NCBI GenBank assembly: GCA_017459635.1
Contig: JAFUCO010000011.1
Span: 1 to 60,447 of the forward strand
Origin: Blautia sp.
Lineage (GTDB): Bacteria; Bacillota; Clostridia; Lachnospirales; Lachnospiraceae
Direction: 5' to 3'
Length of the DNA: 60,447 bases
Under the pieces are notes generated by a model. The model ran no database searches, was not told the DNA's origin, and saw only the letters and a list, made by a program, of their open reading frames with translations. Below are positions 1 through 60,447 of the stretch, piece by piece. Within the stretch, counting starts at the first letter, position 1, and the number at the start of each line of letters is the position of its first letter. The translations under genes and the position numbers were made by a program.

Positions 1-1
1 A

Positions 2-187
2 ATTCTCCTGTTCTCGGTCGCGCATTTCGTACCGGTAGTGATGGGAATGACGCCGCTGCCCGCGTGGGCCTGTGTGTTCAACCTTCTGCCGCTGTTTCTT
101 GTGCAGGCACCGTTCAACATTCCGGGCGCGGGAAATATCGCCGGAGCGGCGATGTATCTGGGGTTGTTCATCTTGTTTATGATTTGA
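2..187 (+). CDS. C-terminal end of an integral membrane protein (5' truncated by window)
   Basis: An open frame enters from the left edge and stops at the TGA at 185-187. The 61 visible residues are strongly hydrophobic and read as two membrane segments separated by a short loop (FNIPGAGNIAG) rich in glycine. I do not recognise the family. The only safe statement is that this is the C-terminus of a membrane-embedded protein whose main body lies outside the window. Confidence 0.6.
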   Translation: MLLFSVAHFVPVVMGMTPLPAWACVFNLLPLFLVQAPFNIPGAGNIAGAAMYLGLFILFMI

Positions 188-260
188 TGTCAATACGGGA
201 TATGTGTGTGGATACCGGCCTATCACGGTGGGCCGGGGACGCAGGGAAAGAGGAAACTGT

Positions 261-1196
261 ATGAGCTTTAGTGCAAATATAATACTGTCAGCCATGGGCG
301 CGGTAAAAAAGACGGGAATCATAAAAGGCCCGAGCATGGATGCGGATATAAATTTGCGGAGAGCAAGAGAATATAATCGAAAACATCCCTACAAAGAACC
401 ATCAGATCCGAAAGCTGCTTACAAAACAATCTTTGTGGGTGGCTATCCCTGCCTTGCCATAAGGCAGAAGAATGTCCGGCAATCCGGTAAGGCAATCCTG
501 TTCCTGCATGGCGGTGGAGACAGAGATACATGGAAACCGGAGGTAGCCTTCGCAAGAACTTACGGGAAGAGAACCGGAATGGACGTGTTTTATCCGCTCT
601 ATCCGCCGTTTACTGAAGCTTCCCCGGTCAAGACTGCGAAGTTGATCCTTGAAGTTTACCGGAAGATCACAAAGAGATACGGGGCAGATAAAATCGCCGT
701 CATTGCCAATTCCTACGGTGGTTTTCTCTCCATGCAGCTTCTGACATCTATAAACAGAAACAATGCAAAAGAGAGAAATGAGCGCATAGAAATGCCGTCT
801 CTTTTGATTATGAATTCGCCCTTTGCCTATCCGAAAACTGATGAGGAATGGAAACTTGCCGGAGAACTTGAAAAGATAGATATCATGCTTCCGGTCGGTG
901 CGTTCCGATACATGTTCGGACTCACCAAAAGAGTTGCTCCGGAAACACCGGATTATGTTCTGTATCCGGCGGATATGGACTTTCATAACGCGCCGGAGAC
1001 GTATGTCTTTTACGCGAAGGAAGCCTGCGCAGCTGTTGCGGACGCAATAGAAAACAGCTATACGCGCGATGGTTCCGGTGCGAGTATGCACATGCACCGT
1101 GAACCGGGTATGATGCACTGTTATGCATCGGCACCTGTATTCAAAGAGAGCAGGCGGGATTTCAACAGGCAGATCGCACTGCTTCAGCAGATGTAG
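261..1196 (+). CDS. alpha/beta hydrolase (esterase-like)
   Basis: A 311-residue protein with the alpha/beta-hydrolase layout. HGGG at residues 83-86 is the oxyanion-hole motif of the hormone-sensitive-lipase-like esterases. ANSYGG places the nucleophile at Ser151, with Ala in the usual first Gly of GxSxG, and His286 in GMMHCYA is the likely catalytic histidine. There is no signal peptide, so it probably acts in the cytoplasm on a small ester. The ATG at 261 follows GGGAAAGAGG; the upstream in-frame extension has no ribosome site. It is followed, after a gap, by an AraC regulator on the same strand. The substrate cannot be read from the sequence. Confidence 0.8.
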   Translation: MSFSANIILSAMGAVKKTGIIKGPSMDADINLRRAREYNRKHPYKEPSDPKAAYKTIFVGGYPCLAIRQKNVRQSGKAILFLHGGGDRDTWKPEVAFARTYGKRTGMDVFYPLYPPFTEASPVKTAKLILEVYRKITKRYGADKIAVIANSYGGFLSMQLLTSINRNNAKERNERIEMPSLLIMNSPFAYPKTDEEWKLAGELEKIDIMLPVGAFRYMFGLTKRVAPETPDYVLYPADMDFHNAPETYVFYAKEACAAVADAIENSYTRDGSGASMHMHREPGMMHCYASAPVFKESRRDFNRQIALLQQM

Positions 1197-1314
1197 CTCC
1201 GTTCAAAAAAGTAGGGAACGCTCAGTGAATATCAGGAGAAAGTTACTCTGTTCTGTGTGATTGGCGTGAAGAAGTAAATTCTATGACAGGTTCATGTACG
1301 AAGCGAGGTAAAGT

Positions 1315-2217
1315 GTGGATATTGGCTTACAGAGATTATATCGGAGTATACAACTTGCGCCTGCAATTACAACCGTTCTGCCCGAAGAGATCGGTAAAGG
1401 TGAGATTACAAGAATCAGCACCAACAACGGGTATCAGGCATCTTACTGGGATCTTGTTTATGACAGAGAAACAGAAGTAAGTGGTACAGTAAGAGAGGGA
1501 TTCCGCCTGTTGTTTTGCATGGGAGAAGGCATCGAATGGATGTCTGACCGCAAGGGGATGCAGCTTGCTGCCGGAGAAGCGTGTTTCTGCATGGATGCCG
1601 ATGTATCAGAAACCATGTGCTATGAGGCCGGCTGCAGGTATCTGTTCCATTCATTTGCTCTTGACCTTTCCGCTGTTGAACATACGTTTTCAACATATGT
1701 CCGGAATCCGAAAGACATTCTCAGAAATCTGAATGCCATGCACTTTAAGGTCACCCCTGAAATACGCAGAAAGTTACGAGAGATTTCTTTGGCGCAGAAA
1801 GAAACATCTATGTTTGGAATGCTGAGAGTAGAGGCCTGCCTGCAGGAACTGCTGTGGCTTTGCGTGGATGCTGCAACGAATGACAGGATGATCTCCCGGA
1901 TGCATCAGGACGATGCATATATTTTGCAGCGAATTAAATCGGGGATTGATGCGGATCCGGGAAAGGCAGAAAAGCTGGATCATATGGCAAGGGAGTACGG
2001 GATAAGCATTTCTAAACTTTCCCGGTGTTTCAAGGAAATCTACGGGATGCCGCTGCATGCTTACGTGATCGAAAGCCGGTTATGCGAAGGTGCGAGGCTG
2101 CTGGCGGAAGGAGGGTTGACGATAGGAGAAATATCCGAGCGGGTGGGATATGCAAAGCAAAGCCAGTTTGCTGCTGCATTCAGGGAGAGATTTGGTGTAT
2201 CTCCGAAGGATTATTGA
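1315..2217 (+). CDS. AraC-family transcriptional regulator
   Basis: A 300-residue protein whose last roughly 95 residues form two helix-turn-helix motifs typical of AraC/XylS regulators (DHMAREYGISISKLSRCFKE, then GEISERVGYAKQSQFAAAFRERFGVSPKDY). The N-terminal 200 residues are a divergent sensing region, resembling the layout of PchR/YbtA-type regulators of iron-acquisition genes; that link is inferred. The GTG at 1315 follows GCGAGG. It lies between an esterase-like hydrolase and a lipoprotein gene whose promoter region carries a candidate metal-regulated palindrome, so it may control either neighbour. Confidence 0.85.
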   Translation: MDIGLQRLYRSIQLAPAITTVLPEEIGKGEITRISTNNGYQASYWDLVYDRETEVSGTVREGFRLLFCMGEGIEWMSDRKGMQLAAGEACFCMDADVSETMCYEAGCRYLFHSFALDLSAVEHTFSTYVRNPKDILRNLNAMHFKVTPEIRRKLREISLAQKETSMFGMLRVEACLQELLWLCVDAATNDRMISRMHQDDAYILQRIKSGIDADPGKAEKLDHMAREYGISISKLSRCFKEIYGMPLHAYVIESRLCEGARLLAEGGLTIGEISERVGYAKQSQFAAAFRERFGVSPKDY

Positions 2218-2247
2218 CCGATTTTGGGTAAAATGCTGTTTGTTTTG

Positions 2248-2265
2248 GGTTAGAAACATCTAACC
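2248..2265. promoter_or_regulatory. palindromic operator, GGTTAG-N6-CTAACC
   Basis: GGTTAGAAACATCTAACC is a perfect 6-bp-arm palindrome just upstream of a TATAAT at 2274-2279 and of the lipoprotein start at 2312. Near-identical palindromes occur at 12989-13006, 46139-46156 and 46192-46209. The arms resemble the TTAGGTTAG half-sites of DtxR/IdeR-type metal repressors; the identity of the regulator is inference. Confidence 0.6.
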
Positions 2266-2311
2266 TCCTGAGATATAATGTTGGAAACTGATTTTCGGGA
2301 GGTGTTTCTCA

Positions 2312-2812
2312 ATGAAAAAGAAAGGTATATTTATTCCCTCGCTGCTGTTCGGTCTTATCGTTATGGGAGCACTGACAGCATGTGCTGAAACAAGTTCTGT
2401 TTTTGCCGGAGGAGACGGAAGTGTTGAGGAACCGTGGCAGATCGCTACGGCAGAGCAGATGGATCTTGTACGGAATGACCTGTCCGGACACTATGAACTG
2501 ATAGAGGACATTGATCTGTCAGGTTTTGAGAATTGGGAACCAATTGGGACATTTCGATCCCTTTCAGATGCTCCGGAAGATGCAGAAGTACCTCATCCTG
2601 ATTATGCATTTACCGGAACGTTTGATGGAAATGGCCATACGATTTTCAATCTTACGGTTGCATCGGAAAATCCGATGGGCGCCGGGCTTTTCGGATGTGC
2701 ATCGGGAACAGATGAAGGGGCTGCCTGCATCAGGAGTCGACAGGGGAGTCGACAGGGACGGTTCTCATTGACTCCTTTTCCTGTTGAACCAAATCCCGCA
2801 GGTGCGGGATAG
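2312..2812 (+). pseudogene. GLUG-type secreted lipoprotein, truncated
   Basis: The 166-residue product starts with a signal peptide ending in a lipobox-like LTAC, then a segment of the GLUG/M26-associated beta-repeat type (EPWQIATAEQMDLV, HYELIEDIDLSG, FTGTFDGNGHTIFNLTV, AGLFGC). Full members of this family carry many such repeats. Here homology-like sequence stops at about residue 130, where a GC-rich dispersed inverted repeat (2733-2775) is read through as a low-complexity tail. I infer 3' truncation at this repeat. A good ribosome site (GGGAGGTG) and promoter-operator remain, so a short lipoprotein may still be made. Confidence 0.6.
2733..2775. repeat. dispersed GACGGTTCT repeat, copy 1
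   Basis: GGAGTC at 2733 and GACTCC at 2770 bracket a segment containing GTCGACAGGGACGGTTCTC. The GGGACGGTTCTCTGTC core recurs at 4281, 6361, 9381 and 46546. It resembles the REP-like repeats that accompany REP-associated tyrosine transposases in clostridia. This copy sits at the break in the GLUG lipoprotein gene. Confidence 0.6.
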
Positions 2813-2852
2813 CCTTTCTTCTTAATCCACGCCGTTGCATCGGCGCCTTTTT
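2793..2852 (+). terminator. two tandem terminator hairpins
   Basis: ATCCCGCAGGTGCGGGAT overlaps the stop codon of the lipoprotein frame and is followed by a T-rich stretch. A second stem, CGCCGTTGCATCGGCG, at about 2829-2845, runs into CCTTTTTG. Both are plausible rho-independent terminators for the plus-strand transcript. Confidence 0.55.
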
Positions 2853-2898
2853 GTTATATGATTGATTTGTTACTGAAGATGCAGACTTAAAAAAGAAA

Positions 2899-2953
2899 GA
2901 TCCCCACGGATGACTGCTTTGCTTGGCGACTTCGCTCTCATACCGTAAGGATC
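2899..2953 (-). other. structured non-coding element, orientation uncertain
   Basis: GATCCCCACGG at 2899-2909 pairs over 11 positions, two of them G-U when read on the minus strand, with CCGTAAGGATC at 2943-2953. The loop holds an inner GCGA/TCGC hairpin. Read on the minus strand the stem is followed by TTTCTTTTTT, so it could be a terminator or the 3' end of a small RNA. The rest of 2853-3255 contains no credible gene. Confidence 0.35.
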
Positions 2954-3255
2954 CCCTACGATTATGAGTATACTTTTTTTGCTGTTTTATTCAAGTCCTG
3001 CCGCGCACCTCCAAGTCAGTTTTTGCATCTTTTTCTATGAAAATTGCAATTATTGATTTTTAAGGAGGTCATTATTATACTGCATTCTCTTTTTTGGTAT
3101 ACTTGTTCACAACAAGTAAAGGTGAACGGTTGCCATAGTTCATCTGCTGCGAAATTTGGCGAACGATTTTTCTTGCAATGTAGATCTTCAGGGGTTAATG
3201 TAATGGTATAACATTTCTATTGTCTGAACCAATACATTTCTCAGGAGGAATCTAT

Positions 3256-3333
3256 ATGACAAATCTTAGCAGTCTTTTTCCGTTCTTCAAGACCCGCAAG
3301 GAGGTCATTGATGAAATGACTTTATCACTGTAA
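3256..3333 (+). CDS. short ORF, 25 residues, unknown
   Basis: An ATG 8 bases after a strong CAGGAGG opens a 25-codon frame (MTNLSSLFPFFKTRKEVIDE...). No family is recognised. It could be a leader peptide or the start of a decayed gene such as a transposase. The surrounding 2853-3578 stretch otherwise holds AT-rich intergenic DNA with no other gene that I can support. Confidence 0.25.
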   Translation: MTNLSSLFPFFKTRKEVIDEMTLSL

Positions 3334-3578
3334 GCAGGGTCAGAATCGAAGAAGAATCGTTTGATATTATTCATCTGATTTGTTGAAGTGAATTGCCGGT
3401 TTTGGTATACTATCTATTATAAGATTATTATAGATGTATGTAGATACATAGATCATTGTCTGTGAGCGGCAATAATGATAATTGCAGCCCTGAGCCTTTT
3501 AAGACTGGCAGCGTTCTGGTCCGCTTAAAAGGGTTTTATGAAACTGTACACACGAATTATTATCAGGAGGTATCAAAC

Positions 3579-4250
3579 ATGATAATTTCAAGATTAATTA
3601 AAACAGCAGTTGTGCTTTCTGCAGCCATGGCGTTGGTTGCGCCGGCCCCAATTGAGGCAGGAACAAGGGACATTCTTTCACATAATGAATCACTCAGTGA
3701 TATGAGTTACTTTGAAGATTTGCCCAGGCTGTCCCCATCGGAACTGTTTGCTTCCGGCTCAGTGTTTGATATTTACCGTCAATATCGTGATGAGTTTAAA
3801 GAGGTATTTAGCTCCGGAGATCCTATGTCTGTATGGAATATTTTTGCCCAGGCGTATGCTGTGTTTCTTGAGCATCCGGAAGCTGTAGGCTTTACCAAAG
3901 ATATGATAGATATGGATGCGGATGATACGGACCCGATGAAATGGAACAGCGATATATTCAATCTATCCGATGGAGATGTTGCCGCTTTGCTGTATATGCC
4001 TGTCGAGGACAACGATACAATTGCTGCCCGCATTGTAGGAATTGTGATGAGCAATAAAGAAGACGGGTTTTACTATTGCATGTTGGATGCAGACGAAAAC
4101 AATCCCTCAGATGTTAAACGCAATATGGCTCTGGCTGGGGTAAAATCGGTCGGCGAAGTAAAAGGACGCGGATTCGAACTGATGGACAGCTTTCTGGAGT
4201 GCATTAAGGATGATTTTTATGGAGATGCGGCTCATGAGAATTCAAAGTGA
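3579..4250 (+). CDS. small secreted protein, unknown function
   Basis: A 223-residue protein with a clear signal peptide (MIISRLIKTAVVLSAAMALV, cleavage probably after PIEAG), then a mixed acidic globular region with no recognised family. The ATG at 3579 follows ATCAGGAGG at ideal spacing; the longer in-frame extension to 3456 has no ribosome site and would bury the signal peptide, so 3579 is chosen. Residues near the C-terminus (NMALAGVKSVGEVKGRGFEL) suggest an alpha/beta fold, but that is only a guess. It is monocistronic and is followed by a dispersed inverted repeat that could act as a terminator. Confidence 0.6.
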   Translation: MIISRLIKTAVVLSAAMALVAPAPIEAGTRDILSHNESLSDMSYFEDLPRLSPSELFASGSVFDIYRQYRDEFKEVFSSGDPMSVWNIFAQAYAVFLEHPEAVGFTKDMIDMDADDTDPMKWNSDIFNLSDGDVAALLYMPVEDNDTIAARIVGIVMSNKEDGFYYCMLDADENNPSDVKRNMALAGVKSVGEVKGRGFELMDSFLECIKDDFYGDAAHENSK

Positions 4251-4280
4251 TAAATAGATAGTATACGCGACAAGGAATGT

Positions 4281-4341
4281 GACGGTTCTCTGAGTGAACC
4301 ACTGTGCGAGATAAGCACAGTGATTCACTTAGAGAACCGTC
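4281..4341. repeat. dispersed GACGGTTCT repeat, copy 2 (long hairpin)
   Basis: GACGGTTCTCTGAGTGAACC...GCACAGTGATTCACTTAGAGAACCGTC forms an almost complete inverted repeat with arms of about 27 bases and a 6-base loop. Placed 30 bases after the preceding stop codon, it may serve as a transcript end. Same core as the copies at 2733, 6361, 9381 and 46546. Confidence 0.7.
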
Positions 4342-4519
4342 CTTTCCTCTGCCGCTTCCGTGCGTTCACTTTCAATAAATGCAGACCACATAATATATCC
4401 CTCCTGGGTTGAGACCGCGGGCTTTAAGTTTGCCGGGCCATAATTAAACAGATTGGAAATGAGAATCGGAGGTCAAGAACCTCCTTCTCACAGTAATATT
4501 CTTCAATTAAAAGCAAAAT

Positions 4520-4562
4520 GGTGCTTTTAGTGAGTGCATCGAACATACTCACTAAAAGCACC
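4520..4562 (-). terminator. terminator of the tRNA-Leu transcript
   Basis: GGTGCTTTTAGTGAGT and ACTCACTAAAAGCACC are a perfect 16-bp inverted repeat with an 11-base loop. On the minus strand the stem comes 54 bases after the tRNA end and is followed by CATTTTGCTTTTAATT, consistent with a terminator for the tRNA. Confidence 0.6.
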
Positions 4563-4615
4563 ACTGTTACCCACTCCTAAATGCCGGGAATGCCCGTATT
4601 TACTGGGGTTTTGCC

Positions 4616-4701
4616 TGCCGCAGACGGGAATCGAACCCGTACGGGGGATTAGCCCCGCAGGATTTTAAGTCCTGTGCGTCTGCCAGTTCCGCCACTGCGG
4701 C
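4616..4701 (-). tRNA. tRNA-Leu, anticodon UAA
   Basis: The minus strand folds as an 86-nt class II tRNA: acceptor GCCGCAG/CTGCGGC with discriminator A, D-arm with GGCGGAACTGGCAGACGC, anticodon loop CTTAAAA giving UAA, a long variable arm (GCGGGGCTAATCCCCCGT) and T-arm GGGTTCGATTCCC. The 3' CCA is not encoded. UAA with the long variable arm is typical of tRNA-Leu. Confidence 0.95.
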
Positions 4702-4902
4702 ATACTCTGAAGGAAACCTGTGCTGTCTTGAAAAAAATAATGTTCAGGATACTAGCGGCTTCATCTCTGAGCAAGTTTTATCATAACAGATACAGTAGAC
4801 TTCTGTCAATTCTTTTTGAAAAATTCAGACAATTTATGGATGCCAATGGAAAGAGAATTAGTACAAAAAAAGCAAACGGCAAGACTGGCATTTATGAGGA
4901 AT

Positions 4903-5118
4903 AGCAATTGCCAGGCACAGCAATTATCACGCACAGCAATTGCCAGGCACAGCAATTATCACGCACAGCAATTGCCAGGCACAGCAATTATCACGCACAG
5001 CAATTGCCAGACACGGCAATTATCACGCACAGCAATTGCCAGACACGGCAATTGTCACGTACAGCAATTAGCAGGAACAACAATTGGTGGTATAGCAATT
5101 GCTAAACTCACAAATTGG
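4903..5118. repeat. 16-bp tandem repeat array (about 13 units)
   Basis: Units of 16 bp alternate between AGCAATTGCCAGGCAC and AGCAATTATCACGCAC, so the higher-order period is 32 bp. The first six units are identical within each type and units decay toward the right end (AGCAATTAGCAGGAAC, a 15-bp unit, then partial units). Every unit carries an AATT core, and one type carries the palindrome CAATTG. The array sits between the tRNA and the 3' end of glf; open frames across it are products of the repeat. Confidence 0.9.
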
Positions 5119-5157
5119 TAAGTGTTACAATTGAACGGCCAGGAAATTGTAGGATAC

Positions 5158-6282
5158 TTAGCAGCCGCCAAGCTCTTTCCTGCTCATCGCGAGAGCTGAA
5201 GCTATCACGGCGTCCATATCGTAATATTTGTATTCGCCCAGGCGGCCGCCGAAGATTATATTCTTCTCGTTTTCGGAGAGCTTTTTGTACTGTTCGTACA
5301 GTGTGCTGTTCTTCTTATCGTTTACGGGATAGTAAGGTTCATCGCCGGGCTTCCATTCGGAGCTGTATTCCCTGCTTATTACGGTTTTGGGAAGATCTTC
5401 GCCGTTTTCATCTTTGCCAAATTCAAACCATTTGTGTTCTATGATGCGTGTCCATGGCGTCTCGCGGTCCGTGTAATTGACGGCGGCATTGCCCTGAAAA
5501 TTGGGAATGTCGAGGACTTCGGTCTCGAAGCGCACCGAGCGGTATTCGAGTGTTCCCAGGCTGTAATCAAAATATGCATCTATAGGGCCGGTGTAGATCA
5601 CTTTATCGGCCATCCGGTCAAATTCTTCTTTTCTCTCAAGATAATCTGTATTCAGTTCAACCGGTATGCCTTCAAGCATGGCAGCGACCATTTTGGTATA
5701 ACCGCCAATAGGAATACCCTGATACAGGGCATTGAAGTAATTGTTGTCAAAGGTGAGCCTGACGGGCAGACGGCGGATTATGAAGGCCGGAAGCTCTGTA
5801 CAGGGACGGCCCCACTGCTTTTCGGTATACCCTTTTACCAGCTTCTCATAAATATCAGAGCCAACCAGGCTGATAGCCTGCTCCTCAAGGTTCTTTGGAT
5901 CAGTTATACCGGCATCCTTTTTCTGCTCCTCAATTTTGGCAGCAGCTTCCTCCGGAGTGACGACTCCCCACATTTTGTTGAATGTGTACATATTGAAAGG
6001 CAGGGAATACAGCTCTCCGTGGTAGTTGGCTACCGGTGAGTTGGTGAACCGGTTAAAAGCGGCAAAACGATTTACATAATCCCATACTTCTTTATTATTG
6101 GTGTGGAAAATATGTGCCCCATATTTGTGGACTCTTATTCCTTCGACTTCTTCTGTATATACATTACCGGCTATATTTGGACGTTTATCAATGACAAGGA
6201 CCGACTTTCCTGTGTTGACAGCTTCTCTTGCAAAAACAGCTCCATAAAGACCGGATCCCACGATCAGATAATCATAGTGCAT
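5158..6282 (-). CDS. glf: UDP-galactopyranose mutase
   Basis: This 374-residue flavoenzyme interconverts UDP-galactopyranose and UDP-galactofuranose, giving the precursor for galactofuranose in surface glycans. The N-terminus MHYDYLIVGSGLYGAVFARE is the FAD-binding dinucleotide fold; VLVIDKRPNIAGN, YGAHIFHT, the substrate-site WG-rich middle (EKQWGRP) and the C-terminal FGGRLGEYKYYDMDAVIASAL are characteristic of the family, and the length is normal. The start at 6282 follows AAGGAGAAATATC; the upstream extension to 6303 only adds MRRRRNI. No galactofuranosyl transferase or glycan cluster is adjacent, so it stands alone here. Confidence 0.95.
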   Translation of the reverse strand: MHYDYLIVGSGLYGAVFAREAVNTGKSVLVIDKRPNIAGNVYTEEVEGIRVHKYGAHIFHTNNKEVWDYVNRFAAFNRFTNSPVANYHGELYSLPFNMYTFNKMWGVVTPEEAAAKIEEQKKDAGITDPKNLEEQAISLVGSDIYEKLVKGYTEKQWGRPCTELPAFIIRRLPVRLTFDNNYFNALYQGIPIGGYTKMVAAMLEGIPVELNTDYLERKEEFDRMADKVIYTGPIDAYFDYSLGTLEYRSVRFETEVLDIPNFQGNAAVNYTDRETPWTRIIEHKWFEFGKDENGEDLPKTVISREYSSEWKPGDEPYYPVNDKKNSTLYEQYKKLSENEKNIIFGGRLGEYKYYDMDAVIASALAMSRKELGGC

Positions 6283-6360
6283 GATATTTCTCCTTCTTCT
6301 CAAATGATGCTTTTATGGTAGCAGAGAATAAAAGAGAGGTCAAGAAGCAAGTTTGGCAGG

Positions 6361-6399
6361 ACAGGGGACGGCAGGCAGGACAGAGAACCGTCCCCTGTC
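6361..6399 (-). repeat. dispersed GACGGTTCT repeat, copy 3, terminator-like
   Basis: ACAGGGGACGG (6361-6371) and CCGTCCCCTGT (6389-6399) are a perfect 11-bp inverted repeat between two minus-strand genes, with the inner CAGAGAACCGTCCCC matching the other family copies. It probably also ends the transcript of the frameshifted gene to its right. Confidence 0.65.
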
Positions 6400-6407
6400 T
6401 CATTTTC

Positions 6408-7638
6408 TCATTTGGGAACTGTGCCTGTTGCATATAAGGAATCCACGAGATATTCTGAGAGCCTGAGAGTGTCATTTGATGCTTCAAATGAGCCGCCGCA
6501 GCTGATGACAATTGCATAGTCGCCCCAGACTGTAGAATATATTTCGCCCATAAGCTGGTTGGCCAGGTCTATCCTGTCATATTCATGGACATACGTTGCC
6601 TGGGAATTCTGATAAAATTCGGTACCATCGAGATTCTCAAAGCCTTTATTCTCCATGAATTCATCCATCATTGGATCTCCGGACTCCAGCAGCTTGCGGA
6701 AAGTATCATCGCCCTGTGGGATATGATAGGGATAAGGATAAACATATATATAACCCCAGTAATTTTTATCAGCAGCGGTTGAGCCTTTTGGGAAAAAGCA
6801 GGCAAGAATATTCTTGTTTTCATCTGCCTCAAAAGCCGATTGCATCTGTTCTGTTGTTAAACCGGCTCTTTCAAACGAAAGAGGTGTTTCTTCTAAAGAA
6901 TCCCGGATAAAGACATTGTATTCTTCTTCAGAGAAATAGATCTCAAAAGGATATCCGGACGGGCTTATCACATGATCTCTCATCCTTTCGGAATGACTGC
7001 CTGCCGTTTTAACGGAACCATCATTATTGGCTGCAGTTTCTCCGGAATATTGTGAATCATCATTACCAGCTGCAGTTCCTCCAACTTCGTCCGGAGTTAA
7101 TGACATAAGAACCCGGGCTGCTGTATCTTCAGGAACATCAATGAACGTCACGTTGTAAACTCTGCCGCTGCCGGAGGTCATCCATATATCCGTGACCAGA
7201 TTATCGTCAAGCTCTATCCAGATATTTGCCCAACTTCGGCCGTTTTCTTCATCATCTTTTTTAAAGTTGTAATATCCGTTCGGATGGATCCTGCTTTCAG
7301 GGACATCTAATGAGCGGTAAAAATCGGCTCTTTCGTTATTGAGCATGTTGGCTTCTTCAATGGTCAGATCTTCTGACAGATCGCTTCTTTCCTCCGAAAA
7401 AACACCAATATACTTAATGCTGCCTGTTTCGTAATTGGTGAAACTTTCCCCATTTACCTTCGCCGGGCTGGAGTTCGAATCCTTCGGGAAGCTCGAAAGA
7501 GCATTTACTCTTCTCTGAGTGATACAGATTTTCCTCCGCATGTATAGATGCGGCTGAGATGCTGAGAATCAGTATGGATGTGATGAAAGCTGCATAAATC
7601 ATAGTTTTCGGTTTCAGTTTAAAGCTGTTCATATACAT
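6408..7638 (-). pseudogene. secreted protein of unknown function, interrupted by a single frameshift
   Basis: The first 64 codons or so (from 7638, signal peptide MIYAAFITSILILSISAASIHA) and the remaining roughly 340 codons (to the stop at 6408) lie in different frames. Removing one base from the CCCC run at 7448-7451 joins them smoothly as ...FELQPGEGKW-ESFTNYETGS..., giving one product of about 409 residues. The join falls within the first domain, so the intact ancestor was one exported protein. The C-terminal third is rich in aromatic residues (YWGYIYVYPYPYHIPQGD; VWGDYAIVISCGGSFEAS). No family is recognised. It could be a true mutation, a slippage site in a short homopolymer or a sequencing error. 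Confidence 0.7.
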
Positions 7639-7783
7639 AGGGCGCTCCTTTCAACAGCAAGAGTACATATATCAGGTATATGTTTGTATCCCTGTATTAA
7701 TAATTATAACATAAGTATAATGGGCAGGGAAAACAGTTTTGTTCCGGATCTGAGGGACGGATCGTACCTTGTCTCATTTATAA

Positions 7784-7798
7784 TTACTAAAAAGGTAA
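7784..7798. promoter_or_regulatory. upstream operator of the HigBA operon
   Basis: TTACTAAAAAGGTAA is a near-palindrome matching the better site at 7862-7876. The two flank the -35/-10 elements, a common arrangement for autoregulation by a HigA-type antitoxin. Confidence 0.55.
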
Positions 7799-7827
7799 TG
7801 AAATGTGTTATTCTATATTCGGAAGTA

Positions 7828-7856
7828 TTTACTTTGAAACAGGATAGTGTTATAAT
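7828..7856 (+). promoter_or_regulatory. promoter of the toxin-antitoxin operon
   Basis: TTTACT (7828-7833) and TATAAT (7851-7856) are separated by exactly 17 bases. The operator at 7862 lies just past the -10, where a bound repressor would block initiation. Confidence 0.6.
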
Positions 7857-7861
7857 ATTTG

Positions 7862-7876
7862 TTACCAAAATGGTAA
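7862..7876. promoter_or_regulatory. downstream operator of the HigBA operon
   Basis: TTACCAAAATGGTAA is a perfect palindrome with 6-base arms and a 3-base centre, 6 bases after the -10 element and upstream of the toxin start. Likely bound by the HTH domain of the antitoxin, by analogy with HigA autoregulation. Confidence 0.6.
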
Positions 7877-7898
7877 TGACTATTGGACAGGGGAATAA

Positions 7899-8258
7899 TT
7901 GGGTTTGGGAATGCAAATATTATATAAGAATGAAACTGCAAGGAAACAGTTTTGTTCTGACTACAAGAAAAAGTGGCGATATCCTGAGCAAGTTAAAAAG
8001 AAACTCGTAGCTGTAGAAAACTTTATACTTAATGCAGAGTCATTGATGGATGTTGCTAATTATCCTCCGTTTCACTTTGAACATTTAAAAGGTGATAGAA
8101 AAGATGAATGGAGCATACGATTGGGTGATTCAGGATACAGAGTAACGATGATTCCATGTGATAACGATGAAAATGAGATCACAGAAGGGGACATTCTGGC
8201 TCAATGTAAAATGATAAAAATTGTTAAGGTAACGGAGGTGTCAAACCATTATGAGTAA
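7899..8258 (+). CDS. higB: HigB/RelE-family mRNA-interferase toxin
   Basis: A small basic protein of 115-119 residues of the RelE/HigB fold, which cleaves mRNA at the ribosome. Family-type features are the central PFHFEHLKGDRKDEWSIRLGDSGYRVTM core and the C-terminal strand MIKIVKVTEVSNHY, with the basic Lys/Arg cluster expected for RNA binding. It precedes the antitoxin, the usual HigBA order, and overlaps it by 8 bases. Start choice is open: TTG at 7899 follows AGGGG at good spacing; ATG at 7911 follows a weaker TTGGGA. The AT-richness is well above that of neighbouring genes, which suggests horizontal acquisition. Confidence 0.85.
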   Translation: MGLGMQILYKNETARKQFCSDYKKKWRYPEQVKKKLVAVENFILNAESLMDVANYPPFHFEHLKGDRKDEWSIRLGDSGYRVTMIPCDNDENEITEGDILAQCKMIKIVKVTEVSNHYE

Positions 8259-9357
8259 TGTAAATGAATACAAAGATATAGTGGCATTTCACCCGGGATA
8301 TTATATTGCAGATATTATTGAAGATATGGGAATTAGTCAGGCTGAATTTGCCATAAGAATGGGAACAACAGCAAAGACCTTGAGCCAGTTAATTAACGGG
8401 CAGGCTAATATTTCCAATGACTTAGCCAAGAAGCTTTCTGCTATGCTTGGAACAAGTGTAGAAGTTTGGCAGAACTTACAGAATACTTATGATCAAAAGC
8501 TGATTGAGATACAGCAGACTAAAGATATTGATGCGCAGGCAGAACTTGTGAAAGAAATAGATTATAAATATTTTGTTGATGTAGTCGGTTTGCCAATAGC
8601 AAGAAGTATAAACGATAAAGTGGCAAACTTATGTAAGTTTTTCAAGGTCGCAGATCTAAGAATTATGTTGCAACCAGATTTTCTGGTGAATTTCAGATCA
8701 AGTTCATCTTGTAATAAGGAGAAAAACATCATTAATTCCAGAGCATGGATTCAAACAGCTATGAATATTTCAAAAAGTATTGAGACTAAGCCTTATAATG
8801 CCGAGAAATTAAAAGGGTATTTGCCGGAACTTAGAGGTATGACTGTTAAAAAGCCAGAGGACTTTTTGCCAAGAATGCGTGAAATCTTTGCCGAATGTGG
8901 TATTGCATTTGTATTATTACCACACTTGAGGAATTCAGGAGTGAATGGTGCTGTTAAATGGGTAACAGAGGATAGAGTAGTGCTCGCGATGAATAATCGG
9001 GGACTGGATGCAGATAAGTTTTGGTTTTCGTTATTTCATGAAATCAAGCATGTTCTTCAGCAGAAAATAAAAACGGTATTTATCAGAAGTTCAGTTGGAG
9101 AAATGATGGATATTAACAATAATCTGGAAATAGAAGCAGATAAGTTTTCAAGAAACTTTTTGATCCCGCCTGCAGATTATAGAAGGTTAGCTCCTTCAAG
9201 ATATACTTCTGATGATGAGATAGTTGAATTTGCCAGAACAATAGGGATTCATCCGGGAATTGTAGCTGGAAGACTGCAGCATGAAGGAATCATTCCACAG
9301 AGCAGATGCTCAAAGCTAAAAGAAAAGTATGTTATTGAGATAAAACATTCTGCATAA
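8251..9357 (+). CDS. higA: HigA antitoxin fused to an ImmA/IrrE-type metallopeptidase domain
   Basis: A 368-residue protein. Residues about 10-75 are an XRE helix-turn-helix of the HigA type (HPGYYIADIIEDMGISQAEFA, TTAKTLSQLINGQANISNDLA), which neutralises the toxin and represses the operon. The C-terminal half carries an IrrE/ImmA-like domain with FHEIKH (HExxH zinc motif) and a downstream EIEADKFSRNFLIPP helix carrying the third ligand. Such long HigA proteins are known, and the peptidase-like half may couple antitoxin stability to a stress signal. The toxin is encoded immediately upstream with overlapping frames. Confidence 0.88.
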   Translation: MSNVNEYKDIVAFHPGYYIADIIEDMGISQAEFAIRMGTTAKTLSQLINGQANISNDLAKKLSAMLGTSVEVWQNLQNTYDQKLIEIQQTKDIDAQAELVKEIDYKYFVDVVGLPIARSINDKVANLCKFFKVADLRIMLQPDFLVNFRSSSSCNKEKNIINSRAWIQTAMNISKSIETKPYNAEKLKGYLPELRGMTVKKPEDFLPRMREIFAECGIAFVLLPHLRNSGVNGAVKWVTEDRVVLAMNNRGLDADKFWFSLFHEIKHVLQQKIKTVFIRSSVGEMMDINNNLEIEADKFSRNFLIPPADYRRLAPSRYTSDDEIVEFARTIGIHPGIVAGRLQHEGIIPQSRCSKLKEKYVIEIKHSA

Positions 9358-9380
9358 TCTAATAAAAACAAAACAGGCAG

Positions 9381-9450
9381 CGAGAGGAGACAGAGAACAG
9401 CTCTCTGTCTCTAATCCTCTTTCAAAAAATAAGACAGAGAACCGTCCCCT
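9381..9450. repeat. dispersed GACGGTTCT repeat, copy 4 (double)
   Basis: GAGACAGAGAACAGCTCTCTGTCTC forms a hairpin, and a second arm, GACAGAGAACCGTCCCCTG, follows 30 bases later. Same family as the copies at 2733, 4281, 6361 and 46546. It lies between the antitoxin gene and the next promoter. Confidence 0.65.
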
Positions 9451-9453
9451 GCC

Positions 9454-9482
9454 TTGCCATTAACTATACCGCATGATATAAT
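9454..9482 (+). promoter_or_regulatory. promoter of the EEP-family gene
   Basis: TTGCCA (9454-9459), a 17-base spacer and a perfect TATAAT (9477-9482), about 60 bases ahead of the chosen start at 9543. Confidence 0.65.
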
Positions 9483-9542
9483 TAAGTTCTATTATATATG
9501 AGTGCGGGGCATAGGATATCCGCGAGAGAGGAGAGGAAAGTT

Positions 9543-10646
9543 ATGGGCGTAAATAGCAAGCCCGGCAGATTTAAATGGTGGAAGACTCCGCTGGGACTTT
9601 TTATCGCGGCAGTGCTTATTGTTGGTGGATATTTGGGCTATGTTATCGGCACTTACAACCGCATTGATGACAACCTGGAGCTTGAGGTGGAAGGTAATGC
9701 CGAGGAGCAGCCATCTGCAGGTGAGGAATATACGATAGTCAGTTATAATGTTGGCTTTGGAGCTTATACGGCTGATTTTACCTTCTTTATGGATGAAGGG
9801 AAGGAGAGCAGGGCCAGGTCAAAGGAAAGTGTGGAGAACTGTATAAATGAGACTACAACAACTGCATTGTCGTATGATCCGGATGTAGTGTTTTTCCAGG
9901 AGGTGGACACGGATTCCACGCGGAGTCATAATGTGGATGAGGCGGCTATAATTAAGGGACGCTTTGCGGATGAGGGTGTTTTTGATGATGTTTTTGCGCA
10001 AAACTATCATTCAGCTTATTTGTTCTATCCAATTATTGAGCCTCACGGCGCTTCAAATTCCGGGCTTCTGACGATGAGCCGTTTCGATGTATCTTCTTCT
10101 CTGAGGCGCAGCCTTCCAATATCAAAGGGCTTTAACAAATTCCTTGATCTTGACCGCTGCTACAGTATTTCGAGGGTTCCTATGGAAAATGGCAAGGAAC
10201 TGATACTTGTCAATTTGCATCTGTCTGCTTACGGCACGGATGCAGCCCAGGGCAATTCACAGCTTGAGATGGTGTTTGAAGATCTCAAGGCGGAGTATGA
10301 AAAAGGAAACTATGTGATCTGCGGCGGTGATTTCAACCACGATTTTACGACAGATTCCAAGGAATACTTTAACCCCGGAACTGATAAGACCTACAGCTGG
10401 TGCCATTCTTTCCCGGATGAAGTGATCCCTGAGGGATTTACAAAATGCACGGATTATTCCGAAGGGATGACTGCAACCTCAAGGTATACAAATATTCCAT
10501 ATGGTAAAGACAGCTTCACAGTCATTTTGGATGGATTTGTGGTTTCGGACAATGTGGACTGCACATATGTACAGAATATAGATACAGGTTATCTGTATAC
10601 TGATCACAATCCGGTTGTAATGAAGTTTAAGTTAATGGAAGAGTAG
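9543..10646 (+). CDS. membrane-anchored endonuclease/exonuclease/phosphatase-fold protein
   Basis: A 367-residue protein. After a basic N-terminus, one membrane segment at about residues 15-38 (PLGLFIAAVLIVGGYLGYVI) anchors it with the catalytic domain outside. The EEP fold is marked by YTIVSYNVGFGAY, VVFFQEVDTDS (metal-binding Glu), ILVNLHLSAYG (catalytic His), CGGDFNHDF (Asp/Asn pair) and a terminal YTDHNPVVMKF (Asp-His). Members include DNases, sphingomyelinases and inositol phosphatases, so the substrate is uncertain. The ATG at 9543 follows GAGAGGAGAGGAAAG; the earlier ATG at 9498 lacks a ribosome site. It has its own promoter. Confidence 0.88.
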   Translation: MGVNSKPGRFKWWKTPLGLFIAAVLIVGGYLGYVIGTYNRIDDNLELEVEGNAEEQPSAGEEYTIVSYNVGFGAYTADFTFFMDEGKESRARSKESVENCINETTTTALSYDPDVVFFQEVDTDSTRSHNVDEAAIIKGRFADEGVFDDVFAQNYHSAYLFYPIIEPHGASNSGLLTMSRFDVSSSLRRSLPISKGFNKFLDLDRCYSISRVPMENGKELILVNLHLSAYGTDAAQGNSQLEMVFEDLKAEYEKGNYVICGGDFNHDFTTDSKEYFNPGTDKTYSWCHSFPDEVIPEGFTKCTDYSEGMTATSRYTNIPYGKDSFTVILDGFVVSDNVDCTYVQNIDTGYLYTDHNPVVMKFKLMEE

Positions 10647-10748
10647 AGAACAAGAATTGTAAGGAGATTGCTGCTTTTTATGGCGTATGAAGCTGCGCTG
10701 TGAGAATTAACGGAAATCCAGACAATTGCTTTTATTTTTCAAAAAAGA

Positions 10749-10777
10749 TTGTAAGGCAGAACTGTCTGTGCTATATT
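10749..10777 (+). promoter_or_regulatory. promoter of the GlsB/YmgE-type gene
   Basis: TTGTAA (10749-10754), a 17-base spacer and TATATT (10772-10777), about 90 bases upstream of the start codon. Confidence 0.5.
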
Positions 10778-10866
10778 AGACACGTCAAATGGTGAGGACG
10801 GCTGTGGAACACTAGACGGGGAAAATGATATAACAGCTGTGCTATATATAAAAAGAAGGTGAAATT

Positions 10867-11097
10867 ATGGGCATTATCATTACACTTATTACTGGTGCTA
10901 TTGCGGGATGGCTTGCAGGCAAGCTGATGGATAGCGAGGGTTCTATGATCAGGAACATACTTCTCGGCCTGATCGGTGGTGTGGTCGGAAGCATTGTCCT
11001 TGGAATCTTTGGATTACATGGCAGTGGGCTTATCGGAGGGACCATAGTATCCGTTGTGGGTGCCTGTATCCTGATCTGGTTGTCAAAAAGGTTATAA
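10867..11097 (+). CDS. GlsB/YeaQ/YmgE-family stress-associated membrane protein
   Basis: A 76-residue, Gly-rich protein with three predicted membrane segments (IITLITGAIAGWLAGKLM, IRNILLGLIGGVVGSIVLGI, LIGGTIVSVVGACILIWL). The AGWLAGKLM and NILLGLIGGVVGS motifs are the hallmark of the transglycosylase-associated / GlsB family, which is induced by stress in many bacteria and has no known enzymatic activity. The start follows AAGAAGGTG. It is monocistronic with its own promoter and terminator. Confidence 0.9.
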   Translation: MGIIITLITGAIAGWLAGKLMDSEGSMIRNILLGLIGGVVGSIVLGIFGLHGSGLIGGTIVSVVGACILIWLSKRL

Positions 11098-11114
11098 ATC
11101 AGTAATTGCAGCTG

Positions 11115-11137
11115 CAGGCGGTATGGATTACCGCCTG
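11115..11137 (+). terminator. terminator of the GlsB/YmgE-type gene
   Basis: CAGGCGGTA and TACCGCCTG form a perfect 9-bp stem with a 5-base loop, followed by TACTTTTTGG, 18 bases after the stop codon. Confidence 0.75.
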
Positions 11138-11250
11138 TACTTTTTGGATTACATCAGGAAAAACCTGATGGGTATGCATGGCTTATATAGTTATATGGCC
11201 TGTCATGTAAAGCAGGCATGTAATTCAGGGGAAATTGAACTTTGCGGCGC

Positions 11251-11411
11251 TAAGGCACTGTCCACAAATAACTTCCGAAATCTGCTTGTCTAAATTCCGC
11301 CCTGACTGCGTTGTCGTCGGTCGCCGCAGTCCGCTGCGCCTCCTTCCTCCGCCTTGCAGGGCGAAATTTATCCTGCGCATCTTTCGGAAGTTATTCATGT
11401 ACAGTGCCTAA
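11251..11411. mobile_element. 161-bp MITE, family A, copy 1
   Basis: An element of 161 bp with long imperfect terminal inverted repeats: the left end reads AAGGCACTGTCCACAAATAA, then CTTCCGAAA, and the right end ends TTTCGGAAGTTATTCATGTA, then CAGTGCCTAA. It has no coding capacity. The same element, with the same length and opposite orientation, lies at 43397-43557, and its right half is at 15063-15140. The 3' boundary is 69 bases before the malic enzyme start. Confidence 0.85.
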
Positions 11412-11479
11412 GGAACTGAACGGTACTTATGGTTTGCAGTATACGTTATTTACGACAGAATTGTACACAGGAGAAAAAA

Positions 11480-12664
11480 ATGGACTATGCAAAAGAATCA
11501 CTTAAGCTGCACGACGAATGGAAGGGAAAAATAGAGGTGGTTTCCCGTGTCCCTGTTAAGACAAAGGAGGAGCTGTCGCTGGCTTATACTCCGGGGGTGG
11601 CGGCACCCTGTCTGGAGATCCAGAAGGATATCTCTCGCTCATATGACCTGACAAGGCGTCATAACCTCTGTGCAGTGATCACTGATGGGTCTGCGGTCCT
11701 TGGGCTTGGCGATATCGGGCCGGAGGCCGGAATGCCGGTTATGGAGGGCAAGTGTGTGCTCTTCAAAGAGTTCGGGGATGTTGATGCTTTTCCGCTTTGT
11801 GTCCGGACGAAGGATGTTGATGAGTTTGTGAACACGGTTGCGCTTATTTCGGGTTCATTTGGCGGGATAAACCTTGAGGATATATCTGCTCCAAGGTGTT
11901 TCGAGATCGAGCGTAAACTGAAAGAGAAAACTGATATTCCGATATTCCACGATGATCAGCATGGGACTGCGGTCATTACGCTTGCGGGCCTTACCAATGC
12001 ATTGAAGGTTGTCGGTAAGAAGCTTGAAGAAGTTAAGATAGTCACTTCAGGTGCCGGAGCTGCGGCTATTGCCATTGTAAAACTGCTTATGTCGGCAGGA
12101 GCCCGGAATGTGACAATGTGTGACCGCCGCGGAGCTATATATGAGGGTCGTGAAGGCCTTAACTGGATAAAGGAAGAGATGGCGCAGGTGACAAACCTGG
12201 ATAAGAAGGCGGGGAGCCTTGCGGATATGCTTGTAGGAGCTGATGTTTTTATCGGCGTTTCTGCTCCGGGAATGGTCACCACTGAGATGGTAAAGACGAT
12301 GAACAGGGATGCCATTATCTTTGCGTGCGCAAATCCAACTCCGGAGATATTCCCGGAGGATGCCATCGCCGGCGGCGCGGCCGTTGTTTCAACCGGACGC
12401 AGCGATTATCCGAATCAGATAAACAATGTACTGGCATTCCCCGGAATATTCCGCGGTGTGTTTGAAGTGAGAGCCAGCGATATCAACGAAGAGATGAAGG
12501 TTGCAGCTGCTCATGCGCTTGCAGGTCTGGTCTCAGATGAGGAGCTCTCGGCAGAGTATATTATCCCCTTTGCCTTTGACAAGAGAGTAGGCCCGGCAGT
12601 AGCCAAGGCAGTGGCCGAAGCAGCAGTACGGACAGGGGTCGCAAGGCTCCCTATGAAAGATTGA
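11480..12664 (+). CDS. NAD(P)-dependent malic enzyme (short, bacterial type)
   Basis: A 394-residue enzyme that oxidatively decarboxylates malate to pyruvate and CO2. It begins LKLHDEWKGKIEVVSRVPVK and ELSLAYTPGVAAPCLEI; the Tyr of SLAYTPG and Lys of VMEGKCVLFKEFGDVDAF are catalytic. NLEDISAPRCFEIE and FHDDQHGTAVI carry the metal-binding acidic residues. The Rossmann part shows VTSGAGAAAIAIVKLL and FACANPTPEIFPEDA. The length fits the small bacterial class without a phosphotransacetylase fusion. The ATG at 11480 follows ACAGGAGAA. It is a single-gene unit downstream of a MITE, which may have brought or disrupted its promoter. Confidence 0.95.
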   Translation: MDYAKESLKLHDEWKGKIEVVSRVPVKTKEELSLAYTPGVAAPCLEIQKDISRSYDLTRRHNLCAVITDGSAVLGLGDIGPEAGMPVMEGKCVLFKEFGDVDAFPLCVRTKDVDEFVNTVALISGSFGGINLEDISAPRCFEIERKLKEKTDIPIFHDDQHGTAVITLAGLTNALKVVGKKLEEVKIVTSGAGAAAIAIVKLLMSAGARNVTMCDRRGAIYEGREGLNWIKEEMAQVTNLDKKAGSLADMLVGADVFIGVSAPGMVTTEMVKTMNRDAIIFACANPTPEIFPEDAIAGGAAVVSTGRSDYPNQINNVLAFPGIFRGVFEVRASDINEEMKVAAAHALAGLVSDEELSAEYIIPFAFDKRVGPAVAKAVAEAAVRTGVARLPMKD

Positions 12665-12693
12665 TGTGTAAAACTGTGCAGTTAATAAAATGA

Positions 12694-12922
12694 GGGGCTG
12701 TGAAAAAAGTCTTACTTTTTTCGCCACCCCTAACCCCTTTGCTTTTAGGCTGTTTCGGTCATCCGAAAGTCAGCTGTTTCCGGAAGGTGTGGGGGGAAAA
12801 CGCTCTCGGAGTTGCGAAGCCCGACGTTTTCCCCCCCACACCCCCCCTTTCCCCGGGCACGCTCTTTTTGATTCTTACAGAAACACAGGGGCCGTGAAAA
12901 AGTTTACTTTTTTCACGGCCCC
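12694..12922. repeat. dispersed GGGGCTGTGAAAAAAGT element, long copy
   Basis: About 229 bp bounded by GGGGCTGTGAAAAAAGT and its inverse (ACTTTTTTCACGGCCCC), with two inner C-rich blocks related to each other. An internally deleted 111-bp relative is at 16469-16579, and a 39-bp minimal hairpin is at 44808-44846. The arms end in T-runs on either strand, so it can also terminate transcription. Open frames across it are low complexity and not credible genes. Confidence 0.75.
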
Positions 12923-12953
12923 TTGTTTTGGAAAAGTTAATTCAATGATACTA

Positions 12954-12982
12954 TTGAATTGTGACGTATAATGTTGTATACT
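12954..12982 (+). promoter_or_regulatory. promoter of the DUF4418/ABC operon
   Basis: TTGAAT (12954-12959), a 17-base spacer and TATACT (12977-12982). The palindromic operator follows at once, and the first gene starts about 300 bases downstream, leaving a long leader. Confidence 0.55.
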
Positions 12983-12988
12983 GTCGAA

Positions 12989-13006
12989 GGTTAGAAATAT
13001 ATAACT
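12989..13006. promoter_or_regulatory. palindromic operator, GGTTAG-N6-ATAACT
   Basis: GGTTAGAAATATATAACT lies 6 bases after the -10 and matches the site at 2248-2265 in 14 of 18 positions. Its right arm ATAACT equals that of the site at 46192-46209. Likely a repressor site; DtxR-like metal control is inferred from the arm sequence and the transporter downstream. Confidence 0.6.
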
Positions 13007-13082
13007 AATGCGCCGACATTATTTCTCTTTCGGAGAAGGGGCAGTAAGAATGCTGCTTTATACAGCTTTTGATGTATATAGA

Positions 13083-13126
13083 GCCATGTGGTTTGGAGCA
13101 GACTGACCATATGGCTTCTTTTTTGT
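13083..13126 (+). terminator. terminator or attenuator in the ABC-operon leader
   Basis: GCCATGTGGT and ACCATATGGC form a 10-bp stem followed by TTCTTTTTTGTTTT, between the promoter and the first gene. The leader before it contains two short hairpins (TTCTC-TTTC-GGAGAA and GCAG-N7-CTGC). A premature terminator in this position suggests transcription attenuation, but I do not recognise a riboswitch class. Confidence 0.55.
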
Positions 13127-13230
13127 TTTACAGCTAAAGGGCTTTTTGAAAACGAATGGGAAAGTGTCGTACGAAAACGTAGATTTAGCAGGCATCAGGC
13201 GATCTTGCATGCTGAGCATCGCCTGTTGCG

Positions 13231-13260
13231 TATCTGTTCAGAACGGGTTCTGAACAGATA
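13231..13260. repeat. perfect 14-bp inverted repeat (TATCTGTTCAGAAC)
   Basis: TATCTGTTCAGAAC-gg-GTTCTGAACAGATA ends 21 bases before the DUF4418 start. A related TATCTGTTCAGGTTCTGAACAGATA closes the repeat at 31615-31745. In the leader it could occlude or reset the ribosome site; as a repeated sequence it is more likely part of a dispersed element that begins near 13165 (GTCGTACGAAAA...). Confidence 0.65.
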
Positions 13261-13281
13261 CTATGCAAGGAGAAAAAGACT

Positions 13282-13680
13282 ATGAAAAAGAATAAACTAT
13301 TATCACTGATTTCAGCATTAATCGGGGTTTTGCTCGCAGTGGGAGTTATGACGCTGTTCTCTGCCTGCGGGCCGAAGGAAGATGGTACATGGATGCATTG
13401 TCACACTGCGCAGATGGGGGCTTTTGCCTGTGGAGTGATTATTGCGCTTCTTTTCCTGATCGCTTCTTTTTCTAAAGGTAAGGTGGTAAGGATCTGCCTG
13501 AATGGGGCGGCTTTTGTGGCATCTGCCGCAGCGTTTGCGGTTCCGGGGATTATTGTTTCAATGTGCATGATGCAGGATATGCGGTGCTATAGTGTCATGC
13601 AGCCGTTTGTCAGGATTATGTCAGTTGTATCGGCTGTTTTGGCGTTATGCGGACTTATATTGGCTGTACGTGAACGATGA
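13282..13680 (+). CDS. DUF4418-family membrane protein
   Basis: A 132-residue protein with four predicted membrane segments and the conserved motifs of DUF4418: FSACGPKEDGTWMHCHTAQMGAFACG near residues 27-55, with Cys and His residues that could bind metal, and a later MCMMQDMRCYSVMQPFVRIM. Genes of this family commonly accompany FtsX-type ABC transporters near P19/FTR1-type iron uptake loci; the precise role is unknown. The ribosome site AAGGAG lies just before ATG 13282. It heads an operon with two permeases and an ATPase, behind a putative metal-responsive operator. Confidence 0.8.
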   Translation: MKKNKLLSLISALIGVLLAVGVMTLFSACGPKEDGTWMHCHTAQMGAFACGVIIALLFLIASFSKGKVVRICLNGAAFVASAAAFAVPGIIVSMCMMQDMRCYSVMQPFVRIMSVVSAVLALCGLILAVRER

Positions 13681-13830
13681 TGAGTATCGTGAGCACTCAT
13701 TTTACGGATTTTGCGACAAACTATTTATGCTTTTAAGAAAGTGTGGAATATTTTCTTCAATGCCGTTTATTCTGGCTGTTTGTTTTGACAGTCTATGATC
13801 GGGAAGTAAAAAATGAGTTAAGGTGAAACC

Positions 13831-14988
13831 ATGTTCAATATCAGAAGCATTCCGCTTAAAAATATCAAAGCGCATCCGGTCAGGACTTTTATCCTGGCTT
13901 TACTTGCCTTTGCCCAGGCGGCGTGTTTTTTCAGCGGGATAAACATATTCAGGGAAATGCGGCAGGAACTGTCAAATGCCGGTGAGCGCCTTGGCGCGGA
14001 TGTGATAGTCTATCCGACTGCGGCTGCAAGTAAAATCTCCACTAAATCGTTGCTGATGCAGGGCACCCCGGTGGAAGCGTACAGAGGACGGTCGATGCTT
14101 TCAGGACTTGAGTCATGCGAGGATATCCTGGATGTCAGCTGTCAGATATATATTTCGGATACGCTTTCGGACGGCAGCAGGATATGGATATACGGCTACG
14201 AGCCGGATACTGATTTCGCCATTTCACCCTGGATAAGCGGGGATAAGGATACGAAGCCGGAAAAAGGCAGTGTCCTTGCAGGATCGGCCGTTGAGACTGC
14301 AGATGATGACACGGTGATGCTTTATGGCCGGGAATGGCCTGTGGCGGCACGTCTGGAGGAGACGGGGTCAGTTCTTGATACTTCAGTTTTTGCATCTGTT
14401 GATACCATCAGGGACATGATAAGCGCTTCCATAAGTAACGGGAAGGATGACTATGCTTCTCTTGATCCGGAAACGGATTTTTCGGCAGCGCTTATCAGAG
14501 TATATGAAAAAGACAAGGCTCAGAACGCTGCTGACTGGATAAATATACATATCCGCAAGGTCACTGCTGTGGCGGGTGAAGAGACACTGACACATACGGC
14601 CCTTGGCATACAGGGGACATCTGGCATGATGGCACTGACAGCCGGGCTCATATTTGTGGTACTGCTTCTTGCCATGTTCATCACATTGTCGATGCTTATG
14701 AAGGAAAGGACTGACGAGATCAGAGTGTGGTATTCGGTCGGGGCATCGCAGGGCATTGTGAGGCGAATGATGCTGTCGGAAGCTTTTATTATCCATCTGG
14801 CCGGAGCAGTTTTGGGAGTTCTGGTGATGGCATTTCTTTCAATTATTACGGGAGGGCGTTTGCTTAGAATTGACAGCATTTCTACAGGCCTTTCGGCAGC
14901 AGGATTTTCGATCGCCGTTACAGTGGCGGCGGGGATAATATTTACGTATACGGCACTGTTAAGCGCGGCGAATAGAAGAACAGTATGA
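13831..14988 (+). CDS. FtsX/MacB-type ABC transporter permease, first subunit
   Basis: A 385-residue permease. One N-terminal membrane helix (about residues 18-38) is followed by a roughly 220-residue extracytoplasmic domain starting LSNAGERLGADVIVYP, then three C-terminal helices around LTAGLIFVVLLLAMFITLSM, IIHLAGAVLGVLVMAF and the final SIAVTVAAGIIFTYTALL. The cytoplasmic loop MKERTDEIRVWYSVGASQGIVRRMMLSEA is the FtsX-family coupling motif. It is a paralogue of the next permease (shared RLGADv.v.P and DTDFxIxPWI motifs), so the two probably form a heterodimer with the ATPase at 16602. Confidence 0.88.
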   Translation: MFNIRSIPLKNIKAHPVRTFILALLAFAQAACFFSGINIFREMRQELSNAGERLGADVIVYPTAAASKISTKSLLMQGTPVEAYRGRSMLSGLESCEDILDVSCQIYISDTLSDGSRIWIYGYEPDTDFAISPWISGDKDTKPEKGSVLAGSAVETADDDTVMLYGREWPVAARLEETGSVLDTSVFASVDTIRDMISASISNGKDDYASLDPETDFSAALIRVYEKDKAQNAADWINIHIRKVTAVAGEETLTHTALGIQGTSGMMALTAGLIFVVLLLAMFITLSMLMKERTDEIRVWYSVGASQGIVRRMMLSEAFIIHLAGAVLGVLVMAFLSIITGGRLLRIDSISTGLSAAGFSIAVTVAAGIIFTYTALLSAANRRTV

Positions 14989-15062
14989 GTGTTGTGAATG
15001 ACCAGAGGGTTTACTGCAGGAACCGCAGTGTATGAGAAATGAATATTTACAGGAGTCGGCGA

Positions 15063-15140
15063 TACGGCGACTGACGACAACGCAGTCAGGGCGGAATTTA
15101 GACAAGCAGATTTCGGAAGTTATTTGTGGACAGTGCCTTA
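15063..15140. mobile_element. MITE family A, right half only
   Basis: The 78 bases from ACGGCGACTGACGACAACGC to CAGTGCCTTA match the right half of the 161-bp element at 43397-43557 nearly base for base; the left half is missing. It sits between the two permease genes of one operon, so the spacing of the operon has been altered by insertion followed by deletion. Confidence 0.8.
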
Positions 15141-15254
15141 GTTGACTCGTTCTTATATGTAAGTGTTTTTTGGACAGCAGTCTCAAAAGGAAAGACAAGC
15201 AAGATGTGCAATTGATTTCGAGACAGTTCCTTAGCATGCAGGAGGGATAGATTA

Positions 15255-16439
15255 ATGATTTCACTAAAGAATCTGCCGTTTAAAAATCTCAAAGGTTATT
15301 CGGGGAGAACGGCTGCGCTCATATTTTTTTCTGCCCTGATGTCGGTTGCGATTTTCGGAGGGAGTCTTATCATTGCCGGTGTCCGTCAGGGACTTAACAC
15401 GGTAGAAGCAAGGCTTGGAGCGGATATAATGGTAACGCCGGAAAGTGCCAAAAATGATTTTGACGCTCAGACAGTTCTGCTGCAGGCGGAGCCGGGTTAT
15501 TTTTATATGGAAAAGAGCAAGGTTGATGAGATTGCGAAGGTTGATGGGGTAGACCTGATCTCTCCGCAGGTATTCATGGCCTCTACTAAGGCCGGCTGCT
15601 GCAGCGCCAGGCTGCAGATGATAGCGTATGACCCTGCGACTGATTTTACTATTCAGCCGTGGATAGCGGATACTTATACAAATGGTGATATGGGGCTGAT
15701 GGATGTAGTGGTAGGCAGCGATGTCACTGTCTATAAAGACAGGACCATCAGCTTTTACGATAATGACTGCCATATAGTGGGACAGTTTGATCCGACCGGA
15801 TCTACGCTGGACAGCTGTGTGTATATGAATTTTGACACGGTGAAAAAGCTGATCGATTCATCCTTTGTAAAAGGAATGAACCTGTATTCGGAATATGATC
15901 CGGATGATGTGGTGTCGGCAGTGATGGTCAGGGTCAAACCTGGGGCTGATATTGAAGAAGTTGCCGCGAATATACAGAAGCAGGTCAGCGGTGTTACAAC
16001 TGCTACATCAAGGAATATGGTGTCCGGTATCGGAGAAAGCCTGTCAAGGGTGGCAGGGACTGTTGGCATACTTATTGCTGCCTTCGGACTTGTAGGGATC
16101 CTGATGACCGTGCTGGTTTTTGTTATGATGATCAATGAGCGGAAAGGTGAGTTTGAAGCCCTCAAAGCAGTGGGAGCCGACAGGAAGCTGATGTCGGGGA
16201 TCGTGGCAAAGGAAGCAGTGATGGTGAATCTGGCAGGAGGAATCATTGGAATTGCTCTCTCGGGTATGATACTGATCATGTTCAGGAGCCTTTTTGAAAC
16301 ACTGTTAGGAGCAGGGTTTGTGATTCCGGGGCCGGGTGTGATCGCGCTGATGGCTGCAGCAGCGCTCCTTGCAGTGATGGTCTCTGCGGCAGTTTCATCA
16401 TTTGCGGCAGTCAGGAGAATAGGCGGTAAGTCGCTTTGA
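15255..16439 (+). CDS. FtsX/MacB-type ABC transporter permease, second subunit
   Basis: A 394-residue paralogue of the upstream permease: N-terminal helix (about 20-42), external domain opening VEARLGADIMVTPESAKND, then three C-terminal helices (VGILIAAFGLVGILMTVLVFVMM, MVNLAGGIIGIALSGMILIMF, GVIALMAAAALLAVMVSAAV). INERKGEFEALKAVGADRKLMSGIVAKEA is the coupling loop. The start follows GCAGGAGGGATAG. With the ATPase it should form an FtsX-type transporter; in Campylobacter-type P19 loci, paired permeases of this class serve iron acquisition, which is the basis for suspecting metal transport here. Confidence 0.88.
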   Translation: MISLKNLPFKNLKGYSGRTAALIFFSALMSVAIFGGSLIIAGVRQGLNTVEARLGADIMVTPESAKNDFDAQTVLLQAEPGYFYMEKSKVDEIAKVDGVDLISPQVFMASTKAGCCSARLQMIAYDPATDFTIQPWIADTYTNGDMGLMDVVVGSDVTVYKDRTISFYDNDCHIVGQFDPTGSTLDSCVYMNFDTVKKLIDSSFVKGMNLYSEYDPDDVVSAVMVRVKPGADIEEVAANIQKQVSGVTTATSRNMVSGIGESLSRVAGTVGILIAAFGLVGILMTVLVFVMMINERKGEFEALKAVGADRKLMSGIVAKEAVMVNLAGGIIGIALSGMILIMFRSLFETLLGAGFVIPGPGVIALMAAAALLAVMVSAAVSSFAAVRRIGGKSL

Positions 16440-16468
16440 GGAATTCGGCTATAATCAGCAGAAAGTAA

Positions 16469-16579
16469 GGGGCTGTGAAAAAAGTCTTACTTTTTTCGCC
16501 ACCCCACACCCCCTTTCCCAGGCACGCTCTTTTTTGGTAATCACAGAAACAAGGGGCTGTAAGACTTTTTCACAGCCCC
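16469..16579. repeat. dispersed GGGGCTGTGAAAAAAGT element, short copy
   Basis: Begins GGGGCTGTGAAAAAAGTCTT and ends AAGACTTTTTCACAGCCCC; the middle shares CACCCCCTTTCCCAGGCACG with the longer copy at 12694-12922, with the central portion deleted. It separates the second permease from the ATPase of the same operon and could reduce read-through. Confidence 0.75.
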
Positions 16580-16601
16580 TTCTAAGAGGAGATAATTAAG
16601 A

Positions 16602-17282
16602 ATGATACTTAAGGCTACGGAGTTAAAAAAAGATTTCCCCCGTTCCGGGAAAAGCAGCAATTTTTTTACGGCAGTGCAGCCGGTGGATCTGACTGTATCT
16701 TCAGGGGAGATGACTGTTATTACCGGGAAATCGGGCAGCGGGAAGAGCACACTGCTTAATATGCTTTCCGGGATGCTGCAGCCTACATCGGGTAAAGTTA
16801 CCCTGGATGAAACGGATATTTATTCCCTGGATGAAAAGACCCGGGCACTTCTTAGAAACGAGAAAACGGGACTGATCCCTCAGGGGAACACGGCGCTTTT
16901 GTCGCTTTCGGTTCTTGAAAATGTTTTGCTTCCCTTTGTTCTTTATCATAAAGAGGAGCCGCCGGCAGCGCGGGCAAAGGAGCTGCTTGATAAGGTTGGG
17001 ATAGCGGAGCTTATGAATGAAAAACCGGGCGAGCTTTCAGGCGGCGAGTTCCGCCGCATGGCTGTAGCCCGCGCGCTGCTCATGAATCCGGGGATACTGT
17101 TTGCGGATGAACCTACTGCCGGACTGGACAGCGAGAATACCGAAGCAGTGCTGAGCCTTCTCAGGAAGGCGGCCGACAGCGGCGCTGCGGTACTGCTTGT
17201 GACGCATGAGGATGACGCGGCGAAGTATGCCGACAGGATACTGACGATGGATGGCGGAAGACTGTTTGATACCGGCCGATAA
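16602..17282 (+). CDS. ABC transporter ATP-binding protein (LolD/MacB class)
   Basis: A 226-residue stand-alone nucleotide-binding subunit. Walker A is GKSGSGKST (about residues 43-51), the signature is LSGGEFRRMAVARAL, Walker B is GILFADEPTAGLD, and the H-loop is VTHEDD. This class pairs with FtsX-like permeases, matching the two genes upstream. The start lies about 11 bases after GAGGAG. It closes the operon; downstream sequence to 17463 shows no gene. Confidence 0.9.
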   Translation: MILKATELKKDFPRSGKSSNFFTAVQPVDLTVSSGEMTVITGKSGSGKSTLLNMLSGMLQPTSGKVTLDETDIYSLDEKTRALLRNEKTGLIPQGNTALLSLSVLENVLLPFVLYHKEEPPAARAKELLDKVGIAELMNEKPGELSGGEFRRMAVARALLMNPGILFADEPTAGLDSENTEAVLSLLRKAADSGAAVLLVTHEDDAAKYADRILTMDGGRLFDTGR

Positions 17283-17473
17283 ATGTCTGATGCCGGTCAG
17301 AAACATGTTAAAAATTTTCAGTTATTTATATATACTGAAAGGGTATATTTATGCACAGGCTATTCACGCGAAATAAACGTAGTCATGAATGAAACGGTTT
17401 AAGGTGATGAGCCTTGAGTCGTTTTTGTATATTACAGCAGAGTTTTGAGCTGCAGTGATCTTAATGGAAAAAC

Positions 17474-17608
17474 ATGGAGAAAACTACTGCTTCTTTTCGT
17501 GGAACAGCCATGTGCGGAAACGTATATGATAATAATGGAGAGCTCATAGCCGATGGCTATACCATGCTTTATAAAGATGGTGTGTGGCGGTCATGGGGAT
17601 GGTCATGA
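17474..17608 (+). CDS. small ORF, 44 residues, possible peptide with Trp-rich end
   Basis: A 44-codon frame begins MEKTTASFRGTAMCGNVYDN and ends DGVWRSWGWS. It has one Cys, a Gly/Asp/Asn-rich middle and three Trp in the last eight residues. There is no strong ribosome site (AATGGAAAAAC precedes the ATG), and an in-frame stop sits three codons upstream. It lies just ahead of the biosynthetic cluster and is the only coding candidate in the 410-bp gap at 17283-17691. It may be a second substrate peptide or simply chance; I hold it weakly. Confidence 0.3.
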   Translation: MEKTTASFRGTAMCGNVYDNNGELIADGYTMLYKDGVWRSWGWS

Positions 17609-17691
17609 CGCAATAATTGTGGTGCTTTTGGGGGACGATGGGAGGCTTTATAACATCCTGAAATAACTATAAAACAGATGGATATGCCGGC

Positions 17692-19215
17692 GTGAAGCTG
17701 TGGAAAAAAATGATAATTAAAAGAAAACGGCATTTATCTACGATCATATTGGTTGAATTGCTGGTAATTGTGGCAGCTATCTTTCTGATCTCGGCTCAGG
17801 GCTCATATAGATACCTTGCTTTCAAAAGCAGAAAAATGTATGAGGATACCATGAAGCTGTATACAGAGAAGGATATACAGTATTTTGAAGATAATCGTAA
17901 GGGTTCGCTGGAAGAAAGTATCGATGAATATCTGAACGAAGATATCAGTACGTATCAGTTTGGGGAAACAGGCTATATACTGAGGGCAGATGAGAATCTG
18001 GTCATTATCGGCTCAAACCGTACGGAGTTGATAGGCAAGACATTGCCGGAAGCCGGCTTTCCGGTGGAAAAAGGAGGGGTATATTCTCAGACTTTTTCTG
18101 CTGTCGTAGAAGGTGAGAAGGTATGCGCTTATGGGGATAATTCAGCGGGTTTTTTCATTTTTTATGTTATGCCCCTGGAAGAAGTTGATACGGACCCATC
18201 GGAAACAGCCCGGATTGTCATTGTGACAATGATACTGGTATGCCTGGCTTTATATATAGGAGCCACTGTCCTTATCAGAAAGAATGTTGTCAAAAGTATA
18301 AACAGCCTTACCGGGTCTTTGTCCCGCATCACGGAAGGAAACCTGGATGAAAGAGTAGATATTCGCAGTTCGATAGAGTTTGATTCACTGTCGGATAACG
18401 TTAATGCCACGGTGGACCGGCTTAAAGGCCTTATAGAGGAAGAGTCCAGGCGGATCGATGAAGAACTGGATTTTGCAAGAATCACCCAGTCCTCTTCACT
18501 GCCTTCTGTTTCGGCTCTGTCTGCCAGGAAGGAAATAGATATTGACGCATATATGGGCGCGGCCAGGCAGGTCGGCGGAGATTTTTATGATTTCTTCCTT
18601 ATCGGGGAAAACCGTCTGGGCATAGTGATCGCTGACGTATCAGGCAAAGGAATTTCCGCTGCACTGTTTATGATGCGCAGTGAAGCATTTATCAGGAACA
18701 GGGCTCTTCATGGAGGCACGCCCGCCGAGATACTGGAGGATGTTAACGGGTTCCTCTGCGAAGGGAATGAATCCCTGCTCTTTGTAACGGTCTGGTTTGC
18801 CATTCTGGATCTGGAAACAGGCAAAGGCATGGCTGTAAAAGCAGGACATACAGATCCGGTTTTCAGACGCGGGTCAGAGAGCTTTGAGACGGTCAAAAGT
18901 CAGAGCTTTCTGGTACTTGGCGCTATGAAAGGAGTTCGATATGAAAACACAGATTTTGAGATGAATCCGGGGGACTGCGTCTTTGTGTATACCGACGGTG
19001 TTACAGAAGCAATGGATAAGGATGGGGAGCTTTTCGGCAAAAAAAGGATGCTGGCTGCTTTGAACCGCGATCCACATTCCTCCGTCCGGCAGCTGATAAA
19101 GAATGTCCGCGCGGATGTTTCTGATTTTGTGGGAGAAGCAGATCAGTTTGATGATATTACAATGCTTTGTTTAGAGTATATAGGCAAAAAAGGAGATGTA
19201 ATAAATGAACAGTAA
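17692..19215 (+). CDS. membrane-bound SpoIIE-type protein phosphatase with HAMP domain
   Basis: A 507-residue PP2C-family (SpoIIE/RsbU) serine phosphatase with its own sensor. There is a membrane helix at about 15-33, an extracytoplasmic region to about 160, a second helix (IVIVTMILVCLALYIGATVLI), HAMP (SINSLTGSLSRITEGNLDERV) and then the phosphatase. Metal-binding Asp residues are visible in GGDFYDFF, IADVSGKGISAALFM, YTDGVTEAMD and FDDITMLCLEY. Such enzymes dephosphorylate STAS-domain anti-sigma-factor antagonists; a STAS protein is encoded two genes downstream. The GTG at 17692 has a weak ribosome site; ATG 17710 is an alternative. The stop overlaps the start of the next small gene by 11 bases. 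Confidence 0.85.
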   Translation: MKLWKKMIIKRKRHLSTIILVELLVIVAAIFLISAQGSYRYLAFKSRKMYEDTMKLYTEKDIQYFEDNRKGSLEESIDEYLNEDISTYQFGETGYILRADENLVIIGSNRTELIGKTLPEAGFPVEKGGVYSQTFSAVVEGEKVCAYGDNSAGFFIFYVMPLEEVDTDPSETARIVIVTMILVCLALYIGATVLIRKNVVKSINSLTGSLSRITEGNLDERVDIRSSIEFDSLSDNVNATVDRLKGLIEEESRRIDEELDFARITQSSSLPSVSALSARKEIDIDAYMGAARQVGGDFYDFFLIGENRLGIVIADVSGKGISAALFMMRSEAFIRNRALHGGTPAEILEDVNGFLCEGNESLLFVTVWFAILDLETGKGMAVKAGHTDPVFRRGSESFETVKSQSFLVLGAMKGVRYENTDFEMNPGDCVFVYTDGVTEAMDKDGELFGKKRMLAALNRDPHSSVRQLIKNVRADVSDFVGEADQFDDITMLCLEYIGKKGDVINEQ

Positions 19216-19372
19216 AGAAAATGAACAGAAAAAGAAAGCACTGTCGCCGGAGGAACTGGAAGAGATAACGGGCGGCTTAGACTGTGATATGACCATAGGA
19301 GAACAGTTAATAGAGGAGAAAAAGCTGGATATACCTCAGGCCGGTATTCCGGTCAGGTATCCCCCAAGATGA
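19205..19372 (+). CDS. double-glycine leader peptide, putative modified-peptide precursor
   Basis: A 55-residue peptide with strong translation signals (AAGGAG 9 bases before ATG). Residues 12-24, ALSPEELEEITGG, have the form of a double-glycine leader as in bacteriocin and RiPP precursors. The presumed core after GG is 31 residues, starting LDCDMTIGEQ and ending IPQAGIPVRYPPR. It has one Cys, several acidic residues and a Pro/Arg end. The gene overlaps the phosphatase stop and is followed by a stable hairpin, then by ligases, NRPSs and an exporter. No C39 peptidase domain is present on the exporter, so leader removal would need another protease. It could also act as a carrier scaffold. Confidence 0.7.
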   Translation: MNSKENEQKKKALSPEELEEITGGLDCDMTIGEQLIEEKKLDIPQAGIPVRYPPR

Positions 19373-19378
19373 AGGAAC

Positions 19379-19413
19379 TATAGTGAACGCCCAAAACCTC
19401 ATCGTTTACTATA
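19379..19413 (+). promoter_or_regulatory. hairpin after the peptide gene
   Basis: TATAGTGAACG (19379-19389) pairs with CGTTTACTATA (19403-19413) over 11 positions including one G-U. No T-run follows, so it is not a classic terminator; a stabilising or partial-termination hairpin behind a precursor-peptide gene would raise its level relative to downstream enzymes. Confidence 0.5.
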
Positions 19414-19486
19414 AGCATAAACATACGAGATATTGATATACGCGATCATTCGGAAAAAGAACAGTATTATGATGTGAGGAGTGGAA

Positions 19487-20680
19487 ATGCAAACAGTAAG
19501 ATTGCTTCAAAACAATGAAGACAGTGTGGTTATTGGATTTGAAGGTCGGCTTAGTGTTGACAATGCGGCCGAAGCCGAAAAGGAACTGTTCAGGATAAGA
19601 GAAGAAAACACACAGGGAACAATGGTTTTTGACTTCGATAAGCTGGAATACATTTCCAGTTCAGGACTTCGTGTGCTTCTCAAGGCAACTCAGAATGAGC
19701 GGGGAAAAAAGATTAAGATAATCAATGCTCCATCAGAAATTTATGAAATCCTGGAGGATACGGGATTTATTAGCATTTTTGACACTCACAAGGCTATGAA
19801 GAAATACTCCATTGACGGCTTTGAACTGATAGGAAGAGGCATGAACGGAGAAGTATACCGTATGGACAGGGAGAACATAATAAAGGTGTTCCAGAAGTCC
19901 ACGCCTCTTGAGAACATAGACCGTGAAAGAAGACTTGCCCAGCAGGCCCTTATAATCGGGATCCCCACGGCTATCTCATATACGGTCGTTATGGCAGATG
20001 ACAGGTACGGGATCGTGTTTGAGCTTGTTGACGCGGATACCCTGTCCACAACATTAAAGGAAGAACCGGACGAGTATGATTCATATGTCAGGAAATATAT
20101 AGACCTTTATAAATTTATCCATTCCTTAAAGGGTGATGCAGAAAAATTTACAAACATCAAGGATGTTTATCACGGTGCGATAGATTACTGCAGAAGCTAT
20201 TACAGTGAAGAAGAGATCAATAAGCTTAACGGACTTGTTGATTCCGTGCCCGAAACCGGGACACTGATCCATGGAGACTATCATCCTAACAATATAATGG
20301 TGCAGGATGGAAAGCTGATACTGATCGATATGGGCGATATGACCATAGGGCATCCGATATTTGATTTCCTGGCGACTGCAGCGACCCAGGTTAATCTGGT
20401 GAAGCTGAACCCTGCATTTGCCGAGCAGCATACCAGGATGCCGGCAGAAATTATCACCAGAACCTGGCGCAGGCTCATCGACAGCTATTTTGCGGACAGG
20501 AGCGACGAGGAAAAAGAGCGGATCGAAGAGCAGATATGTGATTTCTCAAAGCTTAAGGTGGCTCTGGCTCCTTATTTTGCACAAGGCGCGTCTGAGGAGA
20601 TCATACAGGCAAGCATTGCAGATGCAAAAGCCAACTTCTTTCCGCAGATAGACAGCCTTACCGGAGCAGTGGACTGGTAA
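19487..20680 (+). CDS. STAS domain fused to an aminoglycoside-phosphotransferase-like kinase
   Basis: A 397-residue fusion. Residues 1 to about 105 are a STAS (anti-sigma antagonist) domain with the phosphorylatable Ser of LEYISSSGLRVLL. The rest is an APH/choline-kinase-like fold: nucleotide-binding start FELIGRGMNGEVYRM with Lys in NIIKVF, catalytic loop LIHGDYHPNNIM and metal Asp in LILIDMGDM. The ATG at 19487 is 6 bases after GAGGAG, better than the GTG at 19481 which abuts it. The neighbouring SpoIIE-type phosphatase is its natural partner, so phospho-switch control of a small-molecule or protein kinase inside one polypeptide is inferred. The kinase substrate is unknown. Confidence 0.8.
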   Translation: MQTVRLLQNNEDSVVIGFEGRLSVDNAAEAEKELFRIREENTQGTMVFDFDKLEYISSSGLRVLLKATQNERGKKIKIINAPSEIYEILEDTGFISIFDTHKAMKKYSIDGFELIGRGMNGEVYRMDRENIIKVFQKSTPLENIDRERRLAQQALIIGIPTAISYTVVMADDRYGIVFELVDADTLSTTLKEEPDEYDSYVRKYIDLYKFIHSLKGDAEKFTNIKDVYHGAIDYCRSYYSEEEINKLNGLVDSVPETGTLIHGDYHPNNIMVQDGKLILIDMGDMTIGHPIFDFLATAATQVNLVKLNPAFAEQHTRMPAEIITRTWRRLIDSYFADRSDEEKERIEEQICDFSKLKVALAPYFAQGASEEIIQASIADAKANFFPQIDSLTGAVDW

Positions 20681-20707
20681 ATAATTACCGGGAGAGGTAT
20701 TTCATTC

Positions 20708-22063
20708 ATGAAAAGGATCGTTTTATATTCAAGCAACAGCAAACTGAGGGATAAAAGCAGCAACTGTACTGCTTATCCCCGATGGGCAAGGCAGTGGGAC
20801 GAGGCAGCGGCCCGCCATAGTGATTATGAAATATGGCTGGTGGTACAGCTGAACGGAAGATATTTCCTTGATATCTGTGATGGAAAGCTTGTGCAGGAGC
20901 CTGAAAGGATTCATGTAAAAGTGCTTCCGATGGAGGCAAAGCTGAAGGAATTTGTGGAGGCTGTATCTGCCCTGAGTCCTGACCTGGCCATAGCAATGCC
21001 GGGGCCTGTAAGCGGTTACGACTGGAACGGCATCCGGGATGCGGGAATCGCGGAGGCACTCCGGAAAAGAGGCATAGAAACCGTCTGTTACTCCGGGGAG
21101 ACTGCCCTTAACTGTTTTGACAAGTGGAGGACACATCAGATCCTGAAGGCAAATGGTTTCAGGATTCCCGAGGCATTGTACCTGCACCATGAGCTGTTTA
21201 CATCTTCTAAACAGGATGAGGTCTCTACAGGAAATGTTTATCAGGAATATATTCTCTGGGAAGTCGAGAATATGAAAATGCCCGTAGTGATAAAAAGCAC
21301 TACAGGTTCATCCTCAATGGGAATACATATCGCAAAAGACTATGAGGATGCGAAGAATTATCTTTTATCCGGGGAGCTTCTGGAGGATGCCCTTATAGAG
21401 GAATATCTGGATGGTGAAGAGTACGGAGCAGAGATACATGGTGATAAAGGACATTATGTAGTCTCACCGCCATACAGGATATTCAATACAGTAAAGAACC
21501 AGCTTAATGACCCGATGGGAGCAACGACACTGAAATACGGTCCTGTCCTGGATGAGAAGCTTCACATAGAGGATGTGAGAAGTGAACTTAAGAGACTGGC
21601 CGACATTATGGGCTTTTGCGGAATCGTAGAGGTCGACCTGGTCCTTGTGAAGGGTGAATGGTACATTCTTGAAGTCAATAACAGATGGTCGGGGCTGACA
21701 ACGCTGATCACCGCGTCACAGGGCAGGCTCCCTTATGAAGTGTATATTGAAGAAGCAGGCGGTGACTGCGCTTATTTAAACGATACAAAAAATCTGAAAT
21801 ATGCCCTGCAGTTTAAGATGAGGGAAGCGGATGCAGACACCATCAGAAAAATATCTGAAGAGCCCGGAATAAAGAGCGTTATCCAGTATGACTTAAGGCT
21901 TCCCGGGAGAGAACCATTTTCCTTCAATGATGCAGTAATCGGAGGATATTCCACAATGGTCGAACTGATAAGTGACTTTGAGCAGCTTCATCTCAGGTAT
22001 CCGGAGCAGATTTCGGAGATACTGGTTCAGGCTGTAAAGGAGAAGGAGGGCATATATGCGTAA
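20708..22063 (+). CDS. ATP-grasp ligase, first copy
   Basis: A 451-residue carboxylate-amine ligase of the ATP-grasp superfamily. The ATP-binding part shows PVVIKSTTGSSSMGIHIAK (about 193-211), EEYLDGEEYGAEI and the magnesium motif LEVNNRWSGLTTL (about 321-333). ATP-grasp enzymes activate a carboxylate as acyl-phosphate and join it to an amine, for example an amino acid. The last roughly 90 residues form an extra small domain also seen in the second copy at 37052, which has the same total length. The start lies behind GGGAGAGG, and the stop overlaps the GH3 gene by 8 bases, so the two are translationally coupled. Confidence 0.85.
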   Translation: MKRIVLYSSNSKLRDKSSNCTAYPRWARQWDEAAARHSDYEIWLVVQLNGRYFLDICDGKLVQEPERIHVKVLPMEAKLKEFVEAVSALSPDLAIAMPGPVSGYDWNGIRDAGIAEALRKRGIETVCYSGETALNCFDKWRTHQILKANGFRIPEALYLHHELFTSSKQDEVSTGNVYQEYILWEVENMKMPVVIKSTTGSSSMGIHIAKDYEDAKNYLLSGELLEDALIEEYLDGEEYGAEIHGDKGHYVVSPPYRIFNTVKNQLNDPMGATTLKYGPVLDEKLHIEDVRSELKRLADIMGFCGIVEVDLVLVKGEWYILEVNNRWSGLTTLITASQGRLPYEVYIEEAGGDCAYLNDTKNLKYALQFKMREADADTIRKISEEPGIKSVIQYDLRLPGREPFSFNDAVIGGYSTMVELISDFEQLHLRYPEQISEILVQAVKEKEGIYA

Positions 22064-23762
22064 TGAAAAAATAACTGCCGCCAACCGGAAAAGAATGGCC
22101 GAAGGAGCTGCGGATTTTGAGAGGCTTAAGGACAGATGCCTGAATCCCATGGAGGTCAACAAACAGCTCCTGCTTAAAATCATACGCGATAATGAGGACA
22201 CGGAGTATGGCAAAAAGTATGATTTCAAGAACATACATTCAATCGAGGACTTTCAGGAAAAGGTTCCTGTGACCAAATATTCCGATTATACAGAATACAT
22301 TAAACGGATGGTGAATGATGGTGAGGAGAATCTGATCTGTGCTTATCCGGTGGGGCATTTTAACGGTTCCTCGGGCACTACCGGCGACGTAAAATATATT
22401 CCCATGCCAAAGGAAATGATAGAGGTATATCTGGCATATGTCACTCATTCTCCGCTGGGAGTTCTGACAGAGGCTGTCGGAGATGGCTGGACAGACGGAA
22501 GAAGTGTCCGACTGGCGGAATGCCCTTCAGAGGTTTATTACCTGCCGTCAGGAGCCAGCTTCGGCGCCATTTCAAGCCATATGACCAGACACTTCAGGCC
22601 GAAAATTGAATACCTGTTCACATCACCTGATGAGGCGATTTTCCCGGAAAGCGGAACGAATACCAGGTATTTGCACGCAAGGTTTGCGCTTATGGATGAA
22701 GACGCGACAGGTCTGGTGGCTGCTTATCTGAGCTTTCTTTTACTGACACTCAGATACATCGAAAGCAGCTGGGAAATGCTGGTGAAGGACATCGAAACAG
22801 GCACCATAGATCCGTCTGTTGAACTGTCTCCGGAGGTCAGGAGTGCCTTAAAGGATAAAATAAAACCAATGCCGGAAAGGGCTGCAGTACTCCGTGAGAT
22901 TTTTTCAAAGGGTTTTGAAGAGCCTTTTGTACCAAAAGTATGGAAGAACATGAAATATGTCCTGGGAATCGGAACGGGGGGATTTAAGGTCTATGCCGAT
23001 GCGCTGCAAAGCAGATATACCGGGGACATTCCTTTCGTCAAGATCGGCATCGGTGCTTCCGAGGGTATTTTTACCACGCCTTACAGAGTGAACAGTGAGG
23101 ATACAGTACTGATACCCGATTCAGTCTTTTTTGAATTTCTTCCTCTTGACGCAGGTGATGATTTCTCAAAGATCGTTACGCTCGATGGCCTGGAGGAAGG
23201 CAAAGACTACGAGCTGATCATCACAAATATGGGCGGATTTTACAGATACAGGATGCGTGATGCCATCCGGGTAGTATCGAAGTTTGAGAATACGCCGACG
23301 GTGGAATTTCTCTACCGTATTGATCAGACGATCAATATACTGGGCGAGAAGACTACGGAGGCTACCCTGAGGGCTGCGGCAAACAATACAGCCGAATCCC
23401 TGGATCTTGAGCTGATCGATTTCAGTGTTTATGCGGATATAAAATCCACGCCGCCCAGATATCAGTATTTCCTGGAAATCGCCAATAAACCTGCCGATGT
23501 TCCGGCAAATCTGATCCGCAGTACACTTGAAAAGGAGCTGCTTAAACTGGCTCCGGCCTTTGAAGATCTGGTAGTGAGAGGATTATGCCAGAGACTGAAG
23601 GTGAATTTCCTGCAGGAAGATGCCTATGCGTTATGGAGAGATATAGCAATCTACAATGGAGCTAATTCCAATCAGTTAAAGCCGGTCCACATCATCAGAA
23701 CAGAGAATCAGAGGAGATTTTTCACCGGCATGACGGAATACAGTTCGGAACCCGTTCAATGA
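22056..23762 (+). CDS. GH3-family acyl-acid-amido synthetase
   Basis: A 568-residue member of the GH3 family, best known for plant auxin and jasmonate conjugation; the enzymes adenylate a carboxylic acid and transfer it to an amino acid. Visible motifs are HFNGSSGTTGDVKYIPMP (about 100-116, the P-loop-like adenylation motif), the IGIGASEGIFTTPYR region, GGFYRYRMRDAIRVV and LYRIDQTINILGEKTTE. These are all in the expected order and the length is normal. Bacterial GH3 proteins are known in siderophore and other pathways. Coupled to the ATP-grasp upstream, it probably makes an amide on the cluster product. Confidence 0.9.
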   Translation: MRNEKITAANRKRMAEGAADFERLKDRCLNPMEVNKQLLLKIIRDNEDTEYGKKYDFKNIHSIEDFQEKVPVTKYSDYTEYIKRMVNDGEENLICAYPVGHFNGSSGTTGDVKYIPMPKEMIEVYLAYVTHSPLGVLTEAVGDGWTDGRSVRLAECPSEVYYLPSGASFGAISSHMTRHFRPKIEYLFTSPDEAIFPESGTNTRYLHARFALMDEDATGLVAAYLSFLLLTLRYIESSWEMLVKDIETGTIDPSVELSPEVRSALKDKIKPMPERAAVLREIFSKGFEEPFVPKVWKNMKYVLGIGTGGFKVYADALQSRYTGDIPFVKIGIGASEGIFTTPYRVNSEDTVLIPDSVFFEFLPLDAGDDFSKIVTLDGLEEGKDYELIITNMGGFYRYRMRDAIRVVSKFENTPTVEFLYRIDQTINILGEKTTEATLRAAANNTAESLDLELIDFSVYADIKSTPPRYQYFLEIANKPADVPANLIRSTLEKELLKLAPAFEDLVVRGLCQRLKVNFLQEDAYALWRDIAIYNGANSNQLKPVHIIRTENQRRFFTGMTEYSSEPVQ

Positions 23763-23789
23763 TCGTTTAAGGCTATCGGGAGGAAGATT

Positions 23790-24863
23790 ATGGATTACAA
23801 AGTATCGGTTATTGTACCAATGTATAAGGCTTCAAGGTTTATCAAAGCAGCGGTAGACGGTCTCCTTAATCAGACTTTGAAAGAGCTTGAGGTTATCGTT
23901 GTCAATGATTGCTCGCCTGATGACAGCCTGGAAATATGCCGGAAATTATATGAAAATAATGAGCGGGTGCAAATCCTGTCACAGCCCCGGAATATGGGGC
24001 CGGGGGAAGCGCGAAATACAGGGCTTAAAGCCGCAAGAGGAGAGTATATAGCCTTTGCCGACATCGATGATGGCGTTTTAAAAAATGCTTATGAAGAAAT
24101 GTACCGCCTAGCAAAAGACCATTCAGATGCGGATGTCATTCACAGCACCGGCATGATTCTTCCTCTGGATAAGAATGATATGGACAATATCTATGATGTG
24201 GACAGTGAGTATTATCTGCCCATTTCCAGCGACAGGTATGATATCGTAAAGGAAGTAACGGTACTTTCGGATGACCTTAATGACAGGTATGAAAAGTGGA
24301 AAAACCACGCCTATCACTGGATGGTTGGAAACAAGCTTTTCCGAAGACAGTTTTTGATCGAAAATGACCTTCATTTTGGAGAGATCAGACTTTCCGAGGA
24401 TATGGTTTTCTGTTTTTCAGCTCTGTTTTCAGCCAGGACTTATGTACTCACTCCGGAAAAGTATTATCTTTACCGGATCAGCAACGAGTCTATTTCCCGA
24501 AGAGGATATACGACACAGTTTTTCAAAACGGCCTGCCATGCACTTTTTAATGTGTGCCCGGCTGTCAGAAAGACCCTGGATAAAGTGGAGTATTTCAGGA
24601 ACAATCCCAAAAGCTGCGATGGCGTAATAAAGTATATGATCGATATCCTGGAGCAGGAATTTGTAATCCCCGCATATCAGAACCTCGGGGAAGAAACGAT
24701 CCTGGAGGATGGACTCTTCTCCGGACTTTTGAATGAACAGTTTGGCAGAAACGCCGATTTTGTGAAGTACTCCTTTTTGGAGCAGCACCGTAAGTATCCG
24801 CCGACAGTCAGCTCCAACAGCATGCTGAATGTCGATGCTCTGCTGAAATATATAAATAAATAG
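23790..24863 (+). CDS. GT2-family glycosyltransferase
   Basis: A 357-residue family 2 glycosyltransferase: KVSVIVPMYKASRFIKAAVDG nucleotide-binding strand, LEVIVVNDCSPDDSLEI, NMGPGEARNTGLKAARGEYIAF and the metal-binding DIDD. Later FRRQFLIENDLHFGEIRLSEDMVF carries the acceptor-side ED motif. No membrane segment is evident, so it acts in the cytoplasm with a nucleotide sugar. A second GT2 domain fused to a GH3-like domain is encoded at 34869, and the two N-terminal domains look like paralogues. The acceptor is presumably the peptide or NRPS product; this is inferred from position only. Confidence 0.9.
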   Translation: MDYKVSVIVPMYKASRFIKAAVDGLLNQTLKELEVIVVNDCSPDDSLEICRKLYENNERVQILSQPRNMGPGEARNTGLKAARGEYIAFADIDDGVLKNAYEEMYRLAKDHSDADVIHSTGMILPLDKNDMDNIYDVDSEYYLPISSDRYDIVKEVTVLSDDLNDRYEKWKNHAYHWMVGNKLFRRQFLIENDLHFGEIRLSEDMVFCFSALFSARTYVLTPEKYYLYRISNESISRRGYTTQFFKTACHALFNVCPAVRKTLDKVEYFRNNPKSCDGVIKYMIDILEQEFVIPAYQNLGEETILEDGLFSGLLNEQFGRNADFVKYSFLEQHRKYPPTVSSNSMLNVDALLKYINK

Positions 24864-24894
24864 TTATTATTCACGACCCAGCCGCAAGCGGCCG

Positions 24895-24977
24895 GGCCTG
24901 AGCCCTCCATTCGGAATCCAGCCCTTAAGTGCTTCATCGCCGCTTTGCGAAAAGATTACTCATGAAGGGCTCAGGCC
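24895..24977. repeat. 12-bp inverted repeat flanking a 60-bp loop
   Basis: GGCCTGAGCCCT (24895-24906) and AGGGCTCAGGCC (24966-24977) are perfectly complementary and fill the 163-bp gap between the glycosyltransferase and the first NRPS. The loop contains CGCCGCTTTGCG. No T-run follows; it could be an RNA structure shaping expression within the operon or a remnant element. Confidence 0.6.
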
Positions 24978-25025
24978 GTGTAAGGAAATTTACTCTGCTA
25001 TCAAAGAAGGGACAGATAGAATGAT

Positions 25026-27935
25026 ATGTATTTTTTGAACGAATACTTACGAAGAGTGAATGAACAAAGAGACTGTCCTGCGCTGACAGACCGGGATGGG
25101 AAAAGGCATATTACATATGGGCAGCTGGACAGTCTGTCAAACAGGATCGCGAATAAGCTGATTTCCAAAGGAGCAAAGAGAGGCGACTGCATTGTTATTG
25201 TTCTTCCAAGGATCAGTGAATATATTGCCTGCGAGATAGCGATCCTGAAGATTGGAGCGGTCATCATTCCGCTTGTTCCGGAATATCCGGATGACAGAGT
25301 GGATTATATAATGAAGGACACAAATGCCGCCCTTATTATAAAAGAGGATTTTCTGGAATCGATTGAGGATGAACCCGGGGATCTTGAGCTGGCAGATGCA
25401 GGTGATGATGAGAGAGGAATGATCATCTTCACGTCAGGATCGACCGGCCGTCCCAAGGGGGTGGTCTACACAAGGACCAACATAGATGCCCAGGTGATCA
25501 GGAAGATCCAAAATGTAGAAGGTATTGTTCCGCTTGTTTTTGCCGCGACAGCAACCATGTCATTCTGTGTTTCAATGACGGAGTATTTCAGAGCCCTGGC
25601 TATAGGGGGACATCTCCACATTGTTTCGGATGAAGTAAGGTCTGACGCGGATAAGCTTTCCGGATACTATAATGAGAACCGGATCACTGCCGGATATATA
25701 AGCCCAAGGATACTTAGAAGGTTTTCCTGCAAAAATGAATACCTGAAAAGGGTATTTACCGCTGGTGAAAAGGTAGTGAATACTTATTCTGCGGACTTTG
25801 ATATCATAAACTGCTACGGTCAGAGTGAGACAGCCGGTACTATCATTGAGTTTAAGATCGACAGATTATATGATAATACTCCGATCGGGAAGCCTCTTGG
25901 AGATACAGAAGCAATCGTCATAGACTCTGACGGAAATGAAGTGCCTGATGGACAGGAGGGACAGATCTGTATGATCGGGAACCTTCCGCAGGAATATAAT
26001 AATCTTCCGGAGCAGACCGCCAGGGTATTCAAAAAGCTGCCGGATGGAAGAAGTCTTATTTATTCAGGGGATATCGGGAAAAAGCTCCCTGACGGGAATC
26101 TGCTGTATCTTAACAGAAATGACTGGATGATCAAGATTCATGGACAGAGAGTGGAGCCCGGGGAAATAGAAGCTGTAATGTACACCGTCCCCGGCATTAC
26201 AGCCTGTGTTGTGAAAGCTTTTGAGAATGCCGACGGTACCATGTTTTTATGCGGATTCTATACTGAAGACAGGCCGGTTGATAAGTCGGATATTAAAAAG
26301 TATCTGGCCGCAAAACTCCCCGACTATATGATCCCCGGAGTTTTTGTGAAGAGGGATTCTTTCCCTTATAATACTAACGGAAAAACAGACAGAAAAGCAC
26401 TGGAAAAACCGGATTTTAACAAGCTTTTGGCAGAGTATGAAAAGCCGGAGAACCGTGTTGAAGAGATCATCTGCGACAGTATGAGCAAGGTGCTGCGCCT
26501 TGTGAGGGTCGGACGAAACGATAATTTCATTGAGCTGGGAGGCAATTCCCTTGACGCGGTAAGCCTCTGCGCGGAGTGCAATGTGGAAGGCCTGGCTCCC
26601 CAGATCGTGATGCTCGGACAGACCCCCGCAAATATGGCAAAGCTCTTACAGGAAAAGAAGTTTTACCCCAAACCTGAGATCAGCATATCAGAAGTGGTGA
26701 AAATGGAATACCCATTGTCCATGTCACAGAGATATCAGTATGAGATGTGCAGGGGATACGGAGTGACCATCGATGTGATTGACAGGATCTATTTCTTTAA
26801 ACCGGGTGCGGCGGTCGATCTGGAGAGGCTGAGGACAGCAATAGAGACTGTTGTAGGCCGGCACCCGATATATACCTGCCATATTGATGTCGATAACAAT
26901 CTGCTGATGACAGATGAGCACGGCTTTACTGTGAGTGATACTTGCTTAAGCGCGCAGGAATTCAAAGATTACCGTTATAAGCTTTACAGGCGTGTCCGCG
27001 ATCTGAAGACAGATCCTCTGTTTGAGGCATCGTTTATCCACCTGGATGATGGAAGTACGTATTTGTATATGTGCCTGTGTCATATGATCTATGACGGCAA
27101 ATCCCTGAGCAATTTCCTGAGGTCTGTTTCGGCTGTATATGCAGGGAACGAAGCGGACGCCGAACAGGCATCGATCTTTGACCTGATAAATTATGAAGGC
27201 AGGCTGAGGGATGATACAGAGCTTAACAGAAATGCCGTAAAGCTGCTGGAGGCTGATTATGAGGGCCTAAACAGCCTGAAACTGTTTGGGGATGAAAAGA
27301 AGTATTCAACCAAAACCACACGGAGCATTCTGAAGAAGATGGGCCAGGATGAAATAGACGGTTTTCTTAAGAAAAACGGTATTTCCATACTGACGCTGCT
27401 TCAGATGGCGTTTGAGATGGCAGTCAGCCAGATATTTAAGGCGGATGATTTCTGCTATATGAATGTCTATGACGGCAGAAACAATCAGCTGCTGAATGAC
27501 TCACATGGGGTGTTTGCAAGGCCGGTCTTTATGCGGTCAGGCGTTGGCAGATATAAAGATACAGGGGATTATTTCAGAGCCATAGAGGGACAGTATCAGA
27601 ACCTCGTGTATTACGATGTGAGGGATACCTTTGACAATGTGAAGCAATTCCCGGCTGTGAAGACAGGATTAACGCTGAATTTCAGGGATGTGCAGGGTTT
27701 TGCCCTGAAGCTTGGGGATGAAATACTGTTCCCGGAGTTTGACACTGAATTTGATGAAGTCAACAAAGCCTTCACGGATTTTGATTTCATAATCAACCGC
27801 CTGCCGGGGAACAGGGGATATATCGTTACTCTGGCATCAGCAAAGGTTTCAGACGAGTTTGCCGGGAAGTTTATTGACTGCTTTGAGGATAAGGTCGGTT
27901 ATATCCTTGAGGGGGAATCACGGACTGCACAGTAG
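25026..27935 (+). CDS. NRPS, adenylation-carrier-condensation, first copy
   Basis: A 969-residue single-module synthetase in the order A-T-C. The adenylation domain (about 1-460) has IIFTSGSTGRPKGVVYT, NCYGQSETAGT, YSGDIGKKLPDGNLLYLNRND, KIHGQRVEPGEIEAVM and NTNGKTDRKAL. The carrier domain has FIELGGNSLDAVSL (phosphopantetheine Ser about 507). The condensation-like domain (about 560-960) has HMIYDGKSL, an intact HxxxDG. The A4 stretch reads ATATMSFCVSMTEYF and lacks the Asp that usually binds the alpha-amino group, so the substrate may not be an ordinary amino acid. A terminal C domain suggests it passes its product to a partner protein, probably the paralogue at 31777. Confidence 0.9.
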   Translation: MYFLNEYLRRVNEQRDCPALTDRDGKRHITYGQLDSLSNRIANKLISKGAKRGDCIVIVLPRISEYIACEIAILKIGAVIIPLVPEYPDDRVDYIMKDTNAALIIKEDFLESIEDEPGDLELADAGDDERGMIIFTSGSTGRPKGVVYTRTNIDAQVIRKIQNVEGIVPLVFAATATMSFCVSMTEYFRALAIGGHLHIVSDEVRSDADKLSGYYNENRITAGYISPRILRRFSCKNEYLKRVFTAGEKVVNTYSADFDIINCYGQSETAGTIIEFKIDRLYDNTPIGKPLGDTEAIVIDSDGNEVPDGQEGQICMIGNLPQEYNNLPEQTARVFKKLPDGRSLIYSGDIGKKLPDGNLLYLNRNDWMIKIHGQRVEPGEIEAVMYTVPGITACVVKAFENADGTMFLCGFYTEDRPVDKSDIKKYLAAKLPDYMIPGVFVKRDSFPYNTNGKTDRKALEKPDFNKLLAEYEKPENRVEEIICDSMSKVLRLVRVGRNDNFIELGGNSLDAVSLCAECNVEGLAPQIVMLGQTPANMAKLLQEKKFYPKPEISISEVVKMEYPLSMSQRYQYEMCRGYGVTIDVIDRIYFFKPGAAVDLERLRTAIETVVGRHPIYTCHIDVDNNLLMTDEHGFTVSDTCLSAQEFKDYRYKLYRRVRDLKTDPLFEASFIHLDDGSTYLYMCLCHMIYDGKSLSNFLRSVSAVYAGNEADAEQASIFDLINYEGRLRDDTELNRNAVKLLEADYEGLNSLKLFGDEKKYSTKTTRSILKKMGQDEIDGFLKKNGISILTLLQMAFEMAVSQIFKADDFCYMNVYDGRNNQLLNDSHGVFARPVFMRSGVGRYKDTGDYFRAIEGQYQNLVYYDVRDTFDNVKQFPAVKTGLTLNFRDVQGFALKLGDEILFPEFDTEFDEVNKAFTDFDFIINRLPGNRGYIVTLASAKVSDEFAGKFIDCFEDKVGYILEGESRTAQ

Positions 27936-27956
27936 TCTTATAGCTTTACAGGATAA

Positions 27957-28091
27957 AAAACTGTCTGGCAGCAGTTTTTGACAGATTCAGGAGAGAAGCT
28001 TTTCGACGAGGACGAGGCGGATGCCGCAATGAAGGAACAGCTCTATTACGTTTTCAATATAATATTTAAGGAGTATTTAAACAGGCAGTGA
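27957..28091 (+). pseudogene. remnant C-terminus of an unidentified gene upstream of the exporter
   Basis: After an in-frame TAA at 27954, 44 sense codons lead to a TGA that overlaps the exporter GTG start (GTGA). The peptide contains SGEKLFDEDEADAAMKEQLY and ends FNIIFKEYLNRQ; it looks like the amphipathic C-terminal helices of a small regulator. ABC exporter pairs of this type usually follow a MarR- or TetR-like regulator gene with such an overlap, so I read it as the tail of a lost regulator. It could instead be a tiny gene starting at TTG 27978. Confidence 0.4.
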
Positions 28092-29848
28092 AACTGATTT
28101 TTCGATTTTTAAATAAAAAAGACAGGCTCCTGGCGCTTGTGATCATAGCTGTCATTATTGTACAGGTCCTGCTGGAAACCCACATCCCGTCGATCATGAG
28201 CGGGATCTCTAACATGCTCCAGAGCGGGACGATGGAGACGGGCATGATCGGGTTGAAGGCAATTGAGATGCTGGCGTTTGCCTTAAGTGCCTTTGTCATT
28301 GCATGCTTTGCCAGTTACATGATCTCCATTGTCGGCAGCCATGTGTGCGGAGGAATCCGCAAGGGCATTTTTGAGAAGGTCATCGACTTTTCCTTTTCCG
28401 AAGTATCTGAATTTGGTGTCGGCACCCTGATTTCCAGGTGTACGGATGATGCTGCCGTCATGCAGGATTTCATGAGCGACTGCCTTCAGCTGCTGGTACA
28501 GGCACCGGTTATGTTGGTCATTGTAATTATCCATATTTTCATGGTCCGGCCAATCTGGCTCGGATTTGCAGGCATTGTCATTGCGCTGCTGGTGGCGCTG
28601 GTGATCGTCATGTTCATCACCGCACTCCCTCTGGTTTCAAAAAGGAGTATGGCCCGTGATCGTCTGGCCACAGCTACCAGGGAGCATGTATACGGAATTC
28701 GTGAGATCCATGCAGGGAACGGCTACGGCAAACAGAAGAAGGCCTATGACGAGGCTAATGAGGATATGATGCATTATCAGCTGAAGTCCAACATCATCCT
28801 GTCATTCTTCTCGCCGTCGGTGATCTCACTGGTGCATGGCCTTTCCGTGGCAGTCTACATTTCAGGAGCTTATATCATTCAGGCGATCGATGGAACACCC
28901 GGGAGGATAGCGGTATTTTCGGACATGGTTGCCTTTGTATCCTACAGCTCCCTGATGGTCAGCGCCCTGGTAAACATTGTGACGATCGTCCTTTCCGCAC
29001 CGGGCATGATGAACGCGCAGAAGCGTATCCTGGAAGTGCTCGACAAGGAGTACACTATACGGGACGGAGCCGGTGCAGGGGAAGAGACTCCGGAAAAGGG
29101 AACCGTGGAATTCCGGAATGTCTGCTTCAAATATCCGGGTTCAGCCGAGAATGCGCTGACGGATATCAGCTTTAAGATCCGTCCGGGACAGACGACAGCC
29201 ATCATCGGCGGAACCGGCTCCGGCAAGACGTCCGTACTGAACCTTATCCCGCGCCTGTATGAAGCCGGTGAGGGAGAGGTCCTGGTGGACGGGATCAATG
29301 TGAAAGAATACCATATGAACGAGCTCCGCAACCGCATCGGTTATGTGCCGCAGAGCAGTTACCTTTTTTCCGGTACCATCATGTCAAACATAGGTTACGG
29401 TGAAAACGGCCGGTTCAGGGCAACGCTTGAGGAGGTCCGGAAGGCTGCTGAGACAGGTCAGGCGGATGAATTCATCCGTATGAAGGAAGAAGGGTATGAA
29501 TCGAAGGTACAGTCCGGAGGCACGAACTTCTCCGGCGGACAGAGACAGAGGCTGACGATCTCGAGGGCTATCTGCAGAGATCCGGAGATCTACATATTTG
29601 ATGATTCCTTTTCCGCACTGGACTTTAAGACAGATGCAAGGCTGCGCAGTGCTCTGAAGGAGACCACGGCCGGGGCTTCCGTGATCATCGTTGGCCAGCG
29701 TATCTCGACCATCCGTGATGCGGACAATATTATTGTGATGGACAGCGGCCGTATTGTCGGCCAGGGAACCCATGAAGAACTGCTGAGAAAATGCGATATC
29801 TACCGTGAGATCGCTTCCTCGCAGAATTTAGAGGAGGCAGCTGTATGA
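28088..29848 (+). CDS. ABC exporter half with degenerate catalytic site (permease-ATPase fusion)
   Basis: A 586-residue type IV ABC exporter subunit: six membrane helices in the first 310 residues or so, then the nucleotide-binding domain with Walker A GGTGSGKTS (about 374), Q-loop YVPQSSYLFSGTI, signature FSGGQRQRL and Walker B EIYIFDDSFSALD. The catalytic Glu is Asp (DD instead of DE), as in the degenerate partner of heterodimeric exporters such as LmrC or TM287. There is no N-terminal C39 peptidase, so it would not itself cleave the double-glycine peptide. It overlaps the next subunit by four bases (ATGA). The presumed cargo is the cluster product. Confidence 0.92.
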   Translation: MKLIFRFLNKKDRLLALVIIAVIIVQVLLETHIPSIMSGISNMLQSGTMETGMIGLKAIEMLAFALSAFVIACFASYMISIVGSHVCGGIRKGIFEKVIDFSFSEVSEFGVGTLISRCTDDAAVMQDFMSDCLQLLVQAPVMLVIVIIHIFMVRPIWLGFAGIVIALLVALVIVMFITALPLVSKRSMARDRLATATREHVYGIREIHAGNGYGKQKKAYDEANEDMMHYQLKSNIILSFFSPSVISLVHGLSVAVYISGAYIIQAIDGTPGRIAVFSDMVAFVSYSSLMVSALVNIVTIVLSAPGMMNAQKRILEVLDKEYTIRDGAGAGEETPEKGTVEFRNVCFKYPGSAENALTDISFKIRPGQTTAIIGGTGSGKTSVLNLIPRLYEAGEGEVLVDGINVKEYHMNELRNRIGYVPQSSYLFSGTIMSNIGYGENGRFRATLEEVRKAAETGQADEFIRMKEEGYESKVQSGGTNFSGGQRQRLTISRAICRDPEIYIFDDSFSALDFKTDARLRSALKETTAGASVIIVGQRISTIRDADNIIVMDSGRIVGQGTHEELLRKCDIYREIASSQNLEEAAV

Positions 29849-31614
29849 ATGAGAATAACAGGACCGCCGAACTCGGGGGCGGAGAGGTCATAAAAAGGCT
29901 GCTTGTCTTTATGAAACCATATACGGCTATGATGATCATTACCATCATCGTGGGTACTTCAGGCTCAGTGCTGAATATCCTGATCCCGGGGCAGATATCG
30001 AAGTTTGCCGAGATCATCCAGGATGGGATCGGTTCATCCATAGACATGGGTGCGGTCAAAAGCCTGGGTATCCGGTGCGTAATAATTCTCATTGCCCTGT
30101 TTTTCTGCAATCTGTTTTACAGCCGGAGAATGGAGAAATGTGCCCAGTACGTTGCAAGAGACATCAGGGCGGCTTTGAATGACAAGCTGAATCGCGTAGC
30201 TCTGATCTGTTATGACAGGATTTCCGCCGGGGATCTGATAGCCAGGACTTCCGTGGACGTGGAGCATATCTGTATTGCAATCTCCAAATCTATCGGCCCG
30301 CTGCTGATCAATGTTGTACTGCTGGTCGGAGCAATTATCTTTATGTTCATCCGGTGCGTTCCCATGGCGCTGTGCGTGATCGTATCCGTGCTGGCCGGTA
30401 CGCTTGTCAGTATGTATGTCACGTCAAAGACAATTCCCATGCGGACGGCGCAGCGGATGGCTCAGGCCAGAATGAACATCCAGATCGATGAAACCCTCAC
30501 AGGCTTTGTCGTTGTAAAATCCTACAACGCGGAAAACGATCTGGTTTCTTCCTTTAACGCGAGCAACGATTCCTACGTAAAAAGCATGCAGAAATCCCAG
30601 TTCGCGAACAATATACTTACTCCACTGATGTCGCTGGTCAATAATATCACCTATGTAGTCATCTGCCTGGTGGGCTCCTTTATGATGGTCAAGGGCATCG
30701 GAGGCGTTGACATCAGTGTAATCGTGGCATTCATCCTTTATTCGAGGATGCTTTCCTCACCGCTTAATTATTTCGCGGGGATCCTGGGGATGCTTTCCAT
30801 CACGCTGGTGAGTTCAAGAAAGATCCTGGAACTGCTGGATATACCGGAGAATGTGGACGAAGGGCAGAAAAGCCTGCCCGAGGTTCGCGGAGAGGTGGCC
30901 TTTAAGGACGTACGGTTTGGATACAACAGGGAGCGTGAGATCATTCATGGATTTAACGCCACGATACGGCCGGGTATGAAGGTGGCCATAGTCGGCCCAA
31001 CCGGAGCCGGAAAAAGTACTCTGGTCAACCTTCTGATGCGTTTTTATGAGACTGACAGCGGAAGCATCAGCATTGACGGGGTGGACGTAAAGGAGCTTCC
31101 CCGGGAGACATTACATGATATCCTGGGGATGGTCATGCAGGAATCCTTCCTGTTCGAAGCCAGTATCCGGGACAACATCCTGTATGCAGCTCCCGGAGCG
31201 GGGGATGACGAGCTTCAGGATGTCATCCATAAGTGCGGGCTGTCTTATCTGATCAGCACCATGCCGGAGGGTCTTGACACTGTGCTGTCCGCCCAGACGG
31301 CAGTTTCGGCCGGGCAGAGGCAGCTTATCACCATCGCCAGAACTATGATTAAGAATCCTGCGATACTGATCCTTGATGAGGCTACATCCTCTGTGGATAC
31401 CCGGACGGAGCTTCTGATCCAGAAGGCTCTGGATGAACTGACAAAAGACAGGACCAGCTTTGTTATTGCCCACAGGCTTTCAACGATAAAAAATGCGGAT
31501 GTGATCTTCGTTTTGAACGAGGGCGACATTGTTGAGACAGGAAATCACGAGGAGCTGCTGGCGGCTGGCGGACTGTATGCCGACCTGTACCACAGCCAGT
31601 TTGAAGCGGCATAG
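29845..31614 (+). CDS. ABC exporter half, catalytic partner
   Basis: A 589-residue permease-ATPase fusion, partner of the upstream subunit. Six membrane helices are followed by Walker A GPTGAGKST (about 383), Q-loop VMQESFLFEASI, a variant signature VSAGQRQLI, a normal Walker B ILILDEATSSVD and H-loop IAHRLSTI. The intact Glu here, with the altered signature, complements the degenerate upstream subunit, which is the classic asymmetry of heterodimeric exporters. Start and stop overlaps indicate coupled translation. The base composition of this gene pair and the following NRPS looks more GC-rich than the 19-25 kb part of the cluster. Confidence 0.92.
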   Translation: MNENNRTAELGGGEVIKRLLVFMKPYTAMMIITIIVGTSGSVLNILIPGQISKFAEIIQDGIGSSIDMGAVKSLGIRCVIILIALFFCNLFYSRRMEKCAQYVARDIRAALNDKLNRVALICYDRISAGDLIARTSVDVEHICIAISKSIGPLLINVVLLVGAIIFMFIRCVPMALCVIVSVLAGTLVSMYVTSKTIPMRTAQRMAQARMNIQIDETLTGFVVVKSYNAENDLVSSFNASNDSYVKSMQKSQFANNILTPLMSLVNNITYVVICLVGSFMMVKGIGGVDISVIVAFILYSRMLSSPLNYFAGILGMLSITLVSSRKILELLDIPENVDEGQKSLPEVRGEVAFKDVRFGYNREREIIHGFNATIRPGMKVAIVGPTGAGKSTLVNLLMRFYETDSGSISIDGVDVKELPRETLHDILGMVMQESFLFEASIRDNILYAAPGAGDDELQDVIHKCGLSYLISTMPEGLDTVLSAQTAVSAGQRQLITIARTMIKNPAILILDEATSSVDTRTELLIQKALDELTKDRTSFVIAHRLSTIKNADVIFVLNEGDIVETGNHEELLAAGGLYADLYHSQFEAA

Positions 31615-31745
31615 TAACTGTTCAGAACAGCCTGCAGCCCCTGCTGCAGAAGACGTACGAACATGACCCAACAGGCAAAATCCCATCGCCGAAAGAGATC
31701 TGCATGGATTTTTTGCCCGTATCTGTTCAGGTTCTGAACAGATAC
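31615..31745. repeat. dispersed repeat with AACAGGCAAAAATCC core, copy 1
   Basis: CTGTTCAGAACAG, CTGCAGCCCCTGCTGCAG, then CAACAGGCAAAATCCCATCGCCGAA...GCATGGATTTTTTGC, closing with TATCTGTTCAGGTTCTGAACAGATA. The central part recurs at 39577-39740 with about 80% identity over the shared block, and the closing hairpin recurs at 13231. It separates the exporter from the second NRPS. Confidence 0.65.
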
Positions 31746-31776
31746 GCTGCATAGAGATTATAGAAAGAGGTGTAGA

Positions 31777-34674
31777 ATGAAGATTGAATTATATTCAGAT
31801 TTTCTTATCAGAAACGCGATAGAGAAGGGAGATCAGGAGGCGGTCATCGCAGCAGATGCTTCCTATACCTACACGGAACTGAATCGTGCGGTAAACCGCT
31901 TTGCGAACGGACTTAAGAAGAGGGGGGTAAAGGCAGGGGACCGCGTGATGGTAGCGCTTCCCAAGGATTCAAAGCCCTTTGTAGCCATGTTCGGCATTAT
32001 GAAGATCGGCGCTGTCCTGATTCCTGTCGGCATGGATTATCCTGAGGGACGCATTAAAAAGATCAGGGACGATTCTGAGGCTGTCATGCTGGTCGGTGTA
32101 GAGGGCGGCATTGGAGATACACTGTTCGAAGACATTTTCAATGACGGAACAGAGGATGAGCCGGAGCGCCCGCCCATTGACAGCATGGCTCCCTGCATGA
32201 TCCTGTATACCTCAGGCTCCACAGGAAACCCCAAGGGCGTTATGCTCAGGCATCATGGCTATGTCGTTACAGGTGAACCCCTCGAGGATAACCTGCTTTC
32301 CTGGAATACGCATCTTTACGGGCACACCTTCCTGGGCGTGACTACTACGACTTTTGCGTTCTTCTATATGGAATACTGTTTTGCACTGGCAAATGGCTGC
32401 AAATATGTCATGGTGGACTTGGAGCACTCCAGAAGCCCAATGCTTATGGCGGAAGCTATGAAAGAGCACGGCGTTGACGTGATTGCCGGCACCCCGTCCC
32501 GTATCCTGCAGTATCTGGAGATTCCGGTATTTGAGGAAGCCATCAAAAACTGCCATATTCTGATAATCGGAGGCGAAAGGGTGCCTGTAGGCATGGCGGA
32601 GGCTGTTCATGCTGTGAGCCCGGATTGCCATATCCTGAACGGATATTCCCAGACAGAGGGCAACTGTCCTATTATCGTGGCTGAAGTTGAGAGCGCGGAA
32701 TCTCACGGCTTTGCCTGCCATGACTGGAAGCTGGCAGTTGTAGACAACTACGACAAGGAAGTAGAGAACGGAGTGAAGGGCGAACTGCTGCTGTCCGGCG
32801 ACAATATGATGGCCGGGTACGTAAATCTTCCGGAAGAGATGGAAGCCAAGACCGTATATCTGAACGGTGAAAAATACTTCCGCACCGGTGACTCTGTCAT
32901 AAGGTTTGATGACGGCGGTTATATTATTATCGGGCGTATGGACCAGCAGATCAAGCTGAGGGGACTTCGGATGGAGCCCGGCGAGATCGAGAAGGTGATC
33001 CAGAACTTCCCGGATACAAGGATCGAGAAGGCTGTCGTACGCGTAAACGTGATCCACAACACAGAGCATCTTTGCGCCTATTATACAGGCCTCCAGAAGG
33101 TCGATGAGGAGAGTCTCAGAAAGCATCTGAAATATGAACTGCCGGCCTACATGATCCCGGATTATTTCATGTTCCTGGAGAATATGCCGCTGAACCAGAA
33201 TGGCAAGATCGACTATAAAAACCTTCCGGAGATCAAGATCGATGACCTGGAGATCATTGCCCCGGCAAACGAGATCGAGCGCAGCCTGCTTGATAAATGC
33301 AAACAGATCGTGGAATTCGATGCCTTCGGCGTGACATCACCCCTGGAAGAGGTGGGCTTTACCTCGCTGACCTTCATTGAACTGGCGTCAGATGTGCTTG
33401 ATAATTACCATGTGGAGCTGAGGCTGACAGACCTGATGGCAGGCGGCTTTACGGTGCGCTCTATTGCTGACCAGATAAAGAACGCAAGTGTTGAGGAAAA
33501 GGCGGAGAAGAAAAAACTGGACAAATATCCGCTTACACCGCAGCTGTATCAGTTTACGACAGAAAACCCGATGGGCGATATGTACCGTAAGTTCACCTTC
33601 AAGCCGGAGTGGAACGACGCGGAGGCGATAAGGGCCGCTTTTGCAGGGATCATCAATTCATTCCCGTATCTGTATACCACTTTCCGGAAGGAAGGGGATA
33701 CCTGGTACCAGATTCCGTATACCGGAGAACTGCTCAGCGAGGCGGATTTCCCGATCATTGATGGGGAACCCACTGAGGAGGAGATCGATGCATTCTGCGT
33801 GCCTTATGACATTGAGACCGCAGACAGGCTCTTTGACATCCGTATCTACAGAGGCGAAAAGGTGATAGTGCTGATGCACATACAGCATATCCTGATGGAT
33901 CATGTTTTTGTGGAGAAGCTTGCGGGCTATATCAGCCAGGCCCTCCGGAAGCCGGATTTCAGGCCTGCAGAGCAGGTGGACTATTTCGAATATACCATGG
34001 ATGTCCTTGAGATGGGCGAAGAGACGGACAATCCCAATAAGCCGGAAACCACATCGGAAGCTCATCCGGTTGAGGCGCCGCAGAAGATGCAGGGCTATGT
34101 TGAGATAGGCAAGATGACATCTGTGCTGAACAAGTACAGGCTGCAGCCGGCCGATTACCTGTTCGGACTTACAAGCCAGGCATACCTGAACGTGATGGGC
34201 CAGGATGAAGCGGTCATTTTCGATATGTTCGGTGGAAGGAATGAGGCAAGATATTTCAACACCGCAGGTTACTTCCCGGTAAGGATACCGGTGCGTGTAA
34301 AGAAGGACCCGAAGTTCTACGAGCATGTGGGCAAAGACGTGGTGGCAGGCATCGCTGCAGCCCGCCCGGCGGATGACTGCTCTTACAGGGCCCTGGTCAA
34401 GAATGAATATGTATGGCCGAACATCACCTACAACTGCATGGAATATATTGAGGAAACCAAAGACTTTGAACTGATCTCGCTCTTCAGTAAACAGGAAAAG
34501 AGCTCAGCGCTTACAAAGGCCAACACACCGCATGTATATTTCTACTGCTTTATCATTGAGGATAAAGCTGCCGTGATCAATCTGCATTATGACCCGGCCG
34601 TTCTTGACGAGGAGAAAGCAAAGGAGATCCTCACAGAGGTCAGAAATCTGGCGGAGAAAAATGCTTTTATCTGA
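31777..34674 (+). CDS. NRPS, adenylation-carrier-condensation, second copy
   Basis: A 965-residue synthetase with the same A-T-C order as the gene at 25026. The adenylation domain shows MILYTSGSTGNPKGVMLRH, NGYSQTEGNCP, YFRTGDSVIRFDDGGYIIIGR, LRGLRMEPGEIEKVI and NQNGKIDYKNL. The carrier has LEEVGFTSLTFIEL (Ser about 528, GFTS in place of GGxS). The condensation-like domain has HIQHILMDHVFVEKL, where the Gly of HxxxDG is His, so its activity is uncertain. The A4 region TTTTFAFFYMEYCF again lacks the amino-group Asp. The two proteins are diverged paralogues and may work as a pair. The start follows AAGAGGTG. Confidence 0.88.
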   Translation: MKIELYSDFLIRNAIEKGDQEAVIAADASYTYTELNRAVNRFANGLKKRGVKAGDRVMVALPKDSKPFVAMFGIMKIGAVLIPVGMDYPEGRIKKIRDDSEAVMLVGVEGGIGDTLFEDIFNDGTEDEPERPPIDSMAPCMILYTSGSTGNPKGVMLRHHGYVVTGEPLEDNLLSWNTHLYGHTFLGVTTTTFAFFYMEYCFALANGCKYVMVDLEHSRSPMLMAEAMKEHGVDVIAGTPSRILQYLEIPVFEEAIKNCHILIIGGERVPVGMAEAVHAVSPDCHILNGYSQTEGNCPIIVAEVESAESHGFACHDWKLAVVDNYDKEVENGVKGELLLSGDNMMAGYVNLPEEMEAKTVYLNGEKYFRTGDSVIRFDDGGYIIIGRMDQQIKLRGLRMEPGEIEKVIQNFPDTRIEKAVVRVNVIHNTEHLCAYYTGLQKVDEESLRKHLKYELPAYMIPDYFMFLENMPLNQNGKIDYKNLPEIKIDDLEIIAPANEIERSLLDKCKQIVEFDAFGVTSPLEEVGFTSLTFIELASDVLDNYHVELRLTDLMAGGFTVRSIADQIKNASVEEKAEKKKLDKYPLTPQLYQFTTENPMGDMYRKFTFKPEWNDAEAIRAAFAGIINSFPYLYTTFRKEGDTWYQIPYTGELLSEADFPIIDGEPTEEEIDAFCVPYDIETADRLFDIRIYRGEKVIVLMHIQHILMDHVFVEKLAGYISQALRKPDFRPAEQVDYFEYTMDVLEMGEETDNPNKPETTSEAHPVEAPQKMQGYVEIGKMTSVLNKYRLQPADYLFGLTSQAYLNVMGQDEAVIFDMFGGRNEARYFNTAGYFPVRIPVRVKKDPKFYEHVGKDVVAGIAAARPADDCSYRALVKNEYVWPNITYNCMEYIEETKDFELISLFSKQEKSSALTKANTPHVYFYCFIIEDKAAVINLHYDPAVLDEEKAKEILTEVRNLAEKNAFI

Positions 34675-34712
34675 GAAGTGAGATGATGCTGTAAGAAGAA
34701 TGATTCCAGCGG

Positions 34713-34834
34713 AGGGCTGCTTTGCAGCGCTGCTCCGCCGGCTTCTTCTTGAATCTCTCAGGGGGATTTTTCGCAGCCTGCTGCGTGACAAACTCTGAAA
34801 GACGGGCTGATACCCCGCAGCCTGCTGCGGAGAT
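34713..34834. repeat. cluster of GC-rich hairpins
   Basis: The gap between the NRPS and the fusion gene contains GCGGAGGGCTGC-TTT-GCAGCGCTGCTCCGC, then CGCAGCCTGCTGCG twice (near 34774 and 34819, the second inside CCGCAGCCTGCTGCGG). The shared GCAGCCTGCTGC motif suggests a small local repeat. No gene fits here. Confidence 0.5.
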
Positions 34835-34868
34835 TGCTTCATTATGACAGGAGCAGAAAGGTTAAATT

Positions 34869-36995
34869 ATGGGAAGGCAATATGATTTGTCGGTGGTGAT
34901 TCCGCTTCACAACACGGACATCGGGCTTTTCACGAACTGTGTGAAGTCGCTTAAGGCTCAGACCATCGGATTTGAGAACGTGGAATGGGTTATTGTTCTG
35001 CACAACTGCAATCAGGAAACAAAAACAGGTGTGAGACAGCTGCTGGACGGAGAGGAGAACGTTATCCTGCACGAGCTTGAAAATGAGGTTCGCTCGCCTT
35101 CCAGCCCGAGAAATTATGGCATAGAGCGTGCGACAGGGACCTATCTGTCTTTTCTGGATGCTGATGATATGCTTACACCGGAATGCCTGCAGCTTGCTTT
35201 GTCATATATCAGCAAATCAGGGGCGGACCTGTGCCGGTTCAGAAAAATGATCAGGCTGGAATCAGAGGATGCTGTTTATATTAATGAGACAGTGCTTTGG
35301 GACCAGACGCAGGAAATGATCGTAACTGACAGAAATAACTGGGATCAGAAGATACTGTTTGCAGGAACCTGGGGAATGAGCACTGCCAATCTTTTCAGGA
35401 GAGAGCTGCTGATTGAAAACGGCCTGAGATTTGATGAGAACATCCGGTTTGCCGAGGATTATCATTTCATGCTCGGGGTGTACGGAGTGGCTGACAGAAT
35501 ATGCCTTGCCCCGCAGCTGATCGGATACATCTACATTGTGAACAGCCAGTCCCTGGTTCAGACAACAAAAATTACAGAAAAGCTTTTGATGGAATATATT
35601 GAAGGCTACAGGAAGGTTTTTGAACGGGGACTTGCAAACAACCTCTGGATGAATGAAACCATGGGAAGCCTCATGCTTATCGTCCTTAACTGGATGCGGG
35701 CCTGCCCTGATCTGTCAGCAGAGGGCAGGGAAAAGCTTAAGACTCAGCTTGGTCCATACATCAGAAGCCTTACTCCGATCATTCCGTCAAAGCTTTATCC
35801 CAGGGGAAGAGGCGACAGGATCAATACTCTTCTGACCAAATATATCCTCCGGGAAGAGCCGAAGGTCGAGACCTTCATTGAAAGAACGGATGAGGGAAAG
35901 GGAACAACCTTCGTTGAGAGGCAGAAGGATGCCCTGAAAAGGATATTAAGAAACGGAATGAACAGTGATTATTCCAGACGTTATGGCTTCAGGGATATTC
36001 TGACCTTTGAAGAATTCGAGCGCCGCCTGCCTGTTTCGGACTATGACACTTATCTTCCTATGATACGGCTTACCACGATGATGGCGGAGAGAGGGATCTT
36101 TACAGACAACGAGATCATCTCCTATGCGTTTGTGGATGGCGGGAATGAAGTGAAACAGCAGATTCCCCTGACGTACAAAGCGCTGGTGCCGTATATTATC
36201 GCAATGAGGAAAAGCATAGGCTGCAGCAAGACCTTCCTCGTGTCTGAGGCACAGCCTTACGAAGCCGACAGGCTTTCTCTGGATAATAAATACAAGAATA
36301 CGATCTTCGGAGTTCTTCTCAGGGAATATGAAAAAGAAGCAGAAAGCTTCGGAAGCGGCTATGCTGTTTTTACCACTCCCAAAGAATATCTTTTCTCGGA
36401 AAAGCAACAGGATATGGGCATACTGCGTTTATTCTATGCGCTCAGGGAGAAGAATGTGGAAACGGTTTTTGCGCCTGATCCCGAATCGCTTTGCACCTGT
36501 TTAAAAGAACTGGAAAACAGCTGGCAGAGCATCATTGAAAAAATAGGAGAATCCGATGAAGACAGGGCAGAGGAGCTGAGAGAAGTCTTTTCATCACAGG
36601 AAAGGCCTTCTCTGAGGCAGATCTGGCCGAAGCTTGAGAAGATAGTCTGCTGGAATGTGACTGATGAAAAGGTTCTTAACGAAGTAAGGCCATGGTTTAA
36701 GGATGCAGCATTTTCCAGAGGATATTGTGCGGATGCCTATGCCCTTTATGGGGAGGCTGATGCAGAAAGCGATGTGATTTCCCTTATACCCGATGATGTC
36801 TTCTATGAATTCCTTCCACTTACCGGCGGAGATGAAAAACAGGTTTGCACGGCCGTAAACATATCTGAGGGTGAGGAATACCGGGTGCTTATAAGCAATT
36901 TAAGCGGACTCTACCGTTACGATACCGGAAAACAGATAAAGTGTGTTAAGAAATCGGAACAGCAGCTGCTGGTCAGAATAGTTGCAGGAGAATAA
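34869..36995 (+). CDS. GT2 glycosyltransferase fused to a degenerate GH3-like domain
   Basis: A 708-residue fusion. Residues 1 to about 330 are a family 2 glycosyltransferase (LSVVIPLHNTDIGLFTNCV, SPRNYGIERATGTYLSFLDADD with DADD metal site, FAEDYHFMLGVYG). Residues about 345-708 align in order with the GH3 gene at 22056 (RNGMNSDYSRRYGFRDILTF versus DNEDTEYGKKYDFKNIHSIE; DDVFYEFLPLTGGDE; VLISNLSGLYRYDTG), but the adenylation loop is replaced by FVDGGNEVKQQIPLTY and the C-terminal domain is shortened. It therefore cannot use ATP as GH3 enzymes do and probably binds the acyl or peptide substrate for the sugar transferase. I know of no described GT2-GH3 fusion. Confidence 0.8.
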   Translation: MGRQYDLSVVIPLHNTDIGLFTNCVKSLKAQTIGFENVEWVIVLHNCNQETKTGVRQLLDGEENVILHELENEVRSPSSPRNYGIERATGTYLSFLDADDMLTPECLQLALSYISKSGADLCRFRKMIRLESEDAVYINETVLWDQTQEMIVTDRNNWDQKILFAGTWGMSTANLFRRELLIENGLRFDENIRFAEDYHFMLGVYGVADRICLAPQLIGYIYIVNSQSLVQTTKITEKLLMEYIEGYRKVFERGLANNLWMNETMGSLMLIVLNWMRACPDLSAEGREKLKTQLGPYIRSLTPIIPSKLYPRGRGDRINTLLTKYILREEPKVETFIERTDEGKGTTFVERQKDALKRILRNGMNSDYSRRYGFRDILTFEEFERRLPVSDYDTYLPMIRLTTMMAERGIFTDNEIISYAFVDGGNEVKQQIPLTYKALVPYIIAMRKSIGCSKTFLVSEAQPYEADRLSLDNKYKNTIFGVLLREYEKEAESFGSGYAVFTTPKEYLFSEKQQDMGILRLFYALREKNVETVFAPDPESLCTCLKELENSWQSIIEKIGESDEDRAEELREVFSSQERPSLRQIWPKLEKIVCWNVTDEKVLNEVRPWFKDAAFSRGYCADAYALYGEADAESDVISLIPDDVFYEFLPLTGGDEKQVCTAVNISEGEEYRVLISNLSGLYRYDTGKQIKCVKKSEQQLLVRIVAGE

Positions 36996-37051
36996 TAACA
37001 GGCAAATAATTCCAGTCAGCAGGAACAGGCAAACAGCAAGGAGAATGAGAC

Positions 37052-38407
37052 ATGAAAGTGGTAGTGTACAGTACAGGGTCTTCAATTGGAATGCTGAAAT
37101 ATGTAAACAGTTTTTCTGCAATCCCGACCCTGAATGAACAGTGGGCGCAGGTGCGCCGGCATTTCCCGGATTATGAGTTTATTATTGTTGCCACGGAAGG
37201 TACATCGCCTCATCTGGTGGACTATGATGAAGAAAAAAAAGAGATCGCACCGGATGGGGTGAAGCTTGTACTCCTTAAAGGTTCAGCAGATACCGACGCT
37301 TATGTTAAAGCCATCCGGGAGGAGGCTCCCTCCATAGCGATAGCAGCTTCTTATTTTGGAGGAGAGATGGACTGGGAGACTCTGAAGGATGCGTTGATTG
37401 CGGAGGATCTGAGAAAGGCGAGCATTCGCACGGTCTGTAATTCTCTGTTCGCGGCGGAGACATTTTTTGATAAATGGACTACCCATGAGGTGCTGACTGA
37501 GAAGGGATTTTCTGTAGCCCGGGCGACGCACATTCCGGCAGTATATCAGAAATTATCCAGGCAGCATCCTGACCTTTATTCGAATGTATATCTGGACCTG
37601 GCGTTTCACAGGATCCGCCAGATGCATTTCCCTGTTATTATAAAGGCAGCGGGAGCATCAGGCTCGGCGGGTATTTTTGTGGCAGAAAGTTTTGAAAAAG
37701 CCAAAGAAAACATTCTTTCCCGGGAGGAAGATTTTGATTTAATTATCGAAGAGATGCTTGAGGGCGAGCAGTTTGGCACAGAGATTCATGGTACGAAGGG
37801 GAATTATACTATCCTGCCTCCATTCAAATGCAGGCTCAACGACCAGGGTGTAACAGATACTCTCAATTATGTAAAGTACGGCCCTGTGACAGACCCTAAA
37901 TACAAGGTGGAGGAACTGCGCTCCATGCTGAGAAGGCTGGCTGAGGAAATGGGGCTGGAAGGCTGCGCGCAGGTGGATCTGGCTTTTGACGGTGATAAAT
38001 GGAGCATCATTGAGGTAAACCCGAGAATGTCGGGAATGACAGCCGGGTCAGCAGCCCTGGAGAGCCGCTATCCACTCGAAGTTGTCATTGAGTCCTGCCT
38101 TGATAAGGAAATCAATTATGATGTTCCTTCTATTATGGAAAAATGCCTGTATTTCAGAACAGTTGTCCAGTCATTGGATGAACTGTATGAAATGCGAAAA
38201 GAAGTACATGTAAAATACATGGAAAAGGGATCGCCCGACCTTGGACGGGATGACATAAAAATCATCGGAGCGACGATTGCACTGGGCGGCTTTGAGACGT
38301 TTGCAGATATGGCAGAGGAAGTAAAGCGGCTGGCAGCTGTGTATCCAAAGACAATTAATCAAAACATTGCCGCCTATGCCTGCAGAATCGCGGAATGTGA
38401 GGAGTAG
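37052..38407 (+). CDS. ATP-grasp ligase, second copy
   Basis: A 451-residue paralogue of the gene at 20708 with identical length. Shared landmarks include FDKWRTHQILKANGF / FDKWTTHEVLTEKGF, PVIIKAAGASGSAGIFVAE (about 193-211), EEMLEGEQFGTEIHG, LKYGPV / VKYGPV and the metal motif EVNPRMSGMTAG (about 319). The C-terminal small domain is likewise conserved. Two such ligases imply two different amide-forming steps or two amino-acid substrates. The ribosome site AAGGAGAATGAG precedes the start. It is followed after 4 bases by the phosphatase gene. Confidence 0.85.
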   Translation: MKVVVYSTGSSIGMLKYVNSFSAIPTLNEQWAQVRRHFPDYEFIIVATEGTSPHLVDYDEEKKEIAPDGVKLVLLKGSADTDAYVKAIREEAPSIAIAASYFGGEMDWETLKDALIAEDLRKASIRTVCNSLFAAETFFDKWTTHEVLTEKGFSVARATHIPAVYQKLSRQHPDLYSNVYLDLAFHRIRQMHFPVIIKAAGASGSAGIFVAESFEKAKENILSREEDFDLIIEEMLEGEQFGTEIHGTKGNYTILPPFKCRLNDQGVTDTLNYVKYGPVTDPKYKVEELRSMLRRLAEEMGLEGCAQVDLAFDGDKWSIIEVNPRMSGMTAGSAALESRYPLEVVIESCLDKEINYDVPSIMEKCLYFRTVVQSLDELYEMRKEVHVKYMEKGSPDLGRDDIKIIGATIALGGFETFADMAEEVKRLAAVYPKTINQNIAAYACRIAECEE

Positions 38408-38411
38408 ATAT

Positions 38412-39182
38412 ATGATCAGGAGAATCAGGCTTCCGCATCTGCACAATTTCAGGGACCTTGGCGGTTACGAGGCCGGCAGCTCCGCCACGGCATGGGGCAG
38501 GATATTCCGCAGCGACTGCCCGTCAAAGCTTGAGGCTGATGAGTGGCGCAGGTTTTCAGAGCTGGGAATAAAGAACATCATAGATCTGAGAAGTACTTAT
38601 GAAGCTTGTGGTGACCCTGTTTCGCCTCCGGAAACAATTGTATACAATCACTGCCGTTTTTTTAAGGAGGACGACAGTATAGAGGATAAGGAGCTGGCCG
38701 CACGAAAGTTTCTTGACAGCCTTTCCCTCGATTACAGCTTCATGATGAAGAATTCCCTCAGTGAGATGGCTGAGATACTGAAGGTTACAGTAAAGTGCCT
38801 GTCAGAAGGAAATGTCTGCTTTTTCTGCACAGCCGGCAAGGACCGGACAGGAATACTCGCTGCATCGATCCTGTATCTTTGCGGAGTGAGCAGGGAGGAT
38901 ATAATTGCGGACTATGCCGTGACAGAAATCTATAATGCCGATGTTATCATGGGCATGATCAATTCACTGCCTGAAGCTATGAAGTCCCGGCTGTCTCCGG
39001 CCTCGTTGGAACTTGCAGCTGCATCAAAGGCCGATACAATGAGCAGGCTCCTTGACTGGATGGACAGCAATGACTTCATCGCACTTATGGACAGGAATGG
39101 ATTCGGAAAGGAATTATCAGATACCCTGAGAAAACAGATGCTGTCATCTGGCAGTAATCACCGGGTCGTAAATAACGATTAA
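38412..39182 (+). CDS. tyrosine-specific protein phosphatase family (PTP, PF13350-like)
   Basis: A 256-residue phosphatase of the bacterial Tyr/Ser phosphatase family. N-terminal LPHLHNFRDLGGYEAG and GRIFRSDCPSKL are family hallmarks; the catalytic P-loop is CTAGKDRTG with Cys at about 139, preceded by Phe rather than the common His. The general acid and C-terminal helices are present and the length is normal. The ATG at 38412 lies 4 bases after the ATP-grasp stop with GAGGAG upstream. As the last gene it may remove the phosphate placed by the STAS-kinase at 19487, or act on a phosphoinositide-like or phosphorylated product; this is speculation. Confidence 0.85.
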   Translation: MIRRIRLPHLHNFRDLGGYEAGSSATAWGRIFRSDCPSKLEADEWRRFSELGIKNIIDLRSTYEACGDPVSPPETIVYNHCRFFKEDDSIEDKELAARKFLDSLSLDYSFMMKNSLSEMAEILKVTVKCLSEGNVCFFCTAGKDRTGILAASILYLCGVSREDIIADYAVTEIYNADVIMGMINSLPEAMKSRLSPASLELAAASKADTMSRLLDWMDSNDFIALMDRNGFGKELSDTLRKQMLSSGSNHRVVNND

Positions 39183-39191
39183 ATATGATCA

Positions 39192-39220
39192 TTGACAGAC
39201 AATACCCTCAATGCTATATT
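39192..39220 (+). promoter_or_regulatory. promoter of the cobalamin-regulated operon
   Basis: A perfect TTGACA (39192-39197), a 17-base spacer and TATATT (39215-39220), just upstream of the riboswitch. Confidence 0.75.
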
Positions 39221-39235
39221 ATTCGTTGAGAACAT

Positions 39236-39455
39236 TTGAAGCACTCAGGTGTCCGCTGCGGGATGATACCGCGGGGCGGGTGAAAAGGGAAGCCGGTGAG
39301 AATCCGGAGCGATGCCGTCACTGTGTACCGGAGCGCCGCATATAAGAACCTGTTGGGAACAGCAGCATTTACGCCTGCTGTCCCTTCGGCTTCTTCCACT
39401 GGGAAACCGGGAAGGATGCGGAGGCGTTGATGGAAGCCAGGAGACCTGCCTGTGT
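39236..39455 (+). promoter_or_regulatory. cobalamin (B12) riboswitch
   Basis: Class-defining blocks appear in order: CAGGTGTCC; GGGTGAAAAGGGAAGCCGGTGAGAATCCGGAGC; GATGCCGTCACTGTGTACCGG; CACTGGGAAACCGGGAAGG; and GAAGCCAGGAGACCTGCCTG as the 3' B12-box region. The CbiK-type gene begins about 500 bases downstream. The off state presumably uses one of the downstream stems, but a repeat element and a terminator (39797) intervene. Confidence 0.95.
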
Positions 39456-39576
39456 GCAGAAAAAAGATTCTGCGGTCCACGGAGCTTTTTCTGACAGATG
39501 TACACTCACACATTTTGATGAATTCAGGCAGGAAACTTTATTGGGGCAGTCAGTCATTATGTAATTATTGGGTTGC

Positions 39577-39740
39577 TGTTCATAACAGCCCGAAGCACTT
39601 GCTGCTGAGTTACTGTGTGCCGGTGGCACACGTTTAGCAGCGACCTAAGCGGAGCATAGACCGTACGAAAATGATTCAACAGGCAAAAATCCCGTCGCCG
39701 AAGGCGATTTGCATGGATTTTTGCTCGTTGTGTCCCTGAA
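39577..39740. repeat. dispersed repeat with AACAGGCAAAAATCC core, copy 2
   Basis: CTGTTCATAACAG, a GTGTGCCGGTGGCACAC hairpin, then CAACAGGCAAAAATCCCGTCGCCGAAGGCGATTTGCATGGATTTTTGC. Matches the central part of the copy at 31615-31745. It is inserted between the riboswitch and the first coding sequence. Confidence 0.65.
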
Positions 39741-39796
39741 ATAGTCTGTGATTCATCTGTTCTGTGGCTGAAAGTGTATATATTTTCAGAAAAAAT

Positions 39797-39818
39797 GACT
39801 GCGAAAGCAGTCTTTTTT
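39797..39818 (+). terminator. rho-independent terminator in the cobalamin leader
   Basis: GACTGCGAAAGCAGTC followed directly by TTTTTT, 340 bases after the riboswitch aptamer and 130 bases before the CbiK-type start. Strong as a terminator; it would limit read-through into the operon unless a second promoter exists. Confidence 0.8.
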
Positions 39819-39949
39819 ATTGCCGCATGCTATTAGCGGCATGTGACTATGTGGCTGTCGAAAGCTACTAAGAGTGGTGTATTGCATTTAAAAAACACAC
39901 TCAATAATTACGGTTCAACTTACAGTTTTCACAGAAAGGATGGTTTTAA

Positions 39950-41047
39950 ATGAAAAAAAGAACAGTTATGCTTTTTTGCGCAGCACTTACTACAGGGATT
40001 ATTCTTTCCAGCAGTCTTGTAACGGCTGAAGAGGCAGCTGCTGAAACCGTAGAGGAAGCGGAAGCTTCTGAAGATGAGGCTGATGAGGAAGAAGCTGATT
40101 CCGAAGCAGACGATGCGGAGACAACAGATGGCGAAGACGGAACTGAAGAGACCTCTGAAGATGAAGAAGCTGAAGAGGAAGAATCCGAAGATGAAGATGA
40201 GGAAAACTATGAGACCGGTGATGCCAGCCTTGACGACCCGAGAAACGGGGATGAGATAGGTGAAAACGAACTGCTTGTGGTAAGCTTCGGAACCAGCTTT
40301 AATGACAGCCGTCGCAAGACTATCGGTGCTGTTGAGGAAGCTATTGAGAAAGCTTTTCCGGATTATGGTGTGCGCCGCGGCTTCACAAGCCAGATAATTA
40401 TAGATCATGTAAAGAAGCGTGACGGTGTAGTGATCGATAATGTTACAGAGGCTCTTGACCGTGCGGCAGATAATGGCGTGAAGAATCTGGTCGTACAGCC
40501 GACACACCTGATGGACGGGTTTGAGTATAATGACCTGGTTAATGAGATAGGACAGTATGCAGACGCATTTGAAAATGTTTCCATAGGTGAACCGCTCCTG
40601 ACTTCGGATGAGGATTTTGAGACAGTCGCAAAAGCTATTATCGACGCCACAGCCGAGTATGACGATGGAAAGACAGCGATATGCTTCATGGGACATGGCA
40701 CGGAAGCGGATTCCAACGCTGTATATGACAAGATGCAGGCAGTGCTGGAGGATATGGGCGCTTTGAATTACTATATCGGTACTGTTGAGGCAGAACCTTC
40801 CCTTGAAGATGTGGTAGCCATGGTAAAAGGCGGAGACTATACCCGCGTGGTACTTGAGCCGCTGATGGTAGTTGCGGGAGATCATGCTAACAATGACATG
40901 GCCGGTGATGATGATGACTCATGGAAGTCAGTTTTCGAGGCTGAAGGCTATGAAGTGATCCCGGTGCTTTGCGGACTTGGAGAAATGGAAGATATACAGG
41001 CACTTTATGTCGCCCATGCACAGGCAGCTGTGGACGCGCTTAAGTAA
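39950..41047 (+). CDS. cbiK: exported CbiK-type sirohydrochlorin/cobalt chelatase with acidic linker
   Basis: A 365-residue protein: signal peptide MKKRTVMLFCAALTTGIILS, a linker of about 70 residues made almost only of Glu, Asp, Ala and Thr, then a CbiK domain from about residue 95 (NELLVVSFGTSFNDSRRKTIGAVE, FTSQIIIDHVKKRDG, VVQPTHLMDGFEYNDL). Metal-site histidines are in CFMGHGTEAD (about 248) and VVAGDHANNDMAGDDDDSW (about 310). CbiK inserts cobalt into sirohydrochlorin; exported forms are known in sulfate reducers and are thought to handle metal or tetrapyrrole outside the cytoplasm. The riboswitch upstream ties it to B12. The start follows AGAAAGGATGG. Confidence 0.9.
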   Translation: MKKRTVMLFCAALTTGIILSSSLVTAEEAAAETVEEAEASEDEADEEEADSEADDAETTDGEDGTEETSEDEEAEEEESEDEDEENYETGDASLDDPRNGDEIGENELLVVSFGTSFNDSRRKTIGAVEEAIEKAFPDYGVRRGFTSQIIIDHVKKRDGVVIDNVTEALDRAADNGVKNLVVQPTHLMDGFEYNDLVNEIGQYADAFENVSIGEPLLTSDEDFETVAKAIIDATAEYDDGKTAICFMGHGTEADSNAVYDKMQAVLEDMGALNYYIGTVEAEPSLEDVVAMVKGGDYTRVVLEPLMVVAGDHANNDMAGDDDDSWKSVFEAEGYEVIPVLCGLGEMEDIQALYVAHAQAAVDALK

Positions 41048-41188
41048 GGAACTGGGTAAGAGTTTAAGTAAGAATTTAAGTTGCAGAAAGGCAGGTCTAA
41101 TGCTTCTTTTGGAAGATCAAGATGATAGGAGCAGGAACCTGCCTGTTTCTGACAGATTCGGGCGAGATCAGACAGTGGGGAGATATTT

Positions 41189-42127
41189 ATGAAAGCACAT
41201 AAATTATGTCTTATGATGGCTATTGCATTAACCGGCACCCTGGCAATGCCTGCCGGAGCATATACAGAAGAAACGCAGTCAGGAGATGGTGTGGCTGTTC
41301 AGGAGATGAGTGAAACAGCTATAGATGACACGGATGCAGTGTCTGATAAGGTTGCCGGCGCGAGTGAGATGACCGAAGTAGTAGATGTTGTTGAAGAAGG
41401 AATGACGCCGGTTTATCCGGACGAACTGAAGCCTGGTTCATACGATATCGAGATGAGCTCCAGTTCTTCCATGTTCAAAGCGGACCATGTTGTCCTTACT
41501 GTGGAAGATAACAGCATGTATGTAAGTCTTTATATGACCAGTGAGGCTTATCTTTACATGTATGATGGAACAGCGCAAGAAGCTGCCGGGGCAGATGAAG
41601 CGGATTATATTACACTCACCGATACCGATGAGGATATGCCGGCTTTCGTTCTTCCTCTTGAAGCTCTAGATGATGGATTTCCCTATGCTGCTTTCAGCAA
41701 AAGAAAACAGAAATGGTATGACAGGACACTTCTGTTCAGAGCAGATTCTCTTCCGATGGAAGCTTACAAAGAGCTGCCGATGACAACCCTTGATGCTCTT
41801 GGACTGGAAGACGGGGAGTATACAGTGGAGGTTGAGCTTGAAGGAGGCTCCGGCCGCGCTTCGGTTGAATCACCGGCGCTGATCACCGTAAAGGACGGGG
41901 AATGCACGGCAGAAATTATCTGGAGCAGCTCAAACTATGACTTTATGGTGGTAGATGATGTTCAGTATGAACTGGTAAACACAGAAGGAAACTCAACCTT
42001 TGAAATACCGGTTGCCGGATTTGACTGTGCTGTCCCGGTACAGGCCGATACGACAGCTATGAGCCAGCCGTATCTTATAGACTATACCCTGTACTATGAT
42101 TCCGCAACCATAGCCCCAGCATCATGA
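41189..42127 (+). CDS. secreted protein with two NEAT-like beta domains
   Basis: A 312-residue exported protein: signal peptide MKAHKLCLMMAIALTGTLAM with cleavage near PAGA, an acidic spacer to about residue 75, then two similar beta-rich domains. The first begins LKPGSYDIEMSSSSSMFKAD and the second LEDGEYTVEVELEGGSGRAS; each continues with a VxDG/VEDN strand and a YLYMYDG / YDFMVVDD segment, pointing to an internal duplication. The strand pattern and aromatic Tyr-rich motifs recall NEAT-type haem or corrin binding domains, but I cannot confirm that. It is located between a cobalt chelatase and a binding lipoprotein under a cobalamin riboswitch, so tetrapyrrole capture is plausible. The stop overlaps the next start (ATGA). 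Confidence 0.6.
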   Translation: MKAHKLCLMMAIALTGTLAMPAGAYTEETQSGDGVAVQEMSETAIDDTDAVSDKVAGASEMTEVVDVVEEGMTPVYPDELKPGSYDIEMSSSSSMFKADHVVLTVEDNSMYVSLYMTSEAYLYMYDGTAQEAAGADEADYITLTDTDEDMPAFVLPLEALDDGFPYAAFSKRKQKWYDRTLLFRADSLPMEAYKELPMTTLDALGLEDGEYTVEVELEGGSGRASVESPALITVKDGECTAEIIWSSSNYDFMVVDDVQYELVNTEGNSTFEIPVAGFDCAVPVQADTTAMSQPYLIDYTLYYDSATIAPAS

Positions 42128-43413
42128 AGCAGATAAAAATAGTACGCATGGATGGGATGAAAAAAATGTCTTGTTTCATGTCTTTCGATGCCGGCAAAAG
42201 CAGATTTGGATCATGTTATCAGACTGATGAAGAAAGCTTTTCCGGGATCATCAGATTTGAGAAGAGTTTAGGCGCTGCTGCAATCGAAACAGTATTATTA
42301 TTGCTGTTTACAGTGGCCTGTCTTTTGCTTTTTTCCTGCAATGCCGCTGCCGAGACCGGCTCCTTTTTGAAAATGGAACCTTCGGGGCATATGGACCTTT
42401 TGTATGCTGAGCAGTTCAGTGTTGATTACTACGAGGGAGATTATGCGCTTATCACTGTAGCGGGCACGGATGAGTTTCTGCTTGTACCGGAAGGAAAGCC
42501 TGTACCGGAAGACCTTCCGCAGGACATTGCCGTGCTGAAGCAGCCGCTGGCTTCCATATATGTCGGGTCTTCATCGGCGATGGATCTTTTTCTGCATGCA
42601 GGTGCGCTTGATAATGTGACAATGACAAGCACTTCGGCCGGAAACTGGACAATTCCCGAGATACGTGATAAGGTGGAAGAAGGCAGCATTATGTACATCG
42701 GAAAATACAGCGCTCCGGATTACGAGACGCTTCTGGCTGAGGGCTGCGGCCTTGCGGTCGAAAACACGATGATATATCACTGCCCGGAGACTAAGGAAAT
42801 GATAGAGCAGCTGGGCATCCCGGTTCTTGTGGAGCGCTCCAGCTACGAATCACATCCTCTGGGGAGGGTAGAGTGGATAAGGCTCTACGGGCTGCTGGCA
42901 GGGAATACTGATATCGCGGACGGTTTCTTTGCCGAAAGTACTGAACAGCTTGAGGCAGTTGAAGGGCAGGAGCAGACCGGAAAAACTGCAGCATTTTTTT
43001 ACATAACTTCTTCAGGATATGTTAATATAAGAAAACCGGGGGACTATATCACAAAGATGATCAGCCTCGCAGGAGGTAAATATGTATTCTCTGATCTTGA
43101 AGATGATTCGGAGAACGCACTCTCCACGATGAATATGGATTTTGAAACTTTCTATGCAGAAGCCCTTGACGCTGATATTCTGATCTATAACAGTACCGTA
43201 GAGACGGAGATCAGCACGATGGATGAACTGCTTTTAAAGAATCCGCTTCTTGCGGATTTCAAAGCCGTAAAAGATGGAAATGTCTGGTGCACAAACCAGA
43301 ACATGTTCCAGCAGGTAAGCGGAGCCGCCGACATGATCACAGATCTGCATACGATACTGTCAGGCGGTAATGAAATGCTTACATATTTGCATAAGGTTAG
43401 GCACTGTACATGA
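42124..43413 (+). CDS. BtuF/FecB-type substrate-binding lipoprotein
   Basis: A 429-residue protein with a class III periplasmic-binding fold (PF01497 type): PLASIYVGSSSAMDLFLHAG, MYIGKYSAPDYETLLAEGCG, NTMIYHCPETKEMIEQLGIPV, and the C-terminal DADILIYNSTVETEISTMDE with VKDGNVWCTNQNMFQ. A hydrophobic segment with lipobox LLFSC puts the acylated Cys at about 72, after an unusually long polar N-terminus. The frame starts at ATGA overlapping the upstream stop. The last four codons and the stop lie inside the MITE at 43397. No BtuC permease or BtuD ATPase follows. Corrinoid or siderophore binding is inferred from the riboswitch context. Confidence 0.8.
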   Translation: MKQIKIVRMDGMKKMSCFMSFDAGKSRFGSCYQTDEESFSGIIRFEKSLGAAAIETVLLLLFTVACLLLFSCNAAAETGSFLKMEPSGHMDLLYAEQFSVDYYEGDYALITVAGTDEFLLVPEGKPVPEDLPQDIAVLKQPLASIYVGSSSAMDLFLHAGALDNVTMTSTSAGNWTIPEIRDKVEEGSIMYIGKYSAPDYETLLAEGCGLAVENTMIYHCPETKEMIEQLGIPVLVERSSYESHPLGRVEWIRLYGLLAGNTDIADGFFAESTEQLEAVEGQEQTGKTAAFFYITSSGYVNIRKPGDYITKMISLAGGKYVFSDLEDDSENALSTMNMDFETFYAEALDADILIYNSTVETEISTMDELLLKNPLLADFKAVKDGNVWCTNQNMFQQVSGAADMITDLHTILSGGNEMLTYLHKVRHCT

Positions 43414-43557
43414 ATAACTTCCGAAAGATGCGCAGGATAAATTTCGCTCTGCAAGGCGGAGGAAGGAGGCGTAGCGGGCTACGGCGACTGACGACAACGC
43501 AGTCAGGGCGGAATTTAGACAAGCAGATTTCGGAAGTTATTTATGGACAGTGCCTAA
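43397..43557. mobile_element. 161-bp MITE, family A, copy 2
   Basis: TTAGGCACTGTACATGAATA at the left and TTATGGACAGTGCCTAA at the right, with arms extending through ACTTCCGAAA / TTTCGGAAGT. Same length as copy 1 at 11251-11411, reversed orientation, with very similar inside sequence. It provides the stop codon of the binding-lipoprotein gene and ends 44 bases before the diguanylate cyclase start. Confidence 0.88.
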
Positions 43558-43601
43558 GTAAAGTGTTCCCTGCTGAGCGCGCAGGAAGACGGGAGACTCT
43601 G

Positions 43602-44744
43602 ATGAATTTACAATCTATTATTATTACAAACTGTATCGGGGCGGTTATCGTATTTCTGACCGCATTTATCAGCACCATGACAAGGCAGCATCGCAGCACA
43701 GAGACATCAATGTACAATGCAATGCTCGGAATATGCGGATCCTGCTGTGTTCTGGAAATGATAACGTTTGTTATAGACGGGAGATGGTTCCCGGGGTTTC
43801 TTCTGGCTGCAAAGCTCTCAAATACCGGTCTTTACATTGCCAGCTGCAGTCTTTCGCTGATATGGTGCCTGTATACGGATTTTCATCTGTATCACAGTAA
43901 AGAAAGGCTTAAAACGCGGTTCGCTCCGCTGATAGTTGTCACTATTGCAGGGCTGCTTGTTATCATCGGAAACCTCTTTGGCGAATACCTGTTTGCCTTT
44001 GATGAAAATCACTGCTACTACAGAAAACCGTTATCGTATGTGTTCTTTGCCATCCCGATAGTATACTCGCTTATCAGCGTTATAGATGCATATCTGTATA
44101 GAAAGAGAAGGCAGAAGCTTATTCTCTTCCCCATGTGGTCTTTTCTGGGGCCTTTTTTCTTCGGGCTTGCCCTTCAGACCCTGATCTATGGTATTTCGCT
44201 GGCCTGGTGCTGCGCTGCCATAGGAATGTCCACGCTTTACATGACCCTGCTGCATCAGCTTATTTATCAGGATCCTCTTACAGAGCTTTTTAACCGTTAT
44301 TATCTGAATTATATCCTTGCATCATCCGGATGGAACAATGGCAGAAAGCGGAGCGGGATCATGATAGATATTGATTATTTCAAGACGATCAATGATACCT
44401 GCGGACATTCTGCCGGAGACCAGGCACTGGTGGATACCGCATGTCTGATTCAGGAGAATACCCCTTCGGACAGTATTGCAATTCGTTTTGCGGGAGATGA
44501 GTTTATTGTTCTTCTGACTGCTGAGAGCAATGACCAGATAAGGGAAGTGGAGGAGAAATTACAGAGCGCGGTCGATGTTTTCAATCGTACTCAGGGCAGG
44601 CCGTATCATTTATCATTCTCAATGGGGCACAGTATATTTGATCCCGGGAAGAATACGGCAGATGATTTCCTGAATAAGATGGACGAAACCATGTATGAAA
44701 ATAAACGGGCAAGGCACAGATCGGGAGAAGGTTCTGCGCACTGA
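43602..44744 (+). CDS. membrane diguanylate cyclase (GGDEF domain)
   Basis: A 380-residue protein: about seven membrane helices in the first 215 residues, then a GGDEF domain (DPLTELFNRYYLNYIL, IMIDIDYFKTINDTCGHSAGDQAL, and the active-site loop RFAGDEFIVLL). The first Gly of GGDEF is Ala, a variant often still active. No RxxD inhibitory site is obvious. It would make cyclic di-GMP in response to an unknown membrane signal. The ATG at 43602 is chosen because the longer in-frame extension back to 43410 is only MITE sequence. A short hairpin repeat at 44808 probably ends the transcript. Confidence 0.88.
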   Translation: MNLQSIIITNCIGAVIVFLTAFISTMTRQHRSTETSMYNAMLGICGSCCVLEMITFVIDGRWFPGFLLAAKLSNTGLYIASCSLSLIWCLYTDFHLYHSKERLKTRFAPLIVVTIAGLLVIIGNLFGEYLFAFDENHCYYRKPLSYVFFAIPIVYSLISVIDAYLYRKRRQKLILFPMWSFLGPFFFGLALQTLIYGISLAWCCAAIGMSTLYMTLLHQLIYQDPLTELFNRYYLNYILASSGWNNGRKRSGIMIDIDYFKTINDTCGHSAGDQALVDTACLIQENTPSDSIAIRFAGDEFIVLLTAESNDQIREVEEKLQSAVDVFNRTQGRPYHLSFSMGHSIFDPGKNTADDFLNKMDETMYENKRARHRSGEGSAH

Positions 44745-44807
44745 AAATTCAGATCCGGAAAAGGGAACGTTCTTCTTTTTCCTGCAGGTGTGAAATGGAT
44801 AATTTGT

Positions 44808-44846
44808 GGGGCTGTGAAAAAAGCAAGTGACTTTTTTCACAGCCCC
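44808..44846. repeat. GGGGCTGTGAAAAAAG hairpin, minimal copy, terminator
   Basis: GGGGCTGTGAAAAAAGcaagtgaCTTTTTTCACAGCCCC is a 16-bp perfect stem. It is the shortest member of the family at 12694 and 16469 and is placed to terminate both converging genes. Confidence 0.8.
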
Positions 44847-44855
44847 TGTTTCTTT

Positions 44856-45026
44856 CAAGATGTTCCTGCGTGATCTCGAACAGGGGCGGTTCCTGAAAAA
44901 GCATCTTCCCGATCACTGTATTATTCATCTTTCCGCTCAATGTATTATTTATCACTGATCGCTGTATTATTTGTCACCAGTCACCGTATTATTTATCAAG
45001 ATGCTCCCGCATGATCTCAAACAGCT
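44856..45026. repeat. duplicated 3' gene end flanking four short tandem repeats
   Basis: CAAGATGTTCCTGCGTGATC (from 44856) nearly repeats the 3' coding end of the neighbouring minus-strand gene, CAAGATGCTCCCGCATGATC (from 44997). Between them, TGTATTATT recurs at 44917, 44941, 44963 and, as CGTATTATT, at 44985, spaced 24, 22 and 22 bases. The last unit contains the stop codon of the gene. Read on the minus strand, the outer copy still encodes LFEITQEHLER, like the gene end LFEIMREHLDK. Confidence 0.7.
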
Positions 45027-45900
45027 TATCCGTGAATATCGGCTTTTCTGAGAATGCATTCATGCCGGCGGCCATGGCTGCATTCTTGTCTTTTTCGGTA
45101 ACGTTCGATGTCATGGCTATGATCGGAATATCTGCTTTTCTTTTGTCGGGCAGCAGCCGGATCATCCGTGCAGCCTCATTTCCGTCCATATTCGGCATCA
45201 TTATGTCCATCAGGATCAGATCATAGTATCCTGCAGGGGCAGCTTCCACCATATCCAGGCAGACCTTCCCGTCCTCTGCAAACTCGGTTTCAGCACAGGT
45301 CTGTTTTAAGATCTCGGAGGCGATTTCACGGTTGATCGCCATGTCCTCTACGATAAGAATACGTTTTCCGGTGAAATTAAACTCCGGCAGCTGTGACCTT
45401 CCGGAGGAAATCTGTTCCTGAAGGTATTTTTCAAGTTCTTCCTGCGTTGCCGGGCTGTCCTCGCAGCATGGCTCCTGAGCATTACATCCGCAGTTATCTT
45501 TTTGAAGCCGGTTAAGAAGCGTCATCATATATTCACCGGAGACTTTTATGCCTTTAAGGTATTTTTTGATCGTTTCCGGATCCTCGACATTGTTTTTTAT
45601 TATTTCAACGAAACCAAGTATGATATGAAGCGGAGTCCGGATATCCCTGGATATCTCGAACTCCTTCATCAGTTTTGAAGGACGGCATTCATCTTTACAT
45701 TCACGCAGAAGATCATCAACAGTTACGCCCAGTACATCTGCAAGCTTCGGAAACAACGCAATATCAGGATATGAGAGATCCCGTTCCCACTTTGAGACAG
45801 CTTTATCCGTAACAAAAAGTTCTTCGGCAAGCTGTGTCTGAGTCATATTGTTCTGTAACCGCAGGGATCGGATACAGGCACCGAGTGTAGATTGTTTCAA
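44989..45900 (-). CDS. XRE regulator - HisKA-like - receiver domain fusion
   Basis: A 303-residue protein with three parts. Residues 1-65 are an XRE helix-turn-helix (LRLQNNMTQTQLAEELFVTDKAVSKWERDLSYPD). Residues about 75-115 resemble the dimerisation helix of a histidine kinase, but the phospho-accepting His is Arg (SRDIRTPLHIILGFVEII versus the usual SHEIRTPL), and there is no ATPase domain. Residues about 180-300 are a receiver domain (ILIVEDMAINREI, phospho-acceptor Asp in LILMDIMMPNMDG, MTSN, Lys in SEKP). It may be a DNA-binding response regulator that dimerises through a dead kinase helix. No cognate kinase is adjacent. Confidence 0.85.
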   Translation of the reverse strand: MKQSTLGACIRSLRLQNNMTQTQLAEELFVTDKAVSKWERDLSYPDIALFPKLADVLGVTVDDLLRECKDECRPSKLMKEFEISRDIRTPLHIILGFVEIIKNNVEDPETIKKYLKGIKVSGEYMMTLLNRLQKDNCGCNAQEPCCEDSPATQEELEKYLQEQISSGRSQLPEFNFTGKRILIVEDMAINREIASEILKQTCAETEFAEDGKVCLDMVEAAPAGYYDLILMDIMMPNMDGNEAARMIRLLPDKRKADIPIIAMTSNVTEKDKNAAMAAGMNAFSEKPIFTDKLFEIMREHLDK

Positions 45901-46110
45901 TAGTATTCACCTCCAGTGTAAAAGATAACATATAATATACTTCGAAGCAATCGACTGACAGTTTACCTTGCCTGAAAGCGAAAGTTCAGACCCGGTCGCC
46001 CGCAGTGTGGGCACTGTCCACGGCCGTAAGGGCGTGATTCCGAATGAAATGCGCAGACCCGGCCGTGAATGGCAAAGTGGTGTGTATAGAACCGGAATTC
46101 TTTTATGGGC

Positions 46111-46139
46111 TTGACAAATAATGCTGAAGCAGATACAAT
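46111..46139 (+). promoter_or_regulatory. promoter of the DUF2325 gene
   Basis: TTGACA (46111-46116), exactly 17 bases, then TACAAT (46134-46139); the first operator begins at the last base of the -10. The remainder of the 345-bp gap upstream (45901-46110) shows only a CACGGCC/GGCCGTG-type inverted sequence and no gene. Confidence 0.75.
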
Positions 46140-46156
46140 GTTAGCATAAACTAACC
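46139..46156. promoter_or_regulatory. palindromic operator, GTTAG-N6-CTAAC
   Basis: TGTTAGCATAAACTAACC, directly after the -10 element, shares the GTTAG-N6-CTAAC frame with the site at 2248. A hairpin CCGCTGT-N7-ACAGCGG follows. Confidence 0.65.
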
Positions 46157-46191
46157 GCTGTGAAATCTACAGCGGTTTAAAACAAAATTTT

Positions 46192-46209
46192 AGTTAGATG
46201 TGTATAACT
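46192..46209. promoter_or_regulatory. second palindromic operator, AGTTAG-N6-ATAACT
   Basis: AGTTAGATGTGTATAACT, 36 bases after the first site and 37 bases before the start codon. Its arms match those of 12989-13006. Confidence 0.6.
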
Positions 46210-46245
46210 AAATATATGCACAGCTGTTTTATTTAATAATAAGGA

Positions 46246-46533
46246 GTGTACTATATGAGCGTTGTAATTCTTGGTGGAAATGAATGTATGGAAAGGCAGT
46301 ATTCAAATGTATGCAGGAAGTATGGATGTAAGGCCAAAATTTTCTGCAAACCATGCGCAGATATGAAGGGACGTATCGGAAACCCTGACCTGCTTATCGT
46401 ATTCACTCATACCATTTCCCACAAAATGCTGCAGTGCGCAATGAAGTGTGTATGCGGAGATACAAAGATAGTAAGGTCTCATACCAGCTCTATGAATTCA
46501 CTTATGGATATATTAAAAGAGCATGCGGCATAA
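46246..46533 (+). CDS. DUF2325-family protein
   Basis: A 95-residue protein of the DUF2325 family: SVVILGGNECMERQYSNVCRKYGCKAKIF at the start, then PDLLIVFTHTISHKMLQCAM and TKIVRSHTSSMNSLMDIL. It is Cys-rich (six Cys including a paired KYGC...FCKPC) and of normal length for the family, whose genes often lie beside iron or B12 functions; the molecular role is unknown. The start follows AAGGAG. Two tandem copies of a metal-repressor-like palindrome sit in its promoter, making it a good candidate for control by iron or another divalent metal. Confidence 0.85.
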   Translation: MYYMSVVILGGNECMERQYSNVCRKYGCKAKIFCKPCADMKGRIGNPDLLIVFTHTISHKMLQCAMKCVCGDTKIVRSHTSSMNSLMDILKEHAA

Positions 46534-46545
46534 AACGGAACAGGT

Positions 46546-46598
46546 GGCGGTTCTTTGAACACAGAGAATCGTTCCCCCCCTGTGTTCAGAGAACCGCC
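46546..46598. repeat. dispersed GACGGTTCT-type repeat, copy 5
   Basis: GGCGGTTCTTTGAACACAG and CTGTGTTCAGAGAACCGCC are inverted with one unpaired bulge and enclose AGAATCGTTCCCCCC. Located between converging genes, it probably serves as a bidirectional terminator. Confidence 0.7.
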
Positions 46599-46607
46599 CC
46601 CTTCTGT

Positions 46608-48245
46608 TTATTCTGTGGTCACCATAGCCTCTCCGTTTACCGGTGAGCAGTGGCGGTAATCTATTCTATATTTTCTTCTGCCATCTCCGATATCCAGTTC
46701 TGTTTCGGCCTGCCTTCTTCTGTTGGGGTGTATGTGCAGGGCCTGATCAAGCTTTATCGTGTCCATTATTATCTCTTTTTCCCTGAGGGTCTTTTCGGGA
46801 TGTGTTTTCAGGGTGTGTTCGACAAAGTCCGTGAAAATAGCGTATCGCTGATGAACAGAGGGCCGTCCGTTTTCGAATCCTCCGTCGCGGTAGAAGCCGG
46901 CAAGGGCTTTGAACATAGAAAAAGCGTCAGGGAACAGTTTTTCAACCGGGATGATGCTCCTCCTGAAGCCCTGGGAATTCATGAATTCTTCTATGCGGTC
47001 ACTGATGCGGTGAAGGAGTGAGATTTCTTCAAAGGACAGCCATTTTGTCCGAAGCACTTCATAAGGAGCTGTATCGGAACAGACCAGTCCGTATTCCTCC
47101 TGCCGGTCGAACAGTTCAGTGCCGGGCAGAAGCTTCAGAAATCCAAGCTGAAGCTGGTGCGGCCGCATTGAATATACTTTTTGCAGGGATATGGCAAAGC
47201 TGTCAAGGTCTTCGAAGGGAAGCCCGGCGATCAGATCCAGATGCAGGTTGATATTCTGAACCGGGGTCAGCGCTTTCATGAGCTTTTCTACTGAGTCGAG
47301 GCCTGTGTTCCGGTGAACTGCCCGAAGTGTCATGGGGTTTGCGGACTGTACGCCTATCTCCATCTGTATCAGGCCGGGGCGGAATGTGGCCAGAAGCCTG
47401 AGCTCCTCTTCGGTCATACGGTCTGCCTCGATCTCAAAATGAAAATTGGTGATTCCGTTGTCGTGGTCTTTTATGAACTGCCATATGGCAAGCGCACGCT
47501 CGGGGGAGGCGTTGAAGGTACGGTCAACGAACTTAACCTGCTTCACTTTGTGCTCCAGAAAGTAGAGGAGCTCATCAAAAACCATGCCGATATCACGGTA
47601 ACGCAGCCCACGTTCCTTGCCGGACAGGCAGTATGCACATGAGAAAGGGCAGCCGCGGCTTGATTCGTAATACAGGATCCTGTTGTCAAAAACCGAAAGA
47701 TCGTTGTAAAGGAAAGGCATAGAAGTAAGATCTGCCGGCATTGCAAAGCCGGTGCTTATAAACTGCCCGCCCTCCATGTAAGCAATGCCGGGAATATCAG
47801 CTTTATCTTTTAACGCCTGAAGGTCTGCCGATGCCCGGCTGCTGCCTTTCTCAATTACCCACTCGGCCAGGCGCAAAAATGTGACTTCCCCTTCTCCCAG
47901 CATGACCAGGTCAGCCCCGGTCTTTTTCAGGAATTCTTCGGGGGCATAGGATGCTTCCGGCCCGCCGGCCCATATTGTGACATCGCTGCCCCTGATCAGA
48001 CGGATATCCCGGATGAGCCTTTGTACAGGCAGGATATTCCAGATATAGGTGGAAAAAGCGATCACATCTGCCCGGGCTTCGACAATACCTGAAAGTATAT
48101 CCCGGTACCTGTCATTGATCGTGTATTCTGCGATCTGAATATCCGGAAGGAAACTGCCTTGAGCCTCGGCATATGCTTTGAGGCTATAGACAGCCGGGCA
48201 GGTGTGTATGTATTTTGCATTGATCGCTGTCAGCAGAATCTTCAT
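46608..48245 (-). CDS. B12-binding-domain radical SAM protein (DUF4080 type)
   Basis: A 545-residue enzyme. Residues 1 to about 140 are a cobalamin-binding-like Rossmann domain (MKILLTAINAKYIHTCPAVY, WAGGPEASYAPEEFLKKTGADLVMLGEGE). The radical SAM core has C199, C203 and C206 in ESSRGCPFSCAYCLSG, ligating the iron-sulfur cluster, followed by the SAM-site strand FHFEIEADRMTEEEL. The last roughly 190 residues fit the DUF4080 extension. The substrate is unknown; relatives are often annotated as methyltransferases or MiaB-like. The start at 48245 follows GGAAGGAG. Confidence 0.9.
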   Translation of the reverse strand: MKILLTAINAKYIHTCPAVYSLKAYAEAQGSFLPDIQIAEYTINDRYRDILSGIVEARADVIAFSTYIWNILPVQRLIRDIRLIRGSDVTIWAGGPEASYAPEEFLKKTGADLVMLGEGEVTFLRLAEWVIEKGSSRASADLQALKDKADIPGIAYMEGGQFISTGFAMPADLTSMPFLYNDLSVFDNRILYYESSRGCPFSCAYCLSGKERGLRYRDIGMVFDELLYFLEHKVKQVKFVDRTFNASPERALAIWQFIKDHDNGITNFHFEIEADRMTEEELRLLATFRPGLIQMEIGVQSANPMTLRAVHRNTGLDSVEKLMKALTPVQNINLHLDLIAGLPFEDLDSFAISLQKVYSMRPHQLQLGFLKLLPGTELFDRQEEYGLVCSDTAPYEVLRTKWLSFEEISLLHRISDRIEEFMNSQGFRRSIIPVEKLFPDAFSMFKALAGFYRDGGFENGRPSVHQRYAIFTDFVEHTLKTHPEKTLREKEIIMDTIKLDQALHIHPNRRRQAETELDIGDGRRKYRIDYRHCSPVNGEAMVTTE

Positions 48246-48278
48246 TTGGGCTCCTTCCACTATACCCGAAATTATCCG

Positions 48279-51200
48279 TTATTTTGTTATCTTCACTGAT
48301 TTTACCGCACTCCAGTGACTGTAATAGGCTGCCCCGCTTACGGTTTTATAGCTTCTTACGCGGAAATAGCAGGTTTTCCCTCTGGCCAGGCTCTTTATGA
48401 CCGTGGTTCCGGTGGTGGATGATGTGATAGTCAGGGACTTGTTTGTTTTGAAATCTGCGTCTGTGGAATACTGAATCTCATAGCCGTTCGCGCTGCCGTT
48501 GCGGCTCCAGGTAAGCGACGCGGACTGAGACGCATTGTTTACGGGGGCGCTCAATCCCGGAGTCACCAGCCTCACGATGGGCTTGCCTGTTTTGTTGTAA
48601 TTGCTGAGAGCTGTTCCGATCACCCCGCGGACTGTGTAGTAATAGAGCTTACCGTTTTGATTTATCACTTCTGCATCAAGATAAGACCTGCTTTCACGCC
48701 CGGCTACATATTTCAGCTTTTTCCAGGTGCCGGATGTACCCTCTTTTCTGTATACGTTGTACCCTTCGGCGTTTTTCGAAACCGACCAGTAGACGTAGAT
48801 GCCGTCCTTACTGTTCTGCACGCTTGAGACAGCCTGATAGACAGGGGTTTCCTCTTTGAGCTTTACAGATACTACATTGCTGTACTGAGACCAGGTCTTT
48901 GTCTTTACTCCGGTAACGCTGTGCACATAATTAACATAGCATCTTACTCTGACCAGGTATGTTCTGCCTTTATTCAGATTTTTCAGAGAGGTACTGTACC
49001 TGGTCCTTCCATCTACCTGAACTGCTCCATATGTTCCGCTCCGTCCATAAAGATCGGCAGAAGAGAGAGCATACTGCACTTCATATCCATCGGCTTTATT
49101 GTCCTTCACCGAGCTGGCCCAGGTTACATTGAGAGTACGTCCGCTGCCTTCGGCTTTTGTGATATTTACCGGCGCAAGACGCTGCAGGGGCAGTTTGTCA
49201 CTGCCGGGCCCTTCCTTTTTTACGCCGTGAATGGTGAAAACAGGTGTGACATAGTAATGGTAGACTCTTCCCCAGCAGTTGTCCCTGATGCCTGTATCGT
49301 AGCACTGGGTTGTCTGAGGAGGCAGAATACCCGCAACCTGTTTTGTCCCCTCGGCAGATCTTTGCCGGTAGACTTTATAGCCAGAGCACCCTTTGACTGT
49401 CTTCCAGCGGATATCGGCCCCATTCCGGCTGTTAAATACACCATTGATAAGCGGGATGTCCTTTTCCCATCCTGAATAATATAATCCGGCCTGCAGAATA
49501 GGGTCATTTCCGGCTTCTATCTTCACCTTTTCCCATTCATCACGGGTGCCTGCATAGTGTACCTCTTCGATGCCGCTTCCGCTGAAAGCGGAATAATTGA
49601 TGCTCTTTAGCGCTTTCGGAAAAGAAATTTTCTTAAGTGAGCTGCAGGAGAGGAAAGCGCATGTTCCTATGCTTTGGAGATTGCTGTTGCTATATGTAAG
49701 TTCTTTAAGCTTTATGCAATCGTAAAATGCGTAGGCGTCGATACGGGTAACCGTTTCAGGGATAGAAACAGAGGTCAGATTACGGCAATTGTAAAATGCC
49801 CCGTATGATATGGCTGTTACCCCGGATTTAAAAACGATTTTCTTAATTTCCCCATATCCCTGAAAGAGGTTGTAAGATCCGTCCCAATCATCAATCTGGT
49901 ATGAAGGATATTCTGCTTCCATCAGATATTCAAAGTGTCCATCGCAGGGCCACATTTCTCCTGTCCCGGAAATCGTCAGCACGCCATCCTTCAGAGTGAA
50001 GAACAGATTGTCCCCGCACATATGATTTACATCCGGCACCTGTTCACCTTTTGCTTTCCAGATAAGCCTGACAGCACCATATTTCTGCATAACATCTTTT
50101 GTCCATCCGTTTTTGGAAGGGTCATAGATTGCGACTGCCCGGATATTCAGAAAAGCATGGCCTTCTATTACAGGTGCGCTGCCGGGAAAGACTATCTTCG
50201 AAAGGCCTGTGCATTCGGAGAATGCGTTATCTTCGATTTTAGTAATTCCTGCACCTATTGTTACCTGCTGAAGAGAACTGCATCCGGCAAACACATACTC
50301 ATTTATTGTACCTATGCTGCCGGGTACAGTCACGTCTTTAAGGCCTGTGCAAGTATAAAATCCATATTTCCCTATGGATTTTACACTGACGGGAATTGTG
50401 AGGCCGGTAAGCCCTTCGCAGTGGCTGAACGCCCCGTATTCTATGCCGATCACTCCTACCGGAATACTGTAAGCGCCGGCTTTTCCACCCGGATAGCTGA
50501 TCAGCTTTGTCATGGCTTTGTTAAACAGAACTCCATCAATTGAGGAAAAATAATTATTCTTTCCCGAAACACTGAAGGATGTCAGACTGCTGCAGCCGAC
50601 AAAAACGTCGATACCGATGCTCTGTACACCTGCAGGAATCAGGAGGGAAGTTAAAGAGGAACAATCGCAGAATGCTTCATTTTTGATGCTTTTCAGGCTG
50701 TCCGGAAGAGTCACGTTTTTAAGGGCAGGACATTCAATAAACACAAATGATCCGATGTCCGTTACACCTTCGGAAAATACTACGTCTGTAAGGTTGCTGC
50801 AATGCCCGAATACATCATTATCCAAAACCTTTACATTGCCGGGAACCGTAACTTTTTTAAGCCCGTTGCAGCCCAAAAAAGCACCAAAACCGATTGAAGA
50901 AACAGTGCCCGGGATAGATACGTCAGATAAGTAGATGCAGTCCCTGAAGGCATACTTTCCGATGCGGGAGACTCCGGATTTAATGACTGCCTTTGTAAAG
51001 GTTTCCCGGCCCCATGGAGCCGCTGCATCGGTATTCCAATAGTCATATTCGTAATCGTACATATCACCGGTGCCGGAAATGGTGAGGACGCCGTCTTTAA
51101 GAGACCATGTCAGATTGGCACCGCATTTGCCGCCCGGGGCTCCTGCCTGCAGTACGTCATCTGTCAGGGCCTCGTCGGTCAACTGATCATCGGAAGCATT

Positions 51201-51695
51201 ATCTTCTTCATCCTCTCCGGGCTCATTGATATGTGCAGTATCTTCCTGCAGCTCATCTGAACCGGCCGGACCGGATTCCGGCGGGATCTCTTCAAGGTAT
51301 TCTTCGGAGTCCCATGACTCTTCTGTGATAGAAAGCTCTGTATCAGACTCATCAGTCAGCAGATCATCCTGATCTGATGAGCCGCTCAGATAATACTCGG
51401 GATCATCCTCGATATCCGGGAGAAGGCTGAGATCACCTTCTTCATCAGTAAGAAAATCCTGATCGTTCTCATTGTCCAAAAGCAGATCCGGGCTTCCGTC
51501 ATCATCAAAAAAGCCGTCTGTATCAGAGCCCTCGTAAACAGGATAACCTGACATCAGACTGTCTGTAGCAGATTCTTCGTAAACAGAATAACCTGATATT
51601 TCGGCGGGTAAGTCAGTTTCATCAGCGGCAGCCGGCATTACACTGCTTATGATCATTACAGCAGAGATCAAAAAAGCTGTCTTTTTCGACTTCAT
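48279..51695 (-). CDS. BspA-like leucine-rich-repeat secreted protein with Fn3 domains
   Basis: A 1138-residue exported protein: signal peptide (KKTAFLISAVMIISSVMPAAA), a stretch of about 170 residues rich in Asp, Glu and Ser, two blocks of LRR_5/BspA-type repeats (for example VSIPGTVSSIGFGAFLGCNG, VTVPGNVKVLDNDVFGHCSN), each introduced by a CG.NL.W.LKDGVLTISGTGDM motif, then at least three fibronectin type III domains. No LPXTG or choline-binding end is visible, so it is probably secreted or held non-covalently. Family members bind host proteins or other bacteria. The start at 51695 lies behind GATGGAGGAG. Monocistronic. Confidence 0.9.
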   Translation of the reverse strand: MKSKKTAFLISAVMIISSVMPAAADETDLPAEISGYSVYEESATDSLMSGYPVYEGSDTDGFFDDDGSPDLLLDNENDQDFLTDEEGDLSLLPDIEDDPEYYLSGSSDQDDLLTDESDTELSITEESWDSEEYLEEIPPESGPAGSDELQEDTAHINEPGEDEEDNASDDQLTDEALTDDVLQAGAPGGKCGANLTWSLKDGVLTISGTGDMYDYEYDYWNTDAAAPWGRETFTKAVIKSGVSRIGKYAFRDCIYLSDVSIPGTVSSIGFGAFLGCNGLKKVTVPGNVKVLDNDVFGHCSNLTDVVFSEGVTDIGSFVFIECPALKNVTLPDSLKSIKNEAFCDCSSLTSLLIPAGVQSIGIDVFVGCSSLTSFSVSGKNNYFSSIDGVLFNKAMTKLISYPGGKAGAYSIPVGVIGIEYGAFSHCEGLTGLTIPVSVKSIGKYGFYTCTGLKDVTVPGSIGTINEYVFAGCSSLQQVTIGAGITKIEDNAFSECTGLSKIVFPGSAPVIEGHAFLNIRAVAIYDPSKNGWTKDVMQKYGAVRLIWKAKGEQVPDVNHMCGDNLFFTLKDGVLTISGTGEMWPCDGHFEYLMEAEYPSYQIDDWDGSYNLFQGYGEIKKIVFKSGVTAISYGAFYNCRNLTSVSIPETVTRIDAYAFYDCIKLKELTYSNSNLQSIGTCAFLSCSSLKKISFPKALKSINYSAFSGSGIEEVHYAGTRDEWEKVKIEAGNDPILQAGLYYSGWEKDIPLINGVFNSRNGADIRWKTVKGCSGYKVYRQRSAEGTKQVAGILPPQTTQCYDTGIRDNCWGRVYHYYVTPVFTIHGVKKEGPGSDKLPLQRLAPVNITKAEGSGRTLNVTWASSVKDNKADGYEVQYALSSADLYGRSGTYGAVQVDGRTRYSTSLKNLNKGRTYLVRVRCYVNYVHSVTGVKTKTWSQYSNVVSVKLKEETPVYQAVSSVQNSKDGIYVYWSVSKNAEGYNVYRKEGTSGTWKKLKYVAGRESRSYLDAEVINQNGKLYYYTVRGVIGTALSNYNKTGKPIVRLVTPGLSAPVNNASQSASLTWSRNGSANGYEIQYSTDADFKTNKSLTITSSTTGTTVIKSLARGKTCYFRVRSYKTVSGAAYYSHWSAVKSVKITK

Positions 51696-51819
51696 GATAA
51701 CTCCTCCATCTCTTAAGAACTGGACAGATTGCAAGTATAGTACTATATTATCATAGTGTGGATTATGCTACAAGTAAAAGAGTGAGGCGACACTTAACTG
51801 AAATCAGAGAGGAGTTTTT

Positions 51820-52680
51820 ATGTCTGAGGCTAAGAATTATCGGGCGGAGCTTACAGCCTGTTTTGGAAACCCTGTTGATGAAAATCCTACGGGCATTATC
51901 GAGGAAGCGGGATATAATGCCCTGGATCTTAACTATCGTTATCTGACCATAAAAGTAGACAAAGAGGACCTTCCGGCGGCTGTTGCCGGGGCGCGGGCGA
52001 TGGGCTTCAGAGGCTTTAACCTCACGATTCCCCATAAGATCGCAGTGATTCCTCTTCTCGATGAACTGACTGTGGCGGCCCGGATAACAGGAGCTGTCAA
52101 CACTGTAATAAACAAAGACGGAAAACTGACCGGTGAAAATACCGATGGAAAGGGATTCCTGACATCGCTTCTCCAGAAAGGTATTGATCCGAAAGGCAAA
52201 AAGATAACCATACTTGGAGCCGGAGGCGCAGCCCGTGCAGTAAGTGTTGAACTGGCGCTTGCAGGTGCTTCACATATTTACATTATCAACCGGAATGAAG
52301 CCAGGGGGGAAGAGCTTTCGCGTACAATATGCGAGAAGACCGGTTCTGCAGGTGAATATATCAGATGGGAGAAAGGGATCGGTATCCCGGAGGACACTGA
52401 CATTATTGTGCAGGCGACGAATATCGGCCTGTACCCGGATGTTACAGGAAAACCTGATATATGCTATGATTCACTTAAACCTGAAATGACTGCCTGCGAT
52501 GTGGTCTTCAACAGGCCTGACACGCCTTTCCTGAAGGAGGCGGAAAAAAGAGGACTCATGACAATAAACGGCCTGGGAATGCTGGTTAATCAGGCCGCAA
52601 TGAATTTCAGGCTCTGGACAGGCTGTGAAGCACCGGTGGACATCATGACCGAAGCACTGGAAACAGAATTCGGATTGTGA
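51820..52680 (+). CDS. aroE: shikimate/quinate dehydrogenase family protein
   Basis: A 286-residue NAD(P)-linked dehydrogenase. The catalytic Lys lies in NLTIPHKIAVIPLL and the catalytic Asp in GENTDGKGFL; the Rossmann part has ITILGAGGAARAVSVELA and IYIINRNEARGEEL, and the end NGLGMLVNQAAMNFRLWTG is typical. The N-terminal substrate loop is unusual: the usual SxS of GxPxxHSxSP is replaced by FGNPVDENPTGIIEEAGYNA, so substrate preference may differ from shikimate (a shikimate-dehydrogenase-like variant). The start follows GAGAGGAG. No other shikimate-pathway gene is nearby. Confidence 0.82.
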   Translation: MSEAKNYRAELTACFGNPVDENPTGIIEEAGYNALDLNYRYLTIKVDKEDLPAAVAGARAMGFRGFNLTIPHKIAVIPLLDELTVAARITGAVNTVINKDGKLTGENTDGKGFLTSLLQKGIDPKGKKITILGAGGAARAVSVELALAGASHIYIINRNEARGEELSRTICEKTGSAGEYIRWEKGIGIPEDTDIIVQATNIGLYPDVTGKPDICYDSLKPEMTACDVVFNRPDTPFLKEAEKRGLMTINGLGMLVNQAAMNFRLWTGCEAPVDIMTEALETEFGL

Positions 52681-52737
52681 AAACAGAGAGCCGTCATAAT
52701 GTCATTTGGTCAGCGCTGTTCATTGGCAAAGCGGACG

Positions 52738-52773
52738 ACGAGAGGGATGCACTGCGCAGTGCATCCCTCTCGT
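52738..52773. terminator. perfect 36-bp palindrome between converging genes
   Basis: ACGAGAGGGATGCACTGC followed immediately by its exact reverse complement, with no loop spacer. It lies 58 bases past the aroE-type stop and 68 bases before the end of the converging AraC gene. There is no long T-run, so termination is likely but not certain; a protein-binding site is also possible. Confidence 0.6.
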
Positions 52774-52840
52774 CTGTTGTGCTGATTGCGTAAAAGACCA
52801 TGCTGACTTAATGTCATTGGAGCTTTCCCTGTGTTTGTTC

Positions 52841-54076
52841 TCACTCTGTATCAGTCCTGATGCTTTCGGCCTTATGCTTCCGCCGGTAAGAGGCCGGTGA
52901 ACATCCGTACTCTTCTTTAAACTTCTTATTAAAATAGCTTATGCTTGAATATCCGGTACGTGCAACTACTTCTGTCACAGAAAGGTTGGAGTTTGTCAGG
53001 AATTCAGCTGCTTTCCTGATCCTCTGAGCACATAAGTACTGGTTAAAAGAAATTCCGTATTTCTTAACAAACAGCTGGCCCAGGTAGGCGCTGCTTATAA
53101 AATATTTGCTTCCCAGCGTCTTTAATGTCAGATCTTTCATATAATCTCTGTGGATATCCTGTATTATCTGGTTCAGGACCACATCTGTAAACGACGAAAG
53201 TCCGGCTCCTGGCTTGTCCGGAGAAGTATTATCAACCGGAAGTATCTTAAGGTTCCCATTGCTTTTATCCCTTATGGTAAAATCATTGCTTTCTTCTTCC
53301 ACCTCTGAGGAAATATCTATCACAACGTAAATGAACATAAAGTGTTTCTGCTGGAAGTCCCTCACCCGACAGATAGAATGCCTGGTGGTGATCAGCTTGC
53401 CGCTGAGATTGTTCATTCGTATCTGGAATGAGAATCTTTTGGCGGAAGAGAGCAGTGATGATATCTGCTCCGGGCTTGTATTCTTAAGAAAAATCGCCTT
53501 GTCATCAGGCCAGATAACATCTTCAAGCTGGCTGCGCCATTCAGAAAACAGGAACCTGCGATTGAACTGGCCTGCCATTGGCAGCTCAGAAACATAGCAG
53601 TTGCTGCAATTATCCTGATCCAGGTCGACAAGCATCGAATAAAGATAATTCTCGTTAAGACTTTCCCTTTTAAGCTGGGTAAGATAATTCTCTTCAATAT
53701 TATGCCTGGGAGCTGTCAGTGTGATAACGCCGAAATTCCTGTCCCGGCTGGGGAAGAAGAACAGATCCATAAAATAATCACGATTATTCTTTTTAAAACA
53801 GATGTGCCGGGTATATACCTGATCGTAAGGAATCCCGATTTCTACAAACGGCTGGTACCCATCCGAGATCATATCGTTTTCACCACATGAGAGAAAACTC
53901 CTGCAAAGATCAAAATAATTCCCGGTAGAGCCTATCGGCTGATCTATAATGGCGCCGGATTTCATGGTGCTGTAGGTTTTGTTTTTAAGATCTATCAGGA
54001 AAACTGCTTCACTGTCGTTAAAAATAGCAGTTGAGATAATTTCCATTCCGTTAACCGGCTGTTCTTTAAAAGGCAT
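52841..54076 (-). CDS. AraC-family regulator with long N-terminal sensor
   Basis: A 411-residue regulator whose last 100 residues are the AraC DNA-binding domain (LKTLGSKYFISSAYLGQLFVKKYGISFNQYL, then VTEVVARTGYSSISYFNKKFKEEYGCSPASYRRK). The first 290 residues are a mixed sensing region with two segments (MEIISTAIFNDSEAVFLIDL; VIWPDDKAIFLKNTSPEQIS) that read like PAS-type folds, one of which ends in a Cys-containing QDNCSNCYVSE. The start follows AAAAGGAG. It is divergent from the giant surface-protein gene 192 bases away and may control it. Confidence 0.85.
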   Translation of the reverse strand: MPFKEQPVNGMEIISTAIFNDSEAVFLIDLKNKTYSTMKSGAIIDQPIGSTGNYFDLCRSFLSCGENDMISDGYQPFVEIGIPYDQVYTRHICFKKNNRDYFMDLFFFPSRDRNFGVITLTAPRHNIEENYLTQLKRESLNENYLYSMLVDLDQDNCSNCYVSELPMAGQFNRRFLFSEWRSQLEDVIWPDDKAIFLKNTSPEQISSLLSSAKRFSFQIRMNNLSGKLITTRHSICRVRDFQQKHFMFIYVVIDISSEVEEESNDFTIRDKSNGNLKILPVDNTSPDKPGAGLSSFTDVVLNQIIQDIHRDYMKDLTLKTLGSKYFISSAYLGQLFVKKYGISFNQYLCAQRIRKAAEFLTNSNLSVTEVVARTGYSSISYFNKKFKEEYGCSPASYRRKHKAESIRTDTE

Positions 54077-54268
54077 ATCTTACATCTCCTTTTAATACTT
54101 TCTAAAATACTGCTTATATATTTTACCAAATAATTGTATATATTTCGCCTGTTTTTTAGGGATAGATACAATTTGAGCAATAATATTCCATAATATGAGC
54201 CTGATATCTGTGTAAAAGAGATGGTAAAATTCTATAGAATATTTACTGTCAAAGGAGGGCTCAAAATA

Positions 54269-57200
54269 ATGAGGATGCAAAAAAACAGGAGAATTCTGGC
54301 ATTTTTGTTAACTGCAGTCATGCTTCTGAATAATGAAAGTCTGCTGCTTGCTTCGGAGCAGTCTGTCGCTGTGTCAGATTATGCTGCAGAAGCAGAAATC
54401 CCGGAAGTGTCTTACGCAGAGGATGCTTCTTATGATGAGGCAGTGCCTGAAATACCAGAGGATGCATATGATGTTCCCTACGAGGAAGTGCAGGAGGAAA
54501 CAGAGCAGGGTGAGATCACCGTGGACTTTTCTTTACCTGAGGATGCCGCGGAGGAGAGCTTTCTCCCGGACGATGCATATGATCTGGCAGACGAGGTCTT
54601 TGAATCTGCTGATCAGGAGGATATGGCTGCCGAGGAGCTGCTGATAGAGGAAGCAGACAGCCTGACAGAGGATGAGCCTGATATCCTTCCGGAAGATGAG
54701 GAATACCTCACCGGGGAATCTGCGTCAGATGAGGATGTTCCTGCGGCGGCTGAGGCTGAAGAGGAGCTGTCAGAAGAGCAGCCCGAAGAAGAACTCAGCG
54801 AAGAAATACTTTCCGATGCTGTATTCACATCGGAGGTTACCGACCCTGAGAGCGGTGAAAGGGTCCTTGTGACCATGTCTGTCCCGGCTTCCAGCCTGCC
54901 GTGTCCGGCGGACGAGCTTTACCTGGAAGCTAATATACTGGTGCGTGACCGCGCAAAGGATCTTGTAGAAGATCAGATCCAGGACGAGGAGGATGTGAGA
55001 AGAGAGACAGTGCTCTTCGACATTGCCCTCATGAAGGATGGGTTTGAAATTGAACCGGCCGGTCCTGTTTCGGTTTCCTTTGCGGGTCTCGAGATTCCGA
55101 ACGATGACGCCCAGGTATTCCATGTGGATGAGGAAACAGATTTCGTAGAAGAGATCCCTTCAGGGATGACCCTGGAAGGCGATCTCGTCATGGATACTGA
55201 TCACTTTTCAATCTATGCTGTTACCTATACAGTAGAGTCCTGGTTCCGCAGCTATACCGGTGAAAACTTTAAGATCACCGTAAACTACACAGCGGATGCC
55301 GGAATACCGGAAGGCGCAGAACTCTTCGTAAGTGAACTGATTCAGGGGACGGCTGAATATGACAGCTATCTTTCTGCATCCGGCGATGAGCTGGGACTTA
55401 TGAGTGAGTCCGACATTACATTTGCGCGCTTTTTTGATATCCAACTTCAGAAGGACGGCGTGAAGGTCGAGCCGTATGCGCCTGTCGAAGTGAAGATTGA
55501 GTACGCGGATGCTCCGCAGAGGACAGAAGGTGATTCTCTTTCCGTCATTCATTTTGGTGAGCAGGGTACCGAGATCATTCATGATATCAGCGCCAATGAC
55601 GCGCTTACAGAGATTGTTTATGAACAGGGAAGCTTTTCCGTAACAGGAACCATAATCTCAAATCCTTCGGGGACTGAAGCCGGAACAGCCTACATCCTTG
55701 TGGCAAAACATGACGGAAAATACTACAATGTCCTGAGCGACGGCACACTTGCAGAGTGTACCTATGACGAAGCGACTAATAAGGTTAACACGGCAGATCC
55801 TATGGTGTGGCTGTATCAGAGCAGCTGGGGGAAGAACTATCTGTGCTATAAAGCTGAAGGTTATGATTATGGCGATGATATGCTTGCAAAAACCTTCGGT
55901 TACACATATATAGATCCAACCTCGGAAAGCGGACTTGCGACCGATGAGCCTAACGGGAAAGTGAATAATAAGACACAGTTTATATCCCCAAGGGATCACA
56001 GCGCGATCACTCTGGACGGCCAGAAACACATATATTGCAACAACGACGGGAATTATCGAATGATAGCGGTTTCTGCTGACGGAAGCCGGCTGATCGGTAA
56101 TCTTAATCCGTTTGTTGATGAGGAACTGGCCGAGATCAATTCGACGGAATTCTACCTGGCATCTCCGGATTTTTATGACGGCGGCAGTGACTGGGTAAAG
56201 AAGCACTTGGTAGACCATATCGATATATCTGTGAGCGGTAAAGCTGAGTTCGATGTCCCGCTCGCCTATGGCGATTATTATGACGAAAACGGTAATATTA
56301 TACTTACGGTTACTGAGCCGAGGAGTATCCATCTTCAGAAGGAAGTCGCCGTCAGCCAGAAAAACATCCGTACGGCCGAAATAAATGCAGAGCTCGAGGA
56401 CGGAACCCCGATTGACGATGCTTTCTACATTTCCGGATATACCTCTAATGCCCAGTCGGATTACAGTCTTCCGCAGGTGCGTATTGAAGGTATGTTCAAA
56501 GTGGCAAACCTGCCGGATGTCCCCTGGTATACCGGCGGAAATGACCCGAGTATAAAGGCGCAGCGTCTACAGAACATAATATGGTATAACATTGTGGCTA
56601 CAGAACCGGACGTTGTCTTTGAATATGAGGATCCTGTTCTTGGCAAGCTCTATGACAGGAACGGGAACGTTATTACGATAACCGGTGATGTTACAATACC
56701 CTCTCGTATTCATTACTGGAAACGGCCGGACGCCAATGGGAAAGGTGGAAATGAGTGTCCGCCGCTGCAAGAAGGATTTGTTATTTATCAGTATGTATGG
56801 GATGGAGCAATTCATACATTTAATAACTCCGGTATGGACTTCGAGCTGGTCGGCGATGTGGATGTCAAGATCGAGCCGGTAGCCGTTGAAATTCAGAAAC
56901 ATGTCGTGGACGAAGAAGGAAATGAGCTGGATCCAAATAAAACTCTTGACGGTATTTCCTTTGACGTCTATGAAAACGCAGGGGCTTCCCCTGCAGAGGT
57001 TGCAGGTCTTGACGTTGGAGCCTATGATACTCCGGCAAACTACAGCGGATACAGATATCACAGTTCTAATCCGCTTGACTACGAATCTGACAGCGAGAAC
57101 AATAATACGGTCTACAACTACACGCTGCCTCAGGGAATGATCTACATCCAGGAGGATAAGGACACTATCCCGGATAAAATTACCGACAAGAATGGTGACG

Positions 57201-60200
57201 TATGGATCTACAAAGAGACACGCATTGAGACAGAATATGTCTGGCGCGGCTCCGGAGATGAAGGGAAACGCCATGTCAGCGAGACAAGCACCAAAGAAAG
57301 CGGTGATTACAAGAGTATCCCGGAAGTACTTGGTCAGTATGAAGGGACCGACGGCAGTAACCTGAACAATGAGTTCCTGGAGTTTTATGTTTACAATGTC
57401 TACGAGAAACCGCAGCCGCACAAGAAGGAGATCGCTCCGTTTGAGGGAACAGAATCACTCGGAGGAGTTAAACCTGAAGGCGAGATCACCTATGAGATAA
57501 GCTACGAAAACTACGAGAAAGCTCCGGCTGTGGTGTACATCACAGATACGCTTGATCCGAATGTTACCTATGTTTCATCGAGCGACAACGGCACGGAGAA
57601 CGGCGGAGTAGTAACGTGGACTCTGCCTGATGTACCTGCAGGTACAAAGAGCACGGTTACCCTTACCGTAAAGGTAAAGAAGGAAGCCATGCAGATGAAA
57701 GGCGGCCCCGGAAAGGTAGTCAACGGAGGGGAGACCGCCAGCGTAAAGGTGGGCGATGACAAGGCCTATACACTCGAGGTTGTAGAGAACCCGGTTCCGG
57801 ATCTTAAGAGAAGCCTTGAAGGTACCGCATGGTTTGACAATAATGAGGACGGCGTTCGCGCAGACGACGACCCGCTCCTTCCGAACGTTCCGGTATCCCT
57901 GTTTAAGAAGGGTGAGGACGGAAATTATGAACCGGTCGGAACGACTGTCACGGATGGAAACGGTCACTATGCATTCGACAACCTTGATGCAGGCGAATAC
58001 AAGATTGTGTTCGAACGCAAACAGGGTACGACCACAAAAGCTGATGAACCGGACGGACACAACTCCATCGCGGAAGGAGTCAATGACGATACCGGATATC
58101 CCGAAATGTCACAGATAACCGGAGTCATCATCCCTGATGACGACGAGCTGATCGATATGTACAATGCCGGAACCCTTCCGGACGGACACTATGTGAAGAA
58201 AAATCAGGACAGCGGATTTATCGCCAATGAACCTGTTCCTCCGGTCAAGAAGGAAAGCGAGCCGTTTGAAGGAAACGGTGAGCTTGGCGAGGTGGGCGTA
58301 AATTCCGAGATCACCTATGAGATCACCTACAGGAACTATCATGGAGATCCGGCTGATATTGTTATAACAGATACGCTGGATCCTAACGTAACGTATGTAT
58401 CCTCGTCTGACAACGGCGTCCATGCAGGCGGTGTTGTGACATGGAACCTTACCGGCATTAATCCCGGACATAAAGGAACTGTAACCCTTACTGTAAGAGT
58501 AAAGGCAGACGCCCTCGAAGCCAAGGGAGGCCCGGGCAGGGTAGTGAACGGTGGAACCGGTGCGACTGTTAAAATAGGAAACGATGATGCAGTCACGCTT
58601 GACGAAGTAACAAATCCGGTGGCTCCGGTCAGCCGCGCAATACAGGGCGTTGCCTGGTTTGACGCCGACGAAGACGGCACCCGCGGCGATGGAGACGAGC
58701 TGCTTCAGGACGTTCCGGTCATTCTTTATAAGATGAATGATCAGGGTGAATACGAACAGATCAGGGAAACCACTACCGATGAGAACGGCTTCTACGAATT
58801 CAGCAGCCTGGAGGACGGTTCTTACAAGGTCGTATTCGACAGGAAGCAGAAAACTACAACAAAGGCTGATACACCGACGGGCACAAACTCTATCGCTGAA
58901 GGAGAGAATGATGAGGACGATTATCCGAAGGATGCTGTCATCACCGGTATTGTGCTTCCGACAGACGATGAGCTGATCGAGCGCGTAAAAGACGGGACAC
59001 TGCCGGACGGCCGTTATGTGAAAGAGCACCAGGATGGCGGTTTCGTTCCAAACGATCCTGTATCGCCGGAAAAGAAGGAGACCTCTCCTGATCAGGGAAC
59101 CGGCACTCTTAAAGCAGTAAATGTCGGCGACGATATCACCTACGAGATCACATACAGAAACTATCAGGCAGATCCTGCTGATATAGTAATCCGCGATACG
59201 CTGGATGAAAATGTTACTTTCGTCTCTGCATCTGACGGTGGAGCGAATGAGAACGGAATTGTTGTCTGGACTATAGAAGGTGTAGAACCGGGTGAAACAG
59301 GCAGCGTAACTCTTACCGTAAATGTCAAAGAAGAGGCAAGAGAAGGAAACGGCGGCCCGGGCTCGGTAGTTAATGGCGGCAGCACCTCAACTGTCAAAGT
59401 CGGCAACGACGATGCCATGGAGCTCAATGCCGTCACGAATCCTGTACCCGATGTCAGGAGAGCCATCGAGGGCACTGCATGGTTCGACGCTGACAAGGAC
59501 GGCATCCGCGGCGATGATGACGAGCTTCTTCCGAATGTACCTGTTACCCTTTATAAGAAGGGCGACGACGGAGAGTATGAAGAAGTTGACAGCACTATAA
59601 CAGACGAAAACGGCCGCTATGAATTCGATGACCTTGAAGACGGAGAGTACCGCGTGGTGTTCGACCGCAAGGAAGGAACTACCGTAAAGGCGGATGAGCC
59701 GGACGGAGCAAACTCTATCGCGGAAGGCCACAATGATGAAGACGGATATCCGGAGAATGCGGACATCACAGACATCACCTTCCCGACCGATGCTGAGATC
59801 ATCGAGATGTACAACAACGGCGGTCTTACAGAGCCGCGTTATGTAAAGGAGCATCAGGACGGCGGATTTATCGCCAATGAGCCTGTACCTCCAACAAAGG
59901 AGGAGACTTCTCCTGACGAAGGCATCGGAGATCTCAAAGCAGTCAATGTTGACGATGAGATCACCTATAAGATCACTTATAAGAACTACAAGGGCGATCC
60001 GGCAGACATCGTTATAAGGGACGAGCTTGATCCGAACGTGACATTCGTATCCGCATCGAACGGCGGAACAAATGAGGACGGCACAGTAGTATGGACGATC
60101 GCACAGGCCGCTCCCGGAACCGAAGACTTTGTGACCCTCACTGTCAGGGTCAATCCTGAAGCAAGGGAAGCAAACGGCGGCCCGGGATCAGTCGTGAACG

Positions 60201-60447
60201 GCGGAGAAACTGCAACAGTCAAGGTCGGAAACGACGACGAAATGACCCTTGATACAGTTACAAACCCGGTACCGGATATCTCCAGAAGCATCGAAGGTAC
60301 CGCATGGTTTGATGCCGACGAAGACGGTGTCAGAAACGGCGACGACGAACTCCTCCCGAACGTACCGGTAATTCTGTACAGGAAGGGTGAAGACGGAGAG
60401 TACGAGGAGGTCGGCAGCACCGTAACAGACGAAGACGGCCACTATGA
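54269..60447 (+). CDS. giant cell-surface protein with SdrD-like and DUF11-like repeats (3' truncated by window)
   Basis: A frame opens with MRMQKNRRILAFLLTAVMLL behind AAAGGAGG and stays open to the right edge, at least 2059 codons. A signal peptide is followed by about 190 residues dense in Glu and Asp, a unique region to about residue 1050, then repeats. Each 275-residue repeat joins an SdrD/CnaB-like prealbumin fold (GTAWFDADEDGVR...DELLPNVPV.LYKKG...Y.F..LEDGEYRVVFDRK) with a DUF11-like domain (DITYEITYRNY..DPADIVI.DTLD.NVTFVSAS). Prealbumin-type domains form stalks, some with isopeptide bonds. The anchoring end lies outside the window. Long antisense frames here are codon-bias shadows. 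Confidence 0.9.
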   Translation, partial: MRMQKNRRILAFLLTAVMLLNNESLLLASEQSVAVSDYAAEAEIPEVSYAEDASYDEAVPEIPEDAYDVPYEEVQEETEQGEITVDFSLPEDAAEESFLPDDAYDLADEVFESADQEDMAAEELLIEEADSLTEDEPDILPEDEEYLTGESASDEDVPAAAEAEEELSEEQPEEELSEEILSDAVFTSEVTDPESGERVLVTMSVPASSLPCPADELYLEANILVRDRAKDLVEDQIQDEEDVRRETVLFDIALMKDGFEIEPAGPVSVSFAGLEIPNDDAQVFHVDEETDFVEEIPSGMTLEGDLVMDTDHFSIYAVTYTVESWFRSYTGENFKITVNYTADAGIPEGAELFVSELIQGTAEYDSYLSASGDELGLMSESDITFARFFDIQLQKDGVKVEPYAPVEVKIEYADAPQRTEGDSLSVIHFGEQGTEIIHDISANDALTEIVYEQGSFSVTGTIISNPSGTEAGTAYILVAKHDGKYYNVLSDGTLAECTYDEATNKVNTADPMVWLYQSSWGKNYLCYKAEGYDYGDDMLAKTFGYTYIDPTSESGLATDEPNGKVNNKTQFISPRDHSAITLDGQKHIYCNNDGNYRMIAVSADGSRLIGNLNPFVDEELAEINSTEFYLASPDFYDGGSDWVKKHLVDHIDISVSGKAEFDVPLAYGDYYDENGNIILTVTEPRSIHLQKEVAVSQKNIRTAEINAELEDGTPIDDAFYISGYTSNAQSDYSLPQVRIEGMFKVANLPDVPWYTGGNDPSIKAQRLQNIIWYNIVATEPDVVFEYEDPVLGKLYDRNGNVITITGDVTIPSRIHYWKRPDANGKGGNECPPLQEGFVIYQYVWDGAIHTFNNSGMDFELVGDVDVKIEPVAVEIQKHVVDEEGNELDPNKTLDGISFDVYENAGASPAEVAGLDVGAYDTPANYSGYRYHSSNPLDYESDSENNNTVYNYTLPQGMIYIQEDKDTIPDKITDKNGDVWIYKETRIETEYVWRGSGDEGKRHVSETSTKESGDYKSIPEVLGQYEGTDGSNLNNEFLEFYVYNVYEKPQPHKKEIAPFEGTESLGGVKPEGEITYEISYENYEKAPAVVYITDTLDPNVTYVSSSDNGTENGGVVTWTLPDVPAGTKSTVTLTVKVKKEAMQMKGGPGKVVNGGETASVKVGDDKAYTLEVVENPVPDLKRSLEGTAWFDNNEDGVRADDDPLLPNVPVSLFKKGEDGNYEPVGTTVTDGNGHYAFDNLDAGEYKIVFERKQGTTTKADEPDGHNSIAEGVNDDTGYPEMSQITGVIIPDDDELIDMYNAGTLPDGHYVKKNQDSGFIANEPVPPVKKESEPFEGNGELGEVGVNSEITYEITYRNYHGDPADIVITDTLDPNVTYVSSSDNGVHAGGVVTWNLTGINPGHKGTVTLTVRVKADALEAKGGPGRVVNGGTGATVKIGNDDAVTLDEVTNPVAPVSRAIQGVAWFDADEDGTRGDGDELLQDVPVILYKMNDQGEYEQIRETTTDENGFYEFSSLEDGSYKVVFDRKQKTTTKADTPTGTNSIAEGENDEDDYPKDAVITGIVLPTDDELIERVKDGTLPDGRYVKEHQDGGFVPNDPVSPEKKETSPDQGTGTLKAVNVGDDITYEITYRNYQADPADIVIRDTLDENVTFVSASDGGANENGIVVWTIEGVEPGETGSVTLTVNVKEEAREGNGGPGSVVNGGSTSTVKVGNDDAMELNAVTNPVPDVRRAIEGTAWFDADKDGIRGDDDELLPNVPVTLYKKGDDGEYEEVDSTITDENGRYEFDDLEDGEYRVVFDRKEGTTVKADEPDGANSIAEGHNDEDGYPENADITDITFPTDAEIIEMYNNGGLTEPRYVKEHQDGGFIANEPVPPTKEETSPDEGIGDLKAVNVDDEITYKITYKNYKGDPADIVIRDELDPNVTFVSASNGGTNEDGTVVWTIAQAAPGTEDFVTLTVRVNPEAREANGGPGSVVNGGETATVKVGNDDEMTLDTVTNPVPDISRSIEGTAWFDADEDGVRNGDDELLPNVPVILYRKGEDGEYEEVGSTVTDEDGHY
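57821..60447 (+). repeat. 825-bp direct repeats within the surface-protein gene
   Basis: The SdrD-like unit start (GGTACCGCATGGTTTGA or equivalent) falls at 57821, 58646, 59471 and 60296, spaced exactly 825, 825 and 825 bases (275 codons). The preceding DUF11-like half at about 57450-57800 is a further partial unit. Protein-level conservation is high, with many third-position differences, so the copies are not recent. Confidence 0.9.

Follow-up and report, generated by a model that had tools for sequence, protein, structure and literature searches.

Partner switching is commonly attributed to the control of sigma factors. In clusters of the pheganomycin type, an ATP-grasp ligase and a ribosomal peptide are encoded in one cluster and ligation is to the peptide. 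In Methanobrevibacter ruminantium M1 an NRPS gene adjoins genes for serine phosphatases, an anti-sigma factor antagonist and MatE (mru0066-mru0071), and the authors of that 2010 report suggested roles in environment sensing, regulation and export (PMC2812497). In a rumen antiSMASH catalogue both Lachnospiraceae and Methanobrevibacter have NRPS clusters, some of them alike between Firmicutes and Euryarchaeota (PMC8241843). OlsH, a GH3-like lyso-ornithine lipid synthetase, forms an amide from an acid and an amine in an ATP-dependent manner (PMC12493201). MlaB, a STAS protein, binds the ABC ATPase MlaF and is required for its assembly (PMC7367683).

The window (the whole stretch of 60,447 nt that was analysed) has a run of 13 genes on one strand at positions 17692-39182, as shown by open reading frames and a Pfam family scan of all 13 encoded proteins (Table 1). 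Intergenic distances within the run are -41 to 194 nt. All genes named by the first-pass annotation are present on the same strand with domains that agree with Pfam; its start at 17474 is unsupported and has only a 44-codon open reading frame. The locus is best explained, with a probability of roughly 0.62, as an NRPS-type cluster predicted to make and export a small amide-linked, probably glycosylated metabolite under a phospho-switch, with a double-glycine (GG) peptide as an accessory.

Table 1. Genes of the cluster, with their positions in the window and the basis of each assignment
Feature	Position (nt)	Strand	Basis
SpoIIE-type (PPM) phosphatase, membrane, HAMP domain, likely sensor	17692..19215	+	Pfam SpoIIE 163.7 bits, HAMP 35.7 bits
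55-aa peptide, double-glycine leader LSPEELEEITGG, probably accessory	19205..19372	+	sequence, RBS, motif vs shuffle
STAS domain fused to APH-type kinase	19481..20680	+	Pfam STAS, APH; conserved residues
ATP-grasp ligase 1	20708..22063	+	Pfam ATP-grasp_3 46.1 bits; alignment
Full-length GH3 acyl-acid amido synthetase, SSGTTG motif	22056..23762	+	Pfam GH3 N, M, C domains; PDB match; motif
GT2 glycosyltransferase	23790..24863	+	Pfam 110.7 bits
NRPS1, A-T-C starter module, A-domain code CVTYFACGT, without Asp235	25026..27935	+	Pfam, motifs
ABC1, exporter half	28088..29848	+	Pfam; separate tree clade
ABC2, exporter half	29845..31614	+	Pfam; separate clade, mirror of that of ABC1
NRPS2, A-T-C terminal module, foreign A domain (AFMAIGGCP)	31777..34674	+	Pfam, motifs, homologues
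GT2 fused to degenerate, C-terminally truncated GH3	34869..36995	+	Pfam, motif check
ATP-grasp ligase 2, paralogue of ligase 1	37052..38407	+	Pfam, alignment
Y_phosphatase3-family phosphatase	38367..39182	+	Pfam 141.5 bits

The mirroring of enzyme types on the two sides of the exporter, pointed out earlier, is real and consists of distant paralogue pairs (ATP-grasps 33% identity, GT2s 29%, NRPSs 28%, GH3s 24%). Base composition gives no sign of a foreign island: measured in 3-kb steps, the GC content of the cluster is 0.456-0.511 vs 0.397-0.509 elsewhere in the window. Pattern scans of positions 20300-40200 display 37 promoter-like and 29 terminator-like sites, where shuffles give 26.7 (sd 5.4) and 17.1 (sd 3.9), respectively. 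Most of these sit within genes, thus operon boundaries were not drawn from them. The top promoter-like site, at 39192 (11 of 12 matching), lies 3′ of the cluster.

Close versions of the cluster are found in Pseudobutyrivibrio ruminis SIG312 and in two further MAGs, in one of which it is fragmented. The gene set is together in P. ruminis (L076/L077) and in G356 (L058/L081), and is in pieces in G361 (L078, L079) and at a second locus of G356 (L080). The orthologous clusters jointly retain the GH3, GT2, ABC pair, NRPS, GT2-GH3 and ATP-grasp genes. Since the same set recurs in other genomes, the grouping is not due to chance. The first-pass annotation proposed to ask if the enzyme genes occur side by side in relatives and always with the peptide gene. 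The enzymes do stay together, but the peptide is absent from P. ruminis L076/L077, the sole orthologous cluster with a visible 5′ part. Thus the enzymes form a unit that can do without the peptide. A biosynthetic cluster with a dedicated exporter and switch is supported. As to its novelty, no described cluster in the literature searched matches it, although a phospho-switch beside an NRPS is known from M. ruminantium. This cluster of a bacterium from a gut-associated family is a recurring yet undescribed one.

Two A-T-C NRPSs had been reported, and there are indeed two genes, each encoding A-T-C. The A-domain core is intact, and the carrier Ser and C-domain His are present (T motifs LGGNSL and VGFTSL; C motifs CHMIYDG and QHILMDH). 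At 21.5 bits the Condensation match of NRPS2 does not reach the family cut-off (30.6), yet motif and homologues make the domain recognisable. Motif mapping, with positions that we take to be those of GrsA, finds the usual alpha-amino-binding Asp (Asp235) in neither A domain, and an alignment with LgrA agrees for NRPS1. Close relatives have three modules in a colinear A-T-C + A-T-C-A-T-C line, and the P. ruminis cluster also encodes a phosphopantetheinyl transferase. Relative to their line, that of the window is missing the middle module and has a foreign last adenylation domain: the T-C part of NRPS2 is 51-57% identical to the last T-C of the relatives, whereas the A domain shows 31-35% identity to theirs. 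The cluster provides a naturally occurring case in which an A domain was replaced and a module lost. Two independent A-T-C enzymes are less likely than a split line, and the best reading of NRPS1 and NRPS2 is one short assembly line over two genes.

The stand-alone GH3 protein has the full GH3 fold and retains the nucleotide motifs; its closest PDB match is plant GH3-1 (E-value = 3.5e-54). The GH3 half of the GT2-GH3 fusion falls short of the full fold, having lost the SSGTTG motif and the C-terminal domain, and the same losses are seen in the four close relatives. Because of these losses the fused GH3 is probably not an amide synthetase. The idea that both GH3 parts are active as amide synthetases was rejected for the fusion, with its degenerate motif and truncation, and the earlier statement that GH3 enzymes make amides does not extend to this half. 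Distant GH3 genes are found in Bacteroidota and Balneolales (L048-L054).

Fourteen Clostridia loci that were fetched have the ABC1/ABC2 heterodimer next to GH3 or GT2-GH3 genes, an adjacency seen mostly in loci fetched via GH3-type queries. At a locus fetched via ATP-grasp (G079) the pair is present, with no GH3 in the stretches read, and 13 of 20 class-wide GH3 loci are without the pair. In a tree, each of the two subunits forms its own clade, and the 12 loci of one clade recur in the other in matching groups, so that the subunit trees mirror each other; there is a long-branch warning for the L055, L134 and L150 rows, and the placement of L055 is unsure. Three further pairs are consistent by BLAST.

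The regulatory genes include two components of a partner switch of the RsbU/RsbV/RsbW type, a PPM phosphatase and a STAS antagonist with a phosphorylatable Ser. Among STAS-kinase fusions this Ser is kept in 25 of 25 rows covering it and HxD in 26 of 26, and a later Asp is kept too. In the window, an APH-type kinase is fused to STAS where a HATPase kinase or anti-sigma partner is expected, and three queries (L126, L204, L084) at E ≤ 0.01 found no HATPase partner there. A stand-alone HATPase gene is on contig 88 of the window's own genome (L126), thus a partner in trans is possible. At 10 of 20 class-wide STAS-kinase loci a SpoIIE or a MATE protein has a HATPase domain. For this reason, and because of this same stand-alone gene, the idea that the STAS-kinase generally replaces the HATPase kinase does not hold up, though the replacement may apply at the window itself, which gave no HATPase match. 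A SpoIIE protein is also encoded at 10 of the 20 class-wide loci. Phosphatases related to Y_phosphatase3 adjoin STAS-kinases in L082, L056 and 2 of those 20 loci. The SpoIIE / STAS-APH kinase / phosphatase switch is a widespread module. In P. ruminis the switch genes are partly decayed, and therefore the switch is not indispensable there.

No sigma-factor domain was found among the window proteins scanned, a subset of the window genes. Some relatives, including a methanogen, have an RsbW-like ATPase fused to a MATE exporter, and these fusions adjoin STAS, SpoIIE, STAS-kinase or GH3 genes, a hint that export may be the target of the switch. With these fusions in mind, it is conceivable, if somewhat unlikely, that partner switching here is directed at metabolite export and not at a sigma factor, the STAS-APH kinase acting against SpoIIE to gate ABC1/ABC2 or the assembly line. 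If true, this would be post-translational control of metabolite export via partner switching.

Gene content, conservation, domain motifs, the divergence of the A domain with loss of a module and the decay of the fused GH3 are observed directly. From these we infer each catalytic step, the sequence of steps, the nature of the product and what the switch acts on, as follows. NRPS1 would load an acid, probably not an ordinary alpha-amino acid, and its C domain would couple this to the acid loaded by NRPS2, whose terminal C domain may release the chain onto a free acceptor. Further amide bonds would be made by the GH3 and the two ATP-grasp ligases, a sugar would be attached by the GT2 enzymes, and the product would be exported by the ABC1/ABC2 heterodimer. 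Phosphorylation of the STAS serine, set by the kinase and phosphatases (SpoIIE, perhaps Y_phosphatase3), would control production or export.

A surface polymer, and not the metabolite, could be the substrate of the GT2 enzymes. The whole locus may even be a surface-polymer cluster, in which GT2, amide ligases and the ABC pair together assemble and flip a glycoconjugate with amide decorations, not a free metabolite. Consistent with this, both the P. ruminis cluster and that of G369 include a PGA_cap gene, and L227, L228 and L230 have several GT2 genes plus an acyltransferase or carboxylesterase gene near ABC1/ABC2. However, the 13 scanned cluster proteins match no polymerase, undecaprenyl-sugar transferase or capsule export families, and the NRPS order speaks for a defined small product; a polymer is unlikely.

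Two other explanations give the peptide a central role. The 55-aa peptide looks real: its gene, inside the run, has AAGGAG upstream and overlaps the end of the SpoIIE gene by 11 nt, and its GG-leader motif exceeds the residue-shuffle expectation. The match to a bacteriocin-leader model is weak (17.3 bits, cut-off 40), and a PHROGs search gave none. A ribosomal-nonribosomal hybrid, with the peptide as a scaffold decorated by ATP-grasp, GH3 and NRPS in a manner that recalls pheganomycin, would fit an independent GH3/STAS/SpoIIE/ABC1-ABC2 locus of G369 (L128/L129), which has three tandem GG peptides, another small peptide that contains a GG stretch, and both a radical SAM/SPASM protein and a C39 transporter; in L199 a GG peptide follows the STAS-kinase. 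Against the hybrid, homologues of the peptide are absent from the 17 other genomes searched and no GG peptide is seen in the P. ruminis cluster, precursor conservation alongside the modifying enzymes is not seen, and GG peptides occur in only 2 of the 14 loci with GH3 or GT2-GH3 and ABC1/ABC2. ABC1/ABC2 has no C39 domain; there is no C39 match on the window contig (the three of this genome are on other contigs), nor was one found in the cluster-bearing G361 and G362, whose completeness is not given. The hybrid is thus very improbable, and the peptide as a conserved core was rejected. Scarcely more probable is a signalling role, in which the peptide would be secreted and the neighbouring membrane SpoIIE phosphatase would sense it and switch the cluster on. 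The overlap with the SpoIIE gene suits this, as do GG peptides sharing stretches with SpoIIE/STAS genes in L128/L129, L199 and L126; however, these peptides are mutually dissimilar in searches except for the tandem set of G369, only L199 among the 20 class-wide STAS-kinase loci has one, and Pfam identifies no sensor domain in the SpoIIE N-terminus. The suggestion of the first-pass annotation that the metabolite is built on or conjugated to the peptide is not borne out by conservation, and the peptide is probably an accessory, not the cluster's scaffold. An assembly line with its own amide ligases and exporter is the preferred reading, and the locus marks out a family of anaerobe clusters, open to testing, with plant-type GH3, ATP-grasp, short NRPS lines, a dedicated exporter and a phospho-switch.

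Compared with pheganomycin-type clusters, the peptide of the window is not conserved with its ATP-grasp ligases. OlsH and the window GH3 are both bacterial GH3-like proteins (PMC12493201), but the latter lies in an NRPS cluster and matches the OlsH model at 76.1 bits, where the cut-off is 620. The excerpted text of the rumen catalogue gives cluster classes and counts, not the window's gene set or product (PMC8241843). MlaB-MlaF is a precedent for a STAS-to-exporter switch, although Mla transports lipids, its STAS protein stands alone with no fused kinase, and MlaB phosphorylation is unproven (PMC7367683). The passages on mru0066-mru0071 mention no GH3, ATP-grasp, GT2 or double-glycine peptide, unlike the window; the exporter there is MatE vs an ABC pair here, and the NRPS is C-A-T with a terminal release domain vs A-T-C (PMC2812497). 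The two loci are alike, as far as those passages go, in having an NRPS beside a phospho-switch and an exporter (PMC2812497).

Thirteen genes are present on the + strand at positions 17692–39182 of the window (contig 43 of a 2.67 Mb genome that is 66.8% complete), with intergenic gaps of −41 to 194 nt. Genes were called with a simple longest-ORF caller and the cluster domains were named with Pfam. The first-pass annotation had placed the cluster start at 17474; this position belongs to an unsupported 44-codon open reading frame (17474–17608). Just 5′ of the cluster, at 13831–17282, there are two related membrane proteins (28% identity to each other) that by eye have the look of FtsX-type permeases, together with an ABC ATPase.

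A scan of genome contigs with the GH3 protein yielded 25 loci. Neighbourhoods span about 10 kb per side, several of them truncated where a contig stops; the host genome is itself incomplete. Pseudobutyrivibrio ruminis SIG312 (stretches L076/L077) displays, in order, a decayed SpoIIE gene, STAS, STAS-kinase, GH3, PGA_cap, GT2, ABC1, ABC2 and NRPS1, followed by a bimodular NRPS, GT2-GH3, ATP-grasp 2, ATP-grasp 1, phosphatase and phosphopantetheinyl transferase. Genome G356 (L058/L081) has GH3, GT2, ABC1, ABC2, NRPS1, a bimodular NRPS, GT2-GH3 and three ATP-grasps; the contig end cuts L058 at GH3, and its 5′ part is missing. Only parts of the cluster are found on contig 70 of G356 (L080) and in genome G361 (L078, L079). 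BLAST identities between the window and related loci are mostly 54%–87%. ATP-grasp 1 of G356 is below this range (49% and 50%), the phosphatase shows 50% in L080 and 23% in L077, and the second NRPS of the relatives 39%–41%.

The window-type cluster is rare. ATP-grasp 1 is found at an E-value below 1e-100 in 2 of 299 family genomes, GH3 at an identity of at least 70% in 2 of 64 genus genomes, and GT2-GH3 at E-value ≤ 1e-60 in 8 of 397 family genomes, the window's own genome being counted each time; any GH3 occurs in 23 of 391 class genomes. A further variant, on contig 48 of genome G369 (L082), is a row of reductase-ended NRPS, ATP-grasp 1 (47%), STAS-kinase (43%), phosphatase and MATE-HATPase protein, with neither GH3 nor the ABC pair within the 20 kb read. 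The window's own genome has a second GH3 on contig 36 (L057:13510–18140) that overlaps an A-T-C NRPS gene with the A-domain code IAKFVGNFH.

The NRPS1 A-domain code is CVTYFACGT and two orthologues have CVTFFAAGT and CVTFIAAGT, the Asp235 position being Cys in all three. Code positions were assigned through what we take to be the GrsA motifs; an LgrA alignment is consistent with them for NRPS1. The second NRPS in four related loci is A-T-C-A-T-C. At the Asp235 position all four first A domains have Ile and all four second A domains have Asp (code DAMFSG..). The T and C motifs of window NRPS2 match the last module of the relatives, and its T-C segment is 51%–57% identical to their last T-C vs 21%–23% to their first. 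Its A domain displays 31%–35% identity to each of the eight A domains in the relatives and 33% to that of NRPS1. Compared with the last module in 40-residue steps, NRPS2 shows 10%–52% identity through residue 480 and 28%–72% beyond; two relatives compared together in this way give a near-even 55%–85%. Judged from these alignments, window NRPS2 is best explained by an A-domain exchange together with loss of one module. This would make sense of the A-T-C layout, with an A-T-C starter module followed by a module ending in a putative releasing C domain.

In all five window-type GT2-GH3 loci (the window, L058, L077, L079 and L080) SSGTTG has been lost from the GH3 half, which stops before the C-terminal domain. 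Fusions from other family genomes (L227–L230 and L232–L234) are 770–877 aa long; an SSGT-like motif is kept in L232 and L233 and is absent from the rest, and L231 encodes the GT2 and GH3 halves in two distinct open reading frames. The series looks like a graded decay of the GH3 half. The separate GH3 has intact motifs, and its nearest PDB matches are plant auxin- and jasmonate-conjugating GH3s.

A tree of ABC proteins (54 rows) places the identical 12 loci in the ABC1 and in the ABC2 clade, in matching groups: the window, L058 and L076; L149, L154 and L156; L144, L145 and L147; L040 and L148. The twelfth locus, L055, is outside these groups on a long branch, and C39-domain transporters and their partners are separate from both clades. 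Pairs from L227, L228 and L230, added by BLAST, show 40%–51% identity to their own clade vs 28%–33% to others. GH3 or GT2-GH3 is present in 14 of 15 ABC1/ABC2 loci, a count that is biased because all except L055 came from GH3-type queries. The less biased sample of 20 class-wide GH3 stretches (a subset of 38 matches in 23 genomes) has the pair in 7, belonging to two genera, and lacks it in 13. Recurrent neighbours in the wider family are ATP-grasp or RimK ligases, STAS and APH-type kinases, with an A-T-C NRPS in L148. The exceptional locus, from genome G079 (L055:1–9906 and L056:15539–20000), has ABC1/ABC2, STAS-kinase, two ATP-grasps, SpoIIE and Y_phosphatase3; GH3 was not found in the stretches read. 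It also has two related ~400-aa proteins with no Pfam match, one of which, with HALTDG, is possibly a stand-alone condensation-like protein.

Double-glycine peptide of the window and MATE genes with a C-terminal RsbW-like HATPase
Feature	Location	Strand	Sequence
Double-glycine peptide	window 19205–19372	+	LSPEELEEITGG
MATE + HATPase	L087:5664–7412		
MATE + HATPase	L084:12507–14249		
MATE + HATPase	L082:13504–15249		
MATE + HATPase	L204:7658–9415		

Among 609 small open reading frames from loci retrieved for reasons other than C39 (609 kb; L151, included here, nevertheless carries a C39 gene), a loose double-glycine pattern has 2 matches, with 0.3 expected from residue shuffling. Besides the window peptide, the match is a pediocin-like peptide in L142 with the motif YGNGVSC. 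C39-type loci (235 kb, 308 small open reading frames) give 7 matches vs 0 expected. Searches of 17 other genomes gave no peptide homologue at an E-value below 0.1. Constant company of peptide and enzymes, raised in the first-pass annotation, is not borne out: double-glycine peptides are present in 2 of 14 loci with GH3 or GT2-GH3 and ABC1/2 (L058 being 5′-incomplete). Contig 39 of G369 (L128/L129) has three tandem double-glycine peptides with CxxC and CxC cores 3′ of ABC2, a fourth small peptide adjoining STAS, two GH3, two SpoIIE, a radical SAM/SPASM protein, a C39 transporter, PGA_cap and ABC1/ABC2. These tandem peptides, and a double-glycine peptide after STAS-kinase in L199, count in favour of a link between peptide and cluster. 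The window's genome has three C39 domains, all on other contigs, and none was found in G361 or P. ruminis SIG312, genomes whose completeness is not given. One of the three is on contig 88 of the window's genome (L126, 1–20000), where a C39-type transporter pair has STAS, HATPase and two SpoIIE genes as neighbours; L130 and L134 are similar neighbourhoods.

Among 26 aligned STAS-kinase fusions, the first Ser of YxSS is kept in all 25 that cover the position, HxD in all 26 and a later Asn in 25. Twenty class-wide STAS-kinase stretches (7–20 kb each) contain SpoIIE in 10, a separate STAS in 8, MATE-HATPase in 5, a Y_phosphatase3-like gene in 2 and any HATPase domain in 10. SpoIIE is in 1 of 20 GH3 stretches, a comparison set that is not a random control. 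In P. ruminis SIG312 (L076:9318–10449) SpoIIE has a reduced length and a frame change interrupts an RsbW-like HATPase; the STAS and STAS-kinase reading frames are open. In Clostridia and in a Methanobrevibacter MAG, MATE-HATPase genes have STAS, SpoIIE, STAS-kinase or GH3-type genes in their vicinity. HATPase_c_2 scores 41.2 bits in L082, a clear match, and 22.1 bits in Methanobrevibacter L087, a weak one below the cut-off of 27.4; by BLAST label, L157, L197, L198, L203, L207, L232 and L233 have further examples. The target of the switch, like the cluster product and substrates, is something that we infer; it may be export, because of the MATE-HATPase fusions and the precedent of the STAS protein MlaB on MlaF, by which STAS can act on an ABC ATPase (PMC7367683).

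The literature search, thin in its coverage of subscription journals, gave no described cluster with this gene set in the text available. Bacterial GH3 chemistry has a precedent in OlsH (PMC12493201). A survey of the rumen catalogues 5,346 NRPS clusters, including 923 from Lachnospiraceae, with archaeal clusters resembling those of Firmicutes (PMC8241843). In Methanobrevibacter ruminantium M1, serine phosphatases, an anti-sigma factor antagonist and a MatE protein flank an NRPS, and the paper describing this locus put forward sensing, regulation and export as its roles (PMC2812497).
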